NCBI GenBank assembly: GCA_015063005.1
Contig: SUTF01000003.1
Coordinates: 124,001-188,000, forward strand
Direction of reading: 5' to 3'
Length of the DNA stretch: 64,000 bases
Source of the DNA: Methanobrevibacter millerae
GTDB lineage: Archaea > Methanobacteriota > Methanobacteria > Methanobacteriales > Methanobacteriaceae
In this document: piece after piece, positions 1 to 64,000 of the stretch
How the letters are laid out: the number at the start of each line of letters is the position of its first letter
How positions within the stretch are numbered: position 1 is the first letter of the stretch
Translations under genes and position numbers: made by a program
The notes under the pieces: model-generated
What the model saw: the letters and a program-made list of their open reading frames with translations, nothing else
Databases searched by the model: none
What the model was told of the DNA's origin: nothing

Positions 1-1548
1 CTGTTCAAATAATTTGCTATATTTTTTGGCACCAGGTGGTTTTTCTTTTAAAATTAGAAGTACTGCTCTAAAAGATTTTCCTTTAACACTATGAATTGTA
101 CCATAATGACTATCCTCATTCGAATGTTCTAAATTTAATTGAATATCCTTAAATAACCCTTGAAATCTAGCATCCTTTATATTTTTTAGTTTTATTCCCA
201 AATCAAAATTTGAATTGACATTATCTATCCAATTATTTATATCATAAGTTGGTTTAACTGTTGGAAGTTCATGAATAAATTTTAAAATATCCTGCCTATG
301 TTTTAATAACCCTTTTTCTTCAATGCTAGAATTAATTAATTCTTTACTAACAAAATAAGTATTTTTATTTAAGTAAGCTTTTTCTAATAATTTAAATCCC
401 TCTTTAATATGTCCTAAATCCCATAAATATTTTCCTAAAACAACATGTCGTGTGAATGTGGGTTCTAATTCATTACCTTTAAAAATCTGAAAAATAGAAT
501 ATAATCCCTCATTTTTAAAATGATTTGCAAAGTTTTGACCTCTGAATAATATTGCCCTTGAATTGTCATCTTGAGGGATACTTTTTGAATCACAATACTG
601 TTTGAATTCTATAATGATATTTTCAATATCCTGTTCATCATTGTATGTTTTAAATTGAGGTTTTATTTCTAAAAGAGTATTTTCATTTTTTGAAACAAAA
701 TTAGTATGAGAAAATTTTGAAATAAACTCACAAATTGATGAACTGCATCTAAAATTTTCATTTAATTCTATAGAATGCGATTTCCATTTACGGTATTTGT
801 TTTCAAAAAGCATTGGATTGGCATCATTCCATTCATAAATAGCTTGTTCTGGATCTCCCACCAATATTAAATTTTTCAAACCATTTTCAGTTAATTTATT
901 TAGTATTTGCATTTGAATATCTGAAGTATCTTGAGCTTCATCTAATATAATATATGGAAAACGTTTAGTAAGTAAATTTAAAATGTTTTCATGATTCTCT
1001 AAAACTTTTAATGCATAATAATGTGCATCTGCACGATTTGCATAACCTTTTCTAATCAATCTCTTTTTTTCAATAATTAATTGTGAATTTGATTCCCAAT
1101 TTTGTCCTAATTTTGATCCAGGAACCTTGACCCATTCACCATCTAAATTACGTGTAATCTCTGTAAACTGTTGCTGTGAATAAAACGGTGCAACCCAATT
1201 ATTAAATGGTTTTCCAATTAATTTTGGCCGACAGTTACATTTCATTTCTAAATGACCAAATGGTAAAAATATATAATTATTAATAAAACTATCTAACGTA
1301 CCTATAAAATGAGGATATTGAATTTCAAAAGAACTATCAAATAATTTAAATGTTTCTTTCATTTCATCTACTGCAATATTTGTAAATGACAATAATGCTA
1401 AACCACCACGACAATCCCAATTTTCAATAATATCTATTGCTTTTTTAGCAATTGTGAAAGTTTTTCCACTGCCTGGCGCTGCCTTAACAACAAATAAACC
1501 ATGTTTATTTTTATCTAAAATTTCCTTTTGTTTTTCAGTGAATCCCAT
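1..1548 (-). CDS. gajB: UvrD/PcrA-like superfamily 1 helicase, GajB-like (3' end outside window)
   Basis: This gene is read on the minus strand from an ATG at 1548-1546 and stays open for 516 codons to the window edge, so its C-terminus is missing. The Walker A motif APGSGKT is at residues 24-30, the motif II box DEAQD at 203-207, GDPEQAIYEW (the UvrD/Rep motif III region) at 231-240 and NFRCSS at 265-270. A late HSVKGKSF stretch matches the motif V region. These mark a UvrD/Rep superfamily 1 helicase. The ATG directly follows the stop codon of the OLD-like nuclease upstream. A nuclease of that kind followed by this helicase is the known Gabija anti-phage arrangement, in which GajA nicks DNA and GajB senses or unwinds DNA ends. 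GajB proteins are about 500 residues, so little is probably lost. The role comes from family and context. Confidence 0.82.
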   Translation of the reverse strand, partial: MGFTEKQKEILDKNKHGLFVVKAAPGSGKTFTIAKKAIDIIENWDCRGGLALLSFTNIAVDEMKETFKLFDSSFEIQYPHFIGTLDSFINNYIFLPFGHLEMKCNCRPKLIGKPFNNWVAPFYSQQQFTEITRNLDGEWVKVPGSKLGQNWESNSQLIIEKKRLIRKGYANRADAHYYALKVLENHENILNLLTKRFPYIILDEAQDTSDIQMQILNKLTENGLKNLILVGDPEQAIYEWNDANPMLFENKYRKWKSHSIELNENFRCSSSICEFISKFSHTNFVSKNENTLLEIKPQFKTYNDEQDIENIIIEFKQYCDSKSIPQDDNSRAILFRGQNFANHFKNEGLYSIFQIFKGNELEPTFTRHVVLGKYLWDLGHIKEGFKLLEKAYLNKNTYFVSKELINSSIEEKGLLKHRQDILKFIHELPTVKPTYDINNWIDNVNSNFDLGIKLKNIKDARFQGLFKDIQLNLEHSNEDSHYGTIHSVKGKSFRAVLLILKEKPPGAKKYSKLFEQ

Positions 1549-3321
1549 TTAATCCTCTTTTAAAAATTCAAATAAATTTTCAATAACTTCTGGAATCTTG
1601 AAATTATCAAAATTTTCCCATTCTTCTACAATTTTAATAGCAAAATTAGTTTTTTTAATCTTCTTTTTATTTAGATATTTAAAAATTTCTTCTTTTTTAT
1701 TAGATGTTGGGTCTCTTAAAGAAGAAATAAATTCTTGGGTTAGTGAAATATTTTTAACAACAAAGTTATCTACTAATAACTCTTCTAAAAGATCTATATT
1801 ATCAATATTAGCATGTATTATTTCAAATTCAATATCTTTCTCAGATTCAAAAATACATATATTTTCTTTACAGTATTCTCGTTTAAATTTTTTTGATAGT
1901 TCTGAAGGTGAACTATCTACGTTCTTTTTATCATTGTCAATCAAAACCACACATTTCTTTTTTAAATTGAGTTTATTTTCGTTTATTGAAAATAATTTGA
2001 TGTAATGTTCCATTGAATCTTTACTATCAGTTTCGATTATTTCAATATTTTCATTATTTAATAAATTAAACTTTGTTTTATCAAATAATTGCAATAAAAT
2101 TCCTTCTGTTCTACCTTCTACAATTATGACTTTTTTTGAGAATAATAAGTTAACTTTGCTCATGTCGAAAAATTTTTTAAAATAGATTTCGTCTTTTTCA
2201 TCTAAATTTAAATCATACCAATTTATAGCGCTGATTTCATTATTAATATTTTCTAAAATAATCAATGACTCTAAATTAGCATGTGAAACTAAAATTGGAG
2301 AATGAGAAGTCATGAAAATTTGGAAAGCATAATCATTATCTAAAAATTCCATTAAATAATTGAAAAACGATTTCTGTAATTGGGGATGTAAATGAGCTTC
2401 AGGTTCTTCAACACATAATGCTGTATAAATAGATTCATCATCATTTGAATCTCTTAAATTACCTAATAAAATAGACATATAAATTAAATTATTATAACCT
2501 AAACCATTTTGTGATAATTCTAAATTTCCACTCTCTATAGGTAAGGTAATGAAAAAATTATTAACAAATGCATCATATTCTTCAGGGATTAAATTTATGT
2601 CAAATTGAGGAAAATCATTATGAGTCATTCCATCTAAATGAGAATCTATATAACCTTCTTTTGAACTTTTAATAAAATCTATTATTCTATGTTCATTAAT
2701 TTGTTCATTCAAATCCTGAATCAATTCATTTTTATCATATTCGGCAGATTCAACTTTTGAAAAAAATTTTCCTAAAATGTTATTTCTACCTGGATGGAGA
2801 TATCTTCTAGAATCTCTTAAAGGATCTAAATAAATGTGGTATAACTCTTGGAATATTTCATCAGGAATTTGTTGTCCTTCAAAAGATCCTCCCCACACTT
2901 TATTATAGATTCGTTTCCTGTTGTTTTTTACTTTAATATAATATTTAAAGTGTATTTCCAGATATTGAGTTTCTGGATTGAAAATATCATAAAATAATTC
3001 TTGTTCATCTGGATTTCCTTTAAAATATAATGAAAATTCAATAGATTCAGTTTCTGGTAACCCTACAGTAAAATCATTTTCATTAATATAAATAGTTCTA
3101 TCAACATCTTTATAACCTAAGCAAAGTCTTAAAGCATCAATGATTCTAGTTTTTCCAGAGTTATTTTCTCCGATTATAATATTCAATCCTTTATTGAATG
3201 TTAATGTTAAGTCATGAATCCCTCTGAAATTTTGTATTCTAAATTTCTCTAAAAACATATCATAACTAAATTTATTTTTCATAGAAAATAAATATTTACT
3301 AACATTCATTTTATTGAACAT
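1549..3321 (-). CDS. gajA: OLD-family ATPase/TOPRIM nuclease, GajA-like
   Basis: The 590-residue protein has an ABC/SMC-type ATPase N-terminal half and a TOPRIM C-terminal half. Visible ATPase motifs are Walker A GENNSGKT at 51-58, a signature-like SQNGLGYNN segment, Walker B LCVEEPEAHLHP and the H-loop TSHSPILVSH. The TOPRIM half has IIVEGRTEG near residue 403 and LIDNDKK near 462, giving the metal-binding Glu and Asp-x-Asp. This is the OLD class 2/GajA layout and length, and the helicase starts with no gap after its stop. In Gabija, GajA is a sequence-specific DNA-nicking enzyme inhibited by nucleotides until phage replication depletes them. The start is uncertain. ATG codons exist at 3321, 3309, 3279 and 3258, none with a clear ribosome-binding site. 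The Met at 3258 (residue 22) would begin just before the conserved FRIQNFRGI strand. Confidence 0.85.
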   Translation of the reverse strand: MFNKMNVSKYLFSMKNKFSYDMFLEKFRIQNFRGIHDLTLTFNKGLNIIIGENNSGKTRIIDALRLCLGYKDVDRTIYINENDFTVGLPETESIEFSLYFKGNPDEQELFYDIFNPETQYLEIHFKYYIKVKNNRKRIYNKVWGGSFEGQQIPDEIFQELYHIYLDPLRDSRRYLHPGRNNILGKFFSKVESAEYDKNELIQDLNEQINEHRIIDFIKSSKEGYIDSHLDGMTHNDFPQFDINLIPEEYDAFVNNFFITLPIESGNLELSQNGLGYNNLIYMSILLGNLRDSNDDESIYTALCVEEPEAHLHPQLQKSFFNYLMEFLDNDYAFQIFMTSHSPILVSHANLESLIILENINNEISAINWYDLNLDEKDEIYFKKFFDMSKVNLLFSKKVIIVEGRTEGILLQLFDKTKFNLLNNENIEIIETDSKDSMEHYIKLFSINENKLNLKKKCVVLIDNDKKNVDSSPSELSKKFKREYCKENICIFESEKDIEFEIIHANIDNIDLLEELLVDNFVVKNISLTQEFISSLRDPTSNKKEEIFKYLNKKKIKKTNFAIKIVEEWENFDNFKIPEVIENLFEFLKED

Positions 3322-3693
3322 CTGTTCAGATTAAATAAATTGAAAATTTTTCCAAAAAATTAAATAACAACATATGATAAAATTCTATAACAAAGTTGAT
3401 TGAAAAGTACTCATAAGAGGTACAACTTTTTCACGAGTTTCAATATAACTAGGTTCTGAAACTTCCATTATTGTTTCACCATCTTTAACATCACCAACCA
3501 TCAATGGCGAATCATGATTATACAACTTTTGGTTCCTTTTAACTAACTGCATATTGCTGTTGACAGAATAACAGCAAATTACTAATAAATGAAATTTTAT
3601 TTAATATAGTGAACCAATTAATGCTTAAAATTAGCGAAACTAACCACAACATTTTAGTGAAATTTAGTAGACAGCACACAAAAAAACCATTTT
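3322..3693. other. Intergenic stretch with coding remnant
   Basis: This spacer lies between the Gabija pair and the AAA ATPase gene. It contains the short minus-strand reading frame at 3385-3552 listed separately and otherwise only AT-rich sequence. The Gabija promoter should lie around 3330-3370, where TTATTTAA-like A/T boxes occur on the minus strand, but no convincing BRE/TATA pair stands out. Confidence 0.5.
3385..3552 (-). pseudogene. Short coding remnant, copy 1 of a duplicated sequence
   Basis: The frame from ATG 3552 to TAG 3385 encodes 55 residues beginning MQLVKRNQKLYNHDSPLM. Upstream in the same frame it continues open as ICCYSVNSN, so the ATG is probably internal to a longer ancestral gene. 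A second, diverged copy lies at 5153-5287 and shares the pattern CY(S/Y)xNSNMxLVKRNQKLxNxDSPL(M/L)(V/I)G. The two are in the same orientation and bracket the AAA ATPase gene. The matching reading frame and conservative substitutions suggest both come from a real protein-coding sequence. The family is not recognised. Confidence 0.5.
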
Positions 3694-4914
3694 TTAAATT
3701 TCTTCACCCAATAAAAAGTCAATTATATTCATATGTTTAATTCCATTTCTAGACATGTTAAATTCATCCATGCTTAAGACATATGCATCATATTTATCAG
3801 GAATGTTCAATAACGGTGCAAATTCCCTTTCTATTGTTTCATCGGAAGCTAAAAGATAAGCAACTTGAATATAAATCTTATTATTCTTATTTTTTGCTAT
3901 GAAATCCACTTCCTTATTTTTAATCCAACCCACCTTAACTGAATATCCTCTTCTTAAAAGTTCAATATAAACAATATTCTCAATTATTCTAGGCAACCAT
4001 TTATTATTTTCATCAACCAATGCCTGATGAAACCCATGATCAGTTAAATAGTATTTTTCCTGTGTAGATAAGAGTTTTTTTCCCAGTATGTCTTCACGTA
4101 ACACTCTATGGCAAAATATGGATTCAACAATGAAGTTTGTATAATTATTGATGGTTTCTCTTGAAGTTTTTTTACTTTCGGATTTTAAAAAATTTGCTAT
4201 GCTTTTTTTAGAGAATGTCTGTCCAATGGAATTCATAATATAATAAACGAACCTTTTAAATGTATCAATTCCTCTTATTTCATATCTTGAGAGAATATCA
4301 CTGATAATAATCGAATCATAGATGTCCAGAAGTGCATTGATTTTGGCGTCTTCATCTTTTAAAGAGAGCAATGAAGGCATTCCCCCATATTGCATGTACT
4401 GCATGAAATACTCATATATTTTAGATTTATCAATTTCAATATTGTTAATTTCATTGTGATACTTTAAAATTTCTTTAAATGAAAAAGGATAAATGTTTAT
4501 ATGAACATATCTTCCTGCAACCAATGTTGAAAGTTCAGATGAAAATAATTTCGAATTAGATCCAGTGACATAAATATCTGAATCAAAAGACACCCTATAC
4601 GAATTAATTGATTCTTCCCATCCCCCAACCAGCTGAATTTCATCAAACAACAAATAGACCTTACCTTCGATATCTTTAACTTTATCCAAAACAACTTCAT
4701 CCAATTCTTTTGAAGTCTTAATATGCCTATATTTCACATTTTCAAATGATATATAAATTATATTCTCATCATCAATACCCAAACCCTTAAGTTCTTCGAT
4801 AATGCTTTTTAAAAATGTTGTTTTACCACATCTACGCAATCCAATAATGATTTTAATAAAATCCGTATCCAAATAATTATAAAAAACCTTAAGATACTCA
4901 TCTCTTTTAATCAT
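3694..4914 (-). CDS. AAA family ATPase with DUF4143-type C-terminal domain
   Basis: The 406-residue protein has Walker A GLRRCGKT at 25-32 and Walker B LLFDEIQ ending at 94, followed by a sensor-like VTGSNSKLFSSE. This is the AAA_14 ATPase fold. The C-terminal third has the DUF4143 feature NKEVDFIA followed by KIYIQVAY, which resembles a PD-(D/E)xK nuclease core with Gln where the family often has Glu. These ATPases are abundant in gut archaea and bacteria and their function is not established; they behave as accessory, frequently duplicated genes. The start ATG at 4914 is supported by the conserved beginning KRDEYL. Immediately upstream lie a 20-bp palindrome and 40-bp tandem repeats that look regulatory. 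Short duplicated remnants flank the gene, hinting at mobility or local duplication. Confidence 0.85.
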   Translation of the reverse strand: MIKRDEYLKVFYNYLDTDFIKIIIGLRRCGKTTFLKSIIEELKGLGIDDENIIYISFENVKYRHIKTSKELDEVVLDKVKDIEGKVYLLFDEIQLVGGWEESINSYRVSFDSDIYVTGSNSKLFSSELSTLVAGRYVHINIYPFSFKEILKYHNEINNIEIDKSKIYEYFMQYMQYGGMPSLLSLKDEDAKINALLDIYDSIIISDILSRYEIRGIDTFKRFVYYIMNSIGQTFSKKSIANFLKSESKKTSRETINNYTNFIVESIFCHRVLREDILGKKLLSTQEKYYLTDHGFHQALVDENNKWLPRIIENIVYIELLRRGYSVKVGWIKNKEVDFIAKNKNNKIYIQVAYLLASDETIEREFAPLLNIPDKYDAYVLSMDEFNMSRNGIKHMNIIDFLLGEEI

Positions 4915-4960
4915 ATAATCACTTCTTAATAATATATTTAGATTCTAATCATATATAAAT

Positions 4961-4980
4961 TTGCAAGTTATAACTTACAA
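4961..4980. promoter_or_regulatory. 20-bp palindrome upstream of the AAA ATPase gene
   Basis: TTGCAAGTTATAACTTACAA is an inverted repeat with a single mismatched base pair; its central 12 bases AAGTTATAACTT are perfect. It sits 47 bp upstream of the ATPase ATG, where an archaeal promoter/operator is expected. The right half recurs twice in the adjoining 40-bp repeats. It is a likely operator for a dimeric helix-turn-helix regulator, but no regulator gene is adjacent. Confidence 0.55.
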
Positions 4981-5065
4981 AATTACTAAATAAAAAATAA
5001 ATTAAAAGTATAACTTACAAAATTACTAAATAAAAAATAAATTAAAAGTATAACTTACAAAATTA
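4966..5065. repeat. 40-bp tandem direct repeat, about 2.5 units
   Basis: A unit beginning TAACTTACAAAATTACTAAA starts at 4971, 5011 and 5051; the last copy is partial. The first two units are identical except at the 5' flank, where the first is part of the palindrome. With no unique spacers between units it is not a CRISPR. The ATPase promoter probably lies in or next to it, so copy number could change promoter strength. Confidence 0.8.
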
Positions 5066-5152
5066 TATTATCATCCCCAAAATTTGAATCCATTGCATTT
5101 CAAAAAATCGTTCTGAATTATCAGGGAGGGCATAATCTCATTAAAGACCAAT

Positions 5153-5287
5153 TTAAATTAATTTTTGTTGAAAGTCTAAAAAGCTTCCCTCACCAATTTC
5201 TTTAATTTCTTCACTTTCCCCAATCTCACCAATCAACAATGGTGAATCAGGATTATGAAGTTTCTGATTCCTTTTAACCAAGTTCAT
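5153..5287 (-). pseudogene. Short coding remnant, copy 2 of a duplicated sequence
   Basis: The frame from ATG 5287 to TAA 5153 encodes 44 residues beginning MNLVKRNQKLHNPDSPLL. Upstream it remains open for seven codons (CYYANSN) before a TAA. It aligns with the remnant at 3385-3552 over about 35 residues and then diverges. Neither copy has a ribosome-binding site. It appears to be a fragment of a longer, unrecognised gene, possibly the tail of a transposase or another accessory protein. Confidence 0.5.
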
Positions 5288-5582
5288 GTTACTGTTGGCA
5301 TAATAGCATTAACCGAAAACAATGATTATCCCATGCAATTACATACAAACCTACAATAATAACTGAAAAAATTATGGATATGATTAACAAGGAAAACTTC
5401 TCAAACCGGAATATGACAAATGGCGGATAAAATGTGAAAATAAATGAGAAAAAAAAGAAGAAATTATTTATAACTTACTAAACTATATGAAACCCAAATT
5501 GCAAAAACAACAGTAATTTCACTAAATAATAACTCCATATCAAATTAAATTTTAAATGGAAGATGATTAAAAAATCTCAAAT

Positions 5583-6104
5583 TCAAACTAAGAAATGAAC
5601 TTTAGTTTTATCCATATCATCTAAAGTATGAGGTTTTAAATCACCGTCCGGAATTCCTAAAGCCAATATTCCGACAATTCTGTAATGCTCGTCAATTTTA
5701 ACTATATCTCTGACAAGTTTTTCTGAATCCTCACCGTCGGATGATTTTCTAAGATGCATTTGAATCCAGCAGCTTCCAACACCAATGTTTGCAGCCATCA
5801 AGTGCATGAATGTCAAAGCAATAGATGAATCTTCAATCCATGTATCAGCATCCAAGGTGCTTGCAGTGACCACAATTGCCTTATCTGCACCAGCCAAAAA
5901 CTTAGATCCATGTTCTTTAACTTCAGACAATTCCACCAAAGTTTTTTTATTTGACACTATCAAAAAATTGCATGGCTTTCTGTTCATTGCCGTTGGCGCC
6001 AAAAGGCCTGCTTTTAAAATCCTGTCCAACTGGTCTTTAGTAACTTCCTCATCAGTAAACTTGCGAACACTTCTTCTTTTTAAAATCAAATCTTCAAATT
6101 CCAT
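5583..6104 (-). CDS. Nitroreductase family protein
   Basis: The 173-residue protein has the FMN-binding nitroreductase N-terminus with RRSVRKF at 10-16, APTAMNRKPC about 20 residues later, and GVGSCWIQMH in the second half. Members use FMN to reduce nitro compounds, quinones or flavins with NAD(P)H; the substrate cannot be told from sequence. The start ATG at 6104 abuts the stop codon of the deacylase gene upstream, so the two are translated from one message. Confidence 0.88.
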   Translation of the reverse strand: MEFEDLILKRRSVRKFTDEEVTKDQLDRILKAGLLAPTAMNRKPCNFLIVSNKKTLVELSEVKEHGSKFLAGADKAIVVTASTLDADTWIEDSSIALTFMHLMAANIGVGSCWIQMHLRKSSDGEDSEKLVRDIVKIDEHYRIVGILALGIPDGDLKPHTLDDMDKTKVHFLV

Positions 6105-6554
6105 TTAATCATCCTCAGAAAAATCCTTCTCCAAAAGTATAGTAACAGGGCCATCATTAAGTAAATTTACTTTCATATATGCTCCAAACTCACCGGTTTC
6201 AACATCAATTTCTTCACTGCACTTTTCTACAAAATAATCGAAAAGATTAGTTGCATCATCCGGATTTAGAGCCTTGTGAAATGAAGGTCTGTTTTTCTTG
6301 GTTTTTCCATATAACGTGAATTGCGGAACCAGCAATAGTTTTCCTGAAATATCCTTAACTGATTTGTTCATGCGATTGTTTTCATCAGGAAAGATTCTAA
6401 GCTTAATCAGCTTTTTAGATAAATAGTCAACTTCTTTTGTCGTATCATTCTGGCCAAATCCTACTAAAACCATTAATCCATTATCAATTTGACCAATAAT
6501 TTCATTATCCACTTCAACACTTGCATTTGAAACTCTTTGGATAACTAACTTCAT
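6105..6554 (-). CDS. dtd: D-aminoacyl-tRNA deacylase, bacterial/eukaryotic DTD1 type
   Basis: The 149-residue protein removes D-amino acids from mischarged tRNA. It starts with the family pattern MKLVIQRV and contains the Gly-cisPro region NDGPVT near the end, the proofreading element of DTD1 enzymes, plus QFTLYG in the middle. The usual Ser-Gln-Phe-Thr-Leu motif here reads Pro-Gln-Phe-Thr-Leu. Archaea commonly use the unrelated DTD2, so a DTD1 in a methanogen suggests acquisition from bacteria. It is directly followed by the nitroreductase gene. Confidence 0.9.
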   Translation of the reverse strand: MKLVIQRVSNASVEVDNEIIGQIDNGLMVLVGFGQNDTTKEVDYLSKKLIKLRIFPDENNRMNKSVKDISGKLLLVPQFTLYGKTKKNRPSFHKALNPDDATNLFDYFVEKCSEEIDVETGEFGAYMKVNLLNDGPVTILLEKDFSEDD

Positions 6555-6582
6555 TAAAAATTCTCCAAAAAAATAGTAAAAA

Positions 6583-6597
6583 AGGGATTAAATCCCT
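6583..6597 (-). terminator. Stem-loop terminator after the GGGtGRT gene
   Basis: On the minus strand AGGGATT and AATCCCT pair as a 7-bp stem around one base, followed by six T residues. The stem includes the TAG stop of the GGGtGRT gene. Confidence 0.7.
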
Positions 6598-7597
6598 ATT
6601 TGTTCATTGCTTTTTCAACTGCTACAGCTACAGCCACACTGGCACCGACCATAGGGTTGTTACCCATACCGATAAGACCCATCATTTCCACGTGAGCCGG
6701 TACTGAGGATGAACCTGCAAACTGAGCATCAGAATGCATTCTTCCCATAGTGTCTGTCATACCATATGATGCAGGACCTGCTGCCATGTTATCCGGGTGC
6801 AGGGTTCTTCCGGTTCCTCCACCAGATGCAACTGAGAAATATTTCTTGCCTTGTTCAATACATTCCTTCTTGTATGTGGCGGCTACAGGATGCTGGAATC
6901 TGGTTGGGTTTGTTGAGTTACCTGTGATTGATACGTCAACACCTTCCAAATGCATTATAGCAACACCTTCACGCACATCATCGGCACCATAACATCTGAC
7001 CTTTGCCCTTTCACCTGATGAGTATGCCTTTTCGCGTACGACTTTCACTTCACCTGTAAAGTAGTCAAATTCAGTTTGAACATAAGTAAAACCGTTGATT
7101 CTTGAAATGATTAATGCAGCATCTTTTCCTAAACCATTTAAAATGACCCTTAAAGGTTCTTCCCTTACCTGATTTGCAGAGTTTGCAATTCCAATTGCCC
7201 CTTCTGCTGCAGCAAAACTTTCGTGACCTGCAAGGAATGCAAAGCAGCTTGAATCTTCACTTAAAAGCATTGAAGCAAGATTACCATGACCTAAACCAAC
7301 TTTTCTGTCATCTGCAACACTTCCAGGAATACAGAATGACTGCAATCCTTCACCGATGGCAGTTGCAGCATCAGCAGCTTTGGTGCAGTCCTTTTTAACA
7401 GCTATTGCAGCTCCAACAGTATAAGCCCAGCAGGCGTTTTCAAAGCATATCGGCTGAACTCCCTTAACGATTTCATATGGGTCGAAGCCTTTATCAAGAC
7501 AGATTTGGCGAGCTTCCTCTAAATCATTAATTCCATAGTTATTCAATACAGGAAGTATTTGATCTATTCTTCTTTCATAACTTTCAAATAAACTCAT
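6596..7597 (-). CDS. GGGtGRT family protein
   Basis: The 333-residue protein carries the signature ASGGGTGRTLHP near residue 260, which names the GGGtGRT family of unknown function. The ATG at 7597 is chosen because GGTGG lies five bases upstream; an in-frame GTG at 7609 would place that ribosome-binding site inside the gene. The neighbour upstream encodes a NifU-like protein, ends 14 bp before this start and shares its message. Small-residue-rich segments such as GAAIAVAV-like stretches at the C-terminus may be hydrophobic core rather than membrane. The conserved pairing suggests a joint role in Fe-S or redox chemistry, but that is inference. Confidence 0.85.
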   Translation of the reverse strand: MSLFESYERRIDQILPVLNNYGINDLEEARQICLDKGFDPYEIVKGVQPICFENACWAYTVGAAIAVKKDCTKAADAATAIGEGLQSFCIPGSVADDRKVGLGHGNLASMLLSEDSSCFAFLAGHESFAAAEGAIGIANSANQVREEPLRVILNGLGKDAALIISRINGFTYVQTEFDYFTGEVKVVREKAYSSGERAKVRCYGADDVREGVAIMHLEGVDVSITGNSTNPTRFQHPVAATYKKECIEQGKKYFSVASGGGTGRTLHPDNMAAGPASYGMTDTMGRMHSDAQFAGSSSVPAHVEMMGLIGMGNNPMVGASVAVAVAVEKAMNK

Positions 7598-7611
7598 AAT
7601 TCCACCCACAA

Positions 7612-8304
7612 TTATTCTTTCCTAGGATCAATTGTTTTAACAGCATCATCGAATCTGCCATATTGGCCGCTTGCCTTTTCAATAGCTTTCAAAGGATCCA
7701 TTCCATCCTTAATGCTGTCAAGCATAATGCCCACATTAATATATTTGTATCCTATAATTTCATCATCTTCGTCAAGTGCAATTTCAGTGATATAACCTTC
7801 AGTCAATTCCAGATATCTTGGACCTTTCTTGTTGGTTGAATATATTGTTCCAACCTGGCTTCTGTGACCTTTACCTAAATCCTCAAGGCCAGCACCGATT
7901 GGAAGACCGTCTTCGGAAAATGCAGACTGGGTTCTACCATAAACGATTTGCAGGAAGAGTTCTCTCATTGCAGTGTTTATTGCATCACAAACCAAATCAG
8001 TATTTAAAGCTTCAAGAATGGTTTTTCCAATTAATATTTCACCAGCCATAGCTGCTGAATGAGTCATGCCGGAACATCCTATGGTTTCAACCAAAGCCTC
8101 TTCAATAATACCATCTTTAACGTTTAAAGTTAATTTACAACATCCCTGTTGAGGTGCACACCATCCTATACCATGTGTCAAACCGGAAATGTCTGAGATT
8201 TCCTTTGATTTAACCCACCTACCCTCTTCAGGTATTGGTGCAGGTCCATGATTTGCTCCCTTTGCAACAGGACACATATTTTCTACTTCATTTGAATATA
8301 TCAT
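7612..8304 (-). CDS. NifU-like iron-sulfur cluster assembly scaffold protein
   Basis: The 230-residue protein resembles the NifU/IscU N-terminal scaffold fold, with conserved cysteines in WCAPQQGCCKL near residue 50 and in IGCSGMTHSA near residue 78. Scaffolds of this kind hold nascent Fe-S clusters. The protein is longer than IscU (about 130 residues), so a specialised role is likely. The ATG at 8304 has GGAG seven bases upstream, preferred over an in-frame TTG at 8310. It leads a two-gene operon with the GGGtGRT gene. Confidence 0.8.
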   Translation of the reverse strand: MIYSNEVENMCPVAKGANHGPAPIPEEGRWVKSKEISDISGLTHGIGWCAPQQGCCKLTLNVKDGIIEEALVETIGCSGMTHSAAMAGEILIGKTILEALNTDLVCDAINTAMRELFLQIVYGRTQSAFSEDGLPIGAGLEDLGKGHRSQVGTIYSTNKKGPRYLELTEGYITEIALDEDDEIIGYKYINVGIMLDSIKDGMDPLKAIEKASGQYGRFDDAVKTIDPRKE

Positions 8305-8310
8305 TTTCAA

Positions 8311-9238
8311 TCTCCATGAAATAATCTTAACAATATTATCTTTGTTTAATCATAATATTAAATTATTCTAAAAAAATAATTACATAATCAGAATTAATGA
8401 AGTTGTGTAAAAAGTTCTGAACCACCCAAATCCGAATTGCCCTATGATTAATATAACGAATAATAACTAGCCAAATTTAAAAATAAATGATTGTATTAGA
8501 AAAAAGTATGTATATATGATGTTTGAAATTCTTGCTTCACCACAGATTATTTGAAATATAAATTCAATATTTATAATATAATTTAATCAAAAAAAGCATT
8601 TTACAATCAATGTCATAATGTGAGATTGACTAATCCCACAAAAATCCCGAGACATTGATTAATCTCACCAATAAGGAAGTGAAAAAAATTTTCACCACGA
8701 ATTATAAAATAATTCTAATAATTAATATTTACTCACAACTATTTAAATAATTTGAATTAATGTGAAAAAAGTGATTATAATCCATTTTAGAATGGAAAAC
8801 ACACATTATTTATAAAAATATAATATAATATGGAGAATTATATCTCACCCTTATTAATTTCTTATAATCAACTATTTCACAGTTAGAGATGTGAAAAAAA
8901 TGAACTAAAATACTAATTAATTATTTTATTAAAATAATTAAAAGTATAATTAAAAGCCTAAAAAATGGACCTTTAATTGCTAATAGCTTCAAATTTATTA
9001 TTTTCCTCCCTAATCATGGTTATTAAGTGAAATATGAGAATAACTGAAGAATCACAACAAGCAATGTTATAATTACACATACACTATTCTCAAATTAAGT
9101 TAATAGAGACATATTTTCAATTAACATATTAAATTTAAATATTAAGAATTTAAAGCATTTTAAATTACTTTCAGATTAAAATATTGCTTTTAAAGAGTTT
9201 AATTGTTTCAACTTGTAAAAAAAATAGTGAAAGATTAT
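8311..9238. other. Long AT-rich gene-free region
   Basis: Nothing here reads as a gene on either strand; stop codons are dense in all frames. The one structured element is the set of interleaved repeats at 8606-8668. Pairs such as TTTCAC...GTGAAA around 8875-8897 are weaker. The promoter of the NifU-like operon should lie in the first 100 bp. Confidence 0.6.
8606..8668. repeat. Interleaved inverted repeats, pseudoknot-like
   Basis: ATCAATGTC at 8606-8614 is exactly complementary to GACATTGAT at 8651-8659. GTGAGATT at 8620-8627 is exactly complementary to AATCTCAC at 8661-8668. The two pairs interleave (A-B-A'-B'). The same bases can also be read as an imperfect direct repeat of GAGA..TTGA(C/T)TAATC(C/T)CAC. 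Function is unknown. Confidence 0.5.
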
Positions 9239-9254
9239 CTAAAAATAATCTTTC
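9229..9254 (-). terminator. Stem-loop terminator after the zinc-ribbon gene
   Basis: GAAAGATTAT and ATAATCTTTC form a 10-bp stem around a six-base loop that contains the TAG stop at 9239-9241. A T run follows on the minus strand. Confidence 0.7.
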
Positions 9255-9430
9255 TTTTCAATAGGAGCGCCACAAAATGGACATTTAGTATCAAATTCAT
9301 CCACCATAAACATTCGATGACATTCAGGACATGCATATTCCTCTTCATAATCATCTCCAAATGATGCTCCGCAGCTTGAACAAATTGGTTCTCCTTCATC
9401 AACCCAGCTTCCGCAATTAGGACAAATCAT
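9239..9430 (-). CDS. Small double zinc-ribbon protein
   Basis: The 63-residue protein contains four Cys-x2-Cys knuckles: CPNC and CSSC in the first half, CPEC and CPFC in the second. They form two zinc-ribbon units separated by an acidic DDYEEEY linker. Such proteins are usually nucleic-acid or protein adaptors. Its ATG overlaps the TGA of the Nudix gene by three bases (ATGA), so translation is coupled. Confidence 0.85.
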   Translation of the reverse strand: MICPNCGSWVDEGEPICSSCGASFGDDYEEEYACPECHRMFMVDEFDTKCPFCGAPIEKKDYF

Positions 9431-9855
9431 AGCTCATCACCCTTAAATGACTTTGAAGCAGCACGTGAAAGTAAGTCGTTTTCAAGCAATTCCTTCACTT
9501 CTTCATGAGTAAACCACCCATACTCATCATGTTCTTCGCTTATTTCAACCTTATCAGTTGTTGAGCTTACCTTCATGATCAGTTGTATTGACTTTACCTT
9601 TTCATTGCTCTTGCATGCAGTATAGTCATTTTGAATAACATTGTAAAGAGAATCAATGTTGATTTCAAGACCGGTTTCCTCAATGAATTCCCTTTTTAGA
9701 GCTTCATCAAAATATTCATGCCTTTTAACTTTTCCGCCAGGAATTTCCCATTTTTCTGCATCATGACTTGATTTGGATCTTACCTTTAAAAGTAAGATCC
9801 TATTCTCATATTCACAAATTCCTCTTGCAGTTAGTCCCCACATATCGCTCATCAT
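9427..9855 (-). CDS. Nudix hydrolase
   Basis: The 142-residue protein shows a complete Nudix box, G-x5-E-x7-REFIEETGL, near residues 41-63. Nudix enzymes cleave nucleoside diphosphates linked to other groups. The opening WGLTARGI plus the short length resembles MutT-like or NADH/CTP-like pyrophosphatases, but the substrate cannot be assigned. AGGTGA lies just upstream; the second ATG (9852) is spaced better than the first. It is co-translated with the zinc-ribbon protein. Confidence 0.9.
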   Translation of the reverse strand: MMSDMWGLTARGICEYENRILLLKVRSKSSHDAEKWEIPGGKVKRHEYFDEALKREFIEETGLEINIDSLYNVIQNDYTACKSNEKVKSIQLIMKVSSTTDKVEISEEHDEYGWFTHEEVKELLENDLLSRAASKSFKGDEL

Positions 9856-9886
9856 TTCACCTGTTTAGAAGTATATTACTTTTTGC

Positions 9887-10828
9887 TTAAATAGCTACTC
9901 CCAAATCCAAACATTCAGAAATTTCTCGATATCTGTTTCTGACTGTCACTTCAGTCACTCCTGCAACTTGAGCCACTGCCTTCTGGCTTTTTTTATTTCC
10001 AAGTAATACTGATGAAATATATATTGCAGCAGCAGCCAAACCACTTGGACCTTTCCCAACAGTTATCCCCTCTTTTTTGGAATCATCTATGATATTAATG
10101 GCTTTTGTTTGGAATTCCTCAGACAAGTCAAGTTCACTGGCAAATCTTGGAATATAGTCAGTTGGAGAAGTTGGAGTCAGTTTGATATTCAGTTCATTTG
10201 TTAGTGACCTGTGGATTCTTCCAATATCCTTTCTGGATGCAGATGATACTTCTGCAATTTCATCCAATGTCCTTGGAATTCTGGATATCCTGCATGAAAT
10301 ATATATTGATGCACATACCACACCTTCGATTGTTCTTCCTCGCACTAATTTTTTATCAAGTGCCTTTCTGTATATTAGTGAAGCATCTTCGCGAACGCTT
10401 CTAGGCAAGGATAAAAGTGAGGATTTTCTGTCAATTTCTGTTAATGCAAAAGCTAGACTGCGTTCTTTTGCTCCGGAAATTCTGATTCTTTTGTTCCATT
10501 TCCTTAACCTGTACCATTGAGCCTTGTCTTTCGGTGATGCATTTTTATCAAAGCCTATGACTGTTGCAAGGCCTCCGTCATGTATGGTAGGTGTTGAAGG
10601 TGCTCCATGATTTATTTTGCCACTATCTTCAGATCCATACACAGCAAGGCCGGAACCTTTGGCTATGAAATCTTCATCAATTATCCTACCACATATTTTA
10701 CAAATCAGCTCATGTGTTGAGTGATCATATTGAAAATCTGTTGAATCACAATCAGGACAGATTTGTTCTTTTTCTTCAATCATTGAAACTTTTTTTGGAC
10801 GTTTTCTTAAATTTCTTTGATTATTCAT
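9887..10828 (-). CDS. tfb: Transcription initiation factor IIB (TFB)
   Basis: The 313-residue archaeal TFIIB homologue recruits RNA polymerase to TBP-bound promoters. A zinc ribbon is seen from CPDC near residue 24 to CKIC near 43. The B-finger/linker region around YGSEDSGKINHGAP follows, then two cyclin repeats, roughly 120-205 and 215-300; the second ends in VAGVTEVTVRNRYREI, the helix-turn-helix that reads the BRE. The gene appears monocistronic and has the normal family length. Confidence 0.97.
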   Translation of the reverse strand: MNNQRNLRKRPKKVSMIEEKEQICPDCDSTDFQYDHSTHELICKICGRIIDEDFIAKGSGLAVYGSEDSGKINHGAPSTPTIHDGGLATVIGFDKNASPKDKAQWYRLRKWNKRIRISGAKERSLAFALTEIDRKSSLLSLPRSVREDASLIYRKALDKKLVRGRTIEGVVCASIYISCRISRIPRTLDEIAEVSSASRKDIGRIHRSLTNELNIKLTPTSPTDYIPRFASELDLSEEFQTKAINIIDDSKKEGITVGKGPSGLAAAAIYISSVLLGNKKSQKAVAQVAGVTEVTVRNRYREISECLDLGVAI

Positions 10829-10982
10829 TCTAGTCTCCTAAAATATTTAAAAAAAAGATCATATAAAATCAGATTTCACAATTTTATAATAGTTTACTCA
10901 CAACATATAGACAAAGATGTATGTGTAACAAATTCAATTAAAATCAATTGCAAAAATAGCTAAAAATAAAAAAAATAAGAAG

Positions 10983-11258
10983 TTATTTGCGAACTACATC
11001 CAAAGCTCGTTTAGGACAACGATTAGCACAGCTCAAACATAAATTACAACGGTTCGGATATAAAGTCCATACTCTTCTCTTGCGATTTATATATATTGCA
11101 TGCCTCATGCACACCATCTGACATTTTCCGCAAAGATTGCATGCATGCCTGTCAACTTCCAATTCTCCCCTAGACCTTATGAGGCTAGGAGCAATCAACT
11201 GCCCAATCAAATCAAAAGGAAGCCCACCGCCGTGACCTCCACCATGTCTTGCTCTCAA
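10983..11258 (-). CDS. Ferredoxin-type protein with two 4Fe-4S motifs
   Basis: The 91-residue protein has a Gly/His-rich beginning and two Cys clusters, CNLCGKCQMVC and CNLCLSCANRCP, each able to bind a 4Fe-4S centre. It probably carries electrons in the cytoplasm. The start is a TTG at 11258, preceded by GGGAG; an ATT three bases upstream is spaced slightly better, so the exact start is uncertain. An 18-bp DtxR-like box about 55 bp upstream suggests control by iron or manganese. Confidence 0.85.
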   Translation of the reverse strand: MRARHGGGHGGGLPFDLIGQLIAPSLIRSRGELEVDRHACNLCGKCQMVCMRHAIYINRKRRVWTLYPNRCNLCLSCANRCPKRALDVVRK

Positions 11259-11313
11259 AATAAGTACTCTCCCATGTAACTTTAATCATTAATTTATACC
11301 TCATAGTATAAAT

Positions 11314-11331
11314 ATTTAGGTATGACTAAAT
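11314..11331. promoter_or_regulatory. DtxR-like box upstream of the ferredoxin gene
   Basis: ATTTAGGTATGACTAAAT is a pseudo-palindrome (TTTAGG-N4-ACTAAA) resembling operators of metal-dependent DtxR/MntR regulators. On the minus strand it is directly followed by an ATATTTATAC TATA-like segment, so a bound repressor would block TBP. The identical 18 bases occur at 37862-37879. Confidence 0.55.
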
Positions 11332-11358
11332 TTTTAGAGAGTAACTTATAAAAACACA

Positions 11359-11601
11359 TTAATTTACATTAATGCAATCGTTAGGACAAATTGCCTCACA
11401 GACCCTGCAATACTTGCATGTAATTGGGTTTCTAACAACAGTCAAATCCCCATCCTTAACTAAAACCTTGTTCGGACATGCAATTACGCATTTCTCACAA
11501 TCCGCACCCTTACAGTTGTCATTGTCTATGTCAATGTGAGATTCTACACTTTCCTTTTCGTTTTTATCCTTGTTTCTTTTAAAAAATGAACCTAAACCCA
11601 T
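11359..11601 (-). CDS. Small 4Fe-4S ferredoxin
   Basis: The 80-residue protein has a charged N-terminus (FFKRNKDKNEKE) and then two Cys clusters, CKGADCEKCVIACP and CKYCRVCEAICP. The first has a four-residue rather than two-residue gap between the first cysteines. The pattern fits a dicluster ferredoxin. It lies about 100 bp upstream of the other ferredoxin gene in the same direction, with the DtxR-like box between them. Confidence 0.85.
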   Translation of the reverse strand: MGLGSFFKRNKDKNEKESVESHIDIDNDNCKGADCEKCVIACPNKVLVKDGDLTVVRNPITCKYCRVCEAICPNDCINVN

Positions 11602-11637
11602 GATAAATATTATATGAATAGCTGTTAATAACTGTTT

Positions 11638-12342
11638 TCAATCATATCCCTGTGACTCCAGATAGTCATCGATTTTAGGGTTATCCCCATATTCATAGTG
11701 GTCATAGTACCAGTCAGGATCATTTCTTGCTATGGTTGAAGGTGAAGTATCTACACCGTAATGGCTGGATGAACCAGAAGATGGATAATATTCATGATAA
11801 TTAACATCAGACCTGTTTAAATTTAATATCTTATAAAGCAAATCATTCAAATCATAATTATGATGATTATTGTCCAGGATTATTCCATACACCATTTTGT
11901 TTTGGGGATTGTACTTGAGACAGTATATCGCATACATGGAATTGACTCCAAATATATCTCCATAATCATAAGAAACCTTTGATAAATCATTAACTTCCAA
12001 ATCCATATCATTTAGGGGAGCCTTCCACACAATAGCATAGCATTTTTTGCCCACAGTATCTACAAAACTGACATTTCTGGCATCTTTCCATTTCAACACA
12101 GTATTTGATGATACTTTAACTTCACCGTCAGGGATTTTTTCATTTTTGTATTCCAGAGCATCCTCTATTGTAGCTATCATGTATCCGTCCTAGCCAATAT
12201 CCAGAATAACCTTATCATCAAAACCCGCATAGCTTGGAGGTGATGTCAAATAGATAACTCCACCAATAAGCAATCCCAGAACGAATAATATTACAAAGAC
12301 GTATGCACCAAACTTCAAAAGTTTTTTTAAAATTTCCATCAT
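11638..12342 (-). pseudogene. Small membrane-anchored protein interrupted by in-frame TAG
   Basis: From the ATG at 12342 the frame encodes a 50-residue segment with one membrane helix (about residues 12-32, VFVILFVLGLLIGGVIYL). It then meets TAG at 12192-12190 and continues in the same frame to 11638, with a Met at 12180 opening a 180-residue remainder. The uninterrupted product would be about 234 residues: a membrane anchor, a soluble domain and an Asp/Tyr/Ser-rich tail (SSGSSSHYG, DWYYDHYEYG). The family is not recognised. The tail style resembles the secreted protein at 14951-15448. The TAG may be a nonsense mutation, a sequencing error or a readthrough site. Pyrrolysine insertion is not expected in Methanobrevibacter. 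Confidence 0.65.
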
Positions 12343-12372
12343 AAAATTATTGTGTTTAAGTTGTTAATATAG

Positions 12373-12903
12373 TTAATCAATTAAATCAAAAACTTCATCC
12401 AGACTGTTAGCAACATCAAATATATCCAATGCACCATGTCTGATTAATCCCTGATTGTGCATATCCTCAAGCATGTCAACCATCTTGTCATAAAAATGAT
12501 TGATATTGAAAAGAATGATTTTTTTGGAGTGTCTGTGGAGATATTTTAATGTCAACACTTCAAAAAACTCATCAAGAGTGCCAATACCTCCAGGAACAAT
12601 GATAAAGACATCTGATTTTTCTAAAAATAAGTTCTTTCGCTCATCCATGGACTCAGTTTTTATGTATTCACTGCAATTCTTAAAGTCATCATCAAACTCC
12701 ACAATCCATTCAGGAGCAATGCCTGTGACATTACCTCCATTTTCAAATACTCCTAAAGCAACTGCACCCATCATTCCATCGTTTCCACCGCCGAAAACCA
12801 ATGAATGATTATTTTGGGCTATTCTAGACCCTAATTCATAACCAACATCCGTAAACTCTTTTGGAGTATCCTTGCTTCCAGATCCATATAGACAAATTTT
12901 CAT
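12373..12903 (-). CDS. LOG family protein (Rossmann fold, PGGxGT motif)
   Basis: The roughly 176-residue protein has the family start KICLYGSGS, the nucleotide loop FGGGNDGMMG, and PGGIGTLDEFFE near residue 103. That motif defines the LOG/TIGR00730 group, often mislabelled lysine decarboxylase. Characterised members cleave nucleoside 5'-monophosphates (for example cytokinin ribotides) to base and ribose phosphate; the archaeal substrate is unknown. The ATG at 12903 is preferred to an upstream in-frame TTG at 12924. It is divergent from the archaetidylserine synthase gene, 63 bp away. Confidence 0.88.
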   Translation of the reverse strand: MKICLYGSGSKDTPKEFTDVGYELGSRIAQNNHSLVFGGGNDGMMGAVALGVFENGGNVTGIAPEWIVEFDDDFKNCSEYIKTESMDERKNLFLEKSDVFIIVPGGIGTLDEFFEVLTLKYLHRHSKKIILFNINHFYDKMVDMLEDMHNQGLIRHGALDIFDVANSLDEVFDLID

Positions 12904-12966
12904 ATCTTTAAATATGTAGGTCAAAATAATTAAATATTAAAGATAATAATTCCAAATATTATATTA

Positions 12967-13647
12967 ATGAATACTAAAATACAAGATTTCATAGCAATAT
13001 CAGACTTCGTTTCTTTAATGAACTTATGCTGCGGAATTCTATCAGTAATATTATCAATAAATCATAACTTTTACATGGCAGCAATTTTTATGATTCTGTC
13101 ATTGCTTTTTGATTCAGTGGACGGATGGGTTGCTCGAAAAACAAACAGAATAGATGTGTATGAATTCGGTAAAAATATCGACTCCCTATCAGACATCGTT
13201 TCATTTGGAGTTGCACCAGCAGTCTTTTTATACTCACATACTTTGATGAATTCACCATTTCTTGAAATTCCAACAATCATCGTTTCATTGATTATTGTAA
13301 TCTGTGGCGTTTTAAGATTAACAAGGTATAATGTTATTTCAAATGAAGTGGAAGGATTCATTGGCTTTCCAATTCCTGGAGTAGCTCTAATAATAGCAAC
13401 ATTTTACTTAAGCGGTCTTTTTAATATTTACTTAGCATTAATATTAGCAACTATTGTTTCACTAGCAATGATTTGCAATAAGCCATATGAGAAATTCAAC
13501 AATCTCTACTTATTGATTCTAAATTGCTTATGCATAATACTAATTATACTTCAAATTCCACTTAAAATTGGATTTGTCAATGTTCCTGCATCAATTGTCC
13601 TTTTGACGAGTCTGGCATATTTATTTATTAACTTACTTAATGATTAA
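12967..13647 (+). CDS. CDP-alcohol phosphatidyltransferase, probable archaetidylserine synthase
   Basis: The 226-residue multi-spanning membrane protein carries the CDP-alcohol phosphotransferase signature DSVDGWVARK...GKNIDSLSD (D-x2-DG-x2-AR ... G-x3-D-x3-D). The spacing between AR and G is 10 residues. The PssA-like continuation IVSFGVAPA favours archaetidylserine synthase, which joins L-serine to CDP-archaeol in lipid synthesis. The stop codon overlaps the start region of the next gene. Confidence 0.88.
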   Translation: MNTKIQDFIAISDFVSLMNLCCGILSVILSINHNFYMAAIFMILSLLFDSVDGWVARKTNRIDVYEFGKNIDSLSDIVSFGVAPAVFLYSHTLMNSPFLEIPTIIVSLIIVICGVLRLTRYNVISNEVEGFIGFPIPGVALIIATFYLSGLFNIYLALILATIVSLAMICNKPYEKFNNLYLLILNCLCIILIILQIPLKIGFVNVPASIVLLTSLAYLFINLLND

Positions 13648-14350
13648 CATGAAAAAAAGATACATTATACTATTAATAGTGATACTTGTAATTGGAATAT
13701 CCTCATTTATTTATTTCAACGATTACTATCATGCGGACAGCACCGCATTAAAATACATCAATGGAAGTGAAAACGTAACCGTCAATAAAACAGCAAACGG
13801 CCTTTTGCTTGACGGGCCAGGAAATGATTCAGCATTGATTTTCTATCCCGGCGCAAAGGTGGAATACACATCATACTTAGCACTTATGAATGAGATTGCC
13901 GAAAAGGGTGTTGATGCATACATCGTTGAAATGCCATTTAACATCGCATTTTTTGGCTCAAACAGTGCAGATGACATTATAAAAGATTCAAACTATCCAC
14001 ATTACTTTTTATCTGGTCATTCTTTAGGTGGTGTTGTCGCATCAGGCTATGTTGCCAAACACAATGTTGATGGACTTGTATTGCTTGCAGCATATCCGAC
14101 AGAAGAAATCAACAAACCCGTACTTTCAATATATGGATCTGAAGATAAGGTATTAAATCTAGAAAAATATAATGAAGCTAAGCCATTGATGAAAGGAAAT
14201 TTCACTGAATTCATAGTTAATGGTGGAAATCATGCCCAATTTGCCAACTACGGCAATCAGTCAGGTGATGGAATAGCCACTGTCAACTCAACTGTTCAGC
14301 AGAATATTACTGCAAATCAGATAATGGATTTCATTAGGGCTTTAGTTTAA
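13640..14350 (+). CDS. Membrane-anchored alpha/beta hydrolase
   Basis: The 236-residue protein has an N-terminal membrane helix (YIILLIVILVIGISSFIYF) and then an alpha/beta hydrolase domain. The nucleophile elbow is GHSLGG (Ser near residue 132), an Asp is at YGSEDKV and a His at GGNHAQF. This completes a Ser-Asp-His triad, probably facing outside the membrane. The substrate is unknown. The first ATG at 13640 overlaps the upstream stop; the ATG at 13649 begins directly with the basic MKKRY of the anchor and may be the true start. It is co-transcribed with the lipid synthase, which hints at a lipid or envelope substrate. Confidence 0.8.
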   Translation: MINMKKRYIILLIVILVIGISSFIYFNDYYHADSTALKYINGSENVTVNKTANGLLLDGPGNDSALIFYPGAKVEYTSYLALMNEIAEKGVDAYIVEMPFNIAFFGSNSADDIIKDSNYPHYFLSGHSLGGVVASGYVAKHNVDGLVLLAAYPTEEINKPVLSIYGSEDKVLNLEKYNEAKPLMKGNFTEFIVNGGNHAQFANYGNQSGDGIATVNSTVQQNITANQIMDFIRALV

Positions 14351-14950
14351 AATCCTATCCAAATCCTTTATCATCAGCAATAATCTGGCCAGTATGAATG
14401 CCACTCCAAAAATGAGGACTAACCAAAACACTGTCATGAAAAGAGGTTGTTCATATACCTTCAAAAAGGGATATGGACCTACCACTATTTTTTCCACATT
14501 CAATATAATCAGAATTATTCCATAAGCTATTGTGAAATATATCGCCCTCAAGTTGTTTTTGAAAGTGTTTTCCAAATCATTCCTTTCAAAAAGTATAAAG
14601 GATATGCAAGCAAGTATCGGGCATAATACATGAACATAAATAGCCGGACCATCCAGGAGCAAGAAGTGATAATTGAAATCATACATTGGCATGAGAACAA
14701 AAATAACCACCAAAAACGTTATCAGCACAGACAATGTTGATGAATACTTGAAAAGCTGTACAATTCGCGGAGTATTCTTTCTAAAAGCTAGATACAATAT
14801 GCATGAAATAAAAAGAAATAGATTTGAATCAATTGTGTAGTATGTCAAATCTATACTGCCCACAGATTCCATGAAGATTATGCAAGCAATAATCTCCAGT
14901 ACAATTATGACTACATTCAATGCAATGTCAACGCCAAACTTATTTTTCAT
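14342..14950 (-). CDS. Six-helix membrane protein, Pr6Pr-like
   Basis: The 202-residue protein has about six hydrophobic segments and the pattern YYTIDSNLFLF after the first helix, resembling the Y(F)T-x-SNLL signature of the Pr6Pr/FAR-17a-like membrane family. No catalytic role is known. Its ATG follows the stop of the secreted protein gene upstream with no gap. The 3' end overlaps the convergent hydrolase gene by 9 bp. Confidence 0.65.
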   Translation of the reverse strand: MKNKFGVDIALNVVIIVLEIIACIIFMESVGSIDLTYYTIDSNLFLFISCILYLAFRKNTPRIVQLFKYSSTLSVLITFLVVIFVLMPMYDFNYHFLLLDGPAIYVHVLCPILACISFILFERNDLENTFKNNLRAIYFTIAYGIILIILNVEKIVVGPYPFLKVYEQPLFMTVFWLVLIFGVAFILARLLLMIKDLDRILN

Positions 14951-15448
14951 TTAATACCATTCCCCGTCATAGGTACGAGGATCATCGTATATCTCCTCAT
15001 CCCAATAGTTATCATAGATATATTCATCCATCCTAAGACTATCTCCATAATTATGGTTATCATAATAATTGTATGGGGAATTAGATCTGCCCCCTGCAGT
15101 TACTGTGATTGTTTTAGTCAGAGAGCATGGATTATACTTGTCATTTCCCTTGAAGTTAACTGTTATTACATAATTTCCATTTGTTGTTCCTAAGAAGAAT
15201 ATATTCTGACCAGTATTGTTAAGCGTTTTTGTAGGTAAAGTCCTTACAGCACCGTTAGGCTTTGTTATGCTTATTGAAAATTTTACTATTGGAATTGGAT
15301 TATTTGAAGAATCCTTAAGTGTTATTATAGCCGAATAACCAGATTGATCTTTATCTATTTCAAAATGTGCATCTTCCTTTGCGGATACAAATGACATTCC
15401 AAAAATGAAGATACATAACACAATTAATATCAAAAATATATTACGCAT
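14951..15448 (-). CDS. Secreted protein with one Ig-like domain
   Basis: The 165-residue protein has a signal peptide (FLILIVLCIFIFGMSFVSA, cleavage near 24) followed by one Ig-like beta-sandwich of about 90 residues ending YVITVNFKGNDKYNP...TKTITVTA. That is the same style as the repeats in the giant surface proteins of this window. The tail is rich in Tyr, Asp and Asn (SPYNYYDNHNYGDS). The protein is probably released or wall-associated. It forms a two-gene unit with the Pr6Pr-like protein. Confidence 0.7.
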   Translation of the reverse strand: MRNIFLILIVLCIFIFGMSFVSAKEDAHFEIDKDQSGYSAIITLKDSSNNPIPIVKFSISITKPNGAVRTLPTKTLNNTGQNIFFLGTTNGNYVITVNFKGNDKYNPCSLTKTITVTAGGRSNSPYNYYDNHNYGDSLRMDEYIYDNYWDEEIYDDPRTYDGEWY

Positions 15449-15517
15449 GTTACTATATTATGTTTATCTTTATATATAAAGATTAACTTTTAATAGAGGA
15501 ACAACAAATTAAAGTTT

Positions 15518-16147
15518 ATGAAAATTTCAGAGGAAATAAAGGAAGCGTTAATTGAAAACAAAAAGATTTTTTACATGCTAATGATATTATTTGCCATAGG
15601 ATTTGTCATAGCATTCATTATGGCTGACGATATAGCTCCCGTTTTAATGCCAATGCTTAAGGAAGCCCTGCTTGAAGGGAATGTAACTTCAATAGATGCT
15701 TTCAGCATAATGTTTCACAACCTGAAATCCGCAATAACTATATTTTTTGCATCAACACTATTTGGAATATTTGCAGTAATATCCATAATAGCCAATGGAT
15801 TTGTAGTGGGATTCATGGCAGGCTATACCGTTAAATCATTCAATACACTGATTATATTTTTAGCATTAATACTTCCCCACGGGATTATTGAAATTCCGGC
15901 ATTATTCTTAAGCTGTGCAAGCGGAATACAATTGTTCCTATTCATATTCAGAGTCCTAAAAGATAAAATTAATCATTATTCATTCGCTGAAGCCTACCAA
16001 AACAACAAAAAGACATTGAAACATATTTTGATTTTAATGTCAATAGCTATTCTATTATTTGTAATAGCTGCCTTGATTGAAGGGTTCATTACACCACAGT
16101 TAGGCAATATAGCAAGCCAGCAAATGGGCGGTTCAAAATTATTTTAA
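15518..16147 (+). CDS. SpoIIM/DUF95 family membrane protein
   Basis: The 209-residue protein has about five membrane helices and the family signature LPHGIIEIPALFLS after the third, as in SpoIIM/DUF95 proteins. Archaeal members have no established role; in spore formers SpoIIM belongs to the septal peptidoglycan machinery. A second, diverged family member lies at 22362-23009. The 3' end overlaps the convergent truncated ATPase gene by four bases. Confidence 0.82.
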   Translation: MKISEEIKEALIENKKIFYMLMILFAIGFVIAFIMADDIAPVLMPMLKEALLEGNVTSIDAFSIMFHNLKSAITIFFASTLFGIFAVISIIANGFVVGFMAGYTVKSFNTLIIFLALILPHGIIEIPALFLSCASGIQLFLFIFRVLKDKINHYSFAEAYQNNKKTLKHILILMSIAILLFVIAALIEGFITPQLGNIASQQMGGSKLF

Positions 16148-16689
16148 AGAGGATAAATGCCATATACCTCTTTTTCATGATTTAACCATGTTCTAAACAT
16201 TTTATCTTCAATAGAATATTTTTGATTTTCATAAGCCACAATTCCCTTATCTTTCAAGTTAGTGAGATATTTATTGAATGTTGCTCTTGAAACATTAGTC
16301 TTATCCAGTAATTCACTCCATGTTAATGACTCTTCATCAGCAAGATTCTTAACAATATTTTTCTCATTATCGTTTAAACTACTCCATACCTTAATCCATA
16401 TTATCAAGATTTGTTCCATATTTGTGAAAAAGGTATTTTTAACAGTTTCTAAATCATATATCTGACTACTATCCATAACATTATAAAAACTGTTAATATA
16501 TAGTGGAATTCCTCGAGTACAAGCGTAGAATCTATCAAAACCATCTTCAGTGAATTTTATTTCACTCATGCATTCATCAAAATAAGACATGGTTTCCTCT
16601 TTTGTAAAAGGATTAATTCGGATTTGTTGCAAACGTCCATCAAAAGGTCCTCCATCTCCATTCAATTCAGATATAATATTTATAGTAGT
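16144..16689 (-). pseudogene. C-terminal remnant of an archaeal AAA ATPase (Arch_ATPase type)
   Basis: The frame encodes the family's C-terminal half: DGRLQQIRINPFTKEET, which follows the sensor region in intact proteins, then ACTRGIPLYINSFY and a winged-helix (TWSELLDKTNVSRATFNKYL). The Walker A and B region is absent; upstream the frame runs only about 20 codons before a stop. The only in-frame start for the main block is a TTG at 16665. Intact homologues are about 350 residues or longer, so this looks 5'-truncated and probably non-functional. Confidence 0.75.
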
Positions 16690-16770
16690 ATAAAAAACGA
16701 TACTAGTTCAAAAAACTATACTTAACCATACAAGTATAAAAAATTATACTAATTCAATAAATTATACTAA
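16687..16770. repeat. Cluster of AGTATA/TATACT half-sites
   Basis: Two inverted repeats stand out: AGTAT-N8-ATACT at 16687-16704 and the perfect AGTATAA-AAAA-TTATACT at 16733-16750. Extra TATACT half-sites occur at about 16717 and 16763. The cluster lies upstream of the truncated ATPase. It could be its old operator or simply AT-rich drift. Confidence 0.45.
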
Positions 16771-16783
16771 AAAATAGTAAAAA

Positions 16784-16804
16784 AAGAGTATGAAAAATAC
16801 TCTT
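16784..16804 (-). terminator. Stem-loop terminator after the aquaporin gene
   Basis: AAGAGTAT and ATACTCTT form an 8-bp stem with a five-base loop; seven T residues follow on the minus strand. The stop codon TAA of the aquaporin gene (16803-16805) touches the stem. Confidence 0.7.
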
Positions 16805-17579
16805 ATTCATCAAAAAATGGTTGTGGCAATGCACATGCATCATTTCCTTTAGCAATGAAGTTATATACTAAAGCTGCTAGAATACCTCCAAGGATAGGTC
16901 CAATCAAGTAAATTGGATAGTATGCCCAGAGATTTGCTCCGCCAAGCAACATGTCCATCAAATAAGGACCGAAAGTACGGGCAGGATTTATTGAAGCACC
17001 AGTGAATGCACCTAAAACTACAATAACCGCTGTTACAGTCATACCGATTGAAAGACCTGCAAAACCAGGTTCTGCCTTTTTATCAACTGCAACACCCATA
17101 ACCACAAGTACAAGGAAGAATGTTCCAATAAACTCAGCAAACATTGCCTGCCAGTATCCAACACCTAATCCGGGAGCCGTAGCACCTAACGCTCCGATGG
17201 TTACAGCACCACTTCCTAAGCAAAGGAATAAAGCTAAACTTCCTAAACAAGCTCCAATTACTTGTGCGATAATGTAATAAACACTGTCAACCAATGAAAT
17301 GTTTTTGCTTACAAGCAATCCGACAGTTACTGCAGGATTCAAGTGTGCACCGGAGATTTTACCAAAGAGATAAATACATGCCATTACAGTCAAACCGAAA
17401 GCAAGAGAAATTGCTATCCAATCGCCAAGACCGCCAAGAATACCTATGCCTGCATTGCCCGGGTTTAAACTATCTGATATTAATAGTGTTACTACTGCAG
17501 ATCCTGTTCCGAAAAAAACCAGAAAAAAAGTTCCCAGAAGTTCAGCCAGGAACTTTTTTTCAATATTACATGAAGCCAT
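16803..17579 (-). CDS. aqpM: Aquaporin/MIP family channel (AqpM-like)
   Basis: The 258-residue channel has six membrane helices and both half-helix motifs, HLNPAVTVG and SINPARTFGP. It passes water and possibly glycerol, H2S or other small neutral solutes, as archaeal AqpM does. It starts 12 bp after the end of the DUF2193-type gene upstream, so both share a message. Confidence 0.93.
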   Translation of the reverse strand: MASCNIEKKFLAELLGTFFLVFFGTGSAVVTLLISDSLNPGNAGIGILGGLGDWIAISLAFGLTVMACIYLFGKISGAHLNPAVTVGLLVSKNISLVDSVYYIIAQVIGACLGSLALFLCLGSGAVTIGALGATAPGLGVGYWQAMFAEFIGTFFLVLVVMGVAVDKKAEPGFAGLSIGMTVTAVIVVLGAFTGASINPARTFGPYLMDMLLGGANLWAYYPIYLIGPILGGILAALVYNFIAKGNDACALPQPFFDE

Positions 17580-17591
17580 CTAATTCACGAC

Positions 17592-19091
17592 CTAAATAGC
17601 TTCTCTCCATTGACAGTATTCGTGTTTTCCATCAACTAGTGTTGCGGATGCACAGTTTTTACATCCTCTAGCAGGTGAACCTGCAGATTCCTTATTAAGT
17701 GCAATAATATTTGTCATCATTGTAGCTGTAATCGGTTCGGATGTAAGCAGGCATGGGTAATCAGCCAATCTCATGAGTGATGAGAATCGGACTGTTATTG
17801 CACAGGCAGGATAAGTGTATCTTTGCGGATTCATGATTACTTCATTTTCAGCTATTGGACTTAAGTCAACTGCATAACCGTTGATTTTTGGAACCAAGTC
17901 AATCTTTTCGCTTGACCTTGCTTTTCTTGCATCACTTATTGCACCGAATCCTCTGTAAATCATGTCCATAAAATCACAGTTGTGCAATTCTGCAGCCGCA
18001 CCCCTTCTTGGATATTGCTGTACATAGTTGTGGAATCTTTTGTTCAATAAGTCAACTACCATTGGTGCATTGAATCCGTCCAATTCCAAAATGCATTCTG
18101 TTGCACAAGCGGATGCACCTGTTGCAAGATTCAATACATTTGCAGGAGTCTTATAGTTATCCAAGTTGTTTCTGAGTGTAGCTTCAATAACCTCAGTCGT
18201 GGCCTTAATGATGTTTAATGTTACATCATCCTTAACCATATTGTAGCTTGCCTGGCCAATGTGGTGTCCGATATCTCCAACACAGTATGCTGGAACGGTT
18301 ACTATATTACCGTAATGGACTCCATCATCCATTGCTGCCTTAACGGTTGCTGTCATTTCCTTTTTATATCCGTTCATATATTTTCTTACATCAAATGAAG
18401 AGTGGTCTGCATCATCCATTAGGCATCCTTGAGCTTCAATAGGTTCGCGATAAACCATCTGCAAGGTTTCAATTTCCTTTTGTGTGGCTTCAGCTGCGGT
18501 CAAGCCGTCCTCGATTGCATTTGCAAAAGCATCACCGACACCATATGATGTGTTCATACCCCATGATTTAGCAGACAGGATTGCTTGCTTGTGCATTTGC
18601 GGAATATCCAAGTCTTTCAGGATTTGGTTTACAACATTGGTTGTGCTTCCAGGCATCAATGCAAAGTCAACTACGCAGGTCGGTCCATAAAATCCTCCAT
18701 ATCTTCTGATGGACTCTTTGGAAATCAATGCTTCGTTATCTGCTATAGCCTGAATAAACTTGTCTACGCTATCTGCAAATTCGCCATCTTCTTCGCAAAG
18801 AATTTCAAGTACGGGTGGTGTCTGGTAATGTTCGATGAATGGATCGTCTTCCGGACGGATGGTTTTGGCAATGGAAGTCAAAACTTTGTAGTGACTTGCA
18901 ACAGAATTCTTGTGTAGGTTTATTACACTTTCTGCTTGTGAGTCAAGTGCTTTTATATTAGCTACTGCATCAGCATAAGGCTTTGCATCAGTAACTTTAA
19001 AGTCGTTATATCTGTTTTCAGATATTACTTCAACGTCTGCCTTTTGAGCAGCTATTGATTCATTGATCATTTTTTCATATAATTCTTTCAT
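17592..19091 (-). CDS. DUF2193-type methanogen protein of unknown function
   Basis: The 499-residue protein looks cytosolic. It resembles the DUF2193 family found in methanogens. Notable features are many conserved Cys residues (GPTCVVDFAL, AQGCLMDDADHSS, ASACATECILEL), the His pair DIGHHIGQ, and a C-terminal cluster GCKNCASATLVDGKHEYCQW that could hold a metal or Fe-S centre. GAGGTTGATAAT upstream gives a good ribosome-binding site for the ATG at 19091. Two inverted repeats sit at 19138-19185. Its coupling with aquaporin may point to a small-solute stress or uptake role, but this is speculative. Confidence 0.6.
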   Translation of the reverse strand: MKELYEKMINESIAAQKADVEVISENRYNDFKVTDAKPYADAVANIKALDSQAESVINLHKNSVASHYKVLTSIAKTIRPEDDPFIEHYQTPPVLEILCEEDGEFADSVDKFIQAIADNEALISKESIRRYGGFYGPTCVVDFALMPGSTTNVVNQILKDLDIPQMHKQAILSAKSWGMNTSYGVGDAFANAIEDGLTAAEATQKEIETLQMVYREPIEAQGCLMDDADHSSFDVRKYMNGYKKEMTATVKAAMDDGVHYGNIVTVPAYCVGDIGHHIGQASYNMVKDDVTLNIIKATTEVIEATLRNNLDNYKTPANVLNLATGASACATECILELDGFNAPMVVDLLNKRFHNYVQQYPRRGAAAELHNCDFMDMIYRGFGAISDARKARSSEKIDLVPKINGYAVDLSPIAENEVIMNPQRYTYPACAITVRFSSLMRLADYPCLLTSEPITATMMTNIIALNKESAGSPARGCKNCASATLVDGKHEYCQWREAI

Positions 19092-19137
19092 ATTATCAAC
19101 CTCAAATCGTATGAAAAATTCAACTGCCTTAAAAAAC

Positions 19138-19155
19138 CGTTAATTTAAATTAACG
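19138..19155. promoter_or_regulatory. Perfect 18-bp palindrome upstream of the DUF2193-type gene
   Basis: CGTTAATTTAAATTAACG is its own reverse complement. It lies 47 bp upstream of the start codon, about where an operator overlapping the transcription start would be. Confidence 0.6.
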
Positions 19156-19167
19156 ATTTTCACTTTT

Positions 19168-19185
19168 GATAATAACTATATTATC
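19168..19185. promoter_or_regulatory. Second inverted repeat in the same promoter
   Basis: GATAAT-N6-ATTATC forms a 6-bp-arm inverted repeat 13 bp beyond the 18-bp palindrome. The pair suggests two operator sites or an operator overlapping the TATA/BRE region. Confidence 0.4.
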
Positions 19186-19302
19186 GTTATTTATAATAAA
19201 AGAAAAATATGTATTTAAACTTATCGAAAAAATATCTATAATTACTAAAATTAGATAAAATGATGATATATTCAAAAAAAATAGAAGTTAAAATCATAAG
19301 AA

Positions 19303-20253
19303 TTAATAGTTGAAATGATTTTTAACTTCTTCTGTAACTTCCCTTACGCTGTCAGCGGCAGCGACAAATTTCTTTTGTTCATAATCATTCATATGAATAG
19401 GAACAACCATTGCAATTCCCTTTTTAGATAAAACAGCAGGAACACCCAAAGATACTCCCTGAACGCCACCAATTTCGCCATTCAGATATGTGCTTACAGT
19501 TAAAATCTTATGGCTGTCTGTTATTATTGTTGAAATCAGATTTGAAATGGCATATGATGGACCGTATTCCGTTGCTCCCTTTTTAGAAATTATCGTATTT
19601 CCCGCTTTTCTAAGCCTTTTAATAAGCCTTGGAACATCCATATCAACAGATTGAACGAAATATTTTAATGGAATACCACCAATAGTTGTTGAACTTAAAA
19701 GAGGAACCATATGTTCTCCATGTTCGCCGATTACCCTTGTATGAACTTCTGAACTGTTAATATTAATCTGTCTTGAGAAATATGCCTTTAATCTTAAGGA
19801 GTCCAAGTGATTTCCAATTCCAATCACCTTTGTTTTATCAAATCCAGATGCCTCAAGAGCAATAGTCGTCATTACATCAACAGGATTTGTAGCTACCAAT
19901 ATGATTGAATTTGGAGCATGAATTGAAACTTTTTCCGCATAATTTCTCACTATTTCTGCATTAGGAATAGCCAAATCCATTCGGGTCATTCCTTCCTGTC
20001 TTGGAGTGCCCGCAGTAATCAAAACTATATCAGAATCATTAATATCCTCATAAACACAGGATGGAGTTAATTTACAATCTATATCCTCAGCAGCCAGTGC
20101 ATCATACATGTCAAATGTTTCACCTTTTGCCTTATCTACGCTTTTGGGTCTTGAAAACAAAACTATTTCATCAACAGTTTCTGCCCTTGCCAAGGTGAAT
20201 GCAACATTTTTTCCAATAACACCAGTTGCACCTAAAATACTTACTTTCACCAT
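19303..20253 (-). CDS. mdh: Malate dehydrogenase, LDH/MDH superfamily
   Basis: The 316-residue protein interconverts malate and oxaloacetate. The Rossmann glycine motif is GATGVIG at 9-15. The residue after the second beta strand is Ser-Arg (LFSRPK) rather than Asp, which favours NADP over NAD. The substrate loop TPRQEGMTRMDL has Arg residues typical of malate specificity, and GEHGEHMVPL holds the catalytic His. In methanogens it serves the incomplete reductive TCA branch. No ribosome-binding site is evident, so it may be leaderless. Confidence 0.9.
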   Translation of the reverse strand: MVKVSILGATGVIGKNVAFTLARAETVDEIVLFSRPKSVDKAKGETFDMYDALAAEDIDCKLTPSCVYEDINDSDIVLITAGTPRQEGMTRMDLAIPNAEIVRNYAEKVSIHAPNSIILVATNPVDVMTTIALEASGFDKTKVIGIGNHLDSLRLKAYFSRQININSSEVHTRVIGEHGEHMVPLLSSTTIGGIPLKYFVQSVDMDVPRLIKRLRKAGNTIISKKGATEYGPSYAISNLISTIITDSHKILTVSTYLNGEIGGVQGVSLGVPAVLSKKGIAMVVPIHMNDYEQKKFVAAADSVREVTEEVKNHFNY

Positions 20254-20514
20254 ATTATATTGTATATAATTTATTATAAAAGTAATTTGCTAAAAATCAG
20301 AAATGCTAAACTATATTCACTTTTTAAAAAAATAAATAGAACGAATATGAAAAAAACAATGAAAACAATTATTTAAATTGAATATTATGAAAAATCCCAA
20401 AGCATTTTTGCAAGCAATTCACCATATTGCATGCTGTTTGAAATGAAAAAAAATCACCTAGATATCATGTAGATATAGAAAATCCTTTAATAATGAATGA
20501 ATAAATATTAAAAT

Positions 20515-22326
20515 ATGAAAAAGATGAATAATAATAAAATTATCATAATCATCATTGCCATAATCATATGTTTGATTGCGGTGGGTGCTTTTTATAGCAT
20601 GCAAACAAAAAGCAATGATTTAAACTCATATGCATTGAGTGAAAAGGATATAAAAAATTTAACCTTAAACATGACAAAATGGAATTATGATGAAGAAAAC
20701 GATATTTACTACCAGATGAATGTCAGTTACTGTACAAAACCTGCAACATGGGAATATGAAACATTGGGAATATATGTGCCAGGAAAATATTTTGATGGAG
20801 TGAAAAATAGCAACGGAACATATAACTGTAGCCTGAACACTAAAAATCAGGTTGGAAATTATTCTTCGGAAAATGCTCCTATTGTAATTCCAATCAATAC
20901 CCCCGGATACTCTGCACAGACTGCACCGACATCATATAACCCTCAGGAAGTAAAAGAATTTACTGATTCAGGAATCATATATGTCTATCCTGGATGCAGA
21001 GGTCGTGACAGTGGATATAATTATACTGGAGGTGCACCTTGGGGTGTTACTGACATTAAAGCTTCAATAATGTATTTAAGATTTAATGATGACATAATGC
21101 CTGGAGATACAGAAAAAATATTCACATTCGGACATAGCGGAGGCGGTGCACAGTCCGCAATAGTCGGTTCCAGTGGAGATAGCGAACTATATGATCCTTA
21201 TCTTGAAAAGATTGGAGCTGCAATGACTGATGTTAACGGAAATGTAATATCCAATAGAATTTATGGGGCAATGTGCTGGTGTCCAATTACCAATTTAGAT
21301 ACAGCTGATGCGGGATATGAATGGTATATGGGACAATACTCAAGATCAAATGACACATGGACATATGAATTATCAAATGATTTGGCCGGAAAATATGGAG
21401 AGTACATTAACAATTTAAGTTTAAAAGATTCGTCAGGAAAAGTTTTAACCCTGGAAAAAAGTGAAAACGGAATATACAATTCAGGTTCATACTATGACTA
21501 TCAGCTCAAAATCATTGAAGAGTCATTGAACAATTTCCTTGCCGATACAAGCTTCCCATATACTCCTCAAAGTGGAATGGAACCTATGGGTGGAGCTCCT
21601 AGCACAGGTCAAACACCAACAGATATGGGGCAAGTACCTTCAGGAAACATGTCCATGCCAAATAATCAGAATACACAAACAGCTAACAGTTCAGCAACCT
21701 ATCAGACCGCACAGGAATATATTGATTCACTTAATAGTGACGGCCAATGGATTGAATATGATGCGTCAACAAATACTGCCAAAGTAAAAAGCATTGAAGA
21801 TTTTGTAAAACATTGCAAACCTGCAACAAAGGATGTTGGTGCTTTCGATGATTTGAATCGCAGCCAAGCTGAAAATAAAGTATTTGGAAACAATAAAAGT
21901 GGAGATTCACTGCATTTTGATTCCATGATGGCCGAATTGCTGAATGCAAACGCTGATAAATATTCAAAACTGAACGGATATGACCCATCATATGCAGAAC
22001 AATATTCAAGCGACATCAAATTAACTGACATATTGAAAAATACCGTCGACAAACGTGTAGATATGTACAATCCAATGTATTACTTATGCGATTATTACAA
22101 TCATTCCACATCAACACCTGCAAAGCACTGGAGAATTAATTCAGGCATTGAACAGGGAGATACTGCAACAACTGTAGAAACAAACCTGGCTTTAGCTTTA
22201 AATCAAAGTGCAAATGTAGATGATGTTGAATTGAATGTTGTTTGGGGACAGGGCCATACCCAAGCAGAAAGAAGGGGAAATTCAACTTCAAATTTCATAT
22301 CCTGGATTAACCAATGTGTTCGCTAG
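20515..22326 (+). CDS. Membrane-anchored tannase-like (subtype B) serine hydrolase
   Basis: The 603-residue protein has an N-terminal membrane helix (IIIIIIAIIICLIAVGAFY) and an extracellular alpha/beta hydrolase. The nucleophile elbow GHSGGGAQSAIVG and the following CPITNLDTADAGYEW match bacterial subtype B tannases; a late WGQGHTQAE offers the catalytic His. A Pro/Gly/Gln/Met-rich insert (about residues 345-390) separates two parts of the domain and is absent from typical enzymes of about 470 residues. Tannases cleave galloyl and related aromatic esters. A true tannin substrate is unproven here. No ribosome-binding site is seen. A T run follows the stop. Confidence 0.7.
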   Translation: MKKMNNNKIIIIIIAIIICLIAVGAFYSMQTKSNDLNSYALSEKDIKNLTLNMTKWNYDEENDIYYQMNVSYCTKPATWEYETLGIYVPGKYFDGVKNSNGTYNCSLNTKNQVGNYSSENAPIVIPINTPGYSAQTAPTSYNPQEVKEFTDSGIIYVYPGCRGRDSGYNYTGGAPWGVTDIKASIMYLRFNDDIMPGDTEKIFTFGHSGGGAQSAIVGSSGDSELYDPYLEKIGAAMTDVNGNVISNRIYGAMCWCPITNLDTADAGYEWYMGQYSRSNDTWTYELSNDLAGKYGEYINNLSLKDSSGKVLTLEKSENGIYNSGSYYDYQLKIIEESLNNFLADTSFPYTPQSGMEPMGGAPSTGQTPTDMGQVPSGNMSMPNNQNTQTANSSATYQTAQEYIDSLNSDGQWIEYDASTNTAKVKSIEDFVKHCKPATKDVGAFDDLNRSQAENKVFGNNKSGDSLHFDSMMAELLNANADKYSKLNGYDPSYAEQYSSDIKLTDILKNTVDKRVDMYNPMYYLCDYYNHSTSTPAKHWRINSGIEQGDTATTVETNLALALNQSANVDDVELNVVWGQGHTQAERRGNSTSNFISWINQCVR

Positions 22327-22361
22327 ATTCAAAATCTAACACACATTATTTTTTTCTTTTT

Positions 22362-23009
22362 TTAAAATACGCTAGCTATAAAATTACCGAATGGAATACT
22401 GATATATTCCTCCAAAAATCCTGCAAAAATCATCACGACAAAAGCCAAGAGGAATATTGCAATTGACTGATATAGATACTTCTTATTAATTTCCAATGAA
22501 TTGGTTATTGTTCCGTTTGCTAAACGTTTTGATGGAGAAAAAACATCTTTTATAAATCTAACTATAAATGAAAACAATATGAAACCGGCAAAACTGTTAA
22601 GAATTGTTGATAAATCTTCAAAAAATCCGTGAAGACAGGTTAATTTCAAGAATAAAAATGGATCTCCACATGCAAGTTCAGTTCCTCTTGAAACAATTCC
22701 GGACATTCCAATATTAGTCATCATGTCATAAATTGCACCATAACCGAAAAATACTGATGTCAAATAATAATTTATGTTCAAAAAGCAATTGTTGATTATG
22801 ATATCCATCATATCATCAAATGAGAAATATGTTATCTGAGAGAGATATGCATATTCATCCACCAATTCCTGTTTTACAAACATCCAATCGGCGATGAAAT
22901 ATCCTCCGACCCAGCATATGACCGCAAACACCACCGTAAATATAAACAGATATTTATGGTCGATGAATGCACTCTTTACATATTTAAAATAATTATCTAA
23001 AAATGACAT
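22362..23009 (-). CDS. SpoIIM/DUF95-like membrane protein
   Basis: The 215-residue protein has about five membrane helices. LHGFFEDLSTILNSFAGF corresponds to the HGxxE signature region of SpoIIM/DUF95 proteins, and the overall topology parallels the protein at 15518-16147. The match is weaker than for that paralogue. It is divergent from the pyrophosphatase gene. No ribosome-binding site precedes the ATG. Confidence 0.65.
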   Translation of the reverse strand: MSFLDNYFKYVKSAFIDHKYLFIFTVVFAVICWVGGYFIADWMFVKQELVDEYAYLSQITYFSFDDMMDIIINNCFLNINYYLTSVFFGYGAIYDMMTNIGMSGIVSRGTELACGDPFLFLKLTCLHGFFEDLSTILNSFAGFILFSFIVRFIKDVFSPSKRLANGTITNSLEINKKYLYQSIAIFLLAFVVMIFAGFLEEYISIPFGNFIASVF

Positions 23010-23066
23010 TATTTATTAATTTATAAAATCATATTATATATATTGAATTAATTGAAAAGTGATAAT

Positions 23067-23987
23067 ATGGATAAAACTTATATTTTTGGACACAAAAGCC
23101 CAGATACAGATACAATTACATCAAGTTTGGTAATGTGTGAATTAGAAAAAAAACTTGGAAATGAAAATGCAGTCGCATGCAGATTAGGCAATATCAACAA
23201 AGAAACAGAATTTGTTTTAAACTATTTAGATATTGAAGCTCCTGAATTAATCGAATCCCTAGAAGATGGCAGCGATGTTATTTTGGTTGACCACAATAGC
23301 CCATCAGAATCTATTGATAATCTTGAAAATATGAACATTAAGAAAGTTGTAGACCATCATAAACTTGCTTTAGAAACATCTTATCCTTTATTTTACAGAG
23401 CAGAAGCTGTAGGTTGTACTGAAACAATCTTATATAAATTATTCAATGAAAACAATGTTGAAATTGAACCTAAAATTGCTCATTTAATGTTATCTGCAAT
23501 CATTTCAGATACTTTGCTTTTAAAATCACCAACCACAACTGATGATGATATAAAAGCTGTAGATGAATTGGCTAAAATTGCTGATGTCGACTATAATGAA
23601 TATGGTCTTGAAATGTTGAAAGCAGGAACTGACCTTTCAAGTTTTACAATTGATGAAATATTGGATTTGGACGCTAAACAAATTGACTTTAAAGATGTAA
23701 AATCAATTGTCAATCAGGTAAATACTGCAAGCATTCCTGACGTATTGGAAATGAAAGACGAATTGGAAGCAGGTATTGAAAAAATCATTGAAAAAGAAGG
23801 ATTGGACTTATTCATACTTTTGATTACTGATATCGTTAACAGCAACTCACAGGTAATTGTGCTTGGAAAAGATGCTGCTTTGGTAGAAAAAGCTTATGGC
23901 GTTAAACTAGAAGACAATACTGCACTTTTGGAAGGTGTGGTTTCACGTAAAAAACAAGTTGTTCCTATAATGACCGAAACAGCTTAA
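23067..23987 (+). CDS. ppaC: Manganese-dependent inorganic pyrophosphatase
   Basis: The roughly 306-residue DHH-family enzyme hydrolyses pyrophosphate to phosphate, pulling biosynthetic reactions forward. Metal ligands are visible in FGHKSPDTDT, ILVDHNSPSES and KVVDHHKLA, and the C-terminal DHHA2 substrate motif reads VSRKKQVVP. The ATG at 23067 has GTGAT upstream; an in-frame TTG lies at 23052. A stem-loop terminator follows. Confidence 0.95.
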   Translation: MDKTYIFGHKSPDTDTITSSLVMCELEKKLGNENAVACRLGNINKETEFVLNYLDIEAPELIESLEDGSDVILVDHNSPSESIDNLENMNIKKVVDHHKLALETSYPLFYRAEAVGCTETILYKLFNENNVEIEPKIAHLMLSAIISDTLLLKSPTTTDDDIKAVDELAKIADVDYNEYGLEMLKAGTDLSSFTIDEILDLDAKQIDFKDVKSIVNQVNTASIPDVLEMKDELEAGIEKIIEKEGLDLFILLITDIVNSNSQVIVLGKDAALVEKAYGVKLEDNTALLEGVVSRKKQVVPIMTETA

Positions 23988-23995
23988 AATTAAAA

Positions 23996-24017
23996 ATATA
24001 GGTTTTTTAACCTATAT
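23996..24017 (+). terminator. Stem-loop terminator after ppaC
   Basis: ATATAGGTT and AACCTATAT form a 9-bp stem with a TTTT loop, and a run of eight T follows from about 24022. Confidence 0.75.
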
Positions 24018-24065
24018 CTCCATTTTTTTTAAAGTTATTTAATCATCATCAATTGAGTGAAATCA

Positions 24066-24821
24066 TCAAAACAATTTATCAAAAATTTGTTCATAAGTTC
24101 TATAAAAATCCAAAAATTCCAATATCTCAGGAGGCGCATTGATAACTGCCATTGCATTTTTTAATGACAAATGAACTTTTTTAGCACCATTTTCCATTGC
24201 AAACCTTATAATTTCAGACAAATTTTCATAAGGTTCATCATCAAGTATAACTGTGCCAGAGGCAATTATCTCATTTCGAACAAGACTTTCATTTGCTATA
24301 ACCAATGGCATATTATATTGATTAGTAATTCCATCACCAGTTAAATTGTCAATGGTTATTTCACAATTATAATCAGGAATATTATTTCTAATATCTTCTT
24401 CAAGATTTTTAGGAGAAACTTTAAACTCATCGGATTGTTTTATTGACAATTTATATGCATCAAAATTTCCATCTTCAGAATTTCCAATGAAAAATACTTC
24501 ACCAACATCTAATTTGGAATCCAATAAGTTTTCACCAGACCCTTCAGATAATCCAAAATCTTTTTCATCCATTTGTTTGCTTTGCTCTGATGAAGAAAAA
24601 TCTCCTAAATTAATACCGGATAAAGCAGAATCAACAAAAATCTTACCTCCTTCATTTACAAGCACATCATATCCAGAATCTTTTACTTCAGGATTAGTTA
24701 TAGAATCATCCCTGCTTTTACCCTCACCTGCTAATTTTAAAAGCAATCTAATAATTTCATCATTTTGGCTTACAATCTTTTCATTTAGTTCAATTAATCT
24801 AGCCATATCTTCCTCAATCAT
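24066..24821 (-). CDS. Hypothetical soluble protein
   Basis: The 251-residue protein belongs to no family recognised here. The first 30 residues are heptad-like (ARLIELNEKIVSQNDEIIRLLLKL), suggesting a short coiled coil. A low-complexity Ser/Asp/Glu/Gly linker (about 40-110) follows, then a compact alpha/beta-looking domain. There is no signal peptide or membrane helix. A strong GGAGG ribosome-binding site precedes the ATG. The layout suggests an oligomerising adaptor. Confidence 0.6.
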   Translation of the reverse strand: MIEEDMARLIELNEKIVSQNDEIIRLLLKLAGEGKSRDDSITNPEVKDSGYDVLVNEGGKIFVDSALSGINLGDFSSSEQSKQMDEKDFGLSEGSGENLLDSKLDVGEVFFIGNSEDGNFDAYKLSIKQSDEFKVSPKNLEEDIRNNIPDYNCEITIDNLTGDGITNQYNMPLVIANESLVRNEIIASGTVILDDEPYENLSEIIRFAMENGAKKVHLSLKNAMAVINAPPEILEFLDFYRTYEQIFDKLF

Positions 24822-24912
24822 TCAATTTCCTCCAATAATATTAAATAGTAACCTATATCAAATTATTATATATTAATTTAATTTATTATAATTAATTATT
24901 AAAGGTGAGAGT

Positions 24913-25605
24913 ATTCTATCAAATAAATTGAAAATTATTTTAATAATTGTTATCCTTGCAATCATAGGAGCATTATTTGTATATGATTCCAATAACAACA
25001 ATGCAAGCGCTTCAAATCATTGGGAAAATGATTTAGGTACTGTTGATAAGGTTATTTACGGAAACCCTAATTCAGCAACAGAAATCGTTCTAATTGCAGG
25101 AATTCATCCAAGAGAACCTCTTTCAATTAAACCGGAACTGAAAGCAGCGGAAGAATTTGCAAAAACACATGACGTAAAATTCACGACATACTATGTAAAC
25201 GTAACAAAAGACCCTGATATATACCAATCAAGCCGTGATAACGGTGAAAGCCTAGTTCATGACTATATTGTGCCTGACATCAACAATACCCAAGCAAAAG
25301 CTGTGATTATCAGCCATTCCCATATTGAAGGATATGGAGAAGGATTTTATTTGGCAACACCTGCAATGGACGATCCATCAGTCCACATAGCTGAAAAAAT
25401 AGCTAATGAAAGTAGTTTCAAGTACTTCCCAACCAATAAATCAAAACCTTTAGAGGCAACATCCGCCAAACTTGTTTCAAAACCAATAGCTGATGCAGGA
25501 TATCCTACTTTTGTATATGAGATACCTGAAAACATTACAGAACAAGATTCTACCGACAAAGCTGTGGAATTATTTGAATTGATGTATAATATCGTCAAAA
25601 AATAA
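24913..25605 (+). CDS. Membrane-anchored protein resembling M14-type zinc peptidases
   Basis: The protein has an N-terminal membrane helix (KIILIIVILAIIGALFV) and an extracellular domain of about 190 residues. IAGIHPREP recalls the His-x2-Glu zinc ligand pair of M14 carboxypeptidases and AstE/AspA-type deacylases; a later IISHSHIEG could give the third ligand. The domain is shorter than classical M14 enzymes, so the assignment is tentative. The first standard start in frame is TTG at 24928, but GGTGA at 24904-24908 is placed properly for an ATT at 24913, which gives a slightly longer N-terminus. Confidence 0.55.
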   Translation: MLSNKLKIILIIVILAIIGALFVYDSNNNNASASNHWENDLGTVDKVIYGNPNSATEIVLIAGIHPREPLSIKPELKAAEEFAKTHDVKFTTYYVNVTKDPDIYQSSRDNGESLVHDYIVPDINNTQAKAVIISHSHIEGYGEGFYLATPAMDDPSVHIAEKIANESSFKYFPTNKSKPLEATSAKLVSKPIADAGYPTFVYEIPENITEQDSTDKAVELFELMYNIVKK

Positions 25606-25649
25606 GTAATTTATTTAAAAAAAACCATCACCAATTTTTAAAAAAAATA

Positions 25650-25670
25650 ATAGAGGTTTAAAACCCCTAT
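25650..25670 (-). terminator. Stem-loop terminator after the surface protein operon
   Basis: On the minus strand ATAGGGGTTT pairs with AAACCTCTAT (one G-U wobble) and is followed by TTATTTTTTTT. It includes the end of the surface protein gene. Confidence 0.65.
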
Positions 25671-28600
25671 AATATTGTAATTTTATTAGAAATGGAATAT
25701 CCATTATAGATTGAAGTAATGATATATTCTCCAGCCATCAGATTAATGTTAAGACTGGCAACACCATTGCTTGCAGTAGTCCTATTGTAAAATACTCCAT
25801 TAATATTGAACTCGACCATTGCATCAGCCAAAGGATTTCCGACACCATCAAGGACTCTTGCCTTAAATTGATCAGAACTTCCATAATTTTTAGTCATGTC
25901 TTCGCCATACAGGACAGAGATTACATGGATATTATTGGACACCATGCAGCCTTTATATTCCGCAGTGATGATATAATCTCCAGGAGGCAGATTGATATTC
26001 AACTTGACATGTCCGGTAGCATTGCTTATGCGAGAGTAGAATACACCATTGATGTTGAATGTGACTTTTTCACCAGCGATAGGATTTCCATCATCACCAA
26101 TAACACGAACAACATATTGGGTATCGTTTTTATAGTATTTTATGATGTTGTGATTATCCATGAATCTTGACAGGACCACAATAGTGTTGGAGTATTGTTC
26201 TGTAGTATTTGAATTTATAGCTGTTAGGATGTATTCTCCAGGATTTAAATTAATGTTTAACCTTGCAACTCCGTTTTCATCAGTAGTACGGTTATAGAAT
26301 ACTCCATTAATGTTAAATGATACCTGTGTAGTTTTCAATGGATTGCCGTTGACATCAAGGAAAGTTGCATAATATTGTGAATCGTTTCTATAAACCTTAG
26401 TTAAGTTTTCACCGAATATAGTATCCTTGACAAAAACGTTTACCGTAATGCTTTCGGGAGCATACTTGTCATTTCCAAGATAGCTAATTTCAACAGCATA
26501 ATCTCCACGATTCAAGTTTAAAGCTATTGATGCCAAACCCTCTGAATCAGTGGTTCTGTTATATTTAACACCATTGATTAAAATGATTATTGTTTCACCG
26601 GATATTGGATTACCGGCATTATCACTCATAGTTACACTTAATCTTTGACTACCACCATAATATTTTATGACATCAGATGCATTCAAAATAACCTTGGAAT
26701 CGGAATCCACAACATTCAAAGTGGAATTGGCAGTTGCATCATTGTATTTTGAATCTTTTTTATATTCCACAGTGAAATCATAGGCACCGATTGGCAAGTC
26801 AGGTATCTCCACAGTAGCGATGCCATTATTTGCTTTGGCTGTATATGATTTACCTGCAATAACAACACTTATCTCCCCATCAGCATCAGGCATTAGATTA
26901 ACGTTGATTATTGCTACATCTCCTTCGACAATGTTTTTTGCATCAACGCCAAGATTAATGTCTTTTTTGGTTACGTTGAATGATGTTTGTGATGTGGCTG
27001 AAGAGTATTTGTCATCACCGTCAAATGTAGCAACGGCATCGTATTTTCCAACAGCAATTTCATCTTTAATTTCAACTGTTCCCTTACCTTTTGAAACTGA
27101 TACATTATAGGACTTACCGTTAATTAATACAGAAACATTTCCATTAATCTCATCATTCATTATGATATTGGCTGTCAATGGAGAATCTACAATAATATCG
27201 GCAATATTCAATTCCAAATTAGGGTCTAATTTATTGACTGTAATCTTAGATGTTGTGTTTGCTTGAGGATGCTGGTCATTGCCCAAGTAAGATGCGAATA
27301 CATATACAATACCTGTTTCATTGAATGCTAAAGTTAAATTAGCTATTCCGTTGGAAATAGTGCTTAAATAATTATTTCCATTTATGATAAACATTACGCT
27401 TCCATTTTCTATTAATTCATTGTTTTGGTCACGGACAATAGCCGAAATTACAGTCGGTGCATTTATTTGCGTTGCAATATTATTCACTTTAATGCTTGTT
27501 GTGTTCAATCCGCTGCTTCTTGTGTATGCTTTGATACATGCTACCTGTGAAGCGTACCTGTGTTCAATTTCAGGGTCGTCAAATACATAATCAAAACAGT
27601 CTATCCAGTTTTTAGCGTCGTAACTGAAATATGAAATTCCTTCACCATAGGTCAATCTTGATGCAGTTACAATTTCAAATATAGGAAAACTCGCCATTGA
27701 AGGTGCATCTATCCTGATTTGAATAGTGAAGTTATCTCCAACATTTAAGAGGAATTCTGTATCGAATGGGATTGTATAATATCCCAGTGTCGCTGAACCG
27801 TTTTGTGTTAACACCAATTCATCATTTATGAATAGGGAAACTTCATAATTAGAGTTCTGTTCGAAGAAGGTTCCGAATGCAGAGAGTATGTCATTTCCAA
27901 TAGATGTGAAAGTATTTTTATAGTATACGGTCTTTTCATGAGTTATAAGGAAATCTGTCATACCTCCGATATCATATTGGTAGTTTCTGTTGTATCTGAC
28001 TGTATCGTTTAAAATGAATGTATATGCATTATGGGAATTGTTTAATGCATAGACTATAGGGTCACAGTATGAAACATAGAAGTATCCTTCATCTCCCCAT
28101 CCGGTTCCCCAACTGTTTTTCACAATCCATGCGCCGTCGCATTCAGCCATGTCACCCATAGGGAAATTACTTTTTGGATATGTATCATCCCATCCGACTA
28201 TTGTTACGGCATGGTTAGGAGAATATCCTCCAAATACATAGTAATATGCTGCTTTATCCTCATTCCATACCAATGGATTTGTCTGATCCATGAATATGTT
28301 CACCGCTACAGCACCATAGTCAAGAATAGCCCTTTTCATTGCATCATTATCTGAATATGAAGTACGTGCAGGCAAATAGTAGACGTTCTGAACATGCATT
28401 ACCGGATCCAACAATGTGGATAATGTGGATAAATCATCATACTTGTCGTCACTTTCCAAAACAGGACCTATCCAACTTAAAAGGTTTCCATAAGTCATTT
28501 CATCATGTCCTCCTTCATTGGTTGAATATTTCCATCCATATGCTGAGTACAGTTCGACCAGGTTTTTAACGTTTTCTTCAGACAAATCATAGGAAATGCC

Positions 28601-30025
28601 TGTTGCCTTCAAGATACATGATTCCAAAGCAGCTATTCCTGCAAATGCCCAACAATTTCCACCGGCTTGCTGATCCCTTATTGGTGTGGACAATCCGTTT
28701 TCAACCAGACTGTATCTGGATGGCAAAACTCCTGTATATGAAGAGTTATATTTCATCATTGTATAATTGGAATTATAATCTATGTCGTATTCATATCCTT
28801 TTTGGTCATGTATAATAGTGTCGTCGCCTGCAACGTTATTTTCAAAGTCAACATCATTTAAAACCAGATGGTTGTTATTTGAAAATATTGCTCCACCTTT
28901 TCTTATTGCGGATGTGTCTTTTATCTTAACGTTATTCATTTCAGTTGAGGTACAGTTATCAATAAATATTGCGCCTCCGTCACGTGCTTCAGCAAGTGTA
29001 ATGTTTGAATTTCTTAATGAGAACTTACCATACATCTGATAGATTGCTCCACCTTCGAGTTTTGCAGTGTTGTTGTTGAAATTACAGTTTGAAATGTCAA
29101 GCACTGCATTTAAATTACATATTGCTCCACCGAAATCACCATGCCCATTAGAGAAATCAGTATTTTTAACAGTTAAATTTGTAACTTTTGCATATATCGC
29201 TCCACCTGCATCGCCTTCTGCATAGCAGTCATCGAAAATACAGTTTTCTATTATTATGCTTCCACCATCGGTAGCCAATACTCCACCATAAAGCTGGGAG
29301 TGGCTGTCATAGAATTTTGAGTTTTTAATTACTGTTACACCATTCTTATGATATATTGATCCTCCATAAACTGCTGAATTGTTCATGAATGTACAGTTAT
29401 CCAGAGTCAAATATGAGGGCATTCCATATCCTGCAAAATAAATTGAACCTGGACTGTATATGGCTCCTCCAAAAATGTCATTATATTCTGGAGATTTGTA
29501 ATATGCATCAGCTCCACGTCCATTTTTGAATATGACGTTGTGCGCCTCCAAGGTTCCCTGGTTTTGAATAACGGCACAGTCAAAAGTCATGTCCCAGACA
29601 TAAAGTCTAGCATTGTCATTTACAAAAATAGGAACAGTTCCAAAGGTTGACTTTAAGATGGTTCCTTCAGCACTTTCCCCATAAAATTTTACCTGTGTTG
29701 TTTCACTGTTTGAAAAAATGTCAATCAGTTCATCTATTTCATAGACACCATTTGCAAAGTATGCGGTATCACCATATTCAATTCTTGCATTTGTAACATA
29801 TTTATATGGATTTGCCTTAGACCCATCACCATCATTTGCAGAGGATGCATTGAAGTATATAACCTCCTCAAATGCAAGAACATCATCATTATTCACCATT
29901 GTTACTATTTCATCATTAATATCGCTTGTCTGACTAGCGTTTGCCATGTCTTCAGCGTTTACTGCTGAGATTGAAACAAAGCATAATATTAACAATGCAA
30001 AAATCATTATCTTTTTTATTTTCAT
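25667..30025 (-). CDS. Giant adhesin-like protein with beta-helix, papain-like protease and Ig-like repeats (A)
   Basis: The 1452-residue exported protein has a signal peptide (to about residue 24). A right-handed beta-helix (about 55-410) carries repeated GGAI(Y/F/C) turns. A C1A papain-like domain has Cys458 in GGNCWAF, His605 in SPNHAVTIVGWDD and Asn637 in VKNSWGTGWG, with the oxyanion Gln in RDQQAGG. Ig-like repeats follow from about 885. The last 335 residues form the four-repeat module (FNINGVFYNRTT...LNINL) shared with the other three giants here, ending NKITIL without a membrane helix. It starts 28 bp after protein B with AGGAG upstream, so they share a message. The protease may process surface partners or foreign peptides; this is inference. 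Confidence 0.88.
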   Translation of the reverse strand: MKIKKIMIFALLILCFVSISAVNAEDMANASQTSDINDEIVTMVNNDDVLAFEEVIYFNASSANDGDGSKANPYKYVTNARIEYGDTAYFANGVYEIDELIDIFSNSETTQVKFYGESAEGTILKSTFGTVPIFVNDNARLYVWDMTFDCAVIQNQGTLEAHNVIFKNGRGADAYYKSPEYNDIFGGAIYSPGSIYFAGYGMPSYLTLDNCTFMNNSAVYGGSIYHKNGVTVIKNSKFYDSHSQLYGGVLATDGGSIIIENCIFDDCYAEGDAGGAIYAKVTNLTVKNTDFSNGHGDFGGAICNLNAVLDISNCNFNNNTAKLEGGAIYQMYGKFSLRNSNITLAEARDGGAIFIDNCTSTEMNNVKIKDTSAIRKGGAIFSNNNHLVLNDVDFENNVAGDDTIIHDQKGYEYDIDYNSNYTMMKYNSSYTGVLPSRYSLVENGLSTPIRDQQAGGNCWAFAGIAALESCILKATGISYDLSEENVKNLVELYSAYGWKYSTNEGGHDEMTYGNLLSWIGPVLESDDKYDDLSTLSTLLDPVMHVQNVYYLPARTSYSDNDAMKRAILDYGAVAVNIFMDQTNPLVWNEDKAAYYYVFGGYSPNHAVTIVGWDDTYPKSNFPMGDMAECDGAWIVKNSWGTGWGDEGYFYVSYCDPIVYALNNSHNAYTFILNDTVRYNRNYQYDIGGMTDFLITHEKTVYYKNTFTSIGNDILSAFGTFFEQNSNYEVSLFINDELVLTQNGSATLGYYTIPFDTEFLLNVGDNFTIQIRIDAPSMASFPIFEIVTASRLTYGEGISYFSYDAKNWIDCFDYVFDDPEIEHRYASQVACIKAYTRSSGLNTTSIKVNNIATQINAPTVISAIVRDQNNELIENGSVMFIINGNNYLSTISNGIANLTLAFNETGIVYVFASYLGNDQHPQANTTSKITVNKLDPNLELNIADIIVDSPLTANIIMNDEINGNVSVLINGKSYNVSVSKGKGTVEIKDEIAVGKYDAVATFDGDDKYSSATSQTSFNVTKKDINLGVDAKNIVEGDVAIINVNLMPDADGEISVVIAGKSYTAKANNGIATVEIPDLPIGAYDFTVEYKKDSKYNDATANSTLNVVDSDSKVILNASDVIKYYGGSQRLSVTMSDNAGNPISGETIIILINGVKYNRTTDSEGLASIALNLNRGDYAVEISYLGNDKYAPESITVNVFVKDTIFGENLTKVYRNDSQYYATFLDVNGNPLKTTQVSFNINGVFYNRTTDENGVARLNINLNPGEYILTAINSNTTEQYSNTIVVLSRFMDNHNIIKYYKNDTQYVVRVIGDDGNPIAGEKVTFNINGVFYSRISNATGHVKLNINLPPGDYIITAEYKGCMVSNNIHVISVLYGEDMTKNYGSSDQFKARVLDGVGNPLADAMVEFNINGVFYNRTTASNGVASLNINLMAGEYIITSIYNGYSISNKITIL

Positions 30026-30053
30026 TTATTTCTCTCCTTAAAATGATAAATCA

Positions 30054-33000
30054 TCAGTTAATTGTTATTTTATTAGATATGTTTAATTCATTATAAGATG
30101 AAGTGATTATATACTCTCCACTTTGAAGATTGATGTTTAAGAGTGCTTCACCTAATGAATCAGTAAATCTGTCATAGAATACTCCATTAATATTGAATGT
30201 TATTTTTTGATTTGAAGCAGGTTTTCCCTGATTATCAAATGCGTTAACTTTGAATTTGCTTCCATCACGGTAGATCATGACCAAATCTTCACCAACAATC
30301 GTAGGCAATACGGAAATATTGTTGGATATCTTAAATGATCCATATTCTGCAGTTATTATATAATCGCCTGGAGCTAAATTGATATTCAGTTTTACATGAC
30401 CAGTATCATTAGTTTTTCTTTCATAAAATACTCCGTTAATATTGAATTTGACTATTTCACCTGATTTTGCATAACTTCCGTCATTGTTTACTAATCTGAC
30501 AACATACTGTGAATCGTTTCTATAGTATTTCACCAAATCATGATTTTCAACAATTCTTGGAAGAACAGTAATATTGTTAGACGCCATTTGATTGGATAAT
30601 GGATTATATGCAGTAATTATATAATTTCCTTGATTTAAATTAATATTTAATCTTGCAATTCCATTTTCATCTGTAGTACGGTTATAAAATACTCCATTGA
30701 TGTTAAATGTCACTACATTATTTTTTATAAGATTGCCTTCACTGTCTAGGAACTGAGCATAATACTGGCTTTCATTTCTGTACACTTTCACCAAATCATT
30801 TGCAAGTACAGTATCTTTAATAGTGACCATCGCATTCTTAGAAATATTATCACAAGTCACCATTATATCATAGCTTCCTTGATTTAAATTTAGTCCTATT
30901 GAAGCAATACCTTCACTATCAGTTTTGCGTGTATATGCAACACCATTAATTGATATGTTTACAGTCATATTCTCCAATGCATCACCATTAGAATTGCTAA
31001 CAGAAACAATCAACCTTTCACTGCCTCCATAATACTTGACCACATCTGAAACATCAACCAGAATACTTTCATCAGTAACATTATCCTGAGTGATGTTGGT
31101 ATCATTTTCAGGAGTGATATTGGTATCGTTTTGCGGTGTGACATTTTCAATAGGAATGACCTCTTTTTTAGTTACATTGAAAACTCCAGTGAATTTTGAA
31201 GCATTATAATAATCATTTCCACCATACTCTACAGTGTATGAATATGCATTTGCATTTAAATCACTGATTTTCACATTTGCTTTCCCATTGCTTATGAATG
31301 CCAAATATTGCTTTTCATTGATATTTATATAAACGACACCTGAAGCATCATTTTTCAATGTAATATTTACAATAGCAATTTGACCCTCTTCAATGTCACC
31401 GCATTCAGCAGTTAAATTAGGATTTGCCTTTAAAACACTGAAACTAGTTGAGTTATTTGAACTTAAGAAATATTCATTACCTTCAAATTCTGCACTTACC
31501 TGATAATTGCCAACTTTCAAATCAGAGATATCCAATATGGCTACACCATCATCAATCCCTATTTCATATTCCCTTGAATTGATTTTAATGCTGATGCTTC
31601 CTGAATTAATATTAGAAACTTCAGCGATGACAGTTGCATTATTGCCATAGATGACATCATCAACATGCACTTTCAATACAGATTTTTGCTTCAATACAGA
31701 AACATTACATGAATCTCTTGCAGACAAATAATCTGAATTTTCACCAGTATTGGCATTTATAGTATAATTTCCAGGTTTTAAATTAGAAATAACCAAATTG
31801 TTTTTAACAAAATAGTTATTGCCATTGACACTTATTATTACCGGCAGAGAAACATCCTCACCATCATTATTTGTCAAAGAAATATTTACAGCCAAATCCT
31901 CGCCATAAACTATATCACTTGAAATGATTTTCAAATTAAGAGAATCCTTGATTGTAATACTCTTAGAAGTATAAGAAGGATTATATTTATTATTTCCAGT
32001 ATAATTTGCCTCAATCAGGTGAATTCCATGATTAATTGATATGTCTATTTGAGATTTTCCGTTGATTACATCCCCGACATAGCTTTTTCCGTCAACCTTA
32101 AATTCAACATTACCTCCATTAACAACGGCACCGGCAGCAGTTACGCTGGCTATGATATGGGTGGATGAAGCTTCGGTTATTTCAATTGATGTATCCTTTG
32201 CAATTTCCTCTTGTTCGGATGCATTTTCATTTAAAACTGTATAAGCCTTAATGCATGCAACTTGTGAGGAATACTTATGGCCATAGCTATCAGCTATTGA
32301 ATAATCGCTTAAATCAGTCCAAGATTTACCGTCATAGCTGAAATATGAAACTCCTTTTGAATAAAATGCCTTTGAAGCAGAATACTCTTTCAAATGTTCT
32401 GAAATCATGAAGCTTGCATAGCCATTGCAGGAAATTTTAAGTTCTATTGTAAATTTATCGCCGCTTCTAAGTGAAACAGGAGTTTTCAAATTAATTGTAT
32501 AATATCCCATTCCTGAAATTCCATTTTGCGTGAGTTTCAAATCATCATTCACATATATTTTAGCCTCCCAGTTGGTTCTGCTTGCATTGAAGTAAGTACC
32601 GAATGCTGAAAGATACTCATCATCAGTGGATGTGAAAGTATTTTTATAATAAATGGTATTTTTACCTGTTACAAAGTAATCTGTCCATCCTGCAGGATCA
32701 TACTGGTAATTCTTATCAAATTTGACAGTATCATTTAAAATGAATGTGAAAGTGTTTTGAGGCTTGTTGATTTGAGCACAGCTTGTATCATAGTATGAAA
32801 CATAACCGAATCCGCTGTTTTGAACACCCCACTGATTTCCATAACTATTTTTAATAATCCATGCCCCATCACCAGCAGGAGTGGATGGGAAATTATATCT
32901 TGAGAAGGTATCGTCCCAGCCGACAATTGCAATTGCATGGTTTATATCGCCGCCTCCACTATAGTAATATCCTCCGGTTGAAGGACTGTAATAGGCACCA

Positions 33001-34712
33001 CTGTTTACAAAATAGATTTCAGAAGCAACAGCACCATATTTCATTATTGCCTCTTTAATCGCATTATTATCAGTATATGATGAACGCTGCAGGAACAGGA
33101 TATTGTTCACATGCATCAGACTGTCCATAACAGGTGAGATTACATCATTGTCATCAGTCAAATCCTGGCTTTCAAGCACCGGACCCAACCAGCTTAAAAG
33201 ATAACCTGTACTCATCCTATAAAATCCTCCATCATTTGTCTCATACTGCCAACCGTAATCAGAGAAATACTGAGCAAGATTTTTCAGATTGCCTTCAGAC
33301 AAATCAAATTCAGTTCCTGTAGCCTTTAAAATACATGATTCTAAAGTGGCCATAGTAGCATAAGCCCAGCAGTTACCACTATTAGCCTGATTTCTAATTG
33401 CAGATACCTGATTATAGTTACGCAAATCGAATTTGGAAGGAAGAGATCCTGCATATGCCGATTTGTATTGCATCAAAAGATAATCATCACTTGTGATTAT
33501 TGCATTGCCTATATCGCAGACATACTTGTCATCCTCATATTTAGCCCTATTTTGATTGAAGGTAGGATTTGAAAAGATATTTGCAATATTTGCATAGGCA
33601 AAGATAGCTCCTCCCACCTCACTGGCAACATTATTATTGAATTTAGAGTCCTTAACATAGAATGTTGTCAAATTGTCTGCAAAAATAGCTCCACCATTTT
33701 TAGCCATGTTTGAATCAAAAGTTGAGGAAGTCACCTTAAGATATCCATATAAAGAATATATTGCTCCTCCCTGATAGCTAGCATTATTGTTTTTAGCAAT
33801 AATATTATCCATAGTTAAAGTAGAATTCAGTCCAGTGACGGCAGGACCATAGAAAGATGAGGAGTCCGTGAAATTTGAATTTGTTATTGTTGCCTTAGAA
33901 TTGATTATGTAAACTGATCCTCCAGCATCATATTTTGACCTGTCATTTTTGAACTCACAATTATTGATTGTAGCACTGGCTCCTTTTAAAATGGCTATTG
34001 CTCCACCGAATTGTGTTGCTTCATTATCTATGAACTTACAATTATTCAGATTCACTGTTCCGGAAGATGCATAAATTGCACCACCATATTCCGCATGATT
34101 ATTCCTAAATATTGTATTTTGAGCTATAATCTTTGCTGATGAAGACAAAGTCGAGCTCATGGACACTGCTCCACCATAATTGTTTCCATAATTATCTGAA
34201 GAAACCCCTTTGGCGTTTTCAATTATTGAATTGGCCAAATCCAAAGTTCCATCAACCTTAAAGTTTGCACCCTGAATGGTCAAGCCCTTAATTGATATTG
34301 TGTTTCCAGAGGATGCTGTTAGAAAGGTATCTGATCCAGTATATTTGATTATAGTATTGTCTGCACCATTTCCCTCAAATGCAGCAGAACCGTAAAAGAA
34401 AAATGAGGGTCCGCTATCCAGCTGATAAGTTCCGCTTGCAAAAACATGCCTTGCATCACCGGAAATTCTACTTGAGGTCAAATATTTATAAGGACTTGAT
34501 TGAGTACCGCTACCGTCCGTTTTGGCAGAAGCATCAAAATAATATGTATAATAATAATCACCCAAGCTTTCACTGCCATCAATAGGTGTGGAAACAATAT
34601 CATTTGACACAATAGTCATATTGTTGTCAACACCATCATCCACAGCAGACACCGGGACAATAAGCAATGAAAGGAAAAGCAAAATTATTAAAAATTTATT
34701 TATAAAAGACAT
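30054..34712 (-). CDS. Giant adhesin-like protein with beta-helix, papain-like protease and Ig-like repeats (B)
   Basis: The 1552-residue paralogue of protein A has the same order: signal peptide (to about 24), beta-helix with GGAIY/GGAIF turns (about 60-400), papain-like domain, Ig-like repeats and the four-repeat C-terminal module ending NKITIN. The triad is complete: Cys448 in SGNCWAYA, His592 in INHAIAIVGWDD and Asn622 in IKNSYGNQWG. A Thr/Asn/Pro linker with NDTNIT sequons (about 1195-1215) could be glycosylated. AGGGGATAATA precedes the ATG. It is the first gene of a two-gene unit with protein A; a stem-loop separates it from protein C upstream. Confidence 0.88.
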   Translation of the reverse strand: MSFINKFLIILLFLSLLIVPVSAVDDGVDNNMTIVSNDIVSTPIDGSESLGDYYYTYYFDASAKTDGSGTQSSPYKYLTSSRISGDARHVFASGTYQLDSGPSFFFYGSAAFEGNGADNTIIKYTGSDTFLTASSGNTISIKGLTIQGANFKVDGTLDLANSIIENAKGVSSDNYGNNYGGAVSMSSTLSSSAKIIAQNTIFRNNHAEYGGAIYASSGTVNLNNCKFIDNEATQFGGAIAILKGASATINNCEFKNDRSKYDAGGSVYIINSKATITNSNFTDSSSFYGPAVTGLNSTLTMDNIIAKNNNASYQGGAIYSLYGYLKVTSSTFDSNMAKNGGAIFADNLTTFYVKDSKFNNNVASEVGGAIFAYANIANIFSNPTFNQNRAKYEDDKYVCDIGNAIITSDDYLLMQYKSAYAGSLPSKFDLRNYNQVSAIRNQANSGNCWAYATMATLESCILKATGTEFDLSEGNLKNLAQYFSDYGWQYETNDGGFYRMSTGYLLSWLGPVLESQDLTDDNDVISPVMDSLMHVNNILFLQRSSYTDNNAIKEAIMKYGAVASEIYFVNSGAYYSPSTGGYYYSGGGDINHAIAIVGWDDTFSRYNFPSTPAGDGAWIIKNSYGNQWGVQNSGFGYVSYYDTSCAQINKPQNTFTFILNDTVKFDKNYQYDPAGWTDYFVTGKNTIYYKNTFTSTDDEYLSAFGTYFNASRTNWEAKIYVNDDLKLTQNGISGMGYYTINLKTPVSLRSGDKFTIELKISCNGYASFMISEHLKEYSASKAFYSKGVSYFSYDGKSWTDLSDYSIADSYGHKYSSQVACIKAYTVLNENASEQEEIAKDTSIEITEASSTHIIASVTAAGAVVNGGNVEFKVDGKSYVGDVINGKSQIDISINHGIHLIEANYTGNNKYNPSYTSKSITIKDSLNLKIISSDIVYGEDLAVNISLTNNDGEDVSLPVIISVNGNNYFVKNNLVISNLKPGNYTINANTGENSDYLSARDSCNVSVLKQKSVLKVHVDDVIYGNNATVIAEVSNINSGSISIKINSREYEIGIDDGVAILDISDLKVGNYQVSAEFEGNEYFLSSNNSTSFSVLKANPNLTAECGDIEEGQIAIVNITLKNDASGVVYININEKQYLAFISNGKANVKISDLNANAYSYTVEYGGNDYYNASKFTGVFNVTKKEVIPIENVTPQNDTNITPENDTNITQDNVTDESILVDVSDVVKYYGGSERLIVSVSNSNGDALENMTVNISINGVAYTRKTDSEGIASIGLNLNQGSYDIMVTCDNISKNAMVTIKDTVLANDLVKVYRNESQYYAQFLDSEGNLIKNNVVTFNINGVFYNRTTDENGIARLNINLNQGNYIITAYNPLSNQMASNNITVLPRIVENHDLVKYYRNDSQYVVRLVNNDGSYAKSGEIVKFNINGVFYERKTNDTGHVKLNINLAPGDYIITAEYGSFKISNNISVLPTIVGEDLVMIYRDGSKFKVNAFDNQGKPASNQKITFNINGVFYDRFTDSLGEALLNINLQSGEYIITSSYNELNISNKITIN

Positions 34713-34745
34713 TATTATCCCCTTAAATTAAATAAAAAAAGAAAA

Positions 34746-34766
34746 AATAGCTTGAATTAAGCTATT
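34746..34766 (-). terminator. Stem-loop terminator after surface protein C
   Basis: AATAGCTT and AAGCTATT form an 8-bp stem. The stop codon of protein C lies at the loop edge and a T run follows on the minus strand. Confidence 0.7.
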
Positions 34767-37700
34767 GTAATTTTATTTGATTTGTTTAAAGTTCCATAGG
34801 TTGTAGTTATAATATATTCTCCTTTTTGAAGATTAATGTTTAAACTAGCCAATCCATTAGCATCTGTTGTTCTATCATATAAAACACCATTAATATTAAA
34901 TGAAACAGATTGATTTGGATTAGGATTACCTTGATTGTCAAGAACTGTTACATTAAATTTAGTGCCATCCAAATAATTCATTTCCAAATCCTCAGACACA
35001 ATAGTGGATAAAACTTTGACATTATTGGATACCTGACAGTCATTATATTCTGCAGTGATAATATAATCTCCAGGTTCAAGATTAATGTTTAGTTTAACCC
35101 AACCATCACTGTCAGTGGTTCTTGTATAGAATACACCGTTAATGTTGAATGTTGCATTAACACCAGCACCTACAGGTTTGCCATCATAACCCCATAATCT
35201 AGCCTTATATGGAGTTGCATTGCGGTAATATTTAACTACATTCTCATTGTCTGTAATTGTAGGCAATACAGTTACAGTGTTTCCCTTAACCTCACCAGTT
35301 ACAGGATTGAATGCTGTGATAATATATTCCCCCTGGCGGAGATTGATATTTAATCTTGCATATCCAGACAAATCGGTAGTACGATTATAGAATACTCCAT
35401 TAATGTTGAATGATGCATTAACGCCGCTGACAGGAGTTCCATTGAAATCTAAAATCAATGCCACATATTGTGTACCGTTTCTGAAAATCTTAGTAATGTT
35501 TTTTGAAACTATTGTTGTTTTAACGTTGATTTTGCTTGAAACATTTAAAGCATTGTATTTATCAGAACCTGCATATGAAACATCTACATCATAAATACCG
35601 CTGTCCAAATTAATTGCCATTGACGCCAAACCGTTTTCATCCGTTTTTCTTGTATAATCCCTTCCATTAAGGTTTATGTTAATTGTTTCACCTGAAATTG
35701 GATTTAGCTTTTCATCAGTTAATCTCACAACAAATCTGGAGCCGTCATGATAATACATTTCCAACTCATCAGCAGACAATATAATATCAGTTAATTCAGT
35801 GTCATTTGATGGAGTCACATTTGTATCGTTAACCGGATCCACTGGAGTTACATTAGTATCATTTACAGGATCTACAGGAGTCACGTTAGTATCATTTACA
35901 GGATCTACAGGAGTGACATTAGTATCATTGACAATTTTTTCAATTACCTTAAAAGGAACCTTTTTGGAAACGCTTGAATTATACTTTTCGCTGCCGAGAT
36001 ATTTGACTTGAACAGTATAATCGCCTGTTTCAGTTAGAATAAAGTTATATGATTTAGCTGCTTGTGTAGTTGTAATTAAAATATCATTAATATATATTTC
36101 AACATTGCCTTCACTTACAGAAGCACCGTCTTTATCTGTTACCTTAGGAGTAATGATTATATTGTCACCAGACACTATTTCAGGAAGATTGACTGATACA
36201 TCACTAACAGTTGCCAATACACTATCAGTTACATTGTCATCAGTAGTATTGTCTGTAGTGTTAGTGTCAGTGGTATTATCATCAGTTGCATTATCTCCGG
36301 TAGAGTTATCATCAGTAGTGTTATCAATAGGACCATCATCCTCGAAAACAACAGTTATTGTAATAGTGGATGATGAACTTGGATTATACTCATCATTACC
36401 TAAATAATATGCCTTGATATCATATGTTGAAGGCAGGAATGGATAGTATTCATAACTTTCACCAACATTGATGGTAGTCATGTTCATATCCAAAACGGAA
36501 ATGGCCACACGACCTGAAGTCACAGGTTTGTTATTCTTGTCAGTTACCTTAGGAGTAATCAATACCTTATTGCCATAAAGAACCTTTGTTGCATTTACAT
36601 TGATAGTTGTAACTGTATCCATTGATTCGACAGGTCCAACATCATCTTTGGTTACATTAATCTGAACTGAATTGGATCTGCTTGATTTGTGTGATGCATC
36701 AGCCAAGAATTCCGCGTAAACCTCAACAGTACCTACATCAGAAGGAGTTATTGTGTATGTCTGGCCTACATTTATTGTAGCAACTTTTGAATTGTCAACA
36801 TAAATGTTAATATATCCGCTGGTTATCTCATTATTATTTGAATCATATACTGAAGGAGTAATAAGTGCGCTTTCACCCAATTTCAAGTTTAAAGGATCTG
36901 CATCAATAGTTATGGAGGTATTTTGAGTGGTATTTTCATCAGCTTCAGCAACATAATATGCCAAAACGTTACTTGTTGCATTGGATAGGTGTTCATTTCC
37001 TTTATAGAATGCAGTGAAATTATACCATCCAGGTTCAGTGAATGCTAATGTTGCGCCGTTAGCCCATTGACCGTTAGGACTGACTGCAATTTGACCCAAA
37101 TATTCACCATTCATATATATTGATAAAAATTCATTAATTGAACTTTGCCCTTCCTTATTGGTCTTTGAAATTAAATCAGATATGGAGTTTCCAAGCTCTG
37201 CACTGGATAAATTGTTTAGGATAACTCCTTTATCTCCAATATTTTTATATATTACACTGCTTGAAGTGGAATTGTCATATAATTTCAAAGATGTCTGATA
37301 AGTCTTGTTAGTATCAATTGGAGTGCTTCCGCCCCCAATGATGTAAGTTAAGGTATTACTTGTAACTTGTCCAAAAATAGATGTTGAGTGAGCATATACA
37401 GTGTATGTACCTGCTTCAGTAAATGTAAAAGTTACGCCGTTTGATTTTGCTACAGAAACATAAGCAACAGCCTGACTATATCCGTTAATGTTTAGATAAA
37501 AGATATCACTATCACTGGAAAGAACATATGGCCTTACATTCAATGTTACAGAACCGGTACCTCTTGTGATTCTATCCGAATCAGGATATTGACTATCACT
37601 TATTGTTATTTCACCATCCCCAATGATTGAATCATCATTGGAAACTTGATAAATTTCATTGCTTTGAGATGAAATTTCAACATTATTAGTTAATATCGTT

Positions 37701-37843
37701 TCATTTTCATCAATTTCACTTGCTGAGACTGCACTAATGCAAAATAGTGCTAAAGTCAAAACAATTAGCAAACTAAATATTTTCTTAATATTATAGCCTC
37801 CCGAATTACTATTTAAAAAATCATTTATCGATATAATCTCCAA
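34757..37843 (-). CDS. Large adhesin-like Ig-repeat protein without protease domain (C)
   Basis: The protein has a signal peptide (KKIFSLLIVLTLALFCISAVSA), about five Ig-like domains, a Thr/Asn/Asp linker, a threefold 11-residue NDTNVTPVDPV repeat (DNA about 35818-35930), and the same four-repeat C-terminal module as A, B and D, ending NKITIA. It lacks the beta-helix and the protease. The listed start is a TTG at 37843 without a ribosome-binding site. GGGAGG at 37797-37802 lies seven bases before an in-frame ATT at 37789, which would begin exactly at the signal peptide and give 1010 residues. The 18-bp DtxR-like box is just upstream. It may be a passive wall component or adhesin. Confidence 0.82.
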   Translation of the reverse strand: MEIISINDFLNSNSGGYNIKKIFSLLIVLTLALFCISAVSASEIDENETILTNNVEISSQSNEIYQVSNDDSIIGDGEITISDSQYPDSDRITRGTGSVTLNVRPYVLSSDSDIFYLNINGYSQAVAYVSVAKSNGVTFTFTEAGTYTVYAHSTSIFGQVTSNTLTYIIGGGSTPIDTNKTYQTSLKLYDNSTSSSVIYKNIGDKGVILNNLSSAELGNSISDLISKTNKEGQSSINEFLSIYMNGEYLGQIAVSPNGQWANGATLAFTEPGWYNFTAFYKGNEHLSNATSNVLAYYVAEADENTTQNTSITIDADPLNLKLGESALITPSVYDSNNNEITSGYINIYVDNSKVATINVGQTYTITPSDVGTVEVYAEFLADASHKSSRSNSVQINVTKDDVGPVESMDTVTTINVNATKVLYGNKVLITPKVTDKNNKPVTSGRVAISVLDMNMTTINVGESYEYYPFLPSTYDIKAYYLGNDEYNPSSSSTITITVVFEDDGPIDNTTDDNSTGDNATDDNTTDTNTTDNTTDDNVTDSVLATVSDVSVNLPEIVSGDNIIITPKVTDKDGASVSEGNVEIYINDILITTTQAAKSYNFILTETGDYTVQVKYLGSEKYNSSVSKKVPFKVIEKIVNDTNVTPVDPVNDTNVTPVDPVNDTNVTPVDPVNDTNVTPSNDTELTDIILSADELEMYYHDGSRFVVRLTDEKLNPISGETININLNGRDYTRKTDENGLASMAINLDSGIYDVDVSYAGSDKYNALNVSSKINVKTTIVSKNITKIFRNGTQYVALILDFNGTPVSGVNASFNINGVFYNRTTDLSGYARLNINLRQGEYIITAFNPVTGEVKGNTVTVLPTITDNENVVKYYRNATPYKARLWGYDGKPVGAGVNATFNINGVFYTRTTDSDGWVKLNINLEPGDYIITAEYNDCQVSNNVKVLSTIVSEDLEMNYLDGTKFNVTVLDNQGNPNPNQSVSFNINGVLYDRTTDANGLASLNINLQKGEYIITTTYGTLNKSNKITIA

Positions 37844-37861
37844 AAGACCACATCAATATAT

Positions 37862-37879
37862 ATTTAGGTATGACTAAAT
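37862..37879. promoter_or_regulatory. DtxR-like box upstream of surface protein C
   Basis: The 18 bases are identical to the box at 11314-11331. On the minus strand they run straight into ATATATATTG, a TATA-like segment. The site lies between divergent genes, so it could also affect thyA. Confidence 0.55.
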
Positions 37880-37967
37880 ATTTAAACATATTGAAATAAG
37901 CACTCAAACACTAAATTTAATTAACTTAAAAAACAAAAATAAAATTAATTTAAAAGGATTGTTTAAG

Positions 37968-38666
37968 ATGTTAAGTATTAATCAATGTTACTTGGATTTT
38001 GTCAACAAAATCCTCAAAGAAGGGAAAGAAACTTATAAGGACAGCAATCATCATTTAGTTGAAAGTCTTGGTAATTATTACTTGATTGATGACCCACTAG
38101 ATTTAAAATTCGAAGCCAAATATCAGCACATGACCTGTGAAATGATGCTTGATGAAATTAAATCAGGAAAATTCGATATTGATGAATGTCCAATTAAAAG
38201 CGATGCATTATATGAATATGTAAAATCATTTGAAGACAGCTCAGACCAAGGATTTGTCTACTCATATCCCAACCGTATTTTAGCTCATTTCGATATAAAC
38301 CAATTTGATGTTATGAAAGAAAGAATATTACATGCAACAGGAAGTAATAGGGCTGTTGCTATCACATATGATCCAAAACTTGATGCTGACCGAGAAGATA
38401 TTCCATGTCTTCAATTCTTACAGTGCATTGTCAGAAATAATGTGTTGACAATCCATTGCTTATTTAGAAGCAATGATATTTTTGGTGCATTCTATTCAAA
38501 CATGTTTTTCATAGCCTATATCGGCATTAAAATGAAAGAAGAACTAAACAAAGAGTTGCTTGGTGAAAAAGTAAACTTCGGAGGAATCCATTACCATTCC
38601 ACATCCGGCCACATATACAACACAGACTTAAAAGCAGCTCGCAAATTAATAGCTAACAACAAATAG
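37968..38666 (+). CDS. thyA: Archaeal-type thymidylate synthase
   Basis: The 232-residue protein methylates dUMP to dTMP; the archaeal enzymes probably use a methanopterin-type cofactor. Family features are RAVAITYDP, the active-site region IPCLQFLQ with the nucleophilic Cys, the dUMP-binding FRSNDIFGAFYSN and IHYHSTSGHIY. The length matches the short archaeal form. The ATG at 37968 is preferred to the in-frame TTG at 37959. It is a housekeeping gene inside the surface-protein island, divergent from protein C and convergent with protein D. Confidence 0.82.
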   Translation: MLSINQCYLDFVNKILKEGKETYKDSNHHLVESLGNYYLIDDPLDLKFEAKYQHMTCEMMLDEIKSGKFDIDECPIKSDALYEYVKSFEDSSDQGFVYSYPNRILAHFDINQFDVMKERILHATGSNRAVAITYDPKLDADREDIPCLQFLQCIVRNNVLTIHCLFRSNDIFGAFYSNMFFIAYIGIKMKEELNKELLGEKVNFGGIHYHSTSGHIYNTDLKAARKLIANNK

Positions 38667-38697
38667 CTATTATTACTTATTTTTAAAAAAAAAGAAT

Positions 38698-38719
38698 ATT
38701 AGGTTTTTAAAAACCTAAT
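38698..38719. terminator. Bidirectional stem-loop terminator
   Basis: ATTAGGTTTTTAAAAACCTAAT is a perfect 22-bp palindrome between the convergent thyA and surface protein D genes. A-rich sequence upstream of it gives a T run for the minus-strand transcript. Confidence 0.75.
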
Positions 38720-41700
38720 TATAATATTTTTATTGTATTTGAAACACTCAATCCATTATACATTGAAGTGATAATGTATAGGCCTTTCTGCAAATTGATG
38801 TTTAGACTAGCAATACCCAGACTATCAGTGGATCTTTGATAAAATACTCCATTAATATTGAAATTGACTATTTGATTTGAATATGGCCTTCCATAGTCAT
38901 CAAGAAGCTTTACCCTGAAACTGCTGCCGTCTTTATATCTAATTGTCAGGTCATTACTTTGCAGAATGCTTAAAACCTCAATGTTATTTGATACCCTCAA
39001 TCCGTCATATTCTGCAGTGATAATATATTTTCCAGGTTCAAGATTGATGTTTATTCTTGCAACACCATTGCTATCAGTTACTCTTTGATAAAATACTCCA
39101 TTAATATTGAATGTTATGGTTTTACCTGCATCGGCCTTACCCTGATTATCCAACAGTTTAACACTGTATCTTGATGCATTCTTATAATATTTCACCAAAT
39201 CATGGTTTTCAACCAATTTTGAAAGAATAGTGATATAGCTGGTCTTCATCTCACCAGTTACTGGATTTGTTAAAGTCAACTGATAAATTCCAGGTTCAAG
39301 GTTAAGATTCAACCTAACAACACCAGCATCACTTGAAGTCCTATAATACATTACTCCGTTAATGTTCATTTGAGCAAGCATATTTCTTAAAACTTTACCA
39401 TTATTATCCAATATGGTTGCATAATACTGTGTATCATTTCTATAATGTTTGGTAACGTCATTTGAAGAAATTGTTGATTTTACTTCAATAGTATTATATA
39501 CGTATGATTCGCCATGATTTGCATCGCCAGAATATTTGGCAGAAACGGTATATTTTCCAGGATCCAAATTAATGGCAATTGAAGCAATTCCATTATAGTC
39601 AGTGTATCTAGTATAGTCAACTCCACGTATATTAAATACCACCGCTTTATTGGTTAAAGGATTTGCATTGTTATCCTGCAACTTTACAGAGTATTTGCTT
39701 CCATCTTTATAATACATTACAACATTGCTTGAAGTCAGTGAAGTAGTATATGAGATTACACTGAAAGTATCAAATGCTGAAACTGCATCATACTTGTTAT
39801 TTCCGCCATATGTCAATCGGGCATTATATGAGCCAATTGAGAAAGTGTCCGGTATAGTAAACTGCGTTACACCATTTTTAACATTGACAGAATATGCCTG
39901 ATTATTAATAATAATGTTTGCATTGACAGCAGCGTCTGATGTTATTTGGGCTACTGGCCTATTACCATACAATACATCATCTATTGAGAATTTAAGATTA
40001 ATGCTTGATTTACTTATGCTAACCGTTGAGGTCGTAATAGCCTGCTGGTAATTAGTAGCACTGAATCTGGATGTTACTGTATATGTTCCTGCTGTGGAAA
40101 ATGAAGTGGAAAGTTTTGCTTGGCCGTTTTTTACATCAACAGTTGAAGTTTTACCATTTAGTGTGAAAATGACACTGCCGACATTTAAAGGATTATTATT
40201 TGAATCATACACCTTAGCGACAATGTCCACATTTTCGTCAACTATAGCATTTACATTTAAAACTGTGATTTTTGTCGGTAAAATCACGCTGTTAACAGTG
40301 ACAGTTGATCTTGCAGAAGATGAAGAATAGGAACCTCCGCCAAATACAGCACTAACCAAATAACTGCCAGCATTTGAAAATGAAGTGGACAAAACAGCCT
40401 GACCATTCCTAACACCAACAGAAGAAGTCCTACCATCAACAGTAAAAGCAACACTACCAACATTAATAGCATTATTAGAAGAATCCAAAACACGAGCAAC
40501 AATATCAACAGAACTACCCACATTAACAGCCATATCACTCAAAATAACCTTGGAAGGCAAAATAACATTATTAACAGTGACAGTAGCTCTTGCAGAAGAT
40601 GAAGAATAGGAACCTCCGCCAAATACAGCACTAACCAAATAACTGCCAGCATTTGAAAATGAAGTGGACAAAACAGCCTGACCATTCCTAACACCAACAG
40701 AAGAAGTCCTACCATCAACAGTAAAAGCAACACTACCAACATTAATAGCATTATTAGAAGAATCCAAAACACGAGCAACAATATCAACAGAACTACCCAC
40801 ATTAACAGCCATATCACTCAAAATAACCTTGGAAGGCAAAATAACATTATTAACAGTGACAGTAGCTCTTGCAGAAGATGAAGAATAGGAACCTCCGCCA
40901 AATACAGCACTAACCAAATAACTGCCAGCATTTGAAAATGAAGTGGACAAAACAGCCTGACCATTCCTAACACCAACAGAAGAAGTCCTACCATCAACAG
41001 TAAAAGCAACACTACCAACATTAATAGCATTATTAGAAGAATCCAAAACACGAGCAACAATATCAACATAACTACCCACATTAACCTGAATATTGCTTAA
41101 TGATACTTTTGAAGGAGTTTTATCAACAATATTAACTCTAATATTTGTTGAAGATGACTTATAATCATCACCTTCAAACGTTAAGTAAACATTGGAACTG
41201 CGAACGAGCAAAGTATTCAAAGTAGCCTTTCCATTGTTGACATCAACTGTGGTTTTTTCACCATTGATATTGAATGTGACCTTGCCGGAGTTAACCAGAT
41301 TGCCGTTTGAGTCTTTTACTGTTGCAACAATATTTGCACTATTATAATTGGTCGAATATGTTGCTGAAATTGTAGTATCCAAAACTTTTTCAATTACATT
41401 GATTAATGAAGTTGTTCTTGAAGACTTATACTGAGTTGATTCAAATATTGCAGTTACAGTGAAAGATCCTGCATTATTATATGCTGTTGTATAAACTGCT
41501 TTACCGTTTTTAATGGCAACTGTTTCCATTTTACCGTTTGTTGAAAAAGCAACATTTCCGGAAGTGATTAAATTATTATTTGAATCATAAACTCTGGCGG
41601 TTATGTCAACATTTTCACCAACCCTAGGTGAATCATATGATAAAACAATGCGTGAGTTTGGAAGAACCTTTTTGACTTCAACATTAGCTGTAGCTGTAGA

Positions 41701-44358
41701 AGGATTATAATGGATATATGAAAATGAAGCCCTTACAGTATAGTTTCCTTCATTTGCAAAAGAATAGTTTAAAACAGCTTTTCCGGCTGATATAGGAACC
41801 TCATAATTTTTTCCATTGACTGTGAATATGACGTTTCCGACAGTAAGTCTGTGATTGTGAGCGTCAATAACATTTGCTTCAATAGCAAAGTTCTCACCAA
41901 CATCAACTTCATAATCTTTCATTTCAATGATTGTGTTTAAAGTATCCAATGTAGTGAATGCCTTAATACATGCGACTTGCGAAACGAATACGTTCTCACT
42001 GTTATAAACTCGCAATTCATATAAGTCACTCCATCTTCTGCCGTCATAACTGAAAAATGACATGCCTTTAGTATAGGTTACCTTATTTGTATATTTGGTT
42101 TCTGAAATAGGAACCATGACGTTATAATTTGCGGATTTTTTAATGATAATCTCAAAATTGTCTCCCTTGTGGAGAGGAATGAACTTATCCAATTTGAAAG
42201 TGTAATACCCTGCTGTGGAAGTTCCATGCTGGGAATACTTCAATTCATTGTTTACATAAATTTGAGCCTCAAAATCTGCATCATCATAGAAATATGTTGA
42301 AAATGCGGCAAGCAACTCATCATCTGTTGAATTGAAAACGTTTTTGTACCATACTGTTTTTTGTCCGCTATTAAAAAAGCTTGTCATTCCTATAATGTCA
42401 TATTGATAGTTCTTATCCAAATCAACTGTATTGTTTAAAATGAATGTATATGATGCCAAGGTGTTTCCCACTTCAGCTAAAACAGTATCATAATATGAAA
42501 CATAGAAGTATCCGTCTTTTCCAAACTCTTCGCCCCAGCTATTTTTACAAATCCATGCACCATTTCCCTGAGGAGTATTTTTGAAATTATATCTTGAATA
42601 ATTATCATCCCATCCGACAATTACAACTGCATGATTACGTTCCAATTTACCATTGTAATAAAATCCATAAGTCTTTTCATTATAATAATTGTCGTCATTA
42701 TGTATACCACTTACAACTCCCCCATATCTCATGATTGCTGATTTGATTTCATTATTATCCAGATATGAGTTACGGTTCAGACAGATAATATCCTGAATAT
42801 GGAATCTGGAGTGAAGAACAGCAGATAATGTTGAATGGTCATCGAATCTATCATCCTTCTCGAAAACAGGACCCAGCCAACTGGTCAGATATCCGACAGC
42901 CATCAAATCATAACCGCCGGTATTGGTTTCTATGTTCCATCCATAGTCTGAATATAAGCTGATTAGGTTTTTCATATTTTCTTCAGATAAGTCATAGGTA
43001 TCTCCAGTAACTTTTAAAATACATGATTCCAATGCACCAATAGCTGCAAATGCCCAGCAGTCCCCACTGGATTGCTGATTCTTAACTGGAGTGACATAAC
43101 CTCTATCAACCAAACTATAATAAGATGGAAAAACAGTAATATCATCATGAATTTGATTATTTACGATCAAAGTATAATTTCCATCCCCCAACCATAAATT
43201 AATCTGTTTAGTTACGTATAAATCATTGTTAATCTGAGCTTTATTGTTATAATAAGTATTTGACACCTTAGGTATATCATTATATATGGAGTAAATACCG
43301 CCACCACAGACTTCAGCCTCATTTGAATAGAATACGTTTGCATCGATATGATGGCCTGTAGCATTATCTAAAAATATTGCTCCACCGTTTTTTGCTGAAT
43401 TGAAAAAGAAATTTGAATTTGAAGCATAAAGAGAGCCGTACAATGAATAGATAGAACCCCCACTATAAAGAGCCCTATTATTATAAAATCTTGAATTGGT
43501 AATTGTAGTATATGAACTTAAATCACAAATTGCCCCACCAAAGGTTGCATTACAATCGTTGAAGGTAGATCTTTCGACAGTGACATTTCCTTTCTTAAAG
43601 TATAATGCACCACCTGCTCCATCAATAGTATAATCATTTTTAAACTCCGTATTTTTGATTATGATTGTTGAACCTTCCCTTGCTGCAATAGCTCCGCCGT
43701 AATTATAAGCAACATTATTTTCAAAATGGGAATTTGTAATAGTTAAAGTACCATGAGTCATGTATATTGCCCCACCATACTCTGCATAATTTCCCCTAAA
43801 GGTTGAATTATCAATGTAGAGATGAGGACTGTAATGTTCACCGGGATTGTAAATAGCTCCTCCAAAGGAATTATTATAAACGCCCGGTCTTGCTATACCA
43901 TCTTCCAGAATTGAATTTGTAATATGTATTGTTCCATGATTAACAATACTAATGCCTGAAAATGTGACATTTGCTAATGTAAAGTGAGCAATAGTTAAAA
44001 CATGATGACTTCTAACTATTGTGTTGGCTGCACCTGAGCCATAAACTGTTAAATTATTGAATTGTATTGAAGATGATGAATCGAAGAGATATTCACCACT
44101 AGCCAGGTGAATTCTCTGATTGTTTCTCATATATTCTTGTCTCAATTGATTATAAGGATTATTTTTTGATCCATCACCATTAATTTGTGCTGATGCATCA
44201 AAATAAATGTCATTATCGTTATTTCTTAGGACATACTCTTCCTCATTAACTGTCAATGTAATATTGGATTCATTTTCCATAGCATAAGTTGAAGGAATAA
44301 CCAATAACATGAACATTAAGAAAACAATTAATGATAAAAGATTATATTTTTTATTCAT
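38719..44358 (-). CDS. Giant adhesin-like protein with beta-helix, papain-like protease and Ig-like repeats (D)
   Basis: This is the largest gene here, about 1879 residues from the ATG at 44358, which has AGGAGG seven bases upstream; an in-frame TTG at 44376 is less likely. Order: signal peptide (to about 28), beta-helix with GGAIY turns (about 60-360), papain-like protease with Cys434 (GDCWAFA), His576 (RNHAVVIVGWDD) and Asn606 (CKNSWGEEFG), and about seven Ig-like repeats. Three of these are nearly identical 93-residue copies. The shared four-repeat C-terminal module ends NTIKIL. No C-terminal membrane helix or LPxTG-like sorting site is seen, so attachment must occur otherwise. Confidence 0.88.
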   Translation of the reverse strand: MNKKYNLLSLIVFLMFMLLVIPSTYAMENESNITLTVNEEEYVLRNNDNDIYFDASAQINGDGSKNNPYNQLRQEYMRNNQRIHLASGEYLFDSSSSIQFNNLTVYGSGAANTIVRSHHVLTIAHFTLANVTFSGISIVNHGTIHITNSILEDGIARPGVYNNSFGGAIYNPGEHYSPHLYIDNSTFRGNYAEYGGAIYMTHGTLTITNSHFENNVAYNYGGAIAAREGSTIIIKNTEFKNDYTIDGAGGALYFKKGNVTVERSTFNDCNATFGGAICDLSSYTTITNSRFYNNRALYSGGSIYSLYGSLYASNSNFFFNSAKNGGAIFLDNATGHHIDANVFYSNEAEVCGGGIYSIYNDIPKVSNTYYNNKAQINNDLYVTKQINLWLGDGNYTLIVNNQIHDDITVFPSYYSLVDRGYVTPVKNQQSSGDCWAFAAIGALESCILKVTGDTYDLSEENMKNLISLYSDYGWNIETNTGGYDLMAVGYLTSWLGPVFEKDDRFDDHSTLSAVLHSRFHIQDIICLNRNSYLDNNEIKSAIMRYGGVVSGIHNDDNYYNEKTYGFYYNGKLERNHAVVIVGWDDNYSRYNFKNTPQGNGAWICKNSWGEEFGKDGYFYVSYYDTVLAEVGNTLASYTFILNNTVDLDKNYQYDIIGMTSFFNSGQKTVWYKNVFNSTDDELLAAFSTYFYDDADFEAQIYVNNELKYSQHGTSTAGYYTFKLDKFIPLHKGDNFEIIIKKSANYNVMVPISETKYTNKVTYTKGMSFFSYDGRRWSDLYELRVYNSENVFVSQVACIKAFTTLDTLNTIIEMKDYEVDVGENFAIEANVIDAHNHRLTVGNVIFTVNGKNYEVPISAGKAVLNYSFANEGNYTVRASFSYIHYNPSTATANVEVKKVLPNSRIVLSYDSPRVGENVDITARVYDSNNNLITSGNVAFSTNGKMETVAIKNGKAVYTTAYNNAGSFTVTAIFESTQYKSSRTTSLINVIEKVLDTTISATYSTNYNSANIVATVKDSNGNLVNSGKVTFNINGEKTTVDVNNGKATLNTLLVRSSNVYLTFEGDDYKSSSTNIRVNIVDKTPSKVSLSNIQVNVGSYVDIVARVLDSSNNAINVGSVAFTVDGRTSSVGVRNGQAVLSTSFSNAGSYLVSAVFGGGSYSSSSARATVTVNNVILPSKVILSDMAVNVGSSVDIVARVLDSSNNAINVGSVAFTVDGRTSSVGVRNGQAVLSTSFSNAGSYLVSAVFGGGSYSSSSARATVTVNNVILPSKVILSDMAVNVGSSVDIVARVLDSSNNAINVGSVAFTVDGRTSSVGVRNGQAVLSTSFSNAGSYLVSAVFGGGSYSSSSARSTVTVNSVILPTKITVLNVNAIVDENVDIVAKVYDSNNNPLNVGSVIFTLNGKTSTVDVKNGQAKLSTSFSTAGTYTVTSRFSATNYQQAITTSTVSISKSSINLKFSIDDVLYGNRPVAQITSDAAVNANIIINNQAYSVNVKNGVTQFTIPDTFSIGSYNARLTYGGNNKYDAVSAFDTFSVISYTTSLTSSNVVMYYKDGSKYSVKLQDNNANPLTNKAVVFNIRGVDYTRYTDYNGIASIAINLDPGKYTVSAKYSGDANHGESYVYNTIEVKSTISSNDVTKHYRNDTQYYATILDNNGKVLRNMLAQMNINGVMYYRTSSDAGVVRLNLNLEPGIYQLTLTNPVTGEMKTSYITILSKLVENHDLVKYYKNASRYSVKLLDNQGKADAGKTITFNINGVFYQRVTDSNGVARININLEPGKYIITAEYDGLRVSNNIEVLSILQSNDLTIRYKDGSSFRVKLLDDYGRPYSNQIVNFNINGVFYQRSTDSLGIASLNINLQKGLYIITSMYNGLSVSNTIKIL
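40290..41085 (-). repeat. Three near-identical 279-bp tandem repeats in surface protein D
   Basis: The block containing GAAGAATAGG recurs at 40322, 40601 and 40880, a strict 279-bp (93-codon) period. The copies differ at only a few bases while neighbouring Ig-like repeats are diverged, which indicates recent duplication or gene conversion. The last unit is partial at its high-coordinate end. Confidence 0.9.
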
Positions 44359-44453
44359 ATGATGTCCTCCTATCAATTATAATTATAGTTATATTTGTTA
44401 TTATATAAAAAGGAGTAGCATCATTTAACAAGAAAAAGAAAAAAAGTAATGAA

Positions 44454-45869
44454 TTAATAAGATGAATAATTTGAATATTGTTCAGTTCTTGATTTAATAT
44501 TTTCAAATTTCTCATCGATTAGCAATTCACCATTTTTAAATACAGTCTGCAATACATTGTCTCCACAGGCATCGATGGGGATTGTCTTGAAAGAATTTTT
44601 TTCCTTAACAAGTTTGAATCTACCCGTTTTGGATTTTTTACTTGAGTCCAGTGGATTTTTAAATATATCAAACCATTGTCCATCCCTAAATTGGGCAGAA
44701 CATTTAAATGCATTGCGCTGAGTGTCACGGGTAACTGAACTGTGAAGTCCTCCACCCATTCCGAAAATAATGTTTTCGCCAGCCCAATTGTTGGATTTCA
44801 TTGCAAAGAGAATATCCCTTATCTTGTGATAGTTTAGTCCATCACCCCACAAAAGACCAATATTAGCATCAAATACTTTATATCCCTTTTCAGTCAGACG
44901 GCTTCCAAAACCTCTTTCCAAAATGTTAAGACAGTCTATTGTTGTTGAAACCGGTTCACCACTGTCTGGTCTGAAAACAACCTTATTTGTCTCAACATCC
45001 AAGAACCTCATGATAGCATCATTCAATTCAGTGCCTTTGGTGGAAGCTTCAGTTAAGAAATTCCTGTAGTCATAGCTGTCTATTACCATGGAAAGAATTC
45101 CGTCCTTTGCATTTTCAATGACATTCAATACTTGGTCGAATTCGCTGTCCTGACCAAGTGAAGTCATTACACTGTGTTCTGTTGCCTGAACTGAAAAACC
45201 ATAGACATTTGAGTCATTATAGTAATTTTCAGGAATTGTCAGAGCAGGAATTGTATCTGTACCTGAAAAGCTAAGCAGATGTGCAGATCCACATAGCATT
45301 GATGATTCTGTTGACGTGGCTCCTCGATAACCGAAATCATGGAGCATAAAATCCAAATTATCTTTTGAAGAACCCGTAACATCCAAATAGAAATTAGCTA
45401 ACTTTTTTACTTCAGCAGATAAAGTTGCAACAGTTGACGGATACCATACCTGCAAAAGCAATGATTCCAGATAGTTAGGCAGCCAATAGCACTCATCATC
45501 AGTATTTTCAACAGTCATCAATACATTGCCCACATCAACGGGAGTACCTTCTGGAACAGCATTTATTTCAATTGGCAATCTGCCGTCATATTCGTCAAGA
45601 ATAAACTGCCAGCCTTCACGGTTGAAAATGCCTTGCCCAAGATGAGTTTGCATAAGCCTGTCAGCTTCATCAATCTTTTCTTGAGTTACTATTTTACCTT
45701 CCAAATACTTTTTTATTATATATTGAAGCCCATAAAATATAGTCTTGTTAAATTCAGCACCAACCCTACTTTCAAGGTAGGAATAAATCTTTTGTGTACC
45801 TTTTGGATAGAAGTAGTGATGGGTTATCTTATATGAGTCAGTCAATAGACAAATATTATTTTCTATCAT
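44454..45869 (-). CDS. Nicotinamide/nicotinate phosphoribosyltransferase, NAMPT-type
   Basis: The 471-residue protein resembles NAMPT/NadV, which make NMN from nicotinamide and PRPP for NAD salvage. Motifs are LLTDSYKITHHYFYPKGT at the start, HDFGYRGATS, SFSGTDTIPAL, VQATEHSVMTSLG, FRPDSGEP, WGDGLNYHKI and GMGGGLHSSVTRDT. These match NAMPT better than classical nicotinate phosphoribosyltransferase. The ribosome-binding site (GTTGATATT) is weak. It stands alone between the surface-protein island and a degraded gene. Confidence 0.88.
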   Translation of the reverse strand: MIENNICLLTDSYKITHHYFYPKGTQKIYSYLESRVGAEFNKTIFYGLQYIIKKYLEGKIVTQEKIDEADRLMQTHLGQGIFNREGWQFILDEYDGRLPIEINAVPEGTPVDVGNVLMTVENTDDECYWLPNYLESLLLQVWYPSTVATLSAEVKKLANFYLDVTGSSKDNLDFMLHDFGYRGATSTESSMLCGSAHLLSFSGTDTIPALTIPENYYNDSNVYGFSVQATEHSVMTSLGQDSEFDQVLNVIENAKDGILSMVIDSYDYRNFLTEASTKGTELNDAIMRFLDVETNKVVFRPDSGEPVSTTIDCLNILERGFGSRLTEKGYKVFDANIGLLWGDGLNYHKIRDILFAMKSNNWAGENIIFGMGGGLHSSVTRDTQRNAFKCSAQFRDGQWFDIFKNPLDSSKKSKTGRFKLVKEKNSFKTIPIDACGDNVLQTVFKNGELLIDEKFENIKSRTEQYSNYSSY

Positions 45870-46179
45870 AATATCAACTTTTTAATAATATTAGTTAATG
45901 ATATGATATAAAGTTAACCATTGAACCTCCATTTAAAGAAAAGATTAACTGGTTTTTACGTCTAAAGTTCTTTTTTAAGAAAAATTTTAAAATTTCTTAT
46001 TAAAAAAACAATAAGAAAAAATTTTACAAAACACAACAATTTTTCCAAATTAGAAAAATATTACAAAGTCATTAGATTATTGATTTAAGAAAGTAAAATT
46101 GTTTAAATTAAAAACAAAGAATTTATATATGATTAAATACAATATAAACTTATTTAACAAAAATACGGAGGTTTTCCAA
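45870..46179. other. AT-rich spacer with hairpin and promoter
   Basis: A hairpin TTCTTATT-N8-AATAAGAA lies at 45994-46017. A TATA-like TTTATATA at about 46122 precedes the broken nuclease gene. No coding sequence is visible. Confidence 0.5.
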
Positions 46180-47114
46180 ATGAGTGAACAATTGGAAGAT
46201 CGTAGTTTTAAGAGATTAACTGACACATTTCCAGTACCAATGCTAAAATACTTGCATGTGAATCATGATAGAATAAAACCATACAAAACAACATTAGAAA
46301 TCAGTGAAAACAACAAACAATTTCTAGATTACGTACTAGAAATATAAGAAAACAAATTAATTGATTTGGAATTTCACAGCACTGTGTTAACACTAGATCA
46401 TCTAGGACGATACGGTACATATAAGATATATTTAAGGATAGATTCCAAAAAACTAGTGTACCAATGTATATTATGCACTGCAGATCCAATATCCTCCAAA
46501 AGACAGCTAAATATCAATGAAAATGAGAAATTGGAATTTTATATAGTATTTACACAAGAAGATGATGCAGATGAAAAAATAAAAATACTTGAAGACATCA
46601 TAAATAATAATAAAAAATTAACCAACACAGACATTGAAATCATCTATCTAACTGTGGCATTATTTATGAAATCAGAATTATCCAAATCTGAATTACTTTT
46701 AAAAATATCTGAATTAACAAATCAGATTCAAGGACTAAGTAATGAAGAATTATACGAAATCAAATTATTTCAAAAAGCATATATGAAAAAATTCATATCA
46801 GACGACGATGAACTAAAAGAGGAGATTGAAAAAATGATATCACTATCAGACATTGAATCAATGAAAGAAACATTCCCAAAAGAATCCCTAAAAATAAAAG
46901 AAGAAGGAATCGAACTAGGAATGGAAAAAGGAATAGAAAAAGGAATGGAAAAAGGAATAGAAAAGGAATGGAAAAAGGAATGGAAGAAGGAATGGAAAAA
47001 GGAAAATTAGAAGAAAAAATCAAAACAGCTGAAAAAATGAAAAAAGAAAAACTAGACACAACAACAATAGCAAAAATAACAGGACTCAACATAAAAGAAA
47101 TAGAAAAGTTATAA
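46180..47114 (+). pseudogene. Rpn-type PD-(D/E)XK nuclease/transposase-like gene, broken twice
   Basis: The gene begins at ATG 46180 with GGAGG nine bases upstream and runs 55 codons to an in-frame TAA at 46345-46347. It continues in the same frame with ENKLIDLEFHS, where D-x-E fits the PD-(D/E)XK core of Rpn (YhgA-like) nucleases. Near 46964 a run of A residues is one base short of its sister repeats, shifting the frame so that translation ends at 47010. In the other frame the GMEKG repeats continue to the typical family tail (AKITGLNIKEIEKL) at 47114. The intact protein would be about 310 residues. Rpn proteins promote recA-independent recombination; this copy is probably dead. Confidence 0.7.
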
Positions 47115-47180
47115 TCTCATAAATCATAACTTTTCAACTAATGGCAGAAAAAACAAACACTTAAATGATTATTTTTTTCA

Positions 47181-47729
47181 TTATTTATAACTTTCATCCA
47201 ATTTTCTGTAATATGATTGCGGATGGTCACACATAGGACAAACTTCAGGTGCTGACTTGCCGTAATGCAAATTACCGCAATTACCACATTTCCAGATAAT
47301 TTCTTCTGACTTTTCAAAAACACAGTCATTTTTAATGTTTTTAACGAAAGCCTTATATATTCTTTCATGTGATCTTTCAATTGCTGCAGTCAACTCAAAC
47401 AACTGAGCAATATCATCAAAGCCTTCATGTTTAGCATCTGCTGCAAAATTCATATACATGTCTGACCATTCATATTGTTCAGTTTCAATAGCTTCACAGA
47501 GATTGGTTAAGGTATCTTTCACACCACCATCATGCAACAGTTTGAACCAAACCTTTGCATGTTCCTTTTCATTGTCTGATGCTTCCTTGAAAACTTCAGA
47601 CAATTGAACATAGCCATCCTTTTTGGCTTGGGATGCATAGAATTCATATTTCACACGTGCAAGTGACTCTCCTTCAAGAGCCTTTAAAAGATTTTTTTCA
47701 GTAATACTGCCTTTTAATTCATTGTGCAT
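47181..47729 (-). CDS. Rubrerythrin
   Basis: The 182-residue peroxide-reducing non-haem iron protein has a diiron four-helix bundle with ligand motifs EGESLARVKYE, NEKEHAK and ERSHERIY. A C-terminal rubredoxin-like Fe(Cys)4 domain carries CGNC and CPMC. It protects the anaerobe against H2O2. AGGTGATATT provides a good ribosome-binding site. Confidence 0.95.
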   Translation of the reverse strand: MHNELKGSITEKNLLKALEGESLARVKYEFYASQAKKDGYVQLSEVFKEASDNEKEHAKVWFKLLHDGGVKDTLTNLCEAIETEQYEWSDMYMNFAADAKHEGFDDIAQLFELTAAIERSHERIYKAFVKNIKNDCVFEKSEEIIWKCGNCGNLHYGKSAPEVCPMCDHPQSYYRKLDESYK

Positions 47730-47793
47730 AATATCACCTGTAAATTAAAAAGGCTTTTTTATATTATTTAAGTATTTGGTGATTAAATGGTAA

Positions 47794-49158
47794 CTAACGT
47801 TTGATATGCTGATTTGGATATAGGAAATCATCCAAAAAGATTAAAAAATCGTCATTGGCCAAATCTTCAATATCTATAATGTTATAACTATCTAAAATAG
47901 GTTCGGTTAAGTTTTTTCCTACCTTGATTATTGAAATATGCTCTTTAGTAAGAAGATTGGAAATAAAACTTTCTGGTGTAGTAAATTCCCTTTTGGCATT
48001 ATAAACTAACATATCATCTAAAAGATAACAGTTTTCAAGACCGAATTTCTCAATGAAATTATCACAGGCCTGTCTGTAATATACCCTAGGTCCTTCATGG
48101 ACTTTTATATTATTCAATTTTGATACTGCCAATTCAAGCAATATTACAGCACAGCTTTCTTCATCTGTCCAATAGTCATGCTGAAATACAAGAAAATCAT
48201 TTTTATCCAATTGCCTTTTCAATGAATCCGCTGTTTTTTTAAGTTGAGGATGTAATGTATCTAAAGGAATCTGTGGAATATCAAATTTTATTGCAATCAT
48301 ATTGCTTTCACGAGCTTTAAATTCATTTAAAATACTGTCCTTATCCAAATATTTATTTAAAGGATAGAAATATTCAGATTTTTTATCTGAATTCAAATAG
48401 TTTCTTGCTGATTGGATAAACTGTGAGTATTTGTCCAATCTTAGGGCTGCACCTACATTACGGTTCTTGTCAGTTGGATCAATGCATATTAATGGATCCT
48501 TAAACATCTTTGCAGTTCCATATTCCATCAAATCAATGGTATGGCCAAACTGCCAGTCAGCAGCCTCTTTTAAAGTATTTTCAAAAGTTCCGTATTTTAT
48601 AATCAGCAATTCACATAAATATCCTGCAAATCCGCCCACCTTAAATTCAGAACCGTATGTTCCGGTCATGTCCATGAATCTTTTCAAAAGGAGAACCTCT
48701 TCATTTTGGCCTTCCTTCAGATTGGCCTGAACGAATTTGGTGTGAAGGATGGTTCTGTCTACTGCGGACTTAAGCTGGCTTCCATCATCAATTTGATAGC
48801 ATGGCACAAAATCTATTTTAAAGCCATCAATTTCAGTCGTTACATACGGGTGGGACGCAAATTGGTGATATGGTTCAGCATTGAATGCATCGCAGCATTG
48901 ATGTGCCAAGTCAAGACCCATCTGCTTTAAGTCCTTTTTGTCTGTTGACAATGGGAAAGATATGAAAATGTCAATGTCTGATTTTCCCCTAAGATATGTC
49001 TTTTTAGCAACGGAACCTACAAGAACAGCTTCCGCATCAATGCCTGAAACATAGCATTTGTCATTTAAAAAATCAAGAAGATGTCCTGAAACGTCCCTTA
49101 CCTTATCCTTTTCCTCTTCAGTAGGTTTAATTTCATCCAAAATGATTTTATAGTCCAT
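47794..49158 (-). CDS. cca: CCA tRNA nucleotidyltransferase, archaeal class I
   Basis: The roughly 454-residue enzyme adds or repairs the 3' CCA of tRNA. The class I nucleotidyltransferase signature GSVAKKTYLRGKSDIDIF near residue 48 holds the two catalytic Asp residues; IDFVPCYQI supplies the third. The ATG at 49158 is five bases after the thpR stop; an in-frame TTG at 49161 is less likely. It is the last gene of the ADH synthase-DHQ synthase II-thpR-cca unit. Confidence 0.95.
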   Translation of the reverse strand: MDYKIILDEIKPTEEEKDKVRDVSGHLLDFLNDKCYVSGIDAEAVLVGSVAKKTYLRGKSDIDIFISFPLSTDKKDLKQMGLDLAHQCCDAFNAEPYHQFASHPYVTTEIDGFKIDFVPCYQIDDGSQLKSAVDRTILHTKFVQANLKEGQNEEVLLLKRFMDMTGTYGSEFKVGGFAGYLCELLIIKYGTFENTLKEAADWQFGHTIDLMEYGTAKMFKDPLICIDPTDKNRNVGAALRLDKYSQFIQSARNYLNSDKKSEYFYPLNKYLDKDSILNEFKARESNMIAIKFDIPQIPLDTLHPQLKKTADSLKRQLDKNDFLVFQHDYWTDEESCAVILLELAVSKLNNIKVHEGPRVYYRQACDNFIEKFGLENCYLLDDMLVYNAKREFTTPESFISNLLTKEHISIIKVGKNLTEPILDSYNIIDIEDLANDDFLIFLDDFLYPNQHIKR

Positions 49159-49162
49159 CAAA

Positions 49163-49720
49163 TCATAGCCTATATTCTATTAAATCTTCATAGATTGGTC
49201 CTGATGGAGTCAGTGTACTTTTCTTTAAAGTAATGGTGTTTACTTCCATAGTACCAATATCAATTGTTTTATTTGTTTCTATTGTCTTTTTAACATCAGC
49301 TTTCCCTTTTGCAGATTTCATTCGGCCGATTGTTAGATGTGATGAGAATTTTTTGTCCAAATCAAAGCCTATGGAATTGAACTCCTTGTCCAGTCTGTCA
49401 TGCAAGTCCTTTAGGATTTCATCCTCGTCAAGACCTACCCAAATAACTTTTATTCTGTTGGCATTAGGGAAAACCCCACATCCTTTAATTTTAATGTTAA
49501 ATGAATCGAAATCCTTTATTACATTTTCTATTTTGGAGGATATCAAATCGATTCCCTCTGTGTCGATATCTCCAAAGAATTTTAAGGTAAAATGCAAGTT
49601 CTGCAAATCAACATACTTGATGTTTGCATCGATTTGTTTAAATTCCTTAATGATTTTATGTATTTTTGGCTTTAAATCATCATCCAAGTCAATTGCTAAA
49701 AATGCTCTGATTTGTGACAT
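49163..49720 (-). CDS. thpR: RNA 2',3'-cyclic phosphodiesterase (2H family)
   Basis: The 185-residue protein has the two HxTx motifs of 2H phosphoesterases, LHFTLKF (about residue 46) and SHLTIGR (about 127). It opens RNA 2',3'-cyclic phosphates and can ligate tRNA halves in vitro. Location next to cca fits a role in tRNA end processing or repair. GAGGAATTTCA precedes the ATG. Confidence 0.93.
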   Translation of the reverse strand: MSQIRAFLAIDLDDDLKPKIHKIIKEFKQIDANIKYVDLQNLHFTLKFFGDIDTEGIDLISSKIENVIKDFDSFNIKIKGCGVFPNANRIKVIWVGLDEDEILKDLHDRLDKEFNSIGFDLDKKFSSHLTIGRMKSAKGKADVKKTIETNKTIDIGTMEVNTITLKKSTLTPSGPIYEDLIEYRL

Positions 49721-49729
49721 TGAAATTCC

Positions 49730-50860
49730 TCATTGTTCAATTATTGTTTCATCAATAGCTATACCGAAGTGTCTTGCACTTTTTTCAATATAGACTTTTA
49801 CCTTATCCCCAGGCTTTACATCAGCAACGGATAAAGGTTTATCGTCAGCATCAACAATTCTTATTGTTTCTGCATTTTGAAGTAATGTTCTTATAGTTTT
49901 TCCTTCATATTCTGCTTCAATCAAAATCAATGGTCTTCTTTCGATTTTGCTTCTGCCCACATATGCTGTTCTGGTCTCACCTTTAGTATTTACAATCAAT
50001 ACCTCATCTCCGGCAACAAGCTCTGACAAGTATCTTGTCTTGTTGCCCGGTACCATCACATATGCCTGTACAGGACCGGCATTAACCCTGAACGGTCTTG
50101 AAGCTACATATTCACTTTCCAATGATTCTGAGTGAACAAGGAATAATGATTTGGAATATGAACCGATAAGCATTCCTTCACCGGGTTTCATCATGTCTGT
50201 CGTGTCGACACATACCCTGTCGCCGGATCCTAACGGTTTTACGTTGGTTACGGTTGCAATCTTTAAGTCATAATTTACCTTTGATGCATTATCCACTTCT
50301 GATGCGATATCCTTTATTTGTGCAAAGTCATTTGCCTCAAATATTACTCCATCGGTTCCATGCTCCAAAGTTTCAAGCGCCAATTTAGCGCCTTCACTGT
50401 CATTTACTGCTGCAATAATTTCAACATCGACTTTCTGAAGGTCCGCTATTATATTTTCAAGAGGTATAACTGTCCAGTCTGTTCCTATAAGAATGATGTA
50501 ATCTACGATTGGTCCTAATTTTACTGCTAGTTGTTCATGTAATTTATCAGTGATTTTTATGTATGCACAAACAGTTTTACCTTCGCTTTTAGCTTTTTTT
50601 GCATTAGCTAAATCAATAGAGTCGGATAAATTTTCACTTAAATCTATGGCTCCGTCCCCTTCGCCGCCAATTCCCACGAGATAGATGTCAGCATCATCTT
50701 CATTGGAGATGATGTTCACATTTCCCAATTTGCGGATTTTGTCGCTATACTCTAAATCCAATACATAGCTGATTCCTGATTCGAGTGCTGTTGTTATCAT
50801 TTCCTTTCTGTCGTCCCATGGGAGGTCTGGAGTCATTATCCAAGCGAATTTATTTTGCAT
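49730..50860 (-). CDS. 3-dehydroquinate synthase II
   Basis: The 376-residue archaeal enzyme converts 2-amino-3,7-dideoxy-D-threo-hept-6-ulosonate to 3-dehydroquinate with NAD, the second step of the archaeal aromatic pathway. It begins [19 protein letters not shown], typical of the family, and contains [17 protein letters not shown] and the Ser/Gly-rich [16 protein letters not shown] segment. It lies 9 bp after the gene for the first step. GGGTGATTTA precedes the ATG. Confidence 0.95.
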
Positions 50861-50869
50861 TAAATCACC

Positions 50870-51661
50870 CTATTTTAAGAATTTTAAAGCTTCTTCGACT
50901 TCTAAATCATTATGTACAACTTCTGAAATCGCTCTTGTAATTTTTCCAGGATTTTCTGCTTGGAAAAGATTACGTCCGAATGCTACACCTGCTCCACCAA
51001 CGCTTAAAGAATCCTTTACCATAGTCAATAGTTCTTCATCGGTGTCGACTTTTGGTCCTCCTGCAATTACTACAGGCACAAGTGCTCCTTCAACTACTTC
51101 CTTAAATGAATCAGGGTCTCCTGTATAATTGGTCTTTACAATGTCAACTCCCAATTCTGAACCTACACGGGCAGCATGCTTTACAAATTCAACATCCAAT
51201 TCGTTTTCAACCTTTTCTCCACGTGGGTACATCATTGCAAGAAGTGGAATTCCCCAGTAGTCACATTTTTCGGCGATTTCACCTAATTCATGTAACATGT
51301 TGCTTTCTGTTGCACTTCCAAGGTTTACATGCACGGAAACTGCATCTGCACCCAATTGAATTGCTTTTTCAACAGATGTTACTGTTACCTTATCGTTTGG
51401 ATCAGGTGCAAGAGAAGTACTTGCGGATAAGTGTACAATAAGACCTATGTCTTTACCGTATCCTCTGTGACCTCTTTGAACAATTCCTTTATGCATTAAT
51501 ATTGCATCTGCTCCACCTTGGGAGATTTCTTCTACAGTATCATCTATATTTACAATTCCTTTGATAGGTCCGCTGGAAACACCATGGTCCATTGGGGCAA
51601 TGACTGTTCTTCCAGTATTCCTATTGAAAATTCTTTCTAAACGAATTTTTTTACCAATCAT
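50870..51661 (-). CDS. 2-amino-3,7-dideoxy-D-threo-hept-6-ulosonate synthase
   Basis: The 263-residue FBA-like class I aldolase carries out the first step of archaeal shikimate synthesis (6-deoxy-5-ketofructose phosphate plus aspartate semialdehyde). Active-site features are MDHGVSSGP (Asp), AMMYPRGE (Tyr) and [11 protein letters not shown] (Schiff-base Lys). It heads the four-gene unit, with GAAGGTAATATA before the ATG. Confidence 0.95.
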
Positions 51662-51830
51662 TATATTACCTTCTAAAAAATAACATTATTTAATATATTT
51701 TTGATGCTATATATATTTTAATTGTACAATAATGTGCTTTTAAGCGAATATAATTTAAATTCATTATATTGATTTAGGTAAAAAACTAAATAATGTTTAA
51801 AAAAATAGCTAAAAAATTATGCCAACTATA

Positions 51831-52346
51831 TCATTTTTTGGGCATAGGTGTCCATAAGTCAAATTCCTTTATTTGAGGTGGAATTCCACTGTCCTTATAG
51901 GAATCTAAAAATCCATCAAAGGATTTATAGTCTCCCATGACCTCAGTTATTGAATTGTAAAACTCAACCAGACCCCTATTTCTAATGAAAGTATGCTTTG
52001 GTTTGAATGTTGATGACCATATGTAGAATACCTTAAAGACAGTATCTGGATGATATCCTCCACCCAAATCAATAGCCAGAACATCACACTTTTGAGTTAA
52101 CTTGAACACTTCAGATAATGTTTCATGAAGCCTTACATCAGCATTGATAACTGCCAAGTCCAGTTTATCCATTTCCCTTGAAGCTTCCGGTGAATTATCC
52201 AATGCAATCAGATTAACATCATTTTGCAGGATTAGCTTTGATGTGTTTCCGGTATGGCATCCAAGCTCTATTACACAGTCTCCATCATTAACTGCCTCCT
52301 GAATTTGCCTTCTATAGTCATTGACATCATAAGATAACTTTATCAT
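51831..52346 (-). CDS. Class I SAM-dependent methyltransferase-like protein
   Basis: The 171-residue protein has a Rossmann methyltransferase core: VIELGCHTGNTS (motif I), ALDNSP with the acidic ribose ligand, and CDVLAIDLGGG (motif IV region). The substrate is unknown. Its ATG overlaps the stop of the pantoate kinase gene (ATGA-type), so the two are co-translated. A link to coenzyme A synthesis is not implied by the sequence. Confidence 0.78.
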   Translation of the reverse strand: MIKLSYDVNDYRRQIQEAVNDGDCVIELGCHTGNTSKLILQNDVNLIALDNSPEASREMDKLDLAVINADVRLHETLSEVFKLTQKCDVLAIDLGGGYHPDTVFKVFYIWSSTFKPKHTFIRNRGLVEFYNSITEVMGDYKSFDGFLDSYKDSGIPPQIKEFDLWTPMPKK

Positions 52347-53182
52347 AATTGCCTCTTTGTGTATAGTTTATCTATGTTCAGCTTTTCAATATCCAAATCT
52401 TTAAAGACATCTTCATTATCTGCAAAAGCAAATACTGTATTTCCAAGCATTGCCATAGAACTACCCAAAATATCATCCATCGAATTAAAATAATTGACTA
52501 AAGATTGAACATCATCTGTCATTAAATTCGTATCCTGGGAAAATCTCAATGAAAGCTCTAAAAATTTATTTACTGAAATATCTTTCTTAAATTCTTCCAG
52601 ACACTTGTGGCCGGTTTCAGAAATGACTCTTTTATGATTCGGATTCTGAATTATAGATGCAGTGTCAATCCCTCCGAAAAATCTGGTTGCTACAAACAAG
52701 TCTTCATCAAATGATTCTATCCTGCCTACTCCAGGTGCTCCTGGAGAAGTTCTTAAAACCAATCCTGAACCAGTCTGGCCTATTACATCACCGAGTCCAC
52801 CACCCAATGACACTTCGACTTTATGTGCAATCTGACCGCATTCATCATATGAATATCCGCAGTCAAAAAATTCGTTTAAGGCTATAGATAAACTTAAAGC
52901 CGAAGCTGCTGAAGTTCCAAATCCCGCTCCGATAGGAAGCTGAATATCCTGAGTGATTTCAAAAGGAGAATCAATATTAAAATGCTTTAAAACCTCATTT
53001 ATAACAATATCAGTACCCTGATTAATGTTGATTTTAAATTCGGATGAATCTTTTAGCGTAGTTTTTACTCCCCTGTCAAGAAGAAATCCTGCGCCACAGG
53101 ATCCGTTTTTCAAAGGGTCCTGATTATTTTCAATGCTGAAAAAACCAGTGATGTGTGCAGGTATGAAAACTGAAATAGTCAT
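52343..53182 (-). CDS. Pantoate kinase, GHMP family
   Basis: The 279-residue archaeal pantoate kinase phosphorylates pantoate in CoA synthesis, replacing bacterial PanC/CoaA. GHMP motifs are PAHITGFFSIE near the start and the nucleotide loop LPIGAGFGTSAASAL near residue 90. LGNTVFAFAD near the end is the third motif. Confidence 0.88.
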   Translation of the reverse strand: MTISVFIPAHITGFFSIENNQDPLKNGSCGAGFLLDRGVKTTLKDSSEFKININQGTDIVINEVLKHFNIDSPFEITQDIQLPIGAGFGTSAASALSLSIALNEFFDCGYSYDECGQIAHKVEVSLGGGLGDVIGQTGSGLVLRTSPGAPGVGRIESFDEDLFVATRFFGGIDTASIIQNPNHKRVISETGHKCLEEFKKDISVNKFLELSLRFSQDTNLMTDDVQSLVNYFNSMDDILGSSMAMLGNTVFAFADNEDVFKDLDIEKLNIDKLYTKRQL

Positions 53183-53218
53183 AAAAAATAATATGGTAAT
53201 GGTTTATAATAAATTTGT

Positions 53219-53623
53219 TCATTCCAAAGCATCATATTCTTCGTCAGATACCTCTTCACACCATTCATTTTCAGGATTAACTCCTGGAACTTCAATTGCA
53301 ATGTGGGTGAATTGGGAGTCTTTTGATGCTCCATGCCAGTGCTTAACATTTGGAGGAATATTAACGACATCTCCAGGTTTTAGTTTTTGTGCGGGCTTAT
53401 TTTCTTCCTGATACCATCCTTCGCCTTCAGTTACAAGAAGGATTTGTCCTCCATTTTCATCAGCATGGTGAATGTGCCAGTTGTTTCGACATCCCGGCTC
53501 GAAAGTGACATTCGCAACCATTACCTCACCTGCCTGAGCAAGAATATTGAGATAGCTTTTACCAATGAAAAATTCTCCGAATGGATTTTCCTCCCCTTTT
53601 CCGAAAAGAATTTTCTCACTCAT
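53219..53623 (-). CDS. Cupin domain protein
   Basis: The 134-residue single-domain cupin has metal-binding histidines in WHIHHADENGG and HWHGAS around a conserved beta-barrel, and GDVVNIPPNVKHWHG is the second cupin motif. Its ATG overlaps the flavodoxin TAA by one base. Such small cupins often act with redox proteins as decarboxylase- or isomerase-like enzymes; the substrate is unknown. Confidence 0.88.
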   Translation of the reverse strand: MSEKILFGKGEENPFGEFFIGKSYLNILAQAGEVMVANVTFEPGCRNNWHIHHADENGGQILLVTEGEGWYQEENKPAQKLKPGDVVNIPPNVKHWHGASKDSQFTHIAIEVPGVNPENEWCEEVSDEEYDALE

Positions 53624-54132
53624 TATTCAGCCACCCAATGAGCTACGCTGTCCTTTGCATCGTAGACATTTGCACCTGGAATTGACAATCCTTTTTTGAT
53701 TTCTGCTCCTTCACAGAGTTTAGCCAAATCCCTTTGGGATGAGCCGAATCCTGAGCCTTCATGGGTAACGAATGGTTTTACGACTTTGCCTTCAAAGTCA
53801 AGTTGTTCCAATTGTGTCCACATCGGCATTGGAAGTGTTCCCCACCAGTTTGGAAAACCAATGTATATAACATCATAATCCTTAATATCGGCCAGGGTCT
53901 CTTTGATTTCAGGCCTTGCATCGTCTTGCTGTTCTTTTTTTGCAACATCAATGCATTTCATGTAATCAGCAGGATATTCGTTTGCAGGTTCAACTTTGAA
54001 TAAATCTGCACCGGTTTCATCCTTGATATATTCTGCTATAACTTCGGTATTGCCTTTTTCTATGTTTTTTAATTCTCCACCAAAGTAGTTTTCACCAGAA
54101 CGAGAAAAATAAATTACTAAACTATTTGCCAT
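53623..54132 (-). CDS. Flavodoxin family protein
   Basis: The 169-residue protein has the FMN phosphate loop YFSRSGENYFGG at the start and YIGFPNWWGTLPMPMW plus THEGSGFGSSQRD for the flavin ring loops. It is a single-electron carrier or NAD(P)H:quinone-type flavodoxin. AAGGTGTAATT precedes the ATG. It is co-translated with the cupin. Confidence 0.9.
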   Translation of the reverse strand: MANSLVIYFSRSGENYFGGELKNIEKGNTEVIAEYIKDETGADLFKVEPANEYPADYMKCIDVAKKEQQDDARPEIKETLADIKDYDVIYIGFPNWWGTLPMPMWTQLEQLDFEGKVVKPFVTHEGSGFGSSQRDLAKLCEGAEIKKGLSIPGANVYDAKDSVAHWVAE

Positions 54133-54237
54133 AATTACACCTTCTTTGTTAATATTATATTTGGTAGATTTAATATATAAATGTTGCGAAACACAACAAT
54201 TAAAACATTGAAAAAAAATAAAGAATAAAATGAAAAA

Positions 54238-55461
54238 TTATTCTTTAATTGATCTGGCTAGCTCTGCACCTTTTTCAAATGCTTCTTTTAAAACATCTTC
54301 ATCAGGTACAAAAGTAACGTCCAAAGTATCAGTTACATTAAATCCGGCAGCTTCCAAATCCTTTTGGAGTTTAGCAACAGCTCCTCCACCCCAACCTTTT
54401 GATGAAAAGATTAAAGCGTTCTTGTTACTGGTGGTTCCTGCAAAGTTGACACAATCCAACCAATAAAGCATGTTTCCGATACGTGGGAAAGGCTTGTTCA
54501 TCATGGTAGGAGCACCTAAAGCGATAGCCTTACTGTCCAATATGTCAGTAATGGCATCATCAGGACCATCATGCTGCATAAAGTACATTGCAACCTCAAC
54601 GCCTTCACTTGCAATACCTTCAGCAATTTGGAAAGCCAATTTTTCAGTTGAATGGTGCATTGTATCGTAAATGACAGTGATTTTGTCCTTACATACACCT
54701 GAACCCCATTTAGCATATAAGTCAATAATGAATTTAGGGTTTTTCCAGATTTGACCGTGACATGGAGCAATCATCTTGATTTGATCCACAATTCCATTGT
54801 CAGTTAACTCCTGCAATTTCATCCTGAGCATTGGAGAGCCTAAAGTTACAAGGTTAGCATAGTACTTTTGTGCCTCTTTTTCCAATACATCCAATGAATA
54901 ATCCTCATCAAATCTTTTGGAATGACATACATGCTGACCGAATGCATCATTGGAGAACAATATGCCTTCTTCAACCAGGAAAGTAAACATACTGTCTGGC
55001 CAATGTAACATTGGAGCAGATACAAATGCTAAAGTTCTTCCACCAATATCAATTTCATCACCTGTCTGGACAGTATTGATTTCTAAATCACCGAAATTAT
55101 GATATTGCTGTTCTAAAAATTTAGCGCAGTTAGGGGAAGCATATATTTCAGCTTCAGGATTATATTTTTCAATGGTTTCTCTCAAATGAGTTGAGTGATC
55201 CATTTCAGAGTGGTTCTGTACAAATACATCAATCTGAATATCTTTTCCTTCCTGAGCAAATGCATCTTCAATCCTTGCATATAACTGATTATCCAAACCG
55301 CCATATACATTATCAATCAATACGGTTTTTTCTTCACCAAATACCAAGTATGCGTTGTAGGTAGTTCCTGGAATTCCGTATCCATGGAAAGTTCTGCTGT
55401 TCCAATGGAGAACACCAACCCAGTAAACTCCTTCAGCCATTTTTGTTGCCTTAGCTATCAT
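54238..55461 (-). CDS. fprA: FprA-family A-type flavoprotein, probable F420H2 oxidase
   Basis: The 407-residue flavodiiron protein has a metallo-beta-lactamase-like diiron domain with QNHSEMDHSTH, which fits the His-x-Glu-x-Asp-His ligand set, and a C-terminal flavodoxin domain beginning VIYDTMHHSTEK near residue 255. In Methanobrevibacter it reduces O2 to water with coenzyme F420H2, protecting the anaerobe. AAGGAGAT precedes the ATG by eight bases. Confidence 0.93.
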   Translation of the reverse strand: MIAKATKMAEGVYWVGVLHWNSRTFHGYGIPGTTYNAYLVFGEEKTVLIDNVYGGLDNQLYARIEDAFAQEGKDIQIDVFVQNHSEMDHSTHLRETIEKYNPEAEIYASPNCAKFLEQQYHNFGDLEINTVQTGDEIDIGGRTLAFVSAPMLHWPDSMFTFLVEEGILFSNDAFGQHVCHSKRFDEDYSLDVLEKEAQKYYANLVTLGSPMLRMKLQELTDNGIVDQIKMIAPCHGQIWKNPKFIIDLYAKWGSGVCKDKITVIYDTMHHSTEKLAFQIAEGIASEGVEVAMYFMQHDGPDDAITDILDSKAIALGAPTMMNKPFPRIGNMLYWLDCVNFAGTTSNKNALIFSSKGWGGGAVAKLQKDLEAAGFNVTDTLDVTFVPDEDVLKEAFEKGAELARSIKE

Positions 55462-55959
55462 AATAATAATCTCCTTGAAAAAAGTTTCAATTATTTAAAA
55501 GTATATTTTTGGTAATATATAAAAGTAGTTAAAAAAAAAGAAATGAAATTACCTTTTAGCAAAAGGCAAACTCATCATACAGAACAATGAAAGCAACATT
55601 AAAAACAAAGGATTACCCATATCATAAACCACTTGTTTTTTAACTTCATCATTGTCTGAATCATCATCTTAAACATCAATTTCCTCTCCCTCATAGCTTT
55701 CATTATTCAAATTGAAAGTATCAGAGGTTAAAGTAGCCTTATTAATTTTTTCACCAACGTTATTGCCTTGCAGGTGATATATAATGAAACCTCACATCCT
55801 CAACAGCTAGCGTTCCTATATCCCATATGTCCATCAATTGAACTTCTCAGACCTAAGAAGTCAGGCATTATTACACAGATTATTAAAAATATCATTCAAC
55901 TAATATATATTATAATAAAAATATAATATTAAATATTGATAGTATTTTGAGGTTAATAA
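55462..55959. other. Spacer with decayed surface-protein tail
   Basis: The region holds the remnant described at 55549-55789. The last 100 bp carry AT-rich promoter sequence for the PHP gene. No other gene was found. Confidence 0.55.
55549..55789 (-). pseudogene. Remnant of a surface protein C-terminus
   Basis: In one minus-strand frame the sequence reads YHLQGNNVGEKINKATL, then NNESYEGEEIDV, a TAA at 55671-55669, and then DDDSDNDEVKKQ. A hydrophobic helix (FLMLLSLFCMMSLPF) and a basic AKR tail before a terminal TAA follow. An acidic stretch, a membrane helix and a short basic end are the anchor of a cell-surface protein. The upstream part of the gene is missing, so this is a dead fragment. 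Confidence 0.55.
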
Positions 55960-56625
55960 ATGAACAAAAGAATAGATTTACATATGCACAGCCTATTTAG
56001 TGACGGAGAGCTATTACCATCAGAACTTGCAAGAAGAGCTTTGAAACTAAATCATGAAGTGATAGCCATCACAGATCATGTTGATTATTATAATGTTGAT
56101 GAAATTCCAAAAATACAGGCAGCAATTGATGACATCAATTCAAACTGGGACATTACAGTCGTATTAGGTGCTGAAGTGACCCATGCTCCAACAGAATCAA
56201 TCGACGACATAGCAAAAAGAGCTAAGGAGCTTGGAGCTAAAATTGTAGTTGTTCATGGTGAAACATTGAACGAACCTGTTACTCCGGGAACTAACCTTGC
56301 GGCAGTCCAGTCAAAATATGTTGATATTTTAGGCCATCCTGGATTGATTACAAAAGAAGAGGCGGAGCTTGCACTTGAAAATGACATCTATTTAGAGATA
56401 AGCGCACGTAAGGGACACTGCCTTGGCAACGGCCATGTTGCAAACATTGCCCGTGAAGTGGGAAACAAGCTGATTGTTGATACAGATACCCATTCACCGG
56501 ACGACTTGATAACATTTGAAAAATCATATGAAATAGCACGTGGAGCTGGCTTAAGCGATGAAGAAGCTATGAAAGCTATTGTAGATAATCCACGTGAATT
56601 ATTGAAAAGCAGAGGAATATTATAA
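55960..56625 (+). CDS. PHP-domain phosphatase, histidinol-phosphatase-like
   Basis: The 221-residue protein has PHP metal-ligand motifs: [11 protein letters not shown] near residue 7, ITDHVD near 38, VVHGE near 97 and DTDTHSPDD near 175. It probably hydrolyses a phosphomonoester; histidinol phosphate is the usual assignment but is not proven. A strong stem-loop terminator follows. Confidence 0.85.
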
Positions 56626-56630
56626 TTAAA

Positions 56631-56657
56631 TTAAAGATTATTCTCCATAATCTTTAA
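56631..56657 (+). terminator. Stem-loop terminator after the PHP gene
   Basis: TTAAAGATTAT and ATAATCTTTAA form a perfect 11-bp stem around TCTCC; TAATTATTTT follows. Confidence 0.75.
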
Positions 56658-56720
56658 TAATTATTTTAAATTAACCAAAAAGCCATCAATTTTAAATCTT
56701 TTGAAAAATAATAATAGTAT

Positions 56721-57788
56721 ATGAAAGATTTGTTTGACTATTGCGAATTTGGAGATTTGAAACTTAACAGCAGAGTGGTTAGAACCGGATTGTGGGAATC
56801 TGAAAAGGAAGCTTCTGGAAATTTAACTCCTGAAATATATGACCGATATGAAAATATTGCTGCAAGTGGCGTTGGACTGATAATCACTGAAGTAATTTCA
56901 CTATATCCCAAAGATATTTTTTCAAAATATAGTCATACCATTCACAATAAGCGTTTCGTGCGTGAAGCAAAAGATTTGACCGATCTTGTTCATGTATATG
57001 ATGTTCCAATTTTTGCACAGCTTGCTTTTGTTCAATACAACAAAAGAACAGAGCAGAACATGAAAATTGATGATATAACTTTGGAAGACATCAGGAAAAT
57101 CCAGACTGATTATATAATAGCTGCTCAAAAAACTGATTATGCCGGCTTTGATGGAATTCAAATTGCACTCGGAAATAATTATTTTTTAAGCCGTTTCATC
57201 AATCCATATTTCAATAATAGGAAAGACAAATATGGTGGAAATACATTAAACCGTTTAAGAATTGTGCTGGAAATGATTAAAGTTATCAAACAATCAACAA
57301 AGCTTCATATCAACTGCAGACTTAACACATTTGATTTTCATGCTGGAGGAATGGATATGAAAGAAAGTATTGAAATTGCCAAGTTGCTTGAAAAGCATGG
57401 TGCTGACAGCCTTCAGATTACAATGCCACGTTCACCACAATTATTTTCAAAAGAATACAGGGACAGAACTCCTCCTGAATTCAAGTCAAGAGTTAGAAAA
57501 GATGAAAACCCATTGATTGGAGCCTGCAGTGAAATAATTAAAAATGTTGATATTCCTGTCATTTTAGGCGGCGGGTTTAAAAGCCAAAACCAAATTAATG
57601 AAATCTTAAACAGCACAGATATTGATTATATATCCATGCAGAGGCCTTTTGTAGCAGATACCAGCTTTCTGGTTGACTGGAAACTTAATGGCGATGGAGT
57701 GAGTTTCTGCCAGGCATGCAACAATTGCTATTCAAAAAAGACAAGCACATGCCATTTAAAGCCTTGCAGTCCAGAATACTACAAATAA
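56721..57788 (+). CDS. Old yellow enzyme/NADH:flavin oxidoreductase family protein
   Basis: The 355-residue FMN-binding TIM barrel has RVVRTGLWESE near the start, FDGIQIALGNNYFLSRFINP and RKDKYGGN in the middle, and ILGGGFKS near the C-terminus. The end carries a Cys cluster (CQACNNCYSK...CHLKPC) like the Fe-S site of 2,4-dienoyl-CoA reductase relatives, but the FAD/NAD domain of those enzymes is absent. It probably reduces an activated double bond. The 3' end is 3 bp from the convergent riboflavin-pathway gene. Confidence 0.85.
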   Translation: MKDLFDYCEFGDLKLNSRVVRTGLWESEKEASGNLTPEIYDRYENIAASGVGLIITEVISLYPKDIFSKYSHTIHNKRFVREAKDLTDLVHVYDVPIFAQLAFVQYNKRTEQNMKIDDITLEDIRKIQTDYIIAAQKTDYAGFDGIQIALGNNYFLSRFINPYFNNRKDKYGGNTLNRLRIVLEMIKVIKQSTKLHINCRLNTFDFHAGGMDMKESIEIAKLLEKHGADSLQITMPRSPQLFSKEYRDRTPPEFKSRVRKDENPLIGACSEIIKNVDIPVILGGGFKSQNQINEILNSTDIDYISMQRPFVADTSFLVDWKLNGDGVSFCQACNNCYSKKTSTCHLKPCSPEYYK

Positions 57789-57791
57789 AAT

Positions 57792-58460
57792 TTATTTTAA
57801 AACCTTGTATGTTAAAATCAGGTCTTTTCCCAATTTGAATGAATCAGTCAACTCCAAATTAACCCCTTCATCCATTGTATCAAAGCCCTCACCATCAAAC
57901 AATGTCTTTGCATTGACTCCGCCAACAACTTTCGGAGCTATACATATTCTTATCTCGTCAATAAGACCGGCTTCAATCATTGCAAAGTTAAGCGTTGCTC
58001 CACCTTCAAGCATCAGTTTCTTTATTCCCTGATTTGCCAAGTAATCCATAAGTGCAGTAAGGTCAACTCTCTTGTCACCGCTGAAGAAGAATTCTACTCC
58101 CCTTTGCTTGAACACATTGCATCTGTCACTTACAAGAAAATCATACTTGAATTCGTTGGCAGCAGCAATAATTGTCTTTGCGTCCTTGTTTGTAATTCGG
58201 GCAGCTATTGGAGTTCTGCATTTGCTGTCGACAACAACACGTACAGGGTTGTCTTCAGGGTTTGCATCGACCTTATGAACAGTAAGTCTTGGATCATCAG
58301 CCAGAACCGTTCCGATTCCAACCATTATTGCATCAACTTCTTTTCTTAGTTCATGAACTCTTTTTAAATCATCTTCACCTGAAATGTTTGAACTGTTTTT
58401 TGCCGTGACTATCTTGCCGTCAAGTGTCATGGCTGCATTTAAAATAACGTAAGGTTTCAT
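57792..58460 (-). CDS. 2,5-diamino-6-ribosylaminopyrimidinone 5'-phosphate reductase (RibD C-terminal type)
   Basis: The 222-residue protein begins KPYVILNAAMTLDGKIV, typical of RibD_C reductases. MVGIGTVLADDPRLTV and LMLEGGATLNFAMIEAGLIDE complete the NADPH/substrate site. In archaea it reduces the ribosylaminopyrimidine in riboflavin synthesis before deamination. The ATG at 58460 has GAGGTGATTTG directly upstream; the in-frame TTG at 58463 is less likely. It follows the MraY-like gene by 9 bp in one message. Confidence 0.92.
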   Translation of the reverse strand: MKPYVILNAAMTLDGKIVTAKNSSNISGEDDLKRVHELRKEVDAIMVGIGTVLADDPRLTVHKVDANPEDNPVRVVVDSKCRTPIAARITNKDAKTIIAAANEFKYDFLVSDRCNVFKQRGVEFFFSGDKRVDLTALMDYLANQGIKKLMLEGGATLNFAMIEAGLIDEIRICIAPKVVGGVNAKTLFDGEGFDTMDEGVNLELTDSFKLGKDLILTYKVLK

Positions 58461-58469
58461 CAAATCACC

Positions 58470-59483
58470 TCATATATGATAGAATGCCTCTTTAATTTGA
58501 AGGAAGTTTGCCAATGTTTGATTGCCTATAACGCCAGGCATTGTTAGTGCAACCAATATACCTAAGACACCAAATATCAAACCAATTCCCCAAATCATAT
58601 AAACGGCCTGTTTTTCAGTGATAGGTTTTCTGATTACAAATCTGATCAATGACTTGAAGCCTGTTTCAGGCCTTATCAGCTTGCCGTCATCACTTACCTG
58701 TGTTGGCTTGAACTGCTGGCGTTCCATTACCCCTGCACTGTAGAATTTCATAGCAGCATCAATAATGTTCGGCATCAACACAATCAATGCAATCAATTTT
58801 ACACGACCAATGAATGCAATACAAACAATTGCAGCACCTATAATCAATGTACCAGTATCACCAGGGAAAATTTGAGCAGGATATTTGTTATAGTATAAAA
58901 ATACTATCAAAGCACCGAGCATGCTCATGCTGATAATGGTTACATCATATTTTCCAAGAATTATACATGAAATCGTAAGGGATGCAAGAGAGATTATACC
59001 TAAACCGGATTCGATACCGTTAAGACCTGCCAACATATTGGTCAGATTGGATCCGATAGAAAGTGCGATTGGAATTAAAATCAAATATAGAATACCTACA
59101 TTTGAAGGAGCAGCCCAAATCAAGGGAAGACCTGCTAAAAACAGTAAGAATAATTTCTCTTTAGATGACAAAACAAGCAAATCATCTACAATTCCAATAA
59201 TACCCACTAGCAATATTACAACTAAAACAATACATAATGGGAACGCTAATATCTCATGCATATAAATTCCGGAAAACATTCCAATAGTAAAACCGAAAAG
59301 AATCCCAAAACCACCCATTTCAGCAACGACAGGGTGCCATGATTTATGCAAATCCTTTCCTACAATATCTGCATCTCTTAACTTTTTAATAATTTTAGGC
59401 ATTGATAATCTTGTGGCAAAAAAAGAAAATAATCCACAGATTATAGCTATAGCGTATAATGGTAGTTGAGGCAATATCATCAT
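58470..59483 (-). CDS. MraY/GPT-family glycosyltransferase (GT4-like), polytopic
   Basis: The roughly 337-residue protein has about ten membrane helices and the conserved cytoplasmic motifs of UDP-sugar:polyprenyl-phosphate transferases: GIIGIVDDLL with the Asp pair, NMLAGLNGIESG, and the YPAQIFPGDTGTL magnesium loop. It probably starts a lipid-linked glycan, either for N-glycosylation or for pseudomurein. The ATG at 59483 has GTGATTGTT upstream. Confidence 0.85.
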   Translation of the reverse strand: MMILPQLPLYAIAIICGLFSFFATRLSMPKIIKKLRDADIVGKDLHKSWHPVVAEMGGFGILFGFTIGMFSGIYMHEILAFPLCIVLVVILLVGIIGIVDDLLVLSSKEKLFLLFLAGLPLIWAAPSNVGILYLILIPIALSIGSNLTNMLAGLNGIESGLGIISLASLTISCIILGKYDVTIISMSMLGALIVFLYYNKYPAQIFPGDTGTLIIGAAIVCIAFIGRVKLIALIVLMPNIIDAAMKFYSAGVMERQQFKPTQVSDDGKLIRPETGFKSLIRFVIRKPITEKQAVYMIWGIGLIFGVLGILVALTMPGVIGNQTLANFLQIKEAFYHI

Positions 59484-59564
59484 AACAATCACTTAAGTAA
59501 TATTTTTATCAGTAGTTAAAAAAATATTTTGTGATTATTTGAATTGTCTGCAAAGAGAATAACA

Positions 59565-60029
59565 TTATTTTTTGTTCAATATATAATAAACTGTCCTTAA
59601 TGGAATATCCAATTTTTCAGAAATTTCCTTTGGCTTAAGACCTGATTCCTTTAAAGATATGATTTCATCATAGTCATGCTTTTTAGTGTTGGTATCTAAT
59701 TTTGTCTTGTTTCTTCTAAGCAAATAATAAACCCTATTGACTGAAATGTCCAAAATCTCTGCAATATCCTTGGCCTTATAACCTTCACTGGCCAGTCTTA
59801 AAAGATCTTTTTCATAATCGCATGACTGTCTTGAAGCTCCCCACCGATATTGCTTTACCACTTCAATATCAAGCTGATTTAAAGCCTGGATATAATTGCT
59901 GGAAGTTCTCTCATAAACGCTGGGAGAACAGGTAATCTTTTCAAGATTAGGATACTCCTCAAGAAGATTCATGATTCCCAAAGAGGACAATACTTTTGTG
60001 ATATGAATAGTGGTGACGTTTTCATCCAT
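59565..60029 (-). CDS. Small protein with two helix-turn-helix motifs
   Basis: The 154-residue protein has an N-terminal part predicting a compact fold (MDENVTTIHITKVLSSLG) and two similar C-terminal HTH units: YKAKDIAEILDISVNRVYYLLR and LKPKEISEKLDIPLRTVYYIL. It probably binds DNA as a regulator. The ATG at 60029 has GTGA five bases upstream. It overlaps or abuts the DUF530-type gene, which follows metG, so the three are one operon. Confidence 0.7.
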   Translation of the reverse strand: MDENVTTIHITKVLSSLGIMNLLEEYPNLEKITCSPSVYERTSSNYIQALNQLDIEVVKQYRWGASRQSCDYEKDLLRLASEGYKAKDIAEILDISVNRVYYLLRRNKTKLDTNTKKHDYDEIISLKESGLKPKEISEKLDIPLRTVYYILNKK

Positions 60030-60034
60030 AAAAA

Positions 60035-61612
60035 TCACTTCTTAATCAAATCAAGGAACTTCCTGGACTTGTCGGACTTTGGATTTTTAATCTTTTCAAT
60101 ATGCTTTAATTCCTTTTTGATTTTGGATTCGTTTACATTGAATGCATTGCTGATATCTTCAAGGTCAATATCGCTGTTTAAATCCAGATGGGCCGCACCC
60201 AATGCAGGATGGTTAACCTTAATGTTGGAATTTTTCATAAGCTTTTCAAACTTGAACTTCTCATATAAAATCAAATCCTTATCCTTAACGTCGAGTATTT
60301 TGATGTCGCTGAACTGATTTAGGATTTCAATGACGCGAGGATAACTCTTTTGAAAAACTCTTCTTTGCTGGCGGTCAAGCTCGACGCGAATGTATGGGAA
60401 TGGTCCGGTTGTCAATTTACGGTTTGAAACCGAAGTTATGAGGTAGTATCTGAAAATGTCCCAGCTGATTAATGCAGGCGCAATATTTTCAAATATTGTT
60501 CGCTCAATGGTTTCACGGGTTTTCAAATCCCTTTTAAGGGACCTGTTCAACTCACCATAACGGTTCAGGTAATGAAGATTTCTTAAACTTTCATTAATCT
60601 TGTTTTCTCTCCACCGTTCGATTTCAGGAATGTCAAATTCATCTATAAAGTTTGGAGTGTAATTACTATACTTATGAACTACTTCATCATATTTGTTAAT
60701 TCTTTTAAAGTCAGTAACTTGCCTTTTGAATATATCATCACGGATGGAACTGATGATGTTTTCTGCATAGCGAACATATCCCAATGCAACGGCAGTCCTT
60801 GCATGATTGTCATCGATTATGGCGGGCTTTGTCCTGTGAAACTCCAATTTTTCAATCCTGACATCCTTGCCGTAAGTCTTTCTAAGCTCCTCTTCATAAT
60901 TTTCAACAAATTCAGAATCAAAAGTAACTCTTTTTCTTAGCCAACGGTTATTCTTATCCTTATATCTAAATAATGGTGATATGGTCTTAACATGTCCGGT
61001 ACGTTCCTGTTTAAGTGCATTGATAACTTTTTTAAATGAGTTTCTGCCATATTTTGATAAATCTGACATCAATACACGATAGTTACCGGACAATGGTAAA
61101 TATGGAATTATTTCAACCCTGAAAACATTCTGTCTGCTTATCTTAAATGAGAATGATTCAGCCTTGCAGCTGCATTTGCCATTAAGCTGCTTATATTCGG
61201 ATATTGAATATTTTTTATAGCATGAATTGCATTTCAAGTATCCGAACTGTTCGAGATGGCCTATTGCAATTTGATGTGAATCAATAGCTGACTTTACCCT
61301 ATCCAGAATGTTTTTCTTGGCGTTGGCCTTATTTCTAAACATCTGGTTATGGCGGCTGTTTTCGCTTACCTCTTCAAGGGAAACTTCACCTACAGCCTTA
61401 TTCCCATATTTGTTCAAGGATGTGAATGGAGTGCTATATCCCTGTATCTCCATATCCTTTCTAAGCTGTTTTAAAGTTGATAATCTGTCATCTAGCTTAA
61501 AGTAAAGATTTTTAAAATTATCAAACTCTTCAATATTTTCCAAGCTAATATTGTCAAGTGAGATATCCTTTAAAAATTCTTCAGCTTTAATAACTAAGAC
61601 AGACTCTTCCAT
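60035..61612 (-). CDS. DUF530-like protein of unknown function
   Basis: The 525-residue soluble protein has a zinc-ribbon-like segment (LKCNSCYKKYS...GKCSCKAES, about 127-152) in a long basic helical protein. It resembles the archaeal DUF530 family; I am not certain of the number. Many Lys/Arg residues suggest RNA or DNA binding. It starts 11 bp after metG and overlaps the HTH gene, so a translation or nucleic-acid role is plausible. Confidence 0.6.
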   Translation of the reverse strand: MEESVLVIKAEEFLKDISLDNISLENIEEFDNFKNLYFKLDDRLSTLKQLRKDMEIQGYSTPFTSLNKYGNKAVGEVSLEEVSENSRHNQMFRNKANAKKNILDRVKSAIDSHQIAIGHLEQFGYLKCNSCYKKYSISEYKQLNGKCSCKAESFSFKISRQNVFRVEIIPYLPLSGNYRVLMSDLSKYGRNSFKKVINALKQERTGHVKTISPLFRYKDKNNRWLRKRVTFDSEFVENYEEELRKTYGKDVRIEKLEFHRTKPAIIDDNHARTAVALGYVRYAENIISSIRDDIFKRQVTDFKRINKYDEVVHKYSNYTPNFIDEFDIPEIERWRENKINESLRNLHYLNRYGELNRSLKRDLKTRETIERTIFENIAPALISWDIFRYYLITSVSNRKLTTGPFPYIRVELDRQQRRVFQKSYPRVIEILNQFSDIKILDVKDKDLILYEKFKFEKLMKNSNIKVNHPALGAAHLDLNSDIDLEDISNAFNVNESKIKKELKHIEKIKNPKSDKSRKFLDLIKK

Positions 61613-61623
61613 ATTAATCAGAT

Positions 61624-63606
61624 TTATTGAATTTGTTCACCGATTTCACAATCATCAGGTGATAGCAATGCTCCGCTTTCGCCGGTAGCGAGAAGCATTC
61701 CTTCAGACAATGTACCGAATAGTTTTGCCGGTTTCAAGTTAACTAAAACTGCAACTTTTCTGTCAATCAATTCTTCCGGAGCATAGAATTTAGCAAGACC
61801 TGCAACGATTTGTCTGGTTTCGTCTCCAATATCTACCTGCAATTTTAACAATTTATCTGATTTTTCAATCTTTTCAGCTTCTTTGATTTGTCCAATTCTA
61901 ATGTCTACTTTGTCAAAATAATCAATATCTATAATGTCACTCATATTATCTTCCTCACTTTCTTTTAGGTTTTCCTGTAATTTTTCTTTTTCTTTAGTAA
62001 TTACATCATCTTCAATCTTTTTGAATAACGGTTTTGCCTTAGCTATTTCATAGCCTTCCGCAAGATGCACTTTTGCATCATTCCAATTGGAAATGTCATC
62101 CAATTTTAATATTTCAGCAATTTGTTCAGCTTTTGTAGGCAAGAATGGTTTTAGTACATAAGCCAAACACTTAGCCAACTGATTGGATAGGTATAAAGTA
62201 TTAGCTGCCTTTTGCGGATTTTCCTTAACGGCTTTCCATGGCTCTTGGTCGTTGAAATACTTATTTCCTATTTTAGCTACTTTAAATATTTCAAGCAAAG
62301 CTTCCCTGAATTCATATTTAGAGATTAGCTCACCTACAGTGTCAGGCAATTTCCTGATTTCAGCCTCAAATGCCATGTCCTCATCGGACGGACTTTCATA
62401 TTTTGGAATCTTTCCGTCAAAAAACTTGTGTGTGAATGTGAAAGTCCTGTGAAGAAGGTTTCCGATTACATCCGCCAGCTCGTCATTGTTTCTTCTTTGG
62501 AAATCATCCCATGAGAAGTCTGAATCCTTGTTTAAAGGAGCGTTGATAGTCAAGTAATATCTGAGCAAATCAGGTTCGAAGTCCTTTACAAAGTCATCTA
62601 TCCATATAACCCAGTTCTTACTGGTTGACATCTTTTCGCCTTCAAGGGATAAGAATTCCCCTGCATAAATCATGTCAGGCTTTTTGCAGCCATAGGCTGT
62701 GAGAAGTCCTGGCCAGAAAATGGAATGGTGGTAAATGATATCCTTTCCGATGAAGTGAACTACATAATCATTCCAATAGTCTTCCCATTTGATGCCTGTT
62801 TTTCTTGACCATTGGGCAGCAGAGGAAATATATCCTAGGAATGCCTCAATCCAAACATATAAAACTTTTCCCTTAGCTTCATCCAAAGGAACAGGAATTC
62901 CCCAATCCATATCTCTTGTTAAAACCCAGTCATTCAAACCTTCCTTAAGCCAGTTTGATGCATAGTTTTTAACGTTTGCAGGCAAATTATCATTATTGTT
63001 GATATATTCTTTAAGTTGATCTTCAAATTCGGATAATTTGAATGCATATTGATAGGTATCCTTAATTACAGGAGTGTTTCCACAGGTCAAACATCTTGGT
63101 TCATCTAATTCTGTTGGGTCAAGCGCCCTTCCACATTTTTCACAGTGATCTCCACGGGCTTCGCTGCCACAGGCAGGACATAAACCTTCAACATAACGGT
63201 CAGGCAAGAACTTCTTACAGTTTTCACAATACAACTGCTGAATGTCGAGTCTGTAAATCAATCCTTTGTCATACAAGTCCTTAAAGAAATTCTGAGCTAT
63301 TTCATAGTGAATCTCATCTGTAGTTCTTGTGAAATTGTCAAGTGAAATGTTCATTGATTCAACATCACGAACTATCATGTCATGATATCTTTTAGAAATC
63401 TCAATAGGCTTTTTATTCTCTTTATCTGCCTTAACTGCAATTGGAGTTCCATGTTCATCAGTAGCACAAACCATCAGCACGTCATTGCCAATCATACGGT
63501 TATACCTTGCATAGATATCTGCAGGCAAATAGGTAGAACGTATATGGCCTAAATGACACGGACCGTTTGCATAAGGAAGTGCACATGAAATAAAAATCTT
63601 ACTCAT
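61624..63606 (-). CDS. metG: Methionyl-tRNA synthetase
   Basis: The 660-residue class I synthetase charges tRNA-Met. The HIGH-type motif is ANGPCHLGH near residue 13-21 and the KMSKS-type loop is EKMSTSKN near 327. A double zinc knuckle (CENCKK, CPACGS, CEKCGR, CLTCGN) sits between 125 and 180. A C-terminal tRNA-binding OB domain ([16 protein letters not shown] onward, about 555-660) is fused to the catalytic part. AGGAGA lies seven bases before the ATG. It is followed by the DUF530-type and HTH genes. Confidence 0.97.
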
Positions 63607-64000
63607 TTATTGTTCTCCTAAAATTTTTAAGCATTAATATATATGTTATTCATACCTTATAAAGTAATATTTTTTTAGGAAGTTATTCAATTAGTAAATA
63701 AAAAAAGAAAAGTTGATTAATGAACAAAAAGACATTAATTGCAACAATTTTTAAAAAGCTTTGAAAATTGAATGATATTAAATGATTGATCTTTTTTAAT
63801 TAGATAGCTACTTTTAAGTTCATATCTGTAAAGTTTAATATTAGGTTAATACAAATAGTAATATGTGAGATTACATCTAGTAAATCTCTATTAGACTTAA
63901 ATTAAATGAATTAATATTAATGTCTTGGCGATATTGTAGAGAGATTTTCTCTGCAATAAGACATTAATTCCACGATTTTTAAAAAAAATATTAGCTATTT
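63607..64000. other. Non-coding right edge with repeats and hairpin
   Basis: No gene was found up to the window end. AAAAGACATTAATTGCAACA at about 63727 recurs partly as AAGACATTAATTCC at 63958, a direct repeat about 230 bp apart, and inverted within the hairpin at 63916. The stretch could be a short mobile-element relic or an RNA gene. Confidence 0.5.
63916..63968. ncRNA. Long hairpin, candidate structured RNA
   Basis: ATTAATGTCTT and AAGACATTAAT pair perfectly over 11 bp. Inside, after a six-base bulge on one side, ATTG/CAAT, a T-G wobble and AGAGA/TCTCT extend the helix to about 21 pairs around a five-base loop. Another, weaker stem (GAGATTAC/GTAAATCTC) lies just before it near 63866. This is more structure than the simple terminators in this window, but transcription is not shown. 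Confidence 0.4.

Follow-up and report, generated by a model that had tools for sequence, protein, structure and literature searches.

Why should the genes for a ferredoxin and a giant surface protein of Methanobrevibacter millerae be preceded by the same 18-bp sequence? A sequence-only reading of the window (the whole stretch of 64,000 nucleotides that was analysed) had reported two copies of ATTTAGGTATGACTAAAT, at 11314-11331 and 37862-37879, had judged chance an unlikely cause, and had described a minus-strand TATA-like segment and a gene start after each. All of this held. Both copies are exact at these coordinates; a scan of the window allowing up to three mismatches returned 3 matches against 0.18 expected, and none of 100 shuffles gave 3. 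At the first site (operator 1, 11314..11331, no strand assigned), the 18-mer is an imperfect palindrome of the form TTTAGG-N4-CCTAAA. Immediately downstream of it lies a TATA-like box recognised by eye (TTTATACT, 11305..11312, minus strand), and then the first putatively regulated gene (10983..11258, minus strand), which encodes a 91-aa ferredoxin with a His/Gly-rich N-terminus (Pfam Fer4 families). The protein is of the two-cluster type, and its first listed start is a TTG (gene start at 11258). Orthologues were detected in 7 of 67 genomes (E 1e-20), and the operator was retained at all seven, own genome counted. At the second site, another exact copy (operator 2, 37862..37879, again without strand) is overlapped at its downstream edge by the TATA-like sequence AAATATAT (~37858..37865, minus strand, by eye).

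The shape of the 18-mer had been likened to that of a DtxR/MntR operator, and a genome scan for iron-gene context had been proposed as a check. Indeed, palindromic sites recur before metal-homeostasis genes: in a Methanobrevibacter genome, members of the TTTAGG-N4-CCTAAA family precede feoB (two loci), ferredoxin, ABC transporters, surface proteins and a DtxR-family gene. Some sites precede genes without an obvious iron link, namely a methyltransferase, a permease and cobQ (the last by eye). Sites falling mostly inside genes or before unrelated genes would have refuted the idea, and this pattern was absent. Among 38 own-genome sites at most one mismatch from TTTAGGNNNNCCTAAA, 34 lay outside ORFs of at least 100 aa, for comparison with a coding share of 87-88% of sampled sequence in two relatives, and for 21 an ORF of that size begins within 200 bp downstream. 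Of the loose sites sampled in genomes G013 and G028, two of three and none of three, respectively, were inside ORFs. Across the genus, the strict motif was present in 57 of 60 genomes, with 283 forward matches against 1 for the reversed control. The loose search of the own genome (TTTAGGNNNNCCTAAA with one mismatch) showed no excess over its reversed control (38 versus 38), and the weight therefore rests only on the tighter motif and on position.

The DtxR-family gene itself has the operator 44-66 bp upstream, with one or two mismatches, in 27 of the 28 readable Methanobrevibacter loci; the gene of M. cuticularis is without it, as is the single Archaeoglobaceae homologue. Shared ancestry or chance alone might in principle produce identical 18-mers to which no regulator responds, given an AT-rich sequence in which the loose motif is no more frequent than its control. 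However, the window shuffles, the genus-wide motif, its retention at the ferredoxin and DtxR genes and its placement outside ORFs all argue otherwise, and we rejected this explanation, which the genus-wide data contradict and which we regard as scarcely credible.

A PF01325 search of the own genome gave three matches. One, in the 234-aa regulator, spans the whole domain (7.5e-19, positions 2-60 of 60); each of the others is a partial match to the model, in a frame of 148 or 153 aa that looks MarR-like by eye. The operators might belong to a DtxR-family regulator sensing manganese or another metal (MntR/ScaR type), such that the ferredoxin, the surface proteins and the RNA described below would follow that metal. 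In the PDB, the regulator scores best against 8pvt (labelled an iron dependent repressor), ScaR, SloR and the like, ahead of IdeR, and related proteins are manganese sensors; the top NCBIfam match is an MntR model, but its 113.9 bits are far below the cut-off of 350. At one metal-ligand position, Cys is characteristic of the DtxR/IdeR iron type and Glu of the manganese type. When the regulator was aligned with IdeR (1fx7) and with 8pvt, 3hrs, 5cvi and 6o5c, and that position alone was compared, the Cys of the regulator (AC..EH) matched the IdeR Cys, whereas the four better-scoring chains (8pvt, ScaR, SloR and 6o5c) carry Glu. Moreover, the sites cluster at FeoB/FeoA, and no NRAMP transporter was noticed at a site, although no dedicated search was made. 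Since the FeoB targets and the IdeR-type Cys favour iron, we did not retain a manganese regulator as first choice and consider it unlikely. The 18-mer is thus predicted to be the operator of an iron-responsive DtxR-family repressor; iron as its co-repressor is inferred, in the absence of binding data.

Operator 2 stands before three minus-strand genes. The first encodes a secreted surface protein with Big_3_5 repeats (34757..37843; 1028 aa from the TTG at 37843). The second (30054..34712, 44 bp after the first) and the third (25667..30025, 28 bp after the second) encode surface proteins of 1552 and 1452 aa, each with papain-like C1, lectin-like and Big domains. From this spacing we infer that all three are co-transcribed. 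Because the listed TTG is too near the TATA-like sequence, we infer that the 1028-aa protein probably starts at the ATT at 37787-37789 instead. The sequence-only reading had tied the outer-surface protein to iron or manganese status. This stands in so far as the operator is in the appropriate position at four places in one genome, and iron is favoured over manganese. Nevertheless, the link is positional only, and none of 40 site-bearing regions from nine other genomes (listed sites being covered only in part for two of the nine) had a site before a giant surface protein. We conclude that the iron operator is well supported, and that its connection to surface proteins amounts to position in one genome.

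The operators also mark a set of non-coding units of ~210 nt in Methanobrevibacter, often in tandem (up to four units per array, both bodies counted), with a promoter between two operators ~70 bp apart, hairpins that covary, a terminator, and an exposed linker with the sequence CUCC. An RNA model of the unit matched 62 of 67 genus genomes and none of 83 other genomes of the order. An operator (at most two mismatches) was found upstream of 45 of 46 units, and a pair 66-74 bp apart in 40 of 46, all on sequence evidence only; as a control, any site at all occurred in 11 of 378 random intergenic windows. None of the 46 units lies inside a gene, in agreement with a stand-alone, structured non-coding RNA whose transcription is inferred. 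A peptide-coding unit was rejected, the longest ATG ORF having a median of 9 codons over the 46 units, as was a leader RNA of the next gene, which is convergent in 26 of 46 cases and, in 9 of 46, shares the strand and lies no more than 300 bases away. Rfam gave no family at gathering score for the window or for loci L038, L041 and L042; with a loose threshold, part of L038 had two weak matches to bacterial sRNAs, short of the gathering score, which we took as chance.

Support for a folded RNA comes from hairpin H1, in which 98.9% of cells were paired, with 24 compensatory cells, against at most 49% in slid controls. Compensatory changes were also counted in H3, using a script that takes the best-pairing partner and is thus biased towards pairing; RNAalifold on the first alignment returned H1 only, and H0 and H2 are based on single-sequence folds. 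Of 24 units, 18 entered alignment A1, since four carry the other body and two have diverged; for alignment A2, 38 loci were supplied, and L165, L170, L174, L182 and L185 were omitted as duplicates. All 46 units had folding z-scores below -2 (mean -5.5), and the nearly invariant linker had an unpaired probability of 0.84-1.0 in one own-genome copy. Conceivably, such units are DNA elements without a functional RNA, such as decoy arrays that would soak up the repressor, or remnants of a repeated promoter; they are often tandem and dense in operators, and there are no transcript data. However, a decoy needs no covariation, box, terminator or linker, and the units have compensatory changes in H1 and H3, low folding z-scores, a near-invariant exposed linker, and a canonical TTTATATA box and U-rich terminator in the same single orientation. 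We therefore consider a DNA element improbable and favour a functional RNA.

What might this RNA do? Its linker is complementary, with at most two mismatches, to the fdhA Shine-Dalgarno region in 30 of 30 fetched loci (the best-scoring from 54 genomes with a match, near relatives dominating), and strongly so to korD in just 12 of 30. A target scan with TTTTGGAGATTGT gave 206 matches (at most two mismatches) versus 98 for the control. Of 30 matches whose loci were inspected, three were the RNA genes themselves; among 17 other one-mismatch matches, three lay just upstream of a plausible start, those of fdhA, korD and a surface protein. In the window, the leader of the surface cluster contains TTTTGGAGATTAT (37833..37845, minus strand), a one-mismatch complement of the linker whose function is not shown. 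A NifU_N-like protein is encoded at 7612..8304 on the minus strand (Pfam NifU_N E 2.2e-4; 21.8 bits, slightly below the cut-off of 22), and the ribosome-binding region of its gene ranked fourth of the 347 own-genome genes scored for linker pairing, making it a predicted target.

The RNA might also be real and iron-regulated yet act in another way, by binding protein, as an RNA sponge or on targets other than Fe-S mRNAs, with the fdhA match merely a conserved ribosome-binding site. CUCC pairs with any Shine-Dalgarno sequence containing GGAG, and the match at fdhA is retained in G065 and G062, two genomes of the genus where the RNA model gave no match. Furthermore, no enrichment of Fe-S motifs was found among the best-pairing genes of G013, G028 and G000 (298, 319 and 347 genes): the top 15 by linker pairing included 0, 1 and 1 with such a motif, and flank-shuffled probes that kept CUCC gave means of 1.0, 0.85 and 1.1, about equal to or above the real linker. 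The test is weak, since the Fe-S regular expression misses FdhA, rubrerythrin and Mmp3, yet we count it as negative. On the other hand, the stretch conserved at fdhA covers -16 to -1, more than GGAG alone, and most upstream positions are variable; 11 readable fdhA leaders from outside the genus mostly pair more poorly (2-7 mismatches); and the top own-genome ranks are Mmp3, FdhA, FwdF, the NifU-like protein, IF-1A (by eye) and rubrerythrin. The best predicted targets are mostly iron proteins by name, which also speaks against manganese as the sensed metal. We are unable to dismiss a different action of the RNA, which remains possible but is the lesser prospect; our preferred reading is pairing with the Shine-Dalgarno regions of iron enzymes.

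These results suggest the following model. When iron is ample, an Fe(II)-bound repressor dimer would occupy the TTTAGG-N4-CCTAAA sites, touching BRE/TATA or the transcription start and so excluding TBP/TFB. When iron is low, it would leave the operators, derepressing FeoB/FeoA, ABC transporters, the ferredoxin, the M. millerae surface cluster and its own gene, and likewise the ~210-nt RNA. The exposed CUCC linker would then pair with the Shine-Dalgarno regions of iron-rich enzymes, most clearly fdhA, block their translation and so save iron. What the genomes themselves show is where the sites lie, next to which genes and that they are conserved throughout the genus, that the repressor gene has an operator, that the RNA covaries and is laid out with promoter and terminator, and that fdhA is complementary to it; iron as co-repressor, repression as the sign of control, transcription of the RNA and translational blocking are inferred without expression or binding data. 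Taken as one claim, this explanation is in our judgement probable. We put only about even chances on the fuller claim that an sRNA of gut methanogens, genus-wide, often tandem and DtxR-repressed through two promoter-flanking operators, is the first iron-sparing one in Archaea and uses exposed C-rich segments to pair with the Shine-Dalgarno regions of fdhA and of other Fe-S enzymes of methanogenesis. The literature matches listed included no archaeal or Methanobrevibacter iron-sparing sRNA. Methanogens rank with the organisms that use iron-sulfur proteins most heavily, and in rumen and gut Methanobrevibacter is a dominant producer of methane. With an operator readable from sequence, an iron regulon can be put to the test in a group whose regulation is poorly known and, if the model is true, formate use and CO2 reduction would be tuned by iron via RNA.

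Archaeal DtxR-family iron regulons (FetR; MDR1 of Archaeoglobus) have TTAGG/CCTAA half-sites, FeoAB as core target and autoregulation. The predicted Methanobrevibacter regulon is alike in its palindromic operator, FeoAB and inferred autoregulation, and adds a non-coding RNA and species-specific surface proteins; FetR is said to have been described as such a regulon by Leyn and Rodionov in 2015. RyhB, PrrF and FsrA are made under low iron and down-regulate iron-using enzymes; they are bacterial and chaperone-dependent, and differ from the Methanobrevibacter RNA in repressor, sequence and structure. Iron-sparing sRNAs of this type are treated in the discussion of IsrR (PMC9410917). Among methanogens, Methanosarcina mazei has the regulatory sRNA162 (PMC3510493); like the candidate RNA, it and sRNA154 are regulatory sRNAs of a methanogen, though of another order, and the openings of the abstracts that name them make no mention of iron control or operator-flanked tandem units. 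A further likeness is to IsrR of Staphylococcus aureus, which is described as having a metal repressor with two boxes at the RNA promoter, three stem-loops plus a terminator, several single-stranded C-rich regions, and pairing with Shine-Dalgarno regions of iron enzymes including fdhA (PMC9410917). The two RNAs are alike in the two promoter boxes, the stem-loops and terminator, the C-rich single strands and, as predicted from complementarity for the Methanobrevibacter RNA, the fdhA Shine-Dalgarno region as a target; IsrR is bacterial, Fur-controlled and experimentally shown, whereas the Methanobrevibacter RNA is often tandem, and we claim no homology of sequence or regulator. The RNA unit is thus a candidate archaeal counterpart of IsrR. 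If this is true, Archaea evolved an iron-sparing sRNA independently of Bacteria, converging with the staphylococcal RNA even to the choice of fdhA, and methane metabolism is a post-transcriptional target of iron supply.

The exact 18-mer occurs twice in the window, at 11314-11331 and 37862-37879, and three matches with at most three mismatches are present there, compared with 0.18 from shuffles. As the sequence-only reading had described, a TATA-like segment and then a gene lie leftward of both copies. Its interpretation of the 18-mer as a DtxR-like operator is correct: on sequence evidence this is a real operator, and it adds a member to the DtxR operators already known from archaea, a class reportedly described by Leyn and Rodionov in 2015. 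That reading would have been refuted by sites falling mainly within genes or before unrelated functions, a pattern that did not emerge. In the whole genome (2.16 Mb in 20 contigs, with the window at bases 124001-188000 of contig 20), TTTAGGNNNNCCTAAA was found at 38 places when one mismatch was allowed, including 16 perfect matches; 34 of the 38 lie outside ORFs of at least 100 amino acids, and in 21 cases such an ORF starts within 200 bp downstream of the site. At this tolerance the pattern is no commoner in this genome than its reversed control (38 versus 38). However, in samples of two relatives (G013 and G028), where 87-88% of the sequence is coding, 10 of 11 control matches fell inside ORFs versus two of six true matches (2/3 in G013 and 0/3 in G028). 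The tighter pattern WTTTAGGYATRMCTAAAW gave eight forward matches versus none for the control in the own genome and 283 versus one across 60 genomes of the genus, 57 of which contain it.

A genome scan had been proposed to see whether such sites precede iron genes. They do stand before two feoB loci, the window ferredoxin and the DtxR gene itself. Further sites precede an ABC exporter with an adjoining AraC-like regulator, a second ABC system, an LCM-type methyltransferase and an ACR3/bile-acid-type permease (families by profile match), as well as, judged by eye, a surface gene in divergent orientation to cobQ. The 40 site regions from nine other genomes, which take in all listed sites of seven genomes but only some of those in G007 and G046, repeat many of these gene types. 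One-mismatch sites in fetched loci of the own genome (L054 at 5637, L056 at 6437 and L043 at 6549, on contigs 13, 5 and 14) are near F420-hydrogenase, mvhD-like and formate transporter genes, as judged by eye; from these, central hydrogen and formate enzymes may be directly under the regulator.

PF01325 has three matches in the own genome, only one of which covers the domain. This regulator, of 234 amino acids, gave full-length alignments with IdeR and ScaR. The cysteine in its HDQACEMEH segment matches that in HAEACRWEH of IdeR, the four better-scoring chains having glutamate there. We take a cysteine at this position to mark the iron type of the DtxR family. Since the regulator shares it with IdeR, and FeoB is a leading target, we read the protein as a putative iron repressor, in the absence of binding data. 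A site lies 44-66 bp upstream of the DtxR gene in 27 of 28 readable Methanobrevibacter loci (outside this set, one locus was masked at the site position and one was cut off); M. cuticularis has no site at its DtxR gene. TTTCGGTATACCGAAA is similarly positioned at three DtxR homologues in Methanomassiliicoccales or Thermoplasmata records, and no site was found at the one Archaeoglobaceae homologue. Among the DtxR relatives, 34 loci come from named records, and 30 of these carry the label Methanobrevibacter, most of them originating in rumen and gut samples.

The window ferredoxin (10983-11258, minus strand), behind the first operator, was detected in 7 of the 67 genomes; each of the seven genes starts no more than 56 bp from a site with one mismatch or none. 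Its N-terminus is rich in His and Gly (MRARHGGGHGGG), with a similar stretch in relatives, and is possibly a metal-binding tail. A TFB (TFIIB) gene (9887-10828, minus strand) comes after it, as does a TFB-like gene, identified by eye, at the fetched locus L131.

The proposed link between a giant surface protein and metal status fared less evenly. Four own-genome sites are positioned before secreted Big-domain proteins, at the window cluster and on contigs 14, 18 and 1, but no giant surface protein stood behind a site in the 40 regions from nine other genomes (G007 and G046 only partly covered). The link is thus likely in M. millerae and unproven beyond it; it is plausible but to date confined to this genome. 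On contig 18 both half-sites of the operator are perfect, and another copy, shorter by one base, lies on the far side of the TATA box, much as in the RNA promoters considered below. The window cluster comprises three genes with gaps of 44 and 28 bp, the second and third of which (25667-34712, minus strand) carry papain-like C1 and lectin-like domains; a neighbour at 38719-44376 carries them too. Two operator-bearing surface genes (window 37833-37845, minus strand, and L036 on contig 14) share a leader sequence, GGAGATTAT(A/G)TCGA-like followed by ATGATTTTTTAAATAG, which contains a tiny ORF and is partly complementary to the RNA linker. Secreted-protein genes were also seen with GGAGG, 7-8 bases, an in-frame ATT, ATC or ATA, and then a basic residue and signal peptide, with no ATG there (window 37787-37801, minus strand; also L042, L003, L025, L017, L301 and L317). 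A scan of the fetched DNA gave ATG 14 times at this spot, ATT and ATC four times each, ATA three times and TTG once, some of the ATH cases lying beside ATG or TTG or within a gene. AUH start codons in surface proteins are possible.

The larger finding is a predicted RNA of the genus flanked by iron operators, its transcription being inferred from sequence. Several gene-free intergenic regions contain site pairs 69-72 bp apart, often in tandem, enclosing a BRE-like GAAA and TTTATATA, always in the same orientation. Downstream follow a likely start about 25 nt on, the second site, a conserved body with up to four hairpins (H0-H3) in single-sequence folds, and a U-rich terminator. The unpaired linker between the first and second hairpins is exactly ACAATCTCCAAAA in 34 of 46 units and has the form CTCCAAA or CTTCAAA in 45. 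In H1, 98.9% of cells are paired, 24 of them compensatory, compared with at most 49% in slid controls; H3 is paired in 34-46 of the 46 units per position, with T-A to C-G changes, by a count of our own that leans towards pairing. All 46 units, which include the 18 used to build the RNA model, had a folding z below -2 against dinucleotide shuffles (mean -5.5). None lies inside a gene, 26 face a convergent gene, and the longest ATG frame per unit runs to 27 codons at most, with a median of 9. An operator (at most two mismatches) is upstream of 45 units and a correctly spaced pair upstream of 40, whereas any site occurred in 11 of 378 random intergenic windows. A second RNA-like body, with different hairpins and ACTCTC segments, was seen by eye behind the same two-operator promoter in four units (L041 ~7930-8109, minus strand; L128 ~6018-6200; L141 ~5489-5670; L146 ~4280-4465, minus strand).

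The RNA model matched 62 of 67 genus genomes (36 of the 37 of good quality), with 1-5 copies each, and none of 83 genomes from the rest of the order, both searches using stricter filters that lose weak matches. The own-genome copies are all outside the window, three in tandem on contig 7 and a single one on contig 10. No Rfam family reached gathering score in the window or three own-genome loci.

In the fold of one own-genome copy the linker is open (unpaired probability 0.84-1.0). Its sequence complements the fdhA Shine-Dalgarno region, which reads TTTTGGAGATTATAAAATG in the own genome. All 30 fetched fdhA loci, the best-scoring from 54 genomes with a match, have at most two mismatches to the linker complement, 25 having one, with pairing energies of -11.7 to -18.2; 11 readable loci outside the genus have 2-7 mismatches and energies of -5.9 to -11.9. 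Positions -16 to -1 of fdhA are conserved at 0.90-1.0, and most positions further upstream at 0.5-0.75 (exceptions -25 and -19). Against RNA pairing, two genus genomes without a detected RNA still keep the fdhA match. At korD, 12 of the 30 loci fetched had a one-mismatch match, from a total of 66 genomes with a match. Among the 347 own-genome genes available, the six ranking highest for pairing to the linker were Mmp3, FdhA, FwdF, the window NifU-like protein, IF-1A (by eye) and rubrerythrin. Since the test for motif-based enrichment gave a negative result in each of the three gene sets, the target set is only a proposal.

No archaeal iron-sparing RNA was among the literature matches listed, and a term search of a review on regulatory RNAs in archaea turned up iron once, in connection with Pyrobaculum antisense RNAs (PMC5867862). 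IsrR of staphylococci carries two Fur boxes and consists of three stem-loops plus a terminator, with C-rich regions left single-stranded; it binds at the Shine-Dalgarno sequence of the fdhA leader (PMC9410917). As predicted from sequence, the archaeal RNA follows the same plan, with a regulator and a sequence unrelated to those of IsrR.

Follow-up and report, generated by a model that had tools for sequence, protein, structure and literature searches.

The window analysed here, a stretch of 64,000 nucleotides from Methanobrevibacter millerae, carries four minus-strand open reading frames, A to D, all of which were found as stated in the original prediction. Protein A (25667..30025, 1452 aa) is composed of a signal peptide, a beta-helix, a linker, a C1A protease, a lectin-like domain, an Ig-like stalk and a C-terminal module, an architecture that is repeated in protein B (30054..34712, 1552 aa) and, with a longer Ig-like stalk, in protein D (38719..44358 if read from an ATG, or up to 44376 if read from a TTG, which gives 1885 aa). 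The ATG lies six codons after the TTG and corresponds to the end coordinate that had been given previously. Protein C (34757..37843, 1028 aa) bears Ig-like repeats and a copy of the C-terminal module (about 34760-35788), and lacks both the protease and the beta-helix. The gaps between A and B (28 bp) and between B and C (44 bp) are short, consistent with co-transcription. A plus-strand gene that had previously been overlooked (37959..38666) separates C from D; it is thymidylate-synthase-like, with a Pfam score of 24.0 bits that is slightly below the cut-off of 24.3, and it is used here as a synteny marker outside the system. An Rfam scan of the whole window rendered no matches.

Pfam searches and alignments confirmed that A, B and D share a signal peptide (a hydrophobic N-terminus, as judged by eye), a beta-helix of the GGAI type (Chlam_PMP), a C1A protease, Ig-like repeats (Big_3_5/Big_1) and the C-terminal module, while C matched only Ig-like domains and that module. 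The protease family PF00112 was detected at 70.6-87.1 bits against a cut-off of 20.7, with E-values of 1e-19 to 1e-24 against all of Pfam. Directly C-terminal to each protease there is a Lectin_like domain (PF18560, 52-85 bits), which was absent from the earlier description of these proteins. In A, the beta-helix head (28805..29863, about residues 55-407, like all the following features on the minus strand) consists of Chlam_PMP repeats modelled by AlphaFold2 as strands, mostly with pLDDT >90, and is joined to the protease by a linker (28736..28804, about residues 408-430, pLDDT 64-77) that stands in the place of a prosegment and whose motif, of the type GNGNYT...LPSxYDLR, is seen again in relatives. 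The protease itself (28046..28735, residues 431-660, 74.4 bits) contains Gln452, Cys458 (28652-28654), His605 (28211-28213) and Asn637 (28115-28117), and is followed by the lectin-like domain (27521..27982, residues 682-835, 52.5 bits), the Ig-like stalk of Big_3_5 repeats (26696..27520, residues 836-1110) and the C-terminal module of four Ig-like repeats (25670..26695, residues 1111-1452, delimited by alignment, pLDDT 91). The corresponding regions of B are the protease at 32763..33458 (about residues 419-650, with C448, H592 and N622; 70.6 bits) and the lectin-like domain at 32238..32708 (residues 669-825, 84.7 bits); those of D are the protease at 42457..43146 (about residues 411-640 of P0004, with C440, H582 and N612; 87.1 bits) and the lectin-like domain at 41953..42408 (residues 657-808 of P0004, 74.8 bits). 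D also has tandem Ig-like repeats at 40292..41085, with a period of 279 bp and 2.8 copies that are 99% identical.

The best sequence matches in the PDB were 4ci7 and 4d59, both of Cwp84 from Clostridioides difficile, which ranked above all cathepsins (E 1.6e-28 for A and 4.6e-40 for a profile of A, B and D). A model of residues 26-842 of A obtained with AlphaFold2 and 42 relatives (pLDDT 86.8, pTM 0.85) again had 4d59 as its top match in Foldseek, with a similarity that extends across the protease and the lectin-like domain (E 8e-22, TM 0.82 on the target), and the predicted papain fold also matched cathepsins. Cwp84 matures SlpA at the surface of C. difficile and has a cleft that is made deeper by the lectin-like domain (PMC4089489). 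Both Cwp84 and the proteins described here have a C1A domain followed by a lectin-like domain, in the same order, in a surface protein that is retained in the wall (probably so for A, B and D), but the identity is about 25%, and Cwp84 carries a short propeptide where A, B and D have the beta-helix. In Cwp84 this propeptide is cleavable, wraps round the lectin-like domain and lies in the cleft. Pfam matched no propeptide family, neither in A, B and D nor in the 43 aligned members, and in A the propeptide position is occupied by the beta-helix and the linker. The anchors differ as well, CWB2 in Cwp84 versus an Ig-like stalk and a putative M1-C-type module in A, B and D, in none of which Pfam detected CWB2 cell-wall-binding repeats. 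Moreover, Cwp84 is one enzyme with one known substrate, whereas the M. millerae genome encodes 11 paralogues.

The spacings of the triad (Cys to His/His to Asn) of 147/32 in A, 144/30 in B and 142/30 in D agreed exactly with those reported before, and a Gln for the oxyanion hole is found six residues N-terminal to the Cys in the three proteins. Each of them has a sequence match to peptidase family C1A and the ordered Gln, Cys, His and Asn, and the predicted model of A has a papain fold. Among the proteins that could be aligned, with fragments excluded, Gln and Cys are conserved in 119 of 120 rows (the lone exception stems from an insertion that splits the alignment), His in 122 of 122 and Asn in 121 of 122. 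The E-values obtained for PF00112, together with the intact triads of some 120 relatives, indicate that the assignment of the protease is not due to chance. Selection was assessed against a close relative used as orthologue reference, a contig of a goat-reticulum MAG (L112). Identity between A and its orthologue is 91% in the protease and 92% in the lectin-like domain, versus 78% in the beta-helix and 57% in the stalk, and dN is lowest in the protease plus lectin-like domain among all parts of A (0.05). The dN/dS ratio is about 0.05 for the protease in A and D and 0.17-0.21 for the stalk, figures whose ranking counts more than their values because synonymous distances are close to saturation; dN alone gives the same ranking for A.

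With the four catalytic residues almost unchanged across 122 proteins, and the protease belonging to the parts under most constraint, the protease of A, B and D is very likely to be catalytically active. The conserved catalytic residues, the purifying selection and the predicted fold, which resembles that of Cwp84, support the claim of an intact, apparently active surface protease. It could also be that the C1A fold has been retained for binding alone, as a catalytically dead scaffold, and some members point in that direction: one protein of the same genome (L065) has Asp in place of the triad Asn, a relative (L066_3390) carries CWD instead of CWA/CWT, and the first unit of a further relative (L109) carries CIA. 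An I29-type propeptide is absent too. But A, B and D retain all four residues, the strongest constraint falls precisely on the protease, and Cwp84, which cleaves SlpA, has Ser (according to the alignment) at the position where A, B and D keep the Asn of papain. Conservation therefore disfavours a dead enzyme, which we regard as very improbable.

The C-terminal module spans about 340 aa, and the copies of B, C and D are 48-57% identical to that of A; it is also found in surface proteins that lack a protease. Foldseek searches with the module rendered only generic Ig-domain chains with low TM-scores. Its best-known counterpart, M1-C, a conserved C-terminal domain of about 200 aa with a weak likeness to Big_1, has been proposed as a wall anchor in M. 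ruminantium (PMC2812497). The module is Big_1-like and located at the end of the protein; the M1 proteins match our profile, which was built from A to D, weakly or not at all. We infer that A, B and D are secreted, and they are probably retained in the wall through this module. Protein C had been proposed to be a matching non-enzymatic partner of the proteases. This idea received little support, given that L112 alone contains a clear counterpart to the N-terminal part of C (78% identity), in an orthologue that occupies the same place, and that the matches elsewhere were weak and of the Ig type; C was consequently rejected as a conserved partner.

The placing of a complete protease between a beta-helix and an Ig stalk had been considered unusual, and a search for it across methanogens had been proposed. 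Such a search indicated that it is common. The source genome contains 11 matches each to PF00112 and PF18560, all in the same 11 open frames, and both families are present in 65 of the 67 genomes of the genus, including all 37 of good quality, with 1 to 21 copies of PF00112 where it occurs. At the level of the order, 107 of the 151 genomes and 7 of the 19 genera have PF18560. Architecture was analysed in 122 ORFs with the C1A-lectin unit, taken from the window and from 80 fetched loci that were drawn from the search match lists, mostly from their top-scoring entries, and that therefore do not form a random sample. Of the 115 members whose start is complete and whose catalytic Cys could be aligned, 114 have three or more GGAI-type motifs ahead of the protease (1 of 115 in a shuffled control), the C-terminal module was matched in 90 of 106 complete members, and the 43 aligned members with an N-terminus matched PF00112 and PF18560 in every case and Chlam_PMP in 40. 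The arrangement of beta-helix, protease and lectin-like domain is the normal one in the genus. As a separate observation, the source genome has no chagasin-type Inhibitor_I42 domain, which across the genus occurs in just 8 of the 67 genomes; the possibility of a paired endogenous inhibitor was discarded.

The distribution in the phylum bears on one of the three roles that had been put forward, the processing of wall components, which for the related proteins of M. ruminantium was suggested by Leahy et al. (2010; PMC2812497) in the form of pseudomurein turnover, the protease cutting peptide links of the wall. The proteins are probably located in the pseudomurein wall, which speaks for this explanation. 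However, a profile of the protease and lectin-like domains of A, B and D matched 107 of 152 genomes, and 28 of the 91 good genomes, every one of which belongs to the order with pseudomurein walls or lies close to it, are devoid of the unit, which is present in only 7 of 20 genera. Moreover, the unit is also found in Clostridia, Bacteroidota and Fibrobacterota, and PF00112 and PF18560 both have matches (counted per genome, not per protein) in Methanosarcina acetivorans, which lacks pseudomurein. The cross-links of pseudomurein are in addition isopeptide bonds, known as a substrate of C71 enzymes rather than of C1A. The genomes without the unit and its presence in bacteria without pseudomurein make this the least likely of the three roles, and we consider it improbable.

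A quick tree built from 116 units places the relatives from Clostridia, Bacteroidota and Fibrobacterota together on one side (SH-aLRT 97). A, B and D belong to three different orthologue groups, each with members from other genomes; a recent local triplication was accordingly rejected. The gene order D, thymidylate-synthase-like gene, C, A is also found in L112, without B, and the adjacency of A and B is seen again in L106 and L114. The bacterial relatives, from the rumen (L203-L217), are likewise secreted and have the same C1A and Lectin_like unit, but their protease begins at residue 77-143, that is, after a short prosegment and without a beta-helix, and their retention part is a dockerin or a Por_Secre_tail instead of an Ig-like stalk. 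On the archaeal side, one protein (L093) has no beta-helix and the Methanosphaera-like members have other N-terminal parts. In view of these exceptions and of the short bacterial prosegment, a beta-helix head in the place of the prosegment characterises the methanogen branch for the most part. It is conceivable, if unlikely, that the beta-helix acts as a ligand-gated pro-domain replacing the propeptide of the Cwp84 type: the linker would lie in the cleft and shut it, and binding of a glycan or a partner cell by the head would free the cleft or allow the protease to cut the linker and shed the head, resulting in a surface protease activated by contact.

The reading to which we give first place, because of the precedent of Cwp84, and which by analogy has about an even chance of being correct, is that of a wall-tethered processing protease that trims surface proteins, most likely the cell's own adhesin-like proteins. 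The signal peptide would export the protein and the C-terminal Ig-like module would hold it in the wall, with the Ig-like stalk as a spacer that sets the reach of the two-domain protease and displays it. The lectin-like domain would line the cleft and position the substrate, and the beta-helix head would bind a ligand and perhaps substitute for the prosegment. The protease could then trim proteins within its reach, most likely wall-associated adhesin-like proteins of the same cell and possibly its own linker, in the way that Cwp84 acts on SlpA. The sequence and fold match to Cwp84, the conservation of the catalytic residues, the constraint, the constant lectin partner and the sharing of the C-terminal module with protease-free surface proteins speak for such processing, as does the fact that the bacterial relatives join the unit to retention parts of their own. 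The analysis shows the architecture, the conservation, the constraint, the likeness to Cwp84 and the prevalence directly, whereas secretion, attachment to the wall by the C-terminus and catalytic activity are inferences and the substrate is proposed by analogy alone. Against it stands the lack of a canonical propeptide in A, B and D according to Pfam, and we know of no SlpA-like S-layer precursor in these pseudomurein-walled archaea.

The residues around the cleft would fit several or foreign substrates equally well, which also weighs against own-surface processing. Most positions equivalent to the substrate rim of papain, as assigned by sequence alignment alone, have entropies of 2.4-3.6 bits versus a domain mean of 1.76, and some are partly fixed per group, such as His507 in the group of A, Glu576 in the nearest kin of B and Asp457 in the three proteins of the group of D shown. 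This may reflect different substrates for each orthologue group, a weak argument since exposed positions vary anyway. A serious rival, albeit less probable than processing, is that the beta-helix binds partner microbes, protozoa, mucus or feed particles and the tethered protease cleaves foreign surface proteins for attachment, release or nutrients. The beta-helix is the presumed ligand-binding part of adhesin-like proteins of this kind (PMC11532034), and a putative C1 peptidase adhesin that is increased in Methanobrevibacter vesicles could carry the activity outward (PMC12134236). The variable rim around a constant catalytic core would suit this cleavage on contact, as would the expansion of the family, which reaches 10-21 copies in part of the genus, compared with 1-2 in genomes of the M. 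smithii type. On the other hand, copy number also rises simply with genome size (Spearman 0.75), and the variability of the rim was judged from sequence alone. Among the roles suggested in the original prediction, cleavage on contact and maturation of surface proteins are both more probable than wall processing.

If active, these proteins would provide the main methane producers of the gut with a large array of extracellular enzymes, expanded in this lineage and displayed towards bacteria, protozoa and the host, at which inhibitors or antibodies might be aimed; the precedent of Cwp84 yields predictions that are directly testable. The discovery is nevertheless modest, since A, B and D, with their signal peptide, right-handed beta-helix and Ig-like (Big) repeats, are methanogen adhesin-like proteins (ALPs) and belong to an abundant class already on record. 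Papain domains were described in 2010 in several M1-C-bearing adhesin-like proteins of M. ruminantium (PMC2812497), Cwp84-type units were reported in archaea in 2014, and in a transcriptome of 2018 mru_0015 and mru_0020, annotated as 'adhesin-like protein with cysteine protease domain', were raised by lauric acid (PMC5816558). In a survey of 2024, M. smithii and M. stadtmanae were each listed with one ALP that has a papain domain (PMC11532034), and the vesicle protein mentioned above, a putative peptidase_C1 that also carries adhesin-like domains, comes from a proteome of 2025. The system is therefore not new by name, but it can be called under-described in that the literature on methanogen papain adhesins rendered neither substrate nor biochemistry. 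What the present analysis adds is the prevalence, the constant lectin partner, the beta-helix that replaces the short bacterial prosegment and the diversified orthologue groups. The passages on these proteins in the two reports on M. ruminantium (PMC2812497, PMC5816558) make no mention of the lectin-like domain.

Two archaeal systems are closest to the proteins of the window. M. ruminantium M1 (G089) has the C1A-lectin unit (L080, L081), with PF00112 in adhesin-like proteins that end in the Big_1-like M1-C domain, but its copies belong mostly to other groups of the tree and, as stated, respond poorly to the C-terminal profile. In M. smithii (G006), L070 (1458 aa) has a beta-helix, PF00112, PF18560, an Ig-like stalk and the C-terminal module (444 bits), and its close relative L071 falls together with B in the tree (support 89); the difference lies in the number of copies, one or two per genome versus 11. 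Because of this low copy number, the peptidase_C1 of the vesicles is taken to be the orthologue of L070.

The number of genes with a papain-type protease domain (PF00112) rises with genome size across 41 genomes of the genus, which carry 1 to 20 copies each (Spearman 0.75), so that these genes contribute to genome expansion in the genus. Within the window, the Ig-like stalk of protein D contains a 279-bp tandem repeat (40292-41085; 2.8 copies), and the 99% identity among its copies indicates that the Ig-like domains were recently amplified or homogenised by gene conversion. A shorter repeat of 33 bp is found in protein C (35811-35933; 3.7 copies), where it encodes VNDTNVTPVDP and forms a Thr/Pro-rich spacer N-terminal of the C-terminal module.

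Two other copies in the source genome depart from the usual active site. The triad Asn is replaced by Asp in one (L065, G000:C11:28000-38500, ORF 3463-6675), and the nucleophile lies in a CWD motif in the other (L066, ORF 3390-10472); judging from these residues, both could possibly be weakened or altered enzymes. In other genomes, locus L109 (G012:C35:11500-28500) has a single ORF (3-10643; 3546 aa or longer) that encodes three units of C1A protease followed by the lectin-like domain, the first of them with CIA instead of CWA at the active site. At locus L089 (G118:C1:389500-405500), a member adjoining an intact one is broken within the protease domain into two frames (7129-9855 and 9888-11288), and is apparently a decayed copy, or else an assembly error.

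In relatives from rumen Clostridia/Bacillota, a dockerin is joined to the C1A-lectin unit (L205, 4773-7640; L206, 3951-5618), so that this protease unit, too, probably sits docked in cellulosome-like complexes there.

Three ORFs near the cluster (24066-24821, 24928-25605 and 46366-47010; 214-251 aa) had no match in a Pfam search. The window also encodes, at 1549-3321, an OLD-family AAA ATPase with a TOPRIM domain, a type frequent in defence systems.
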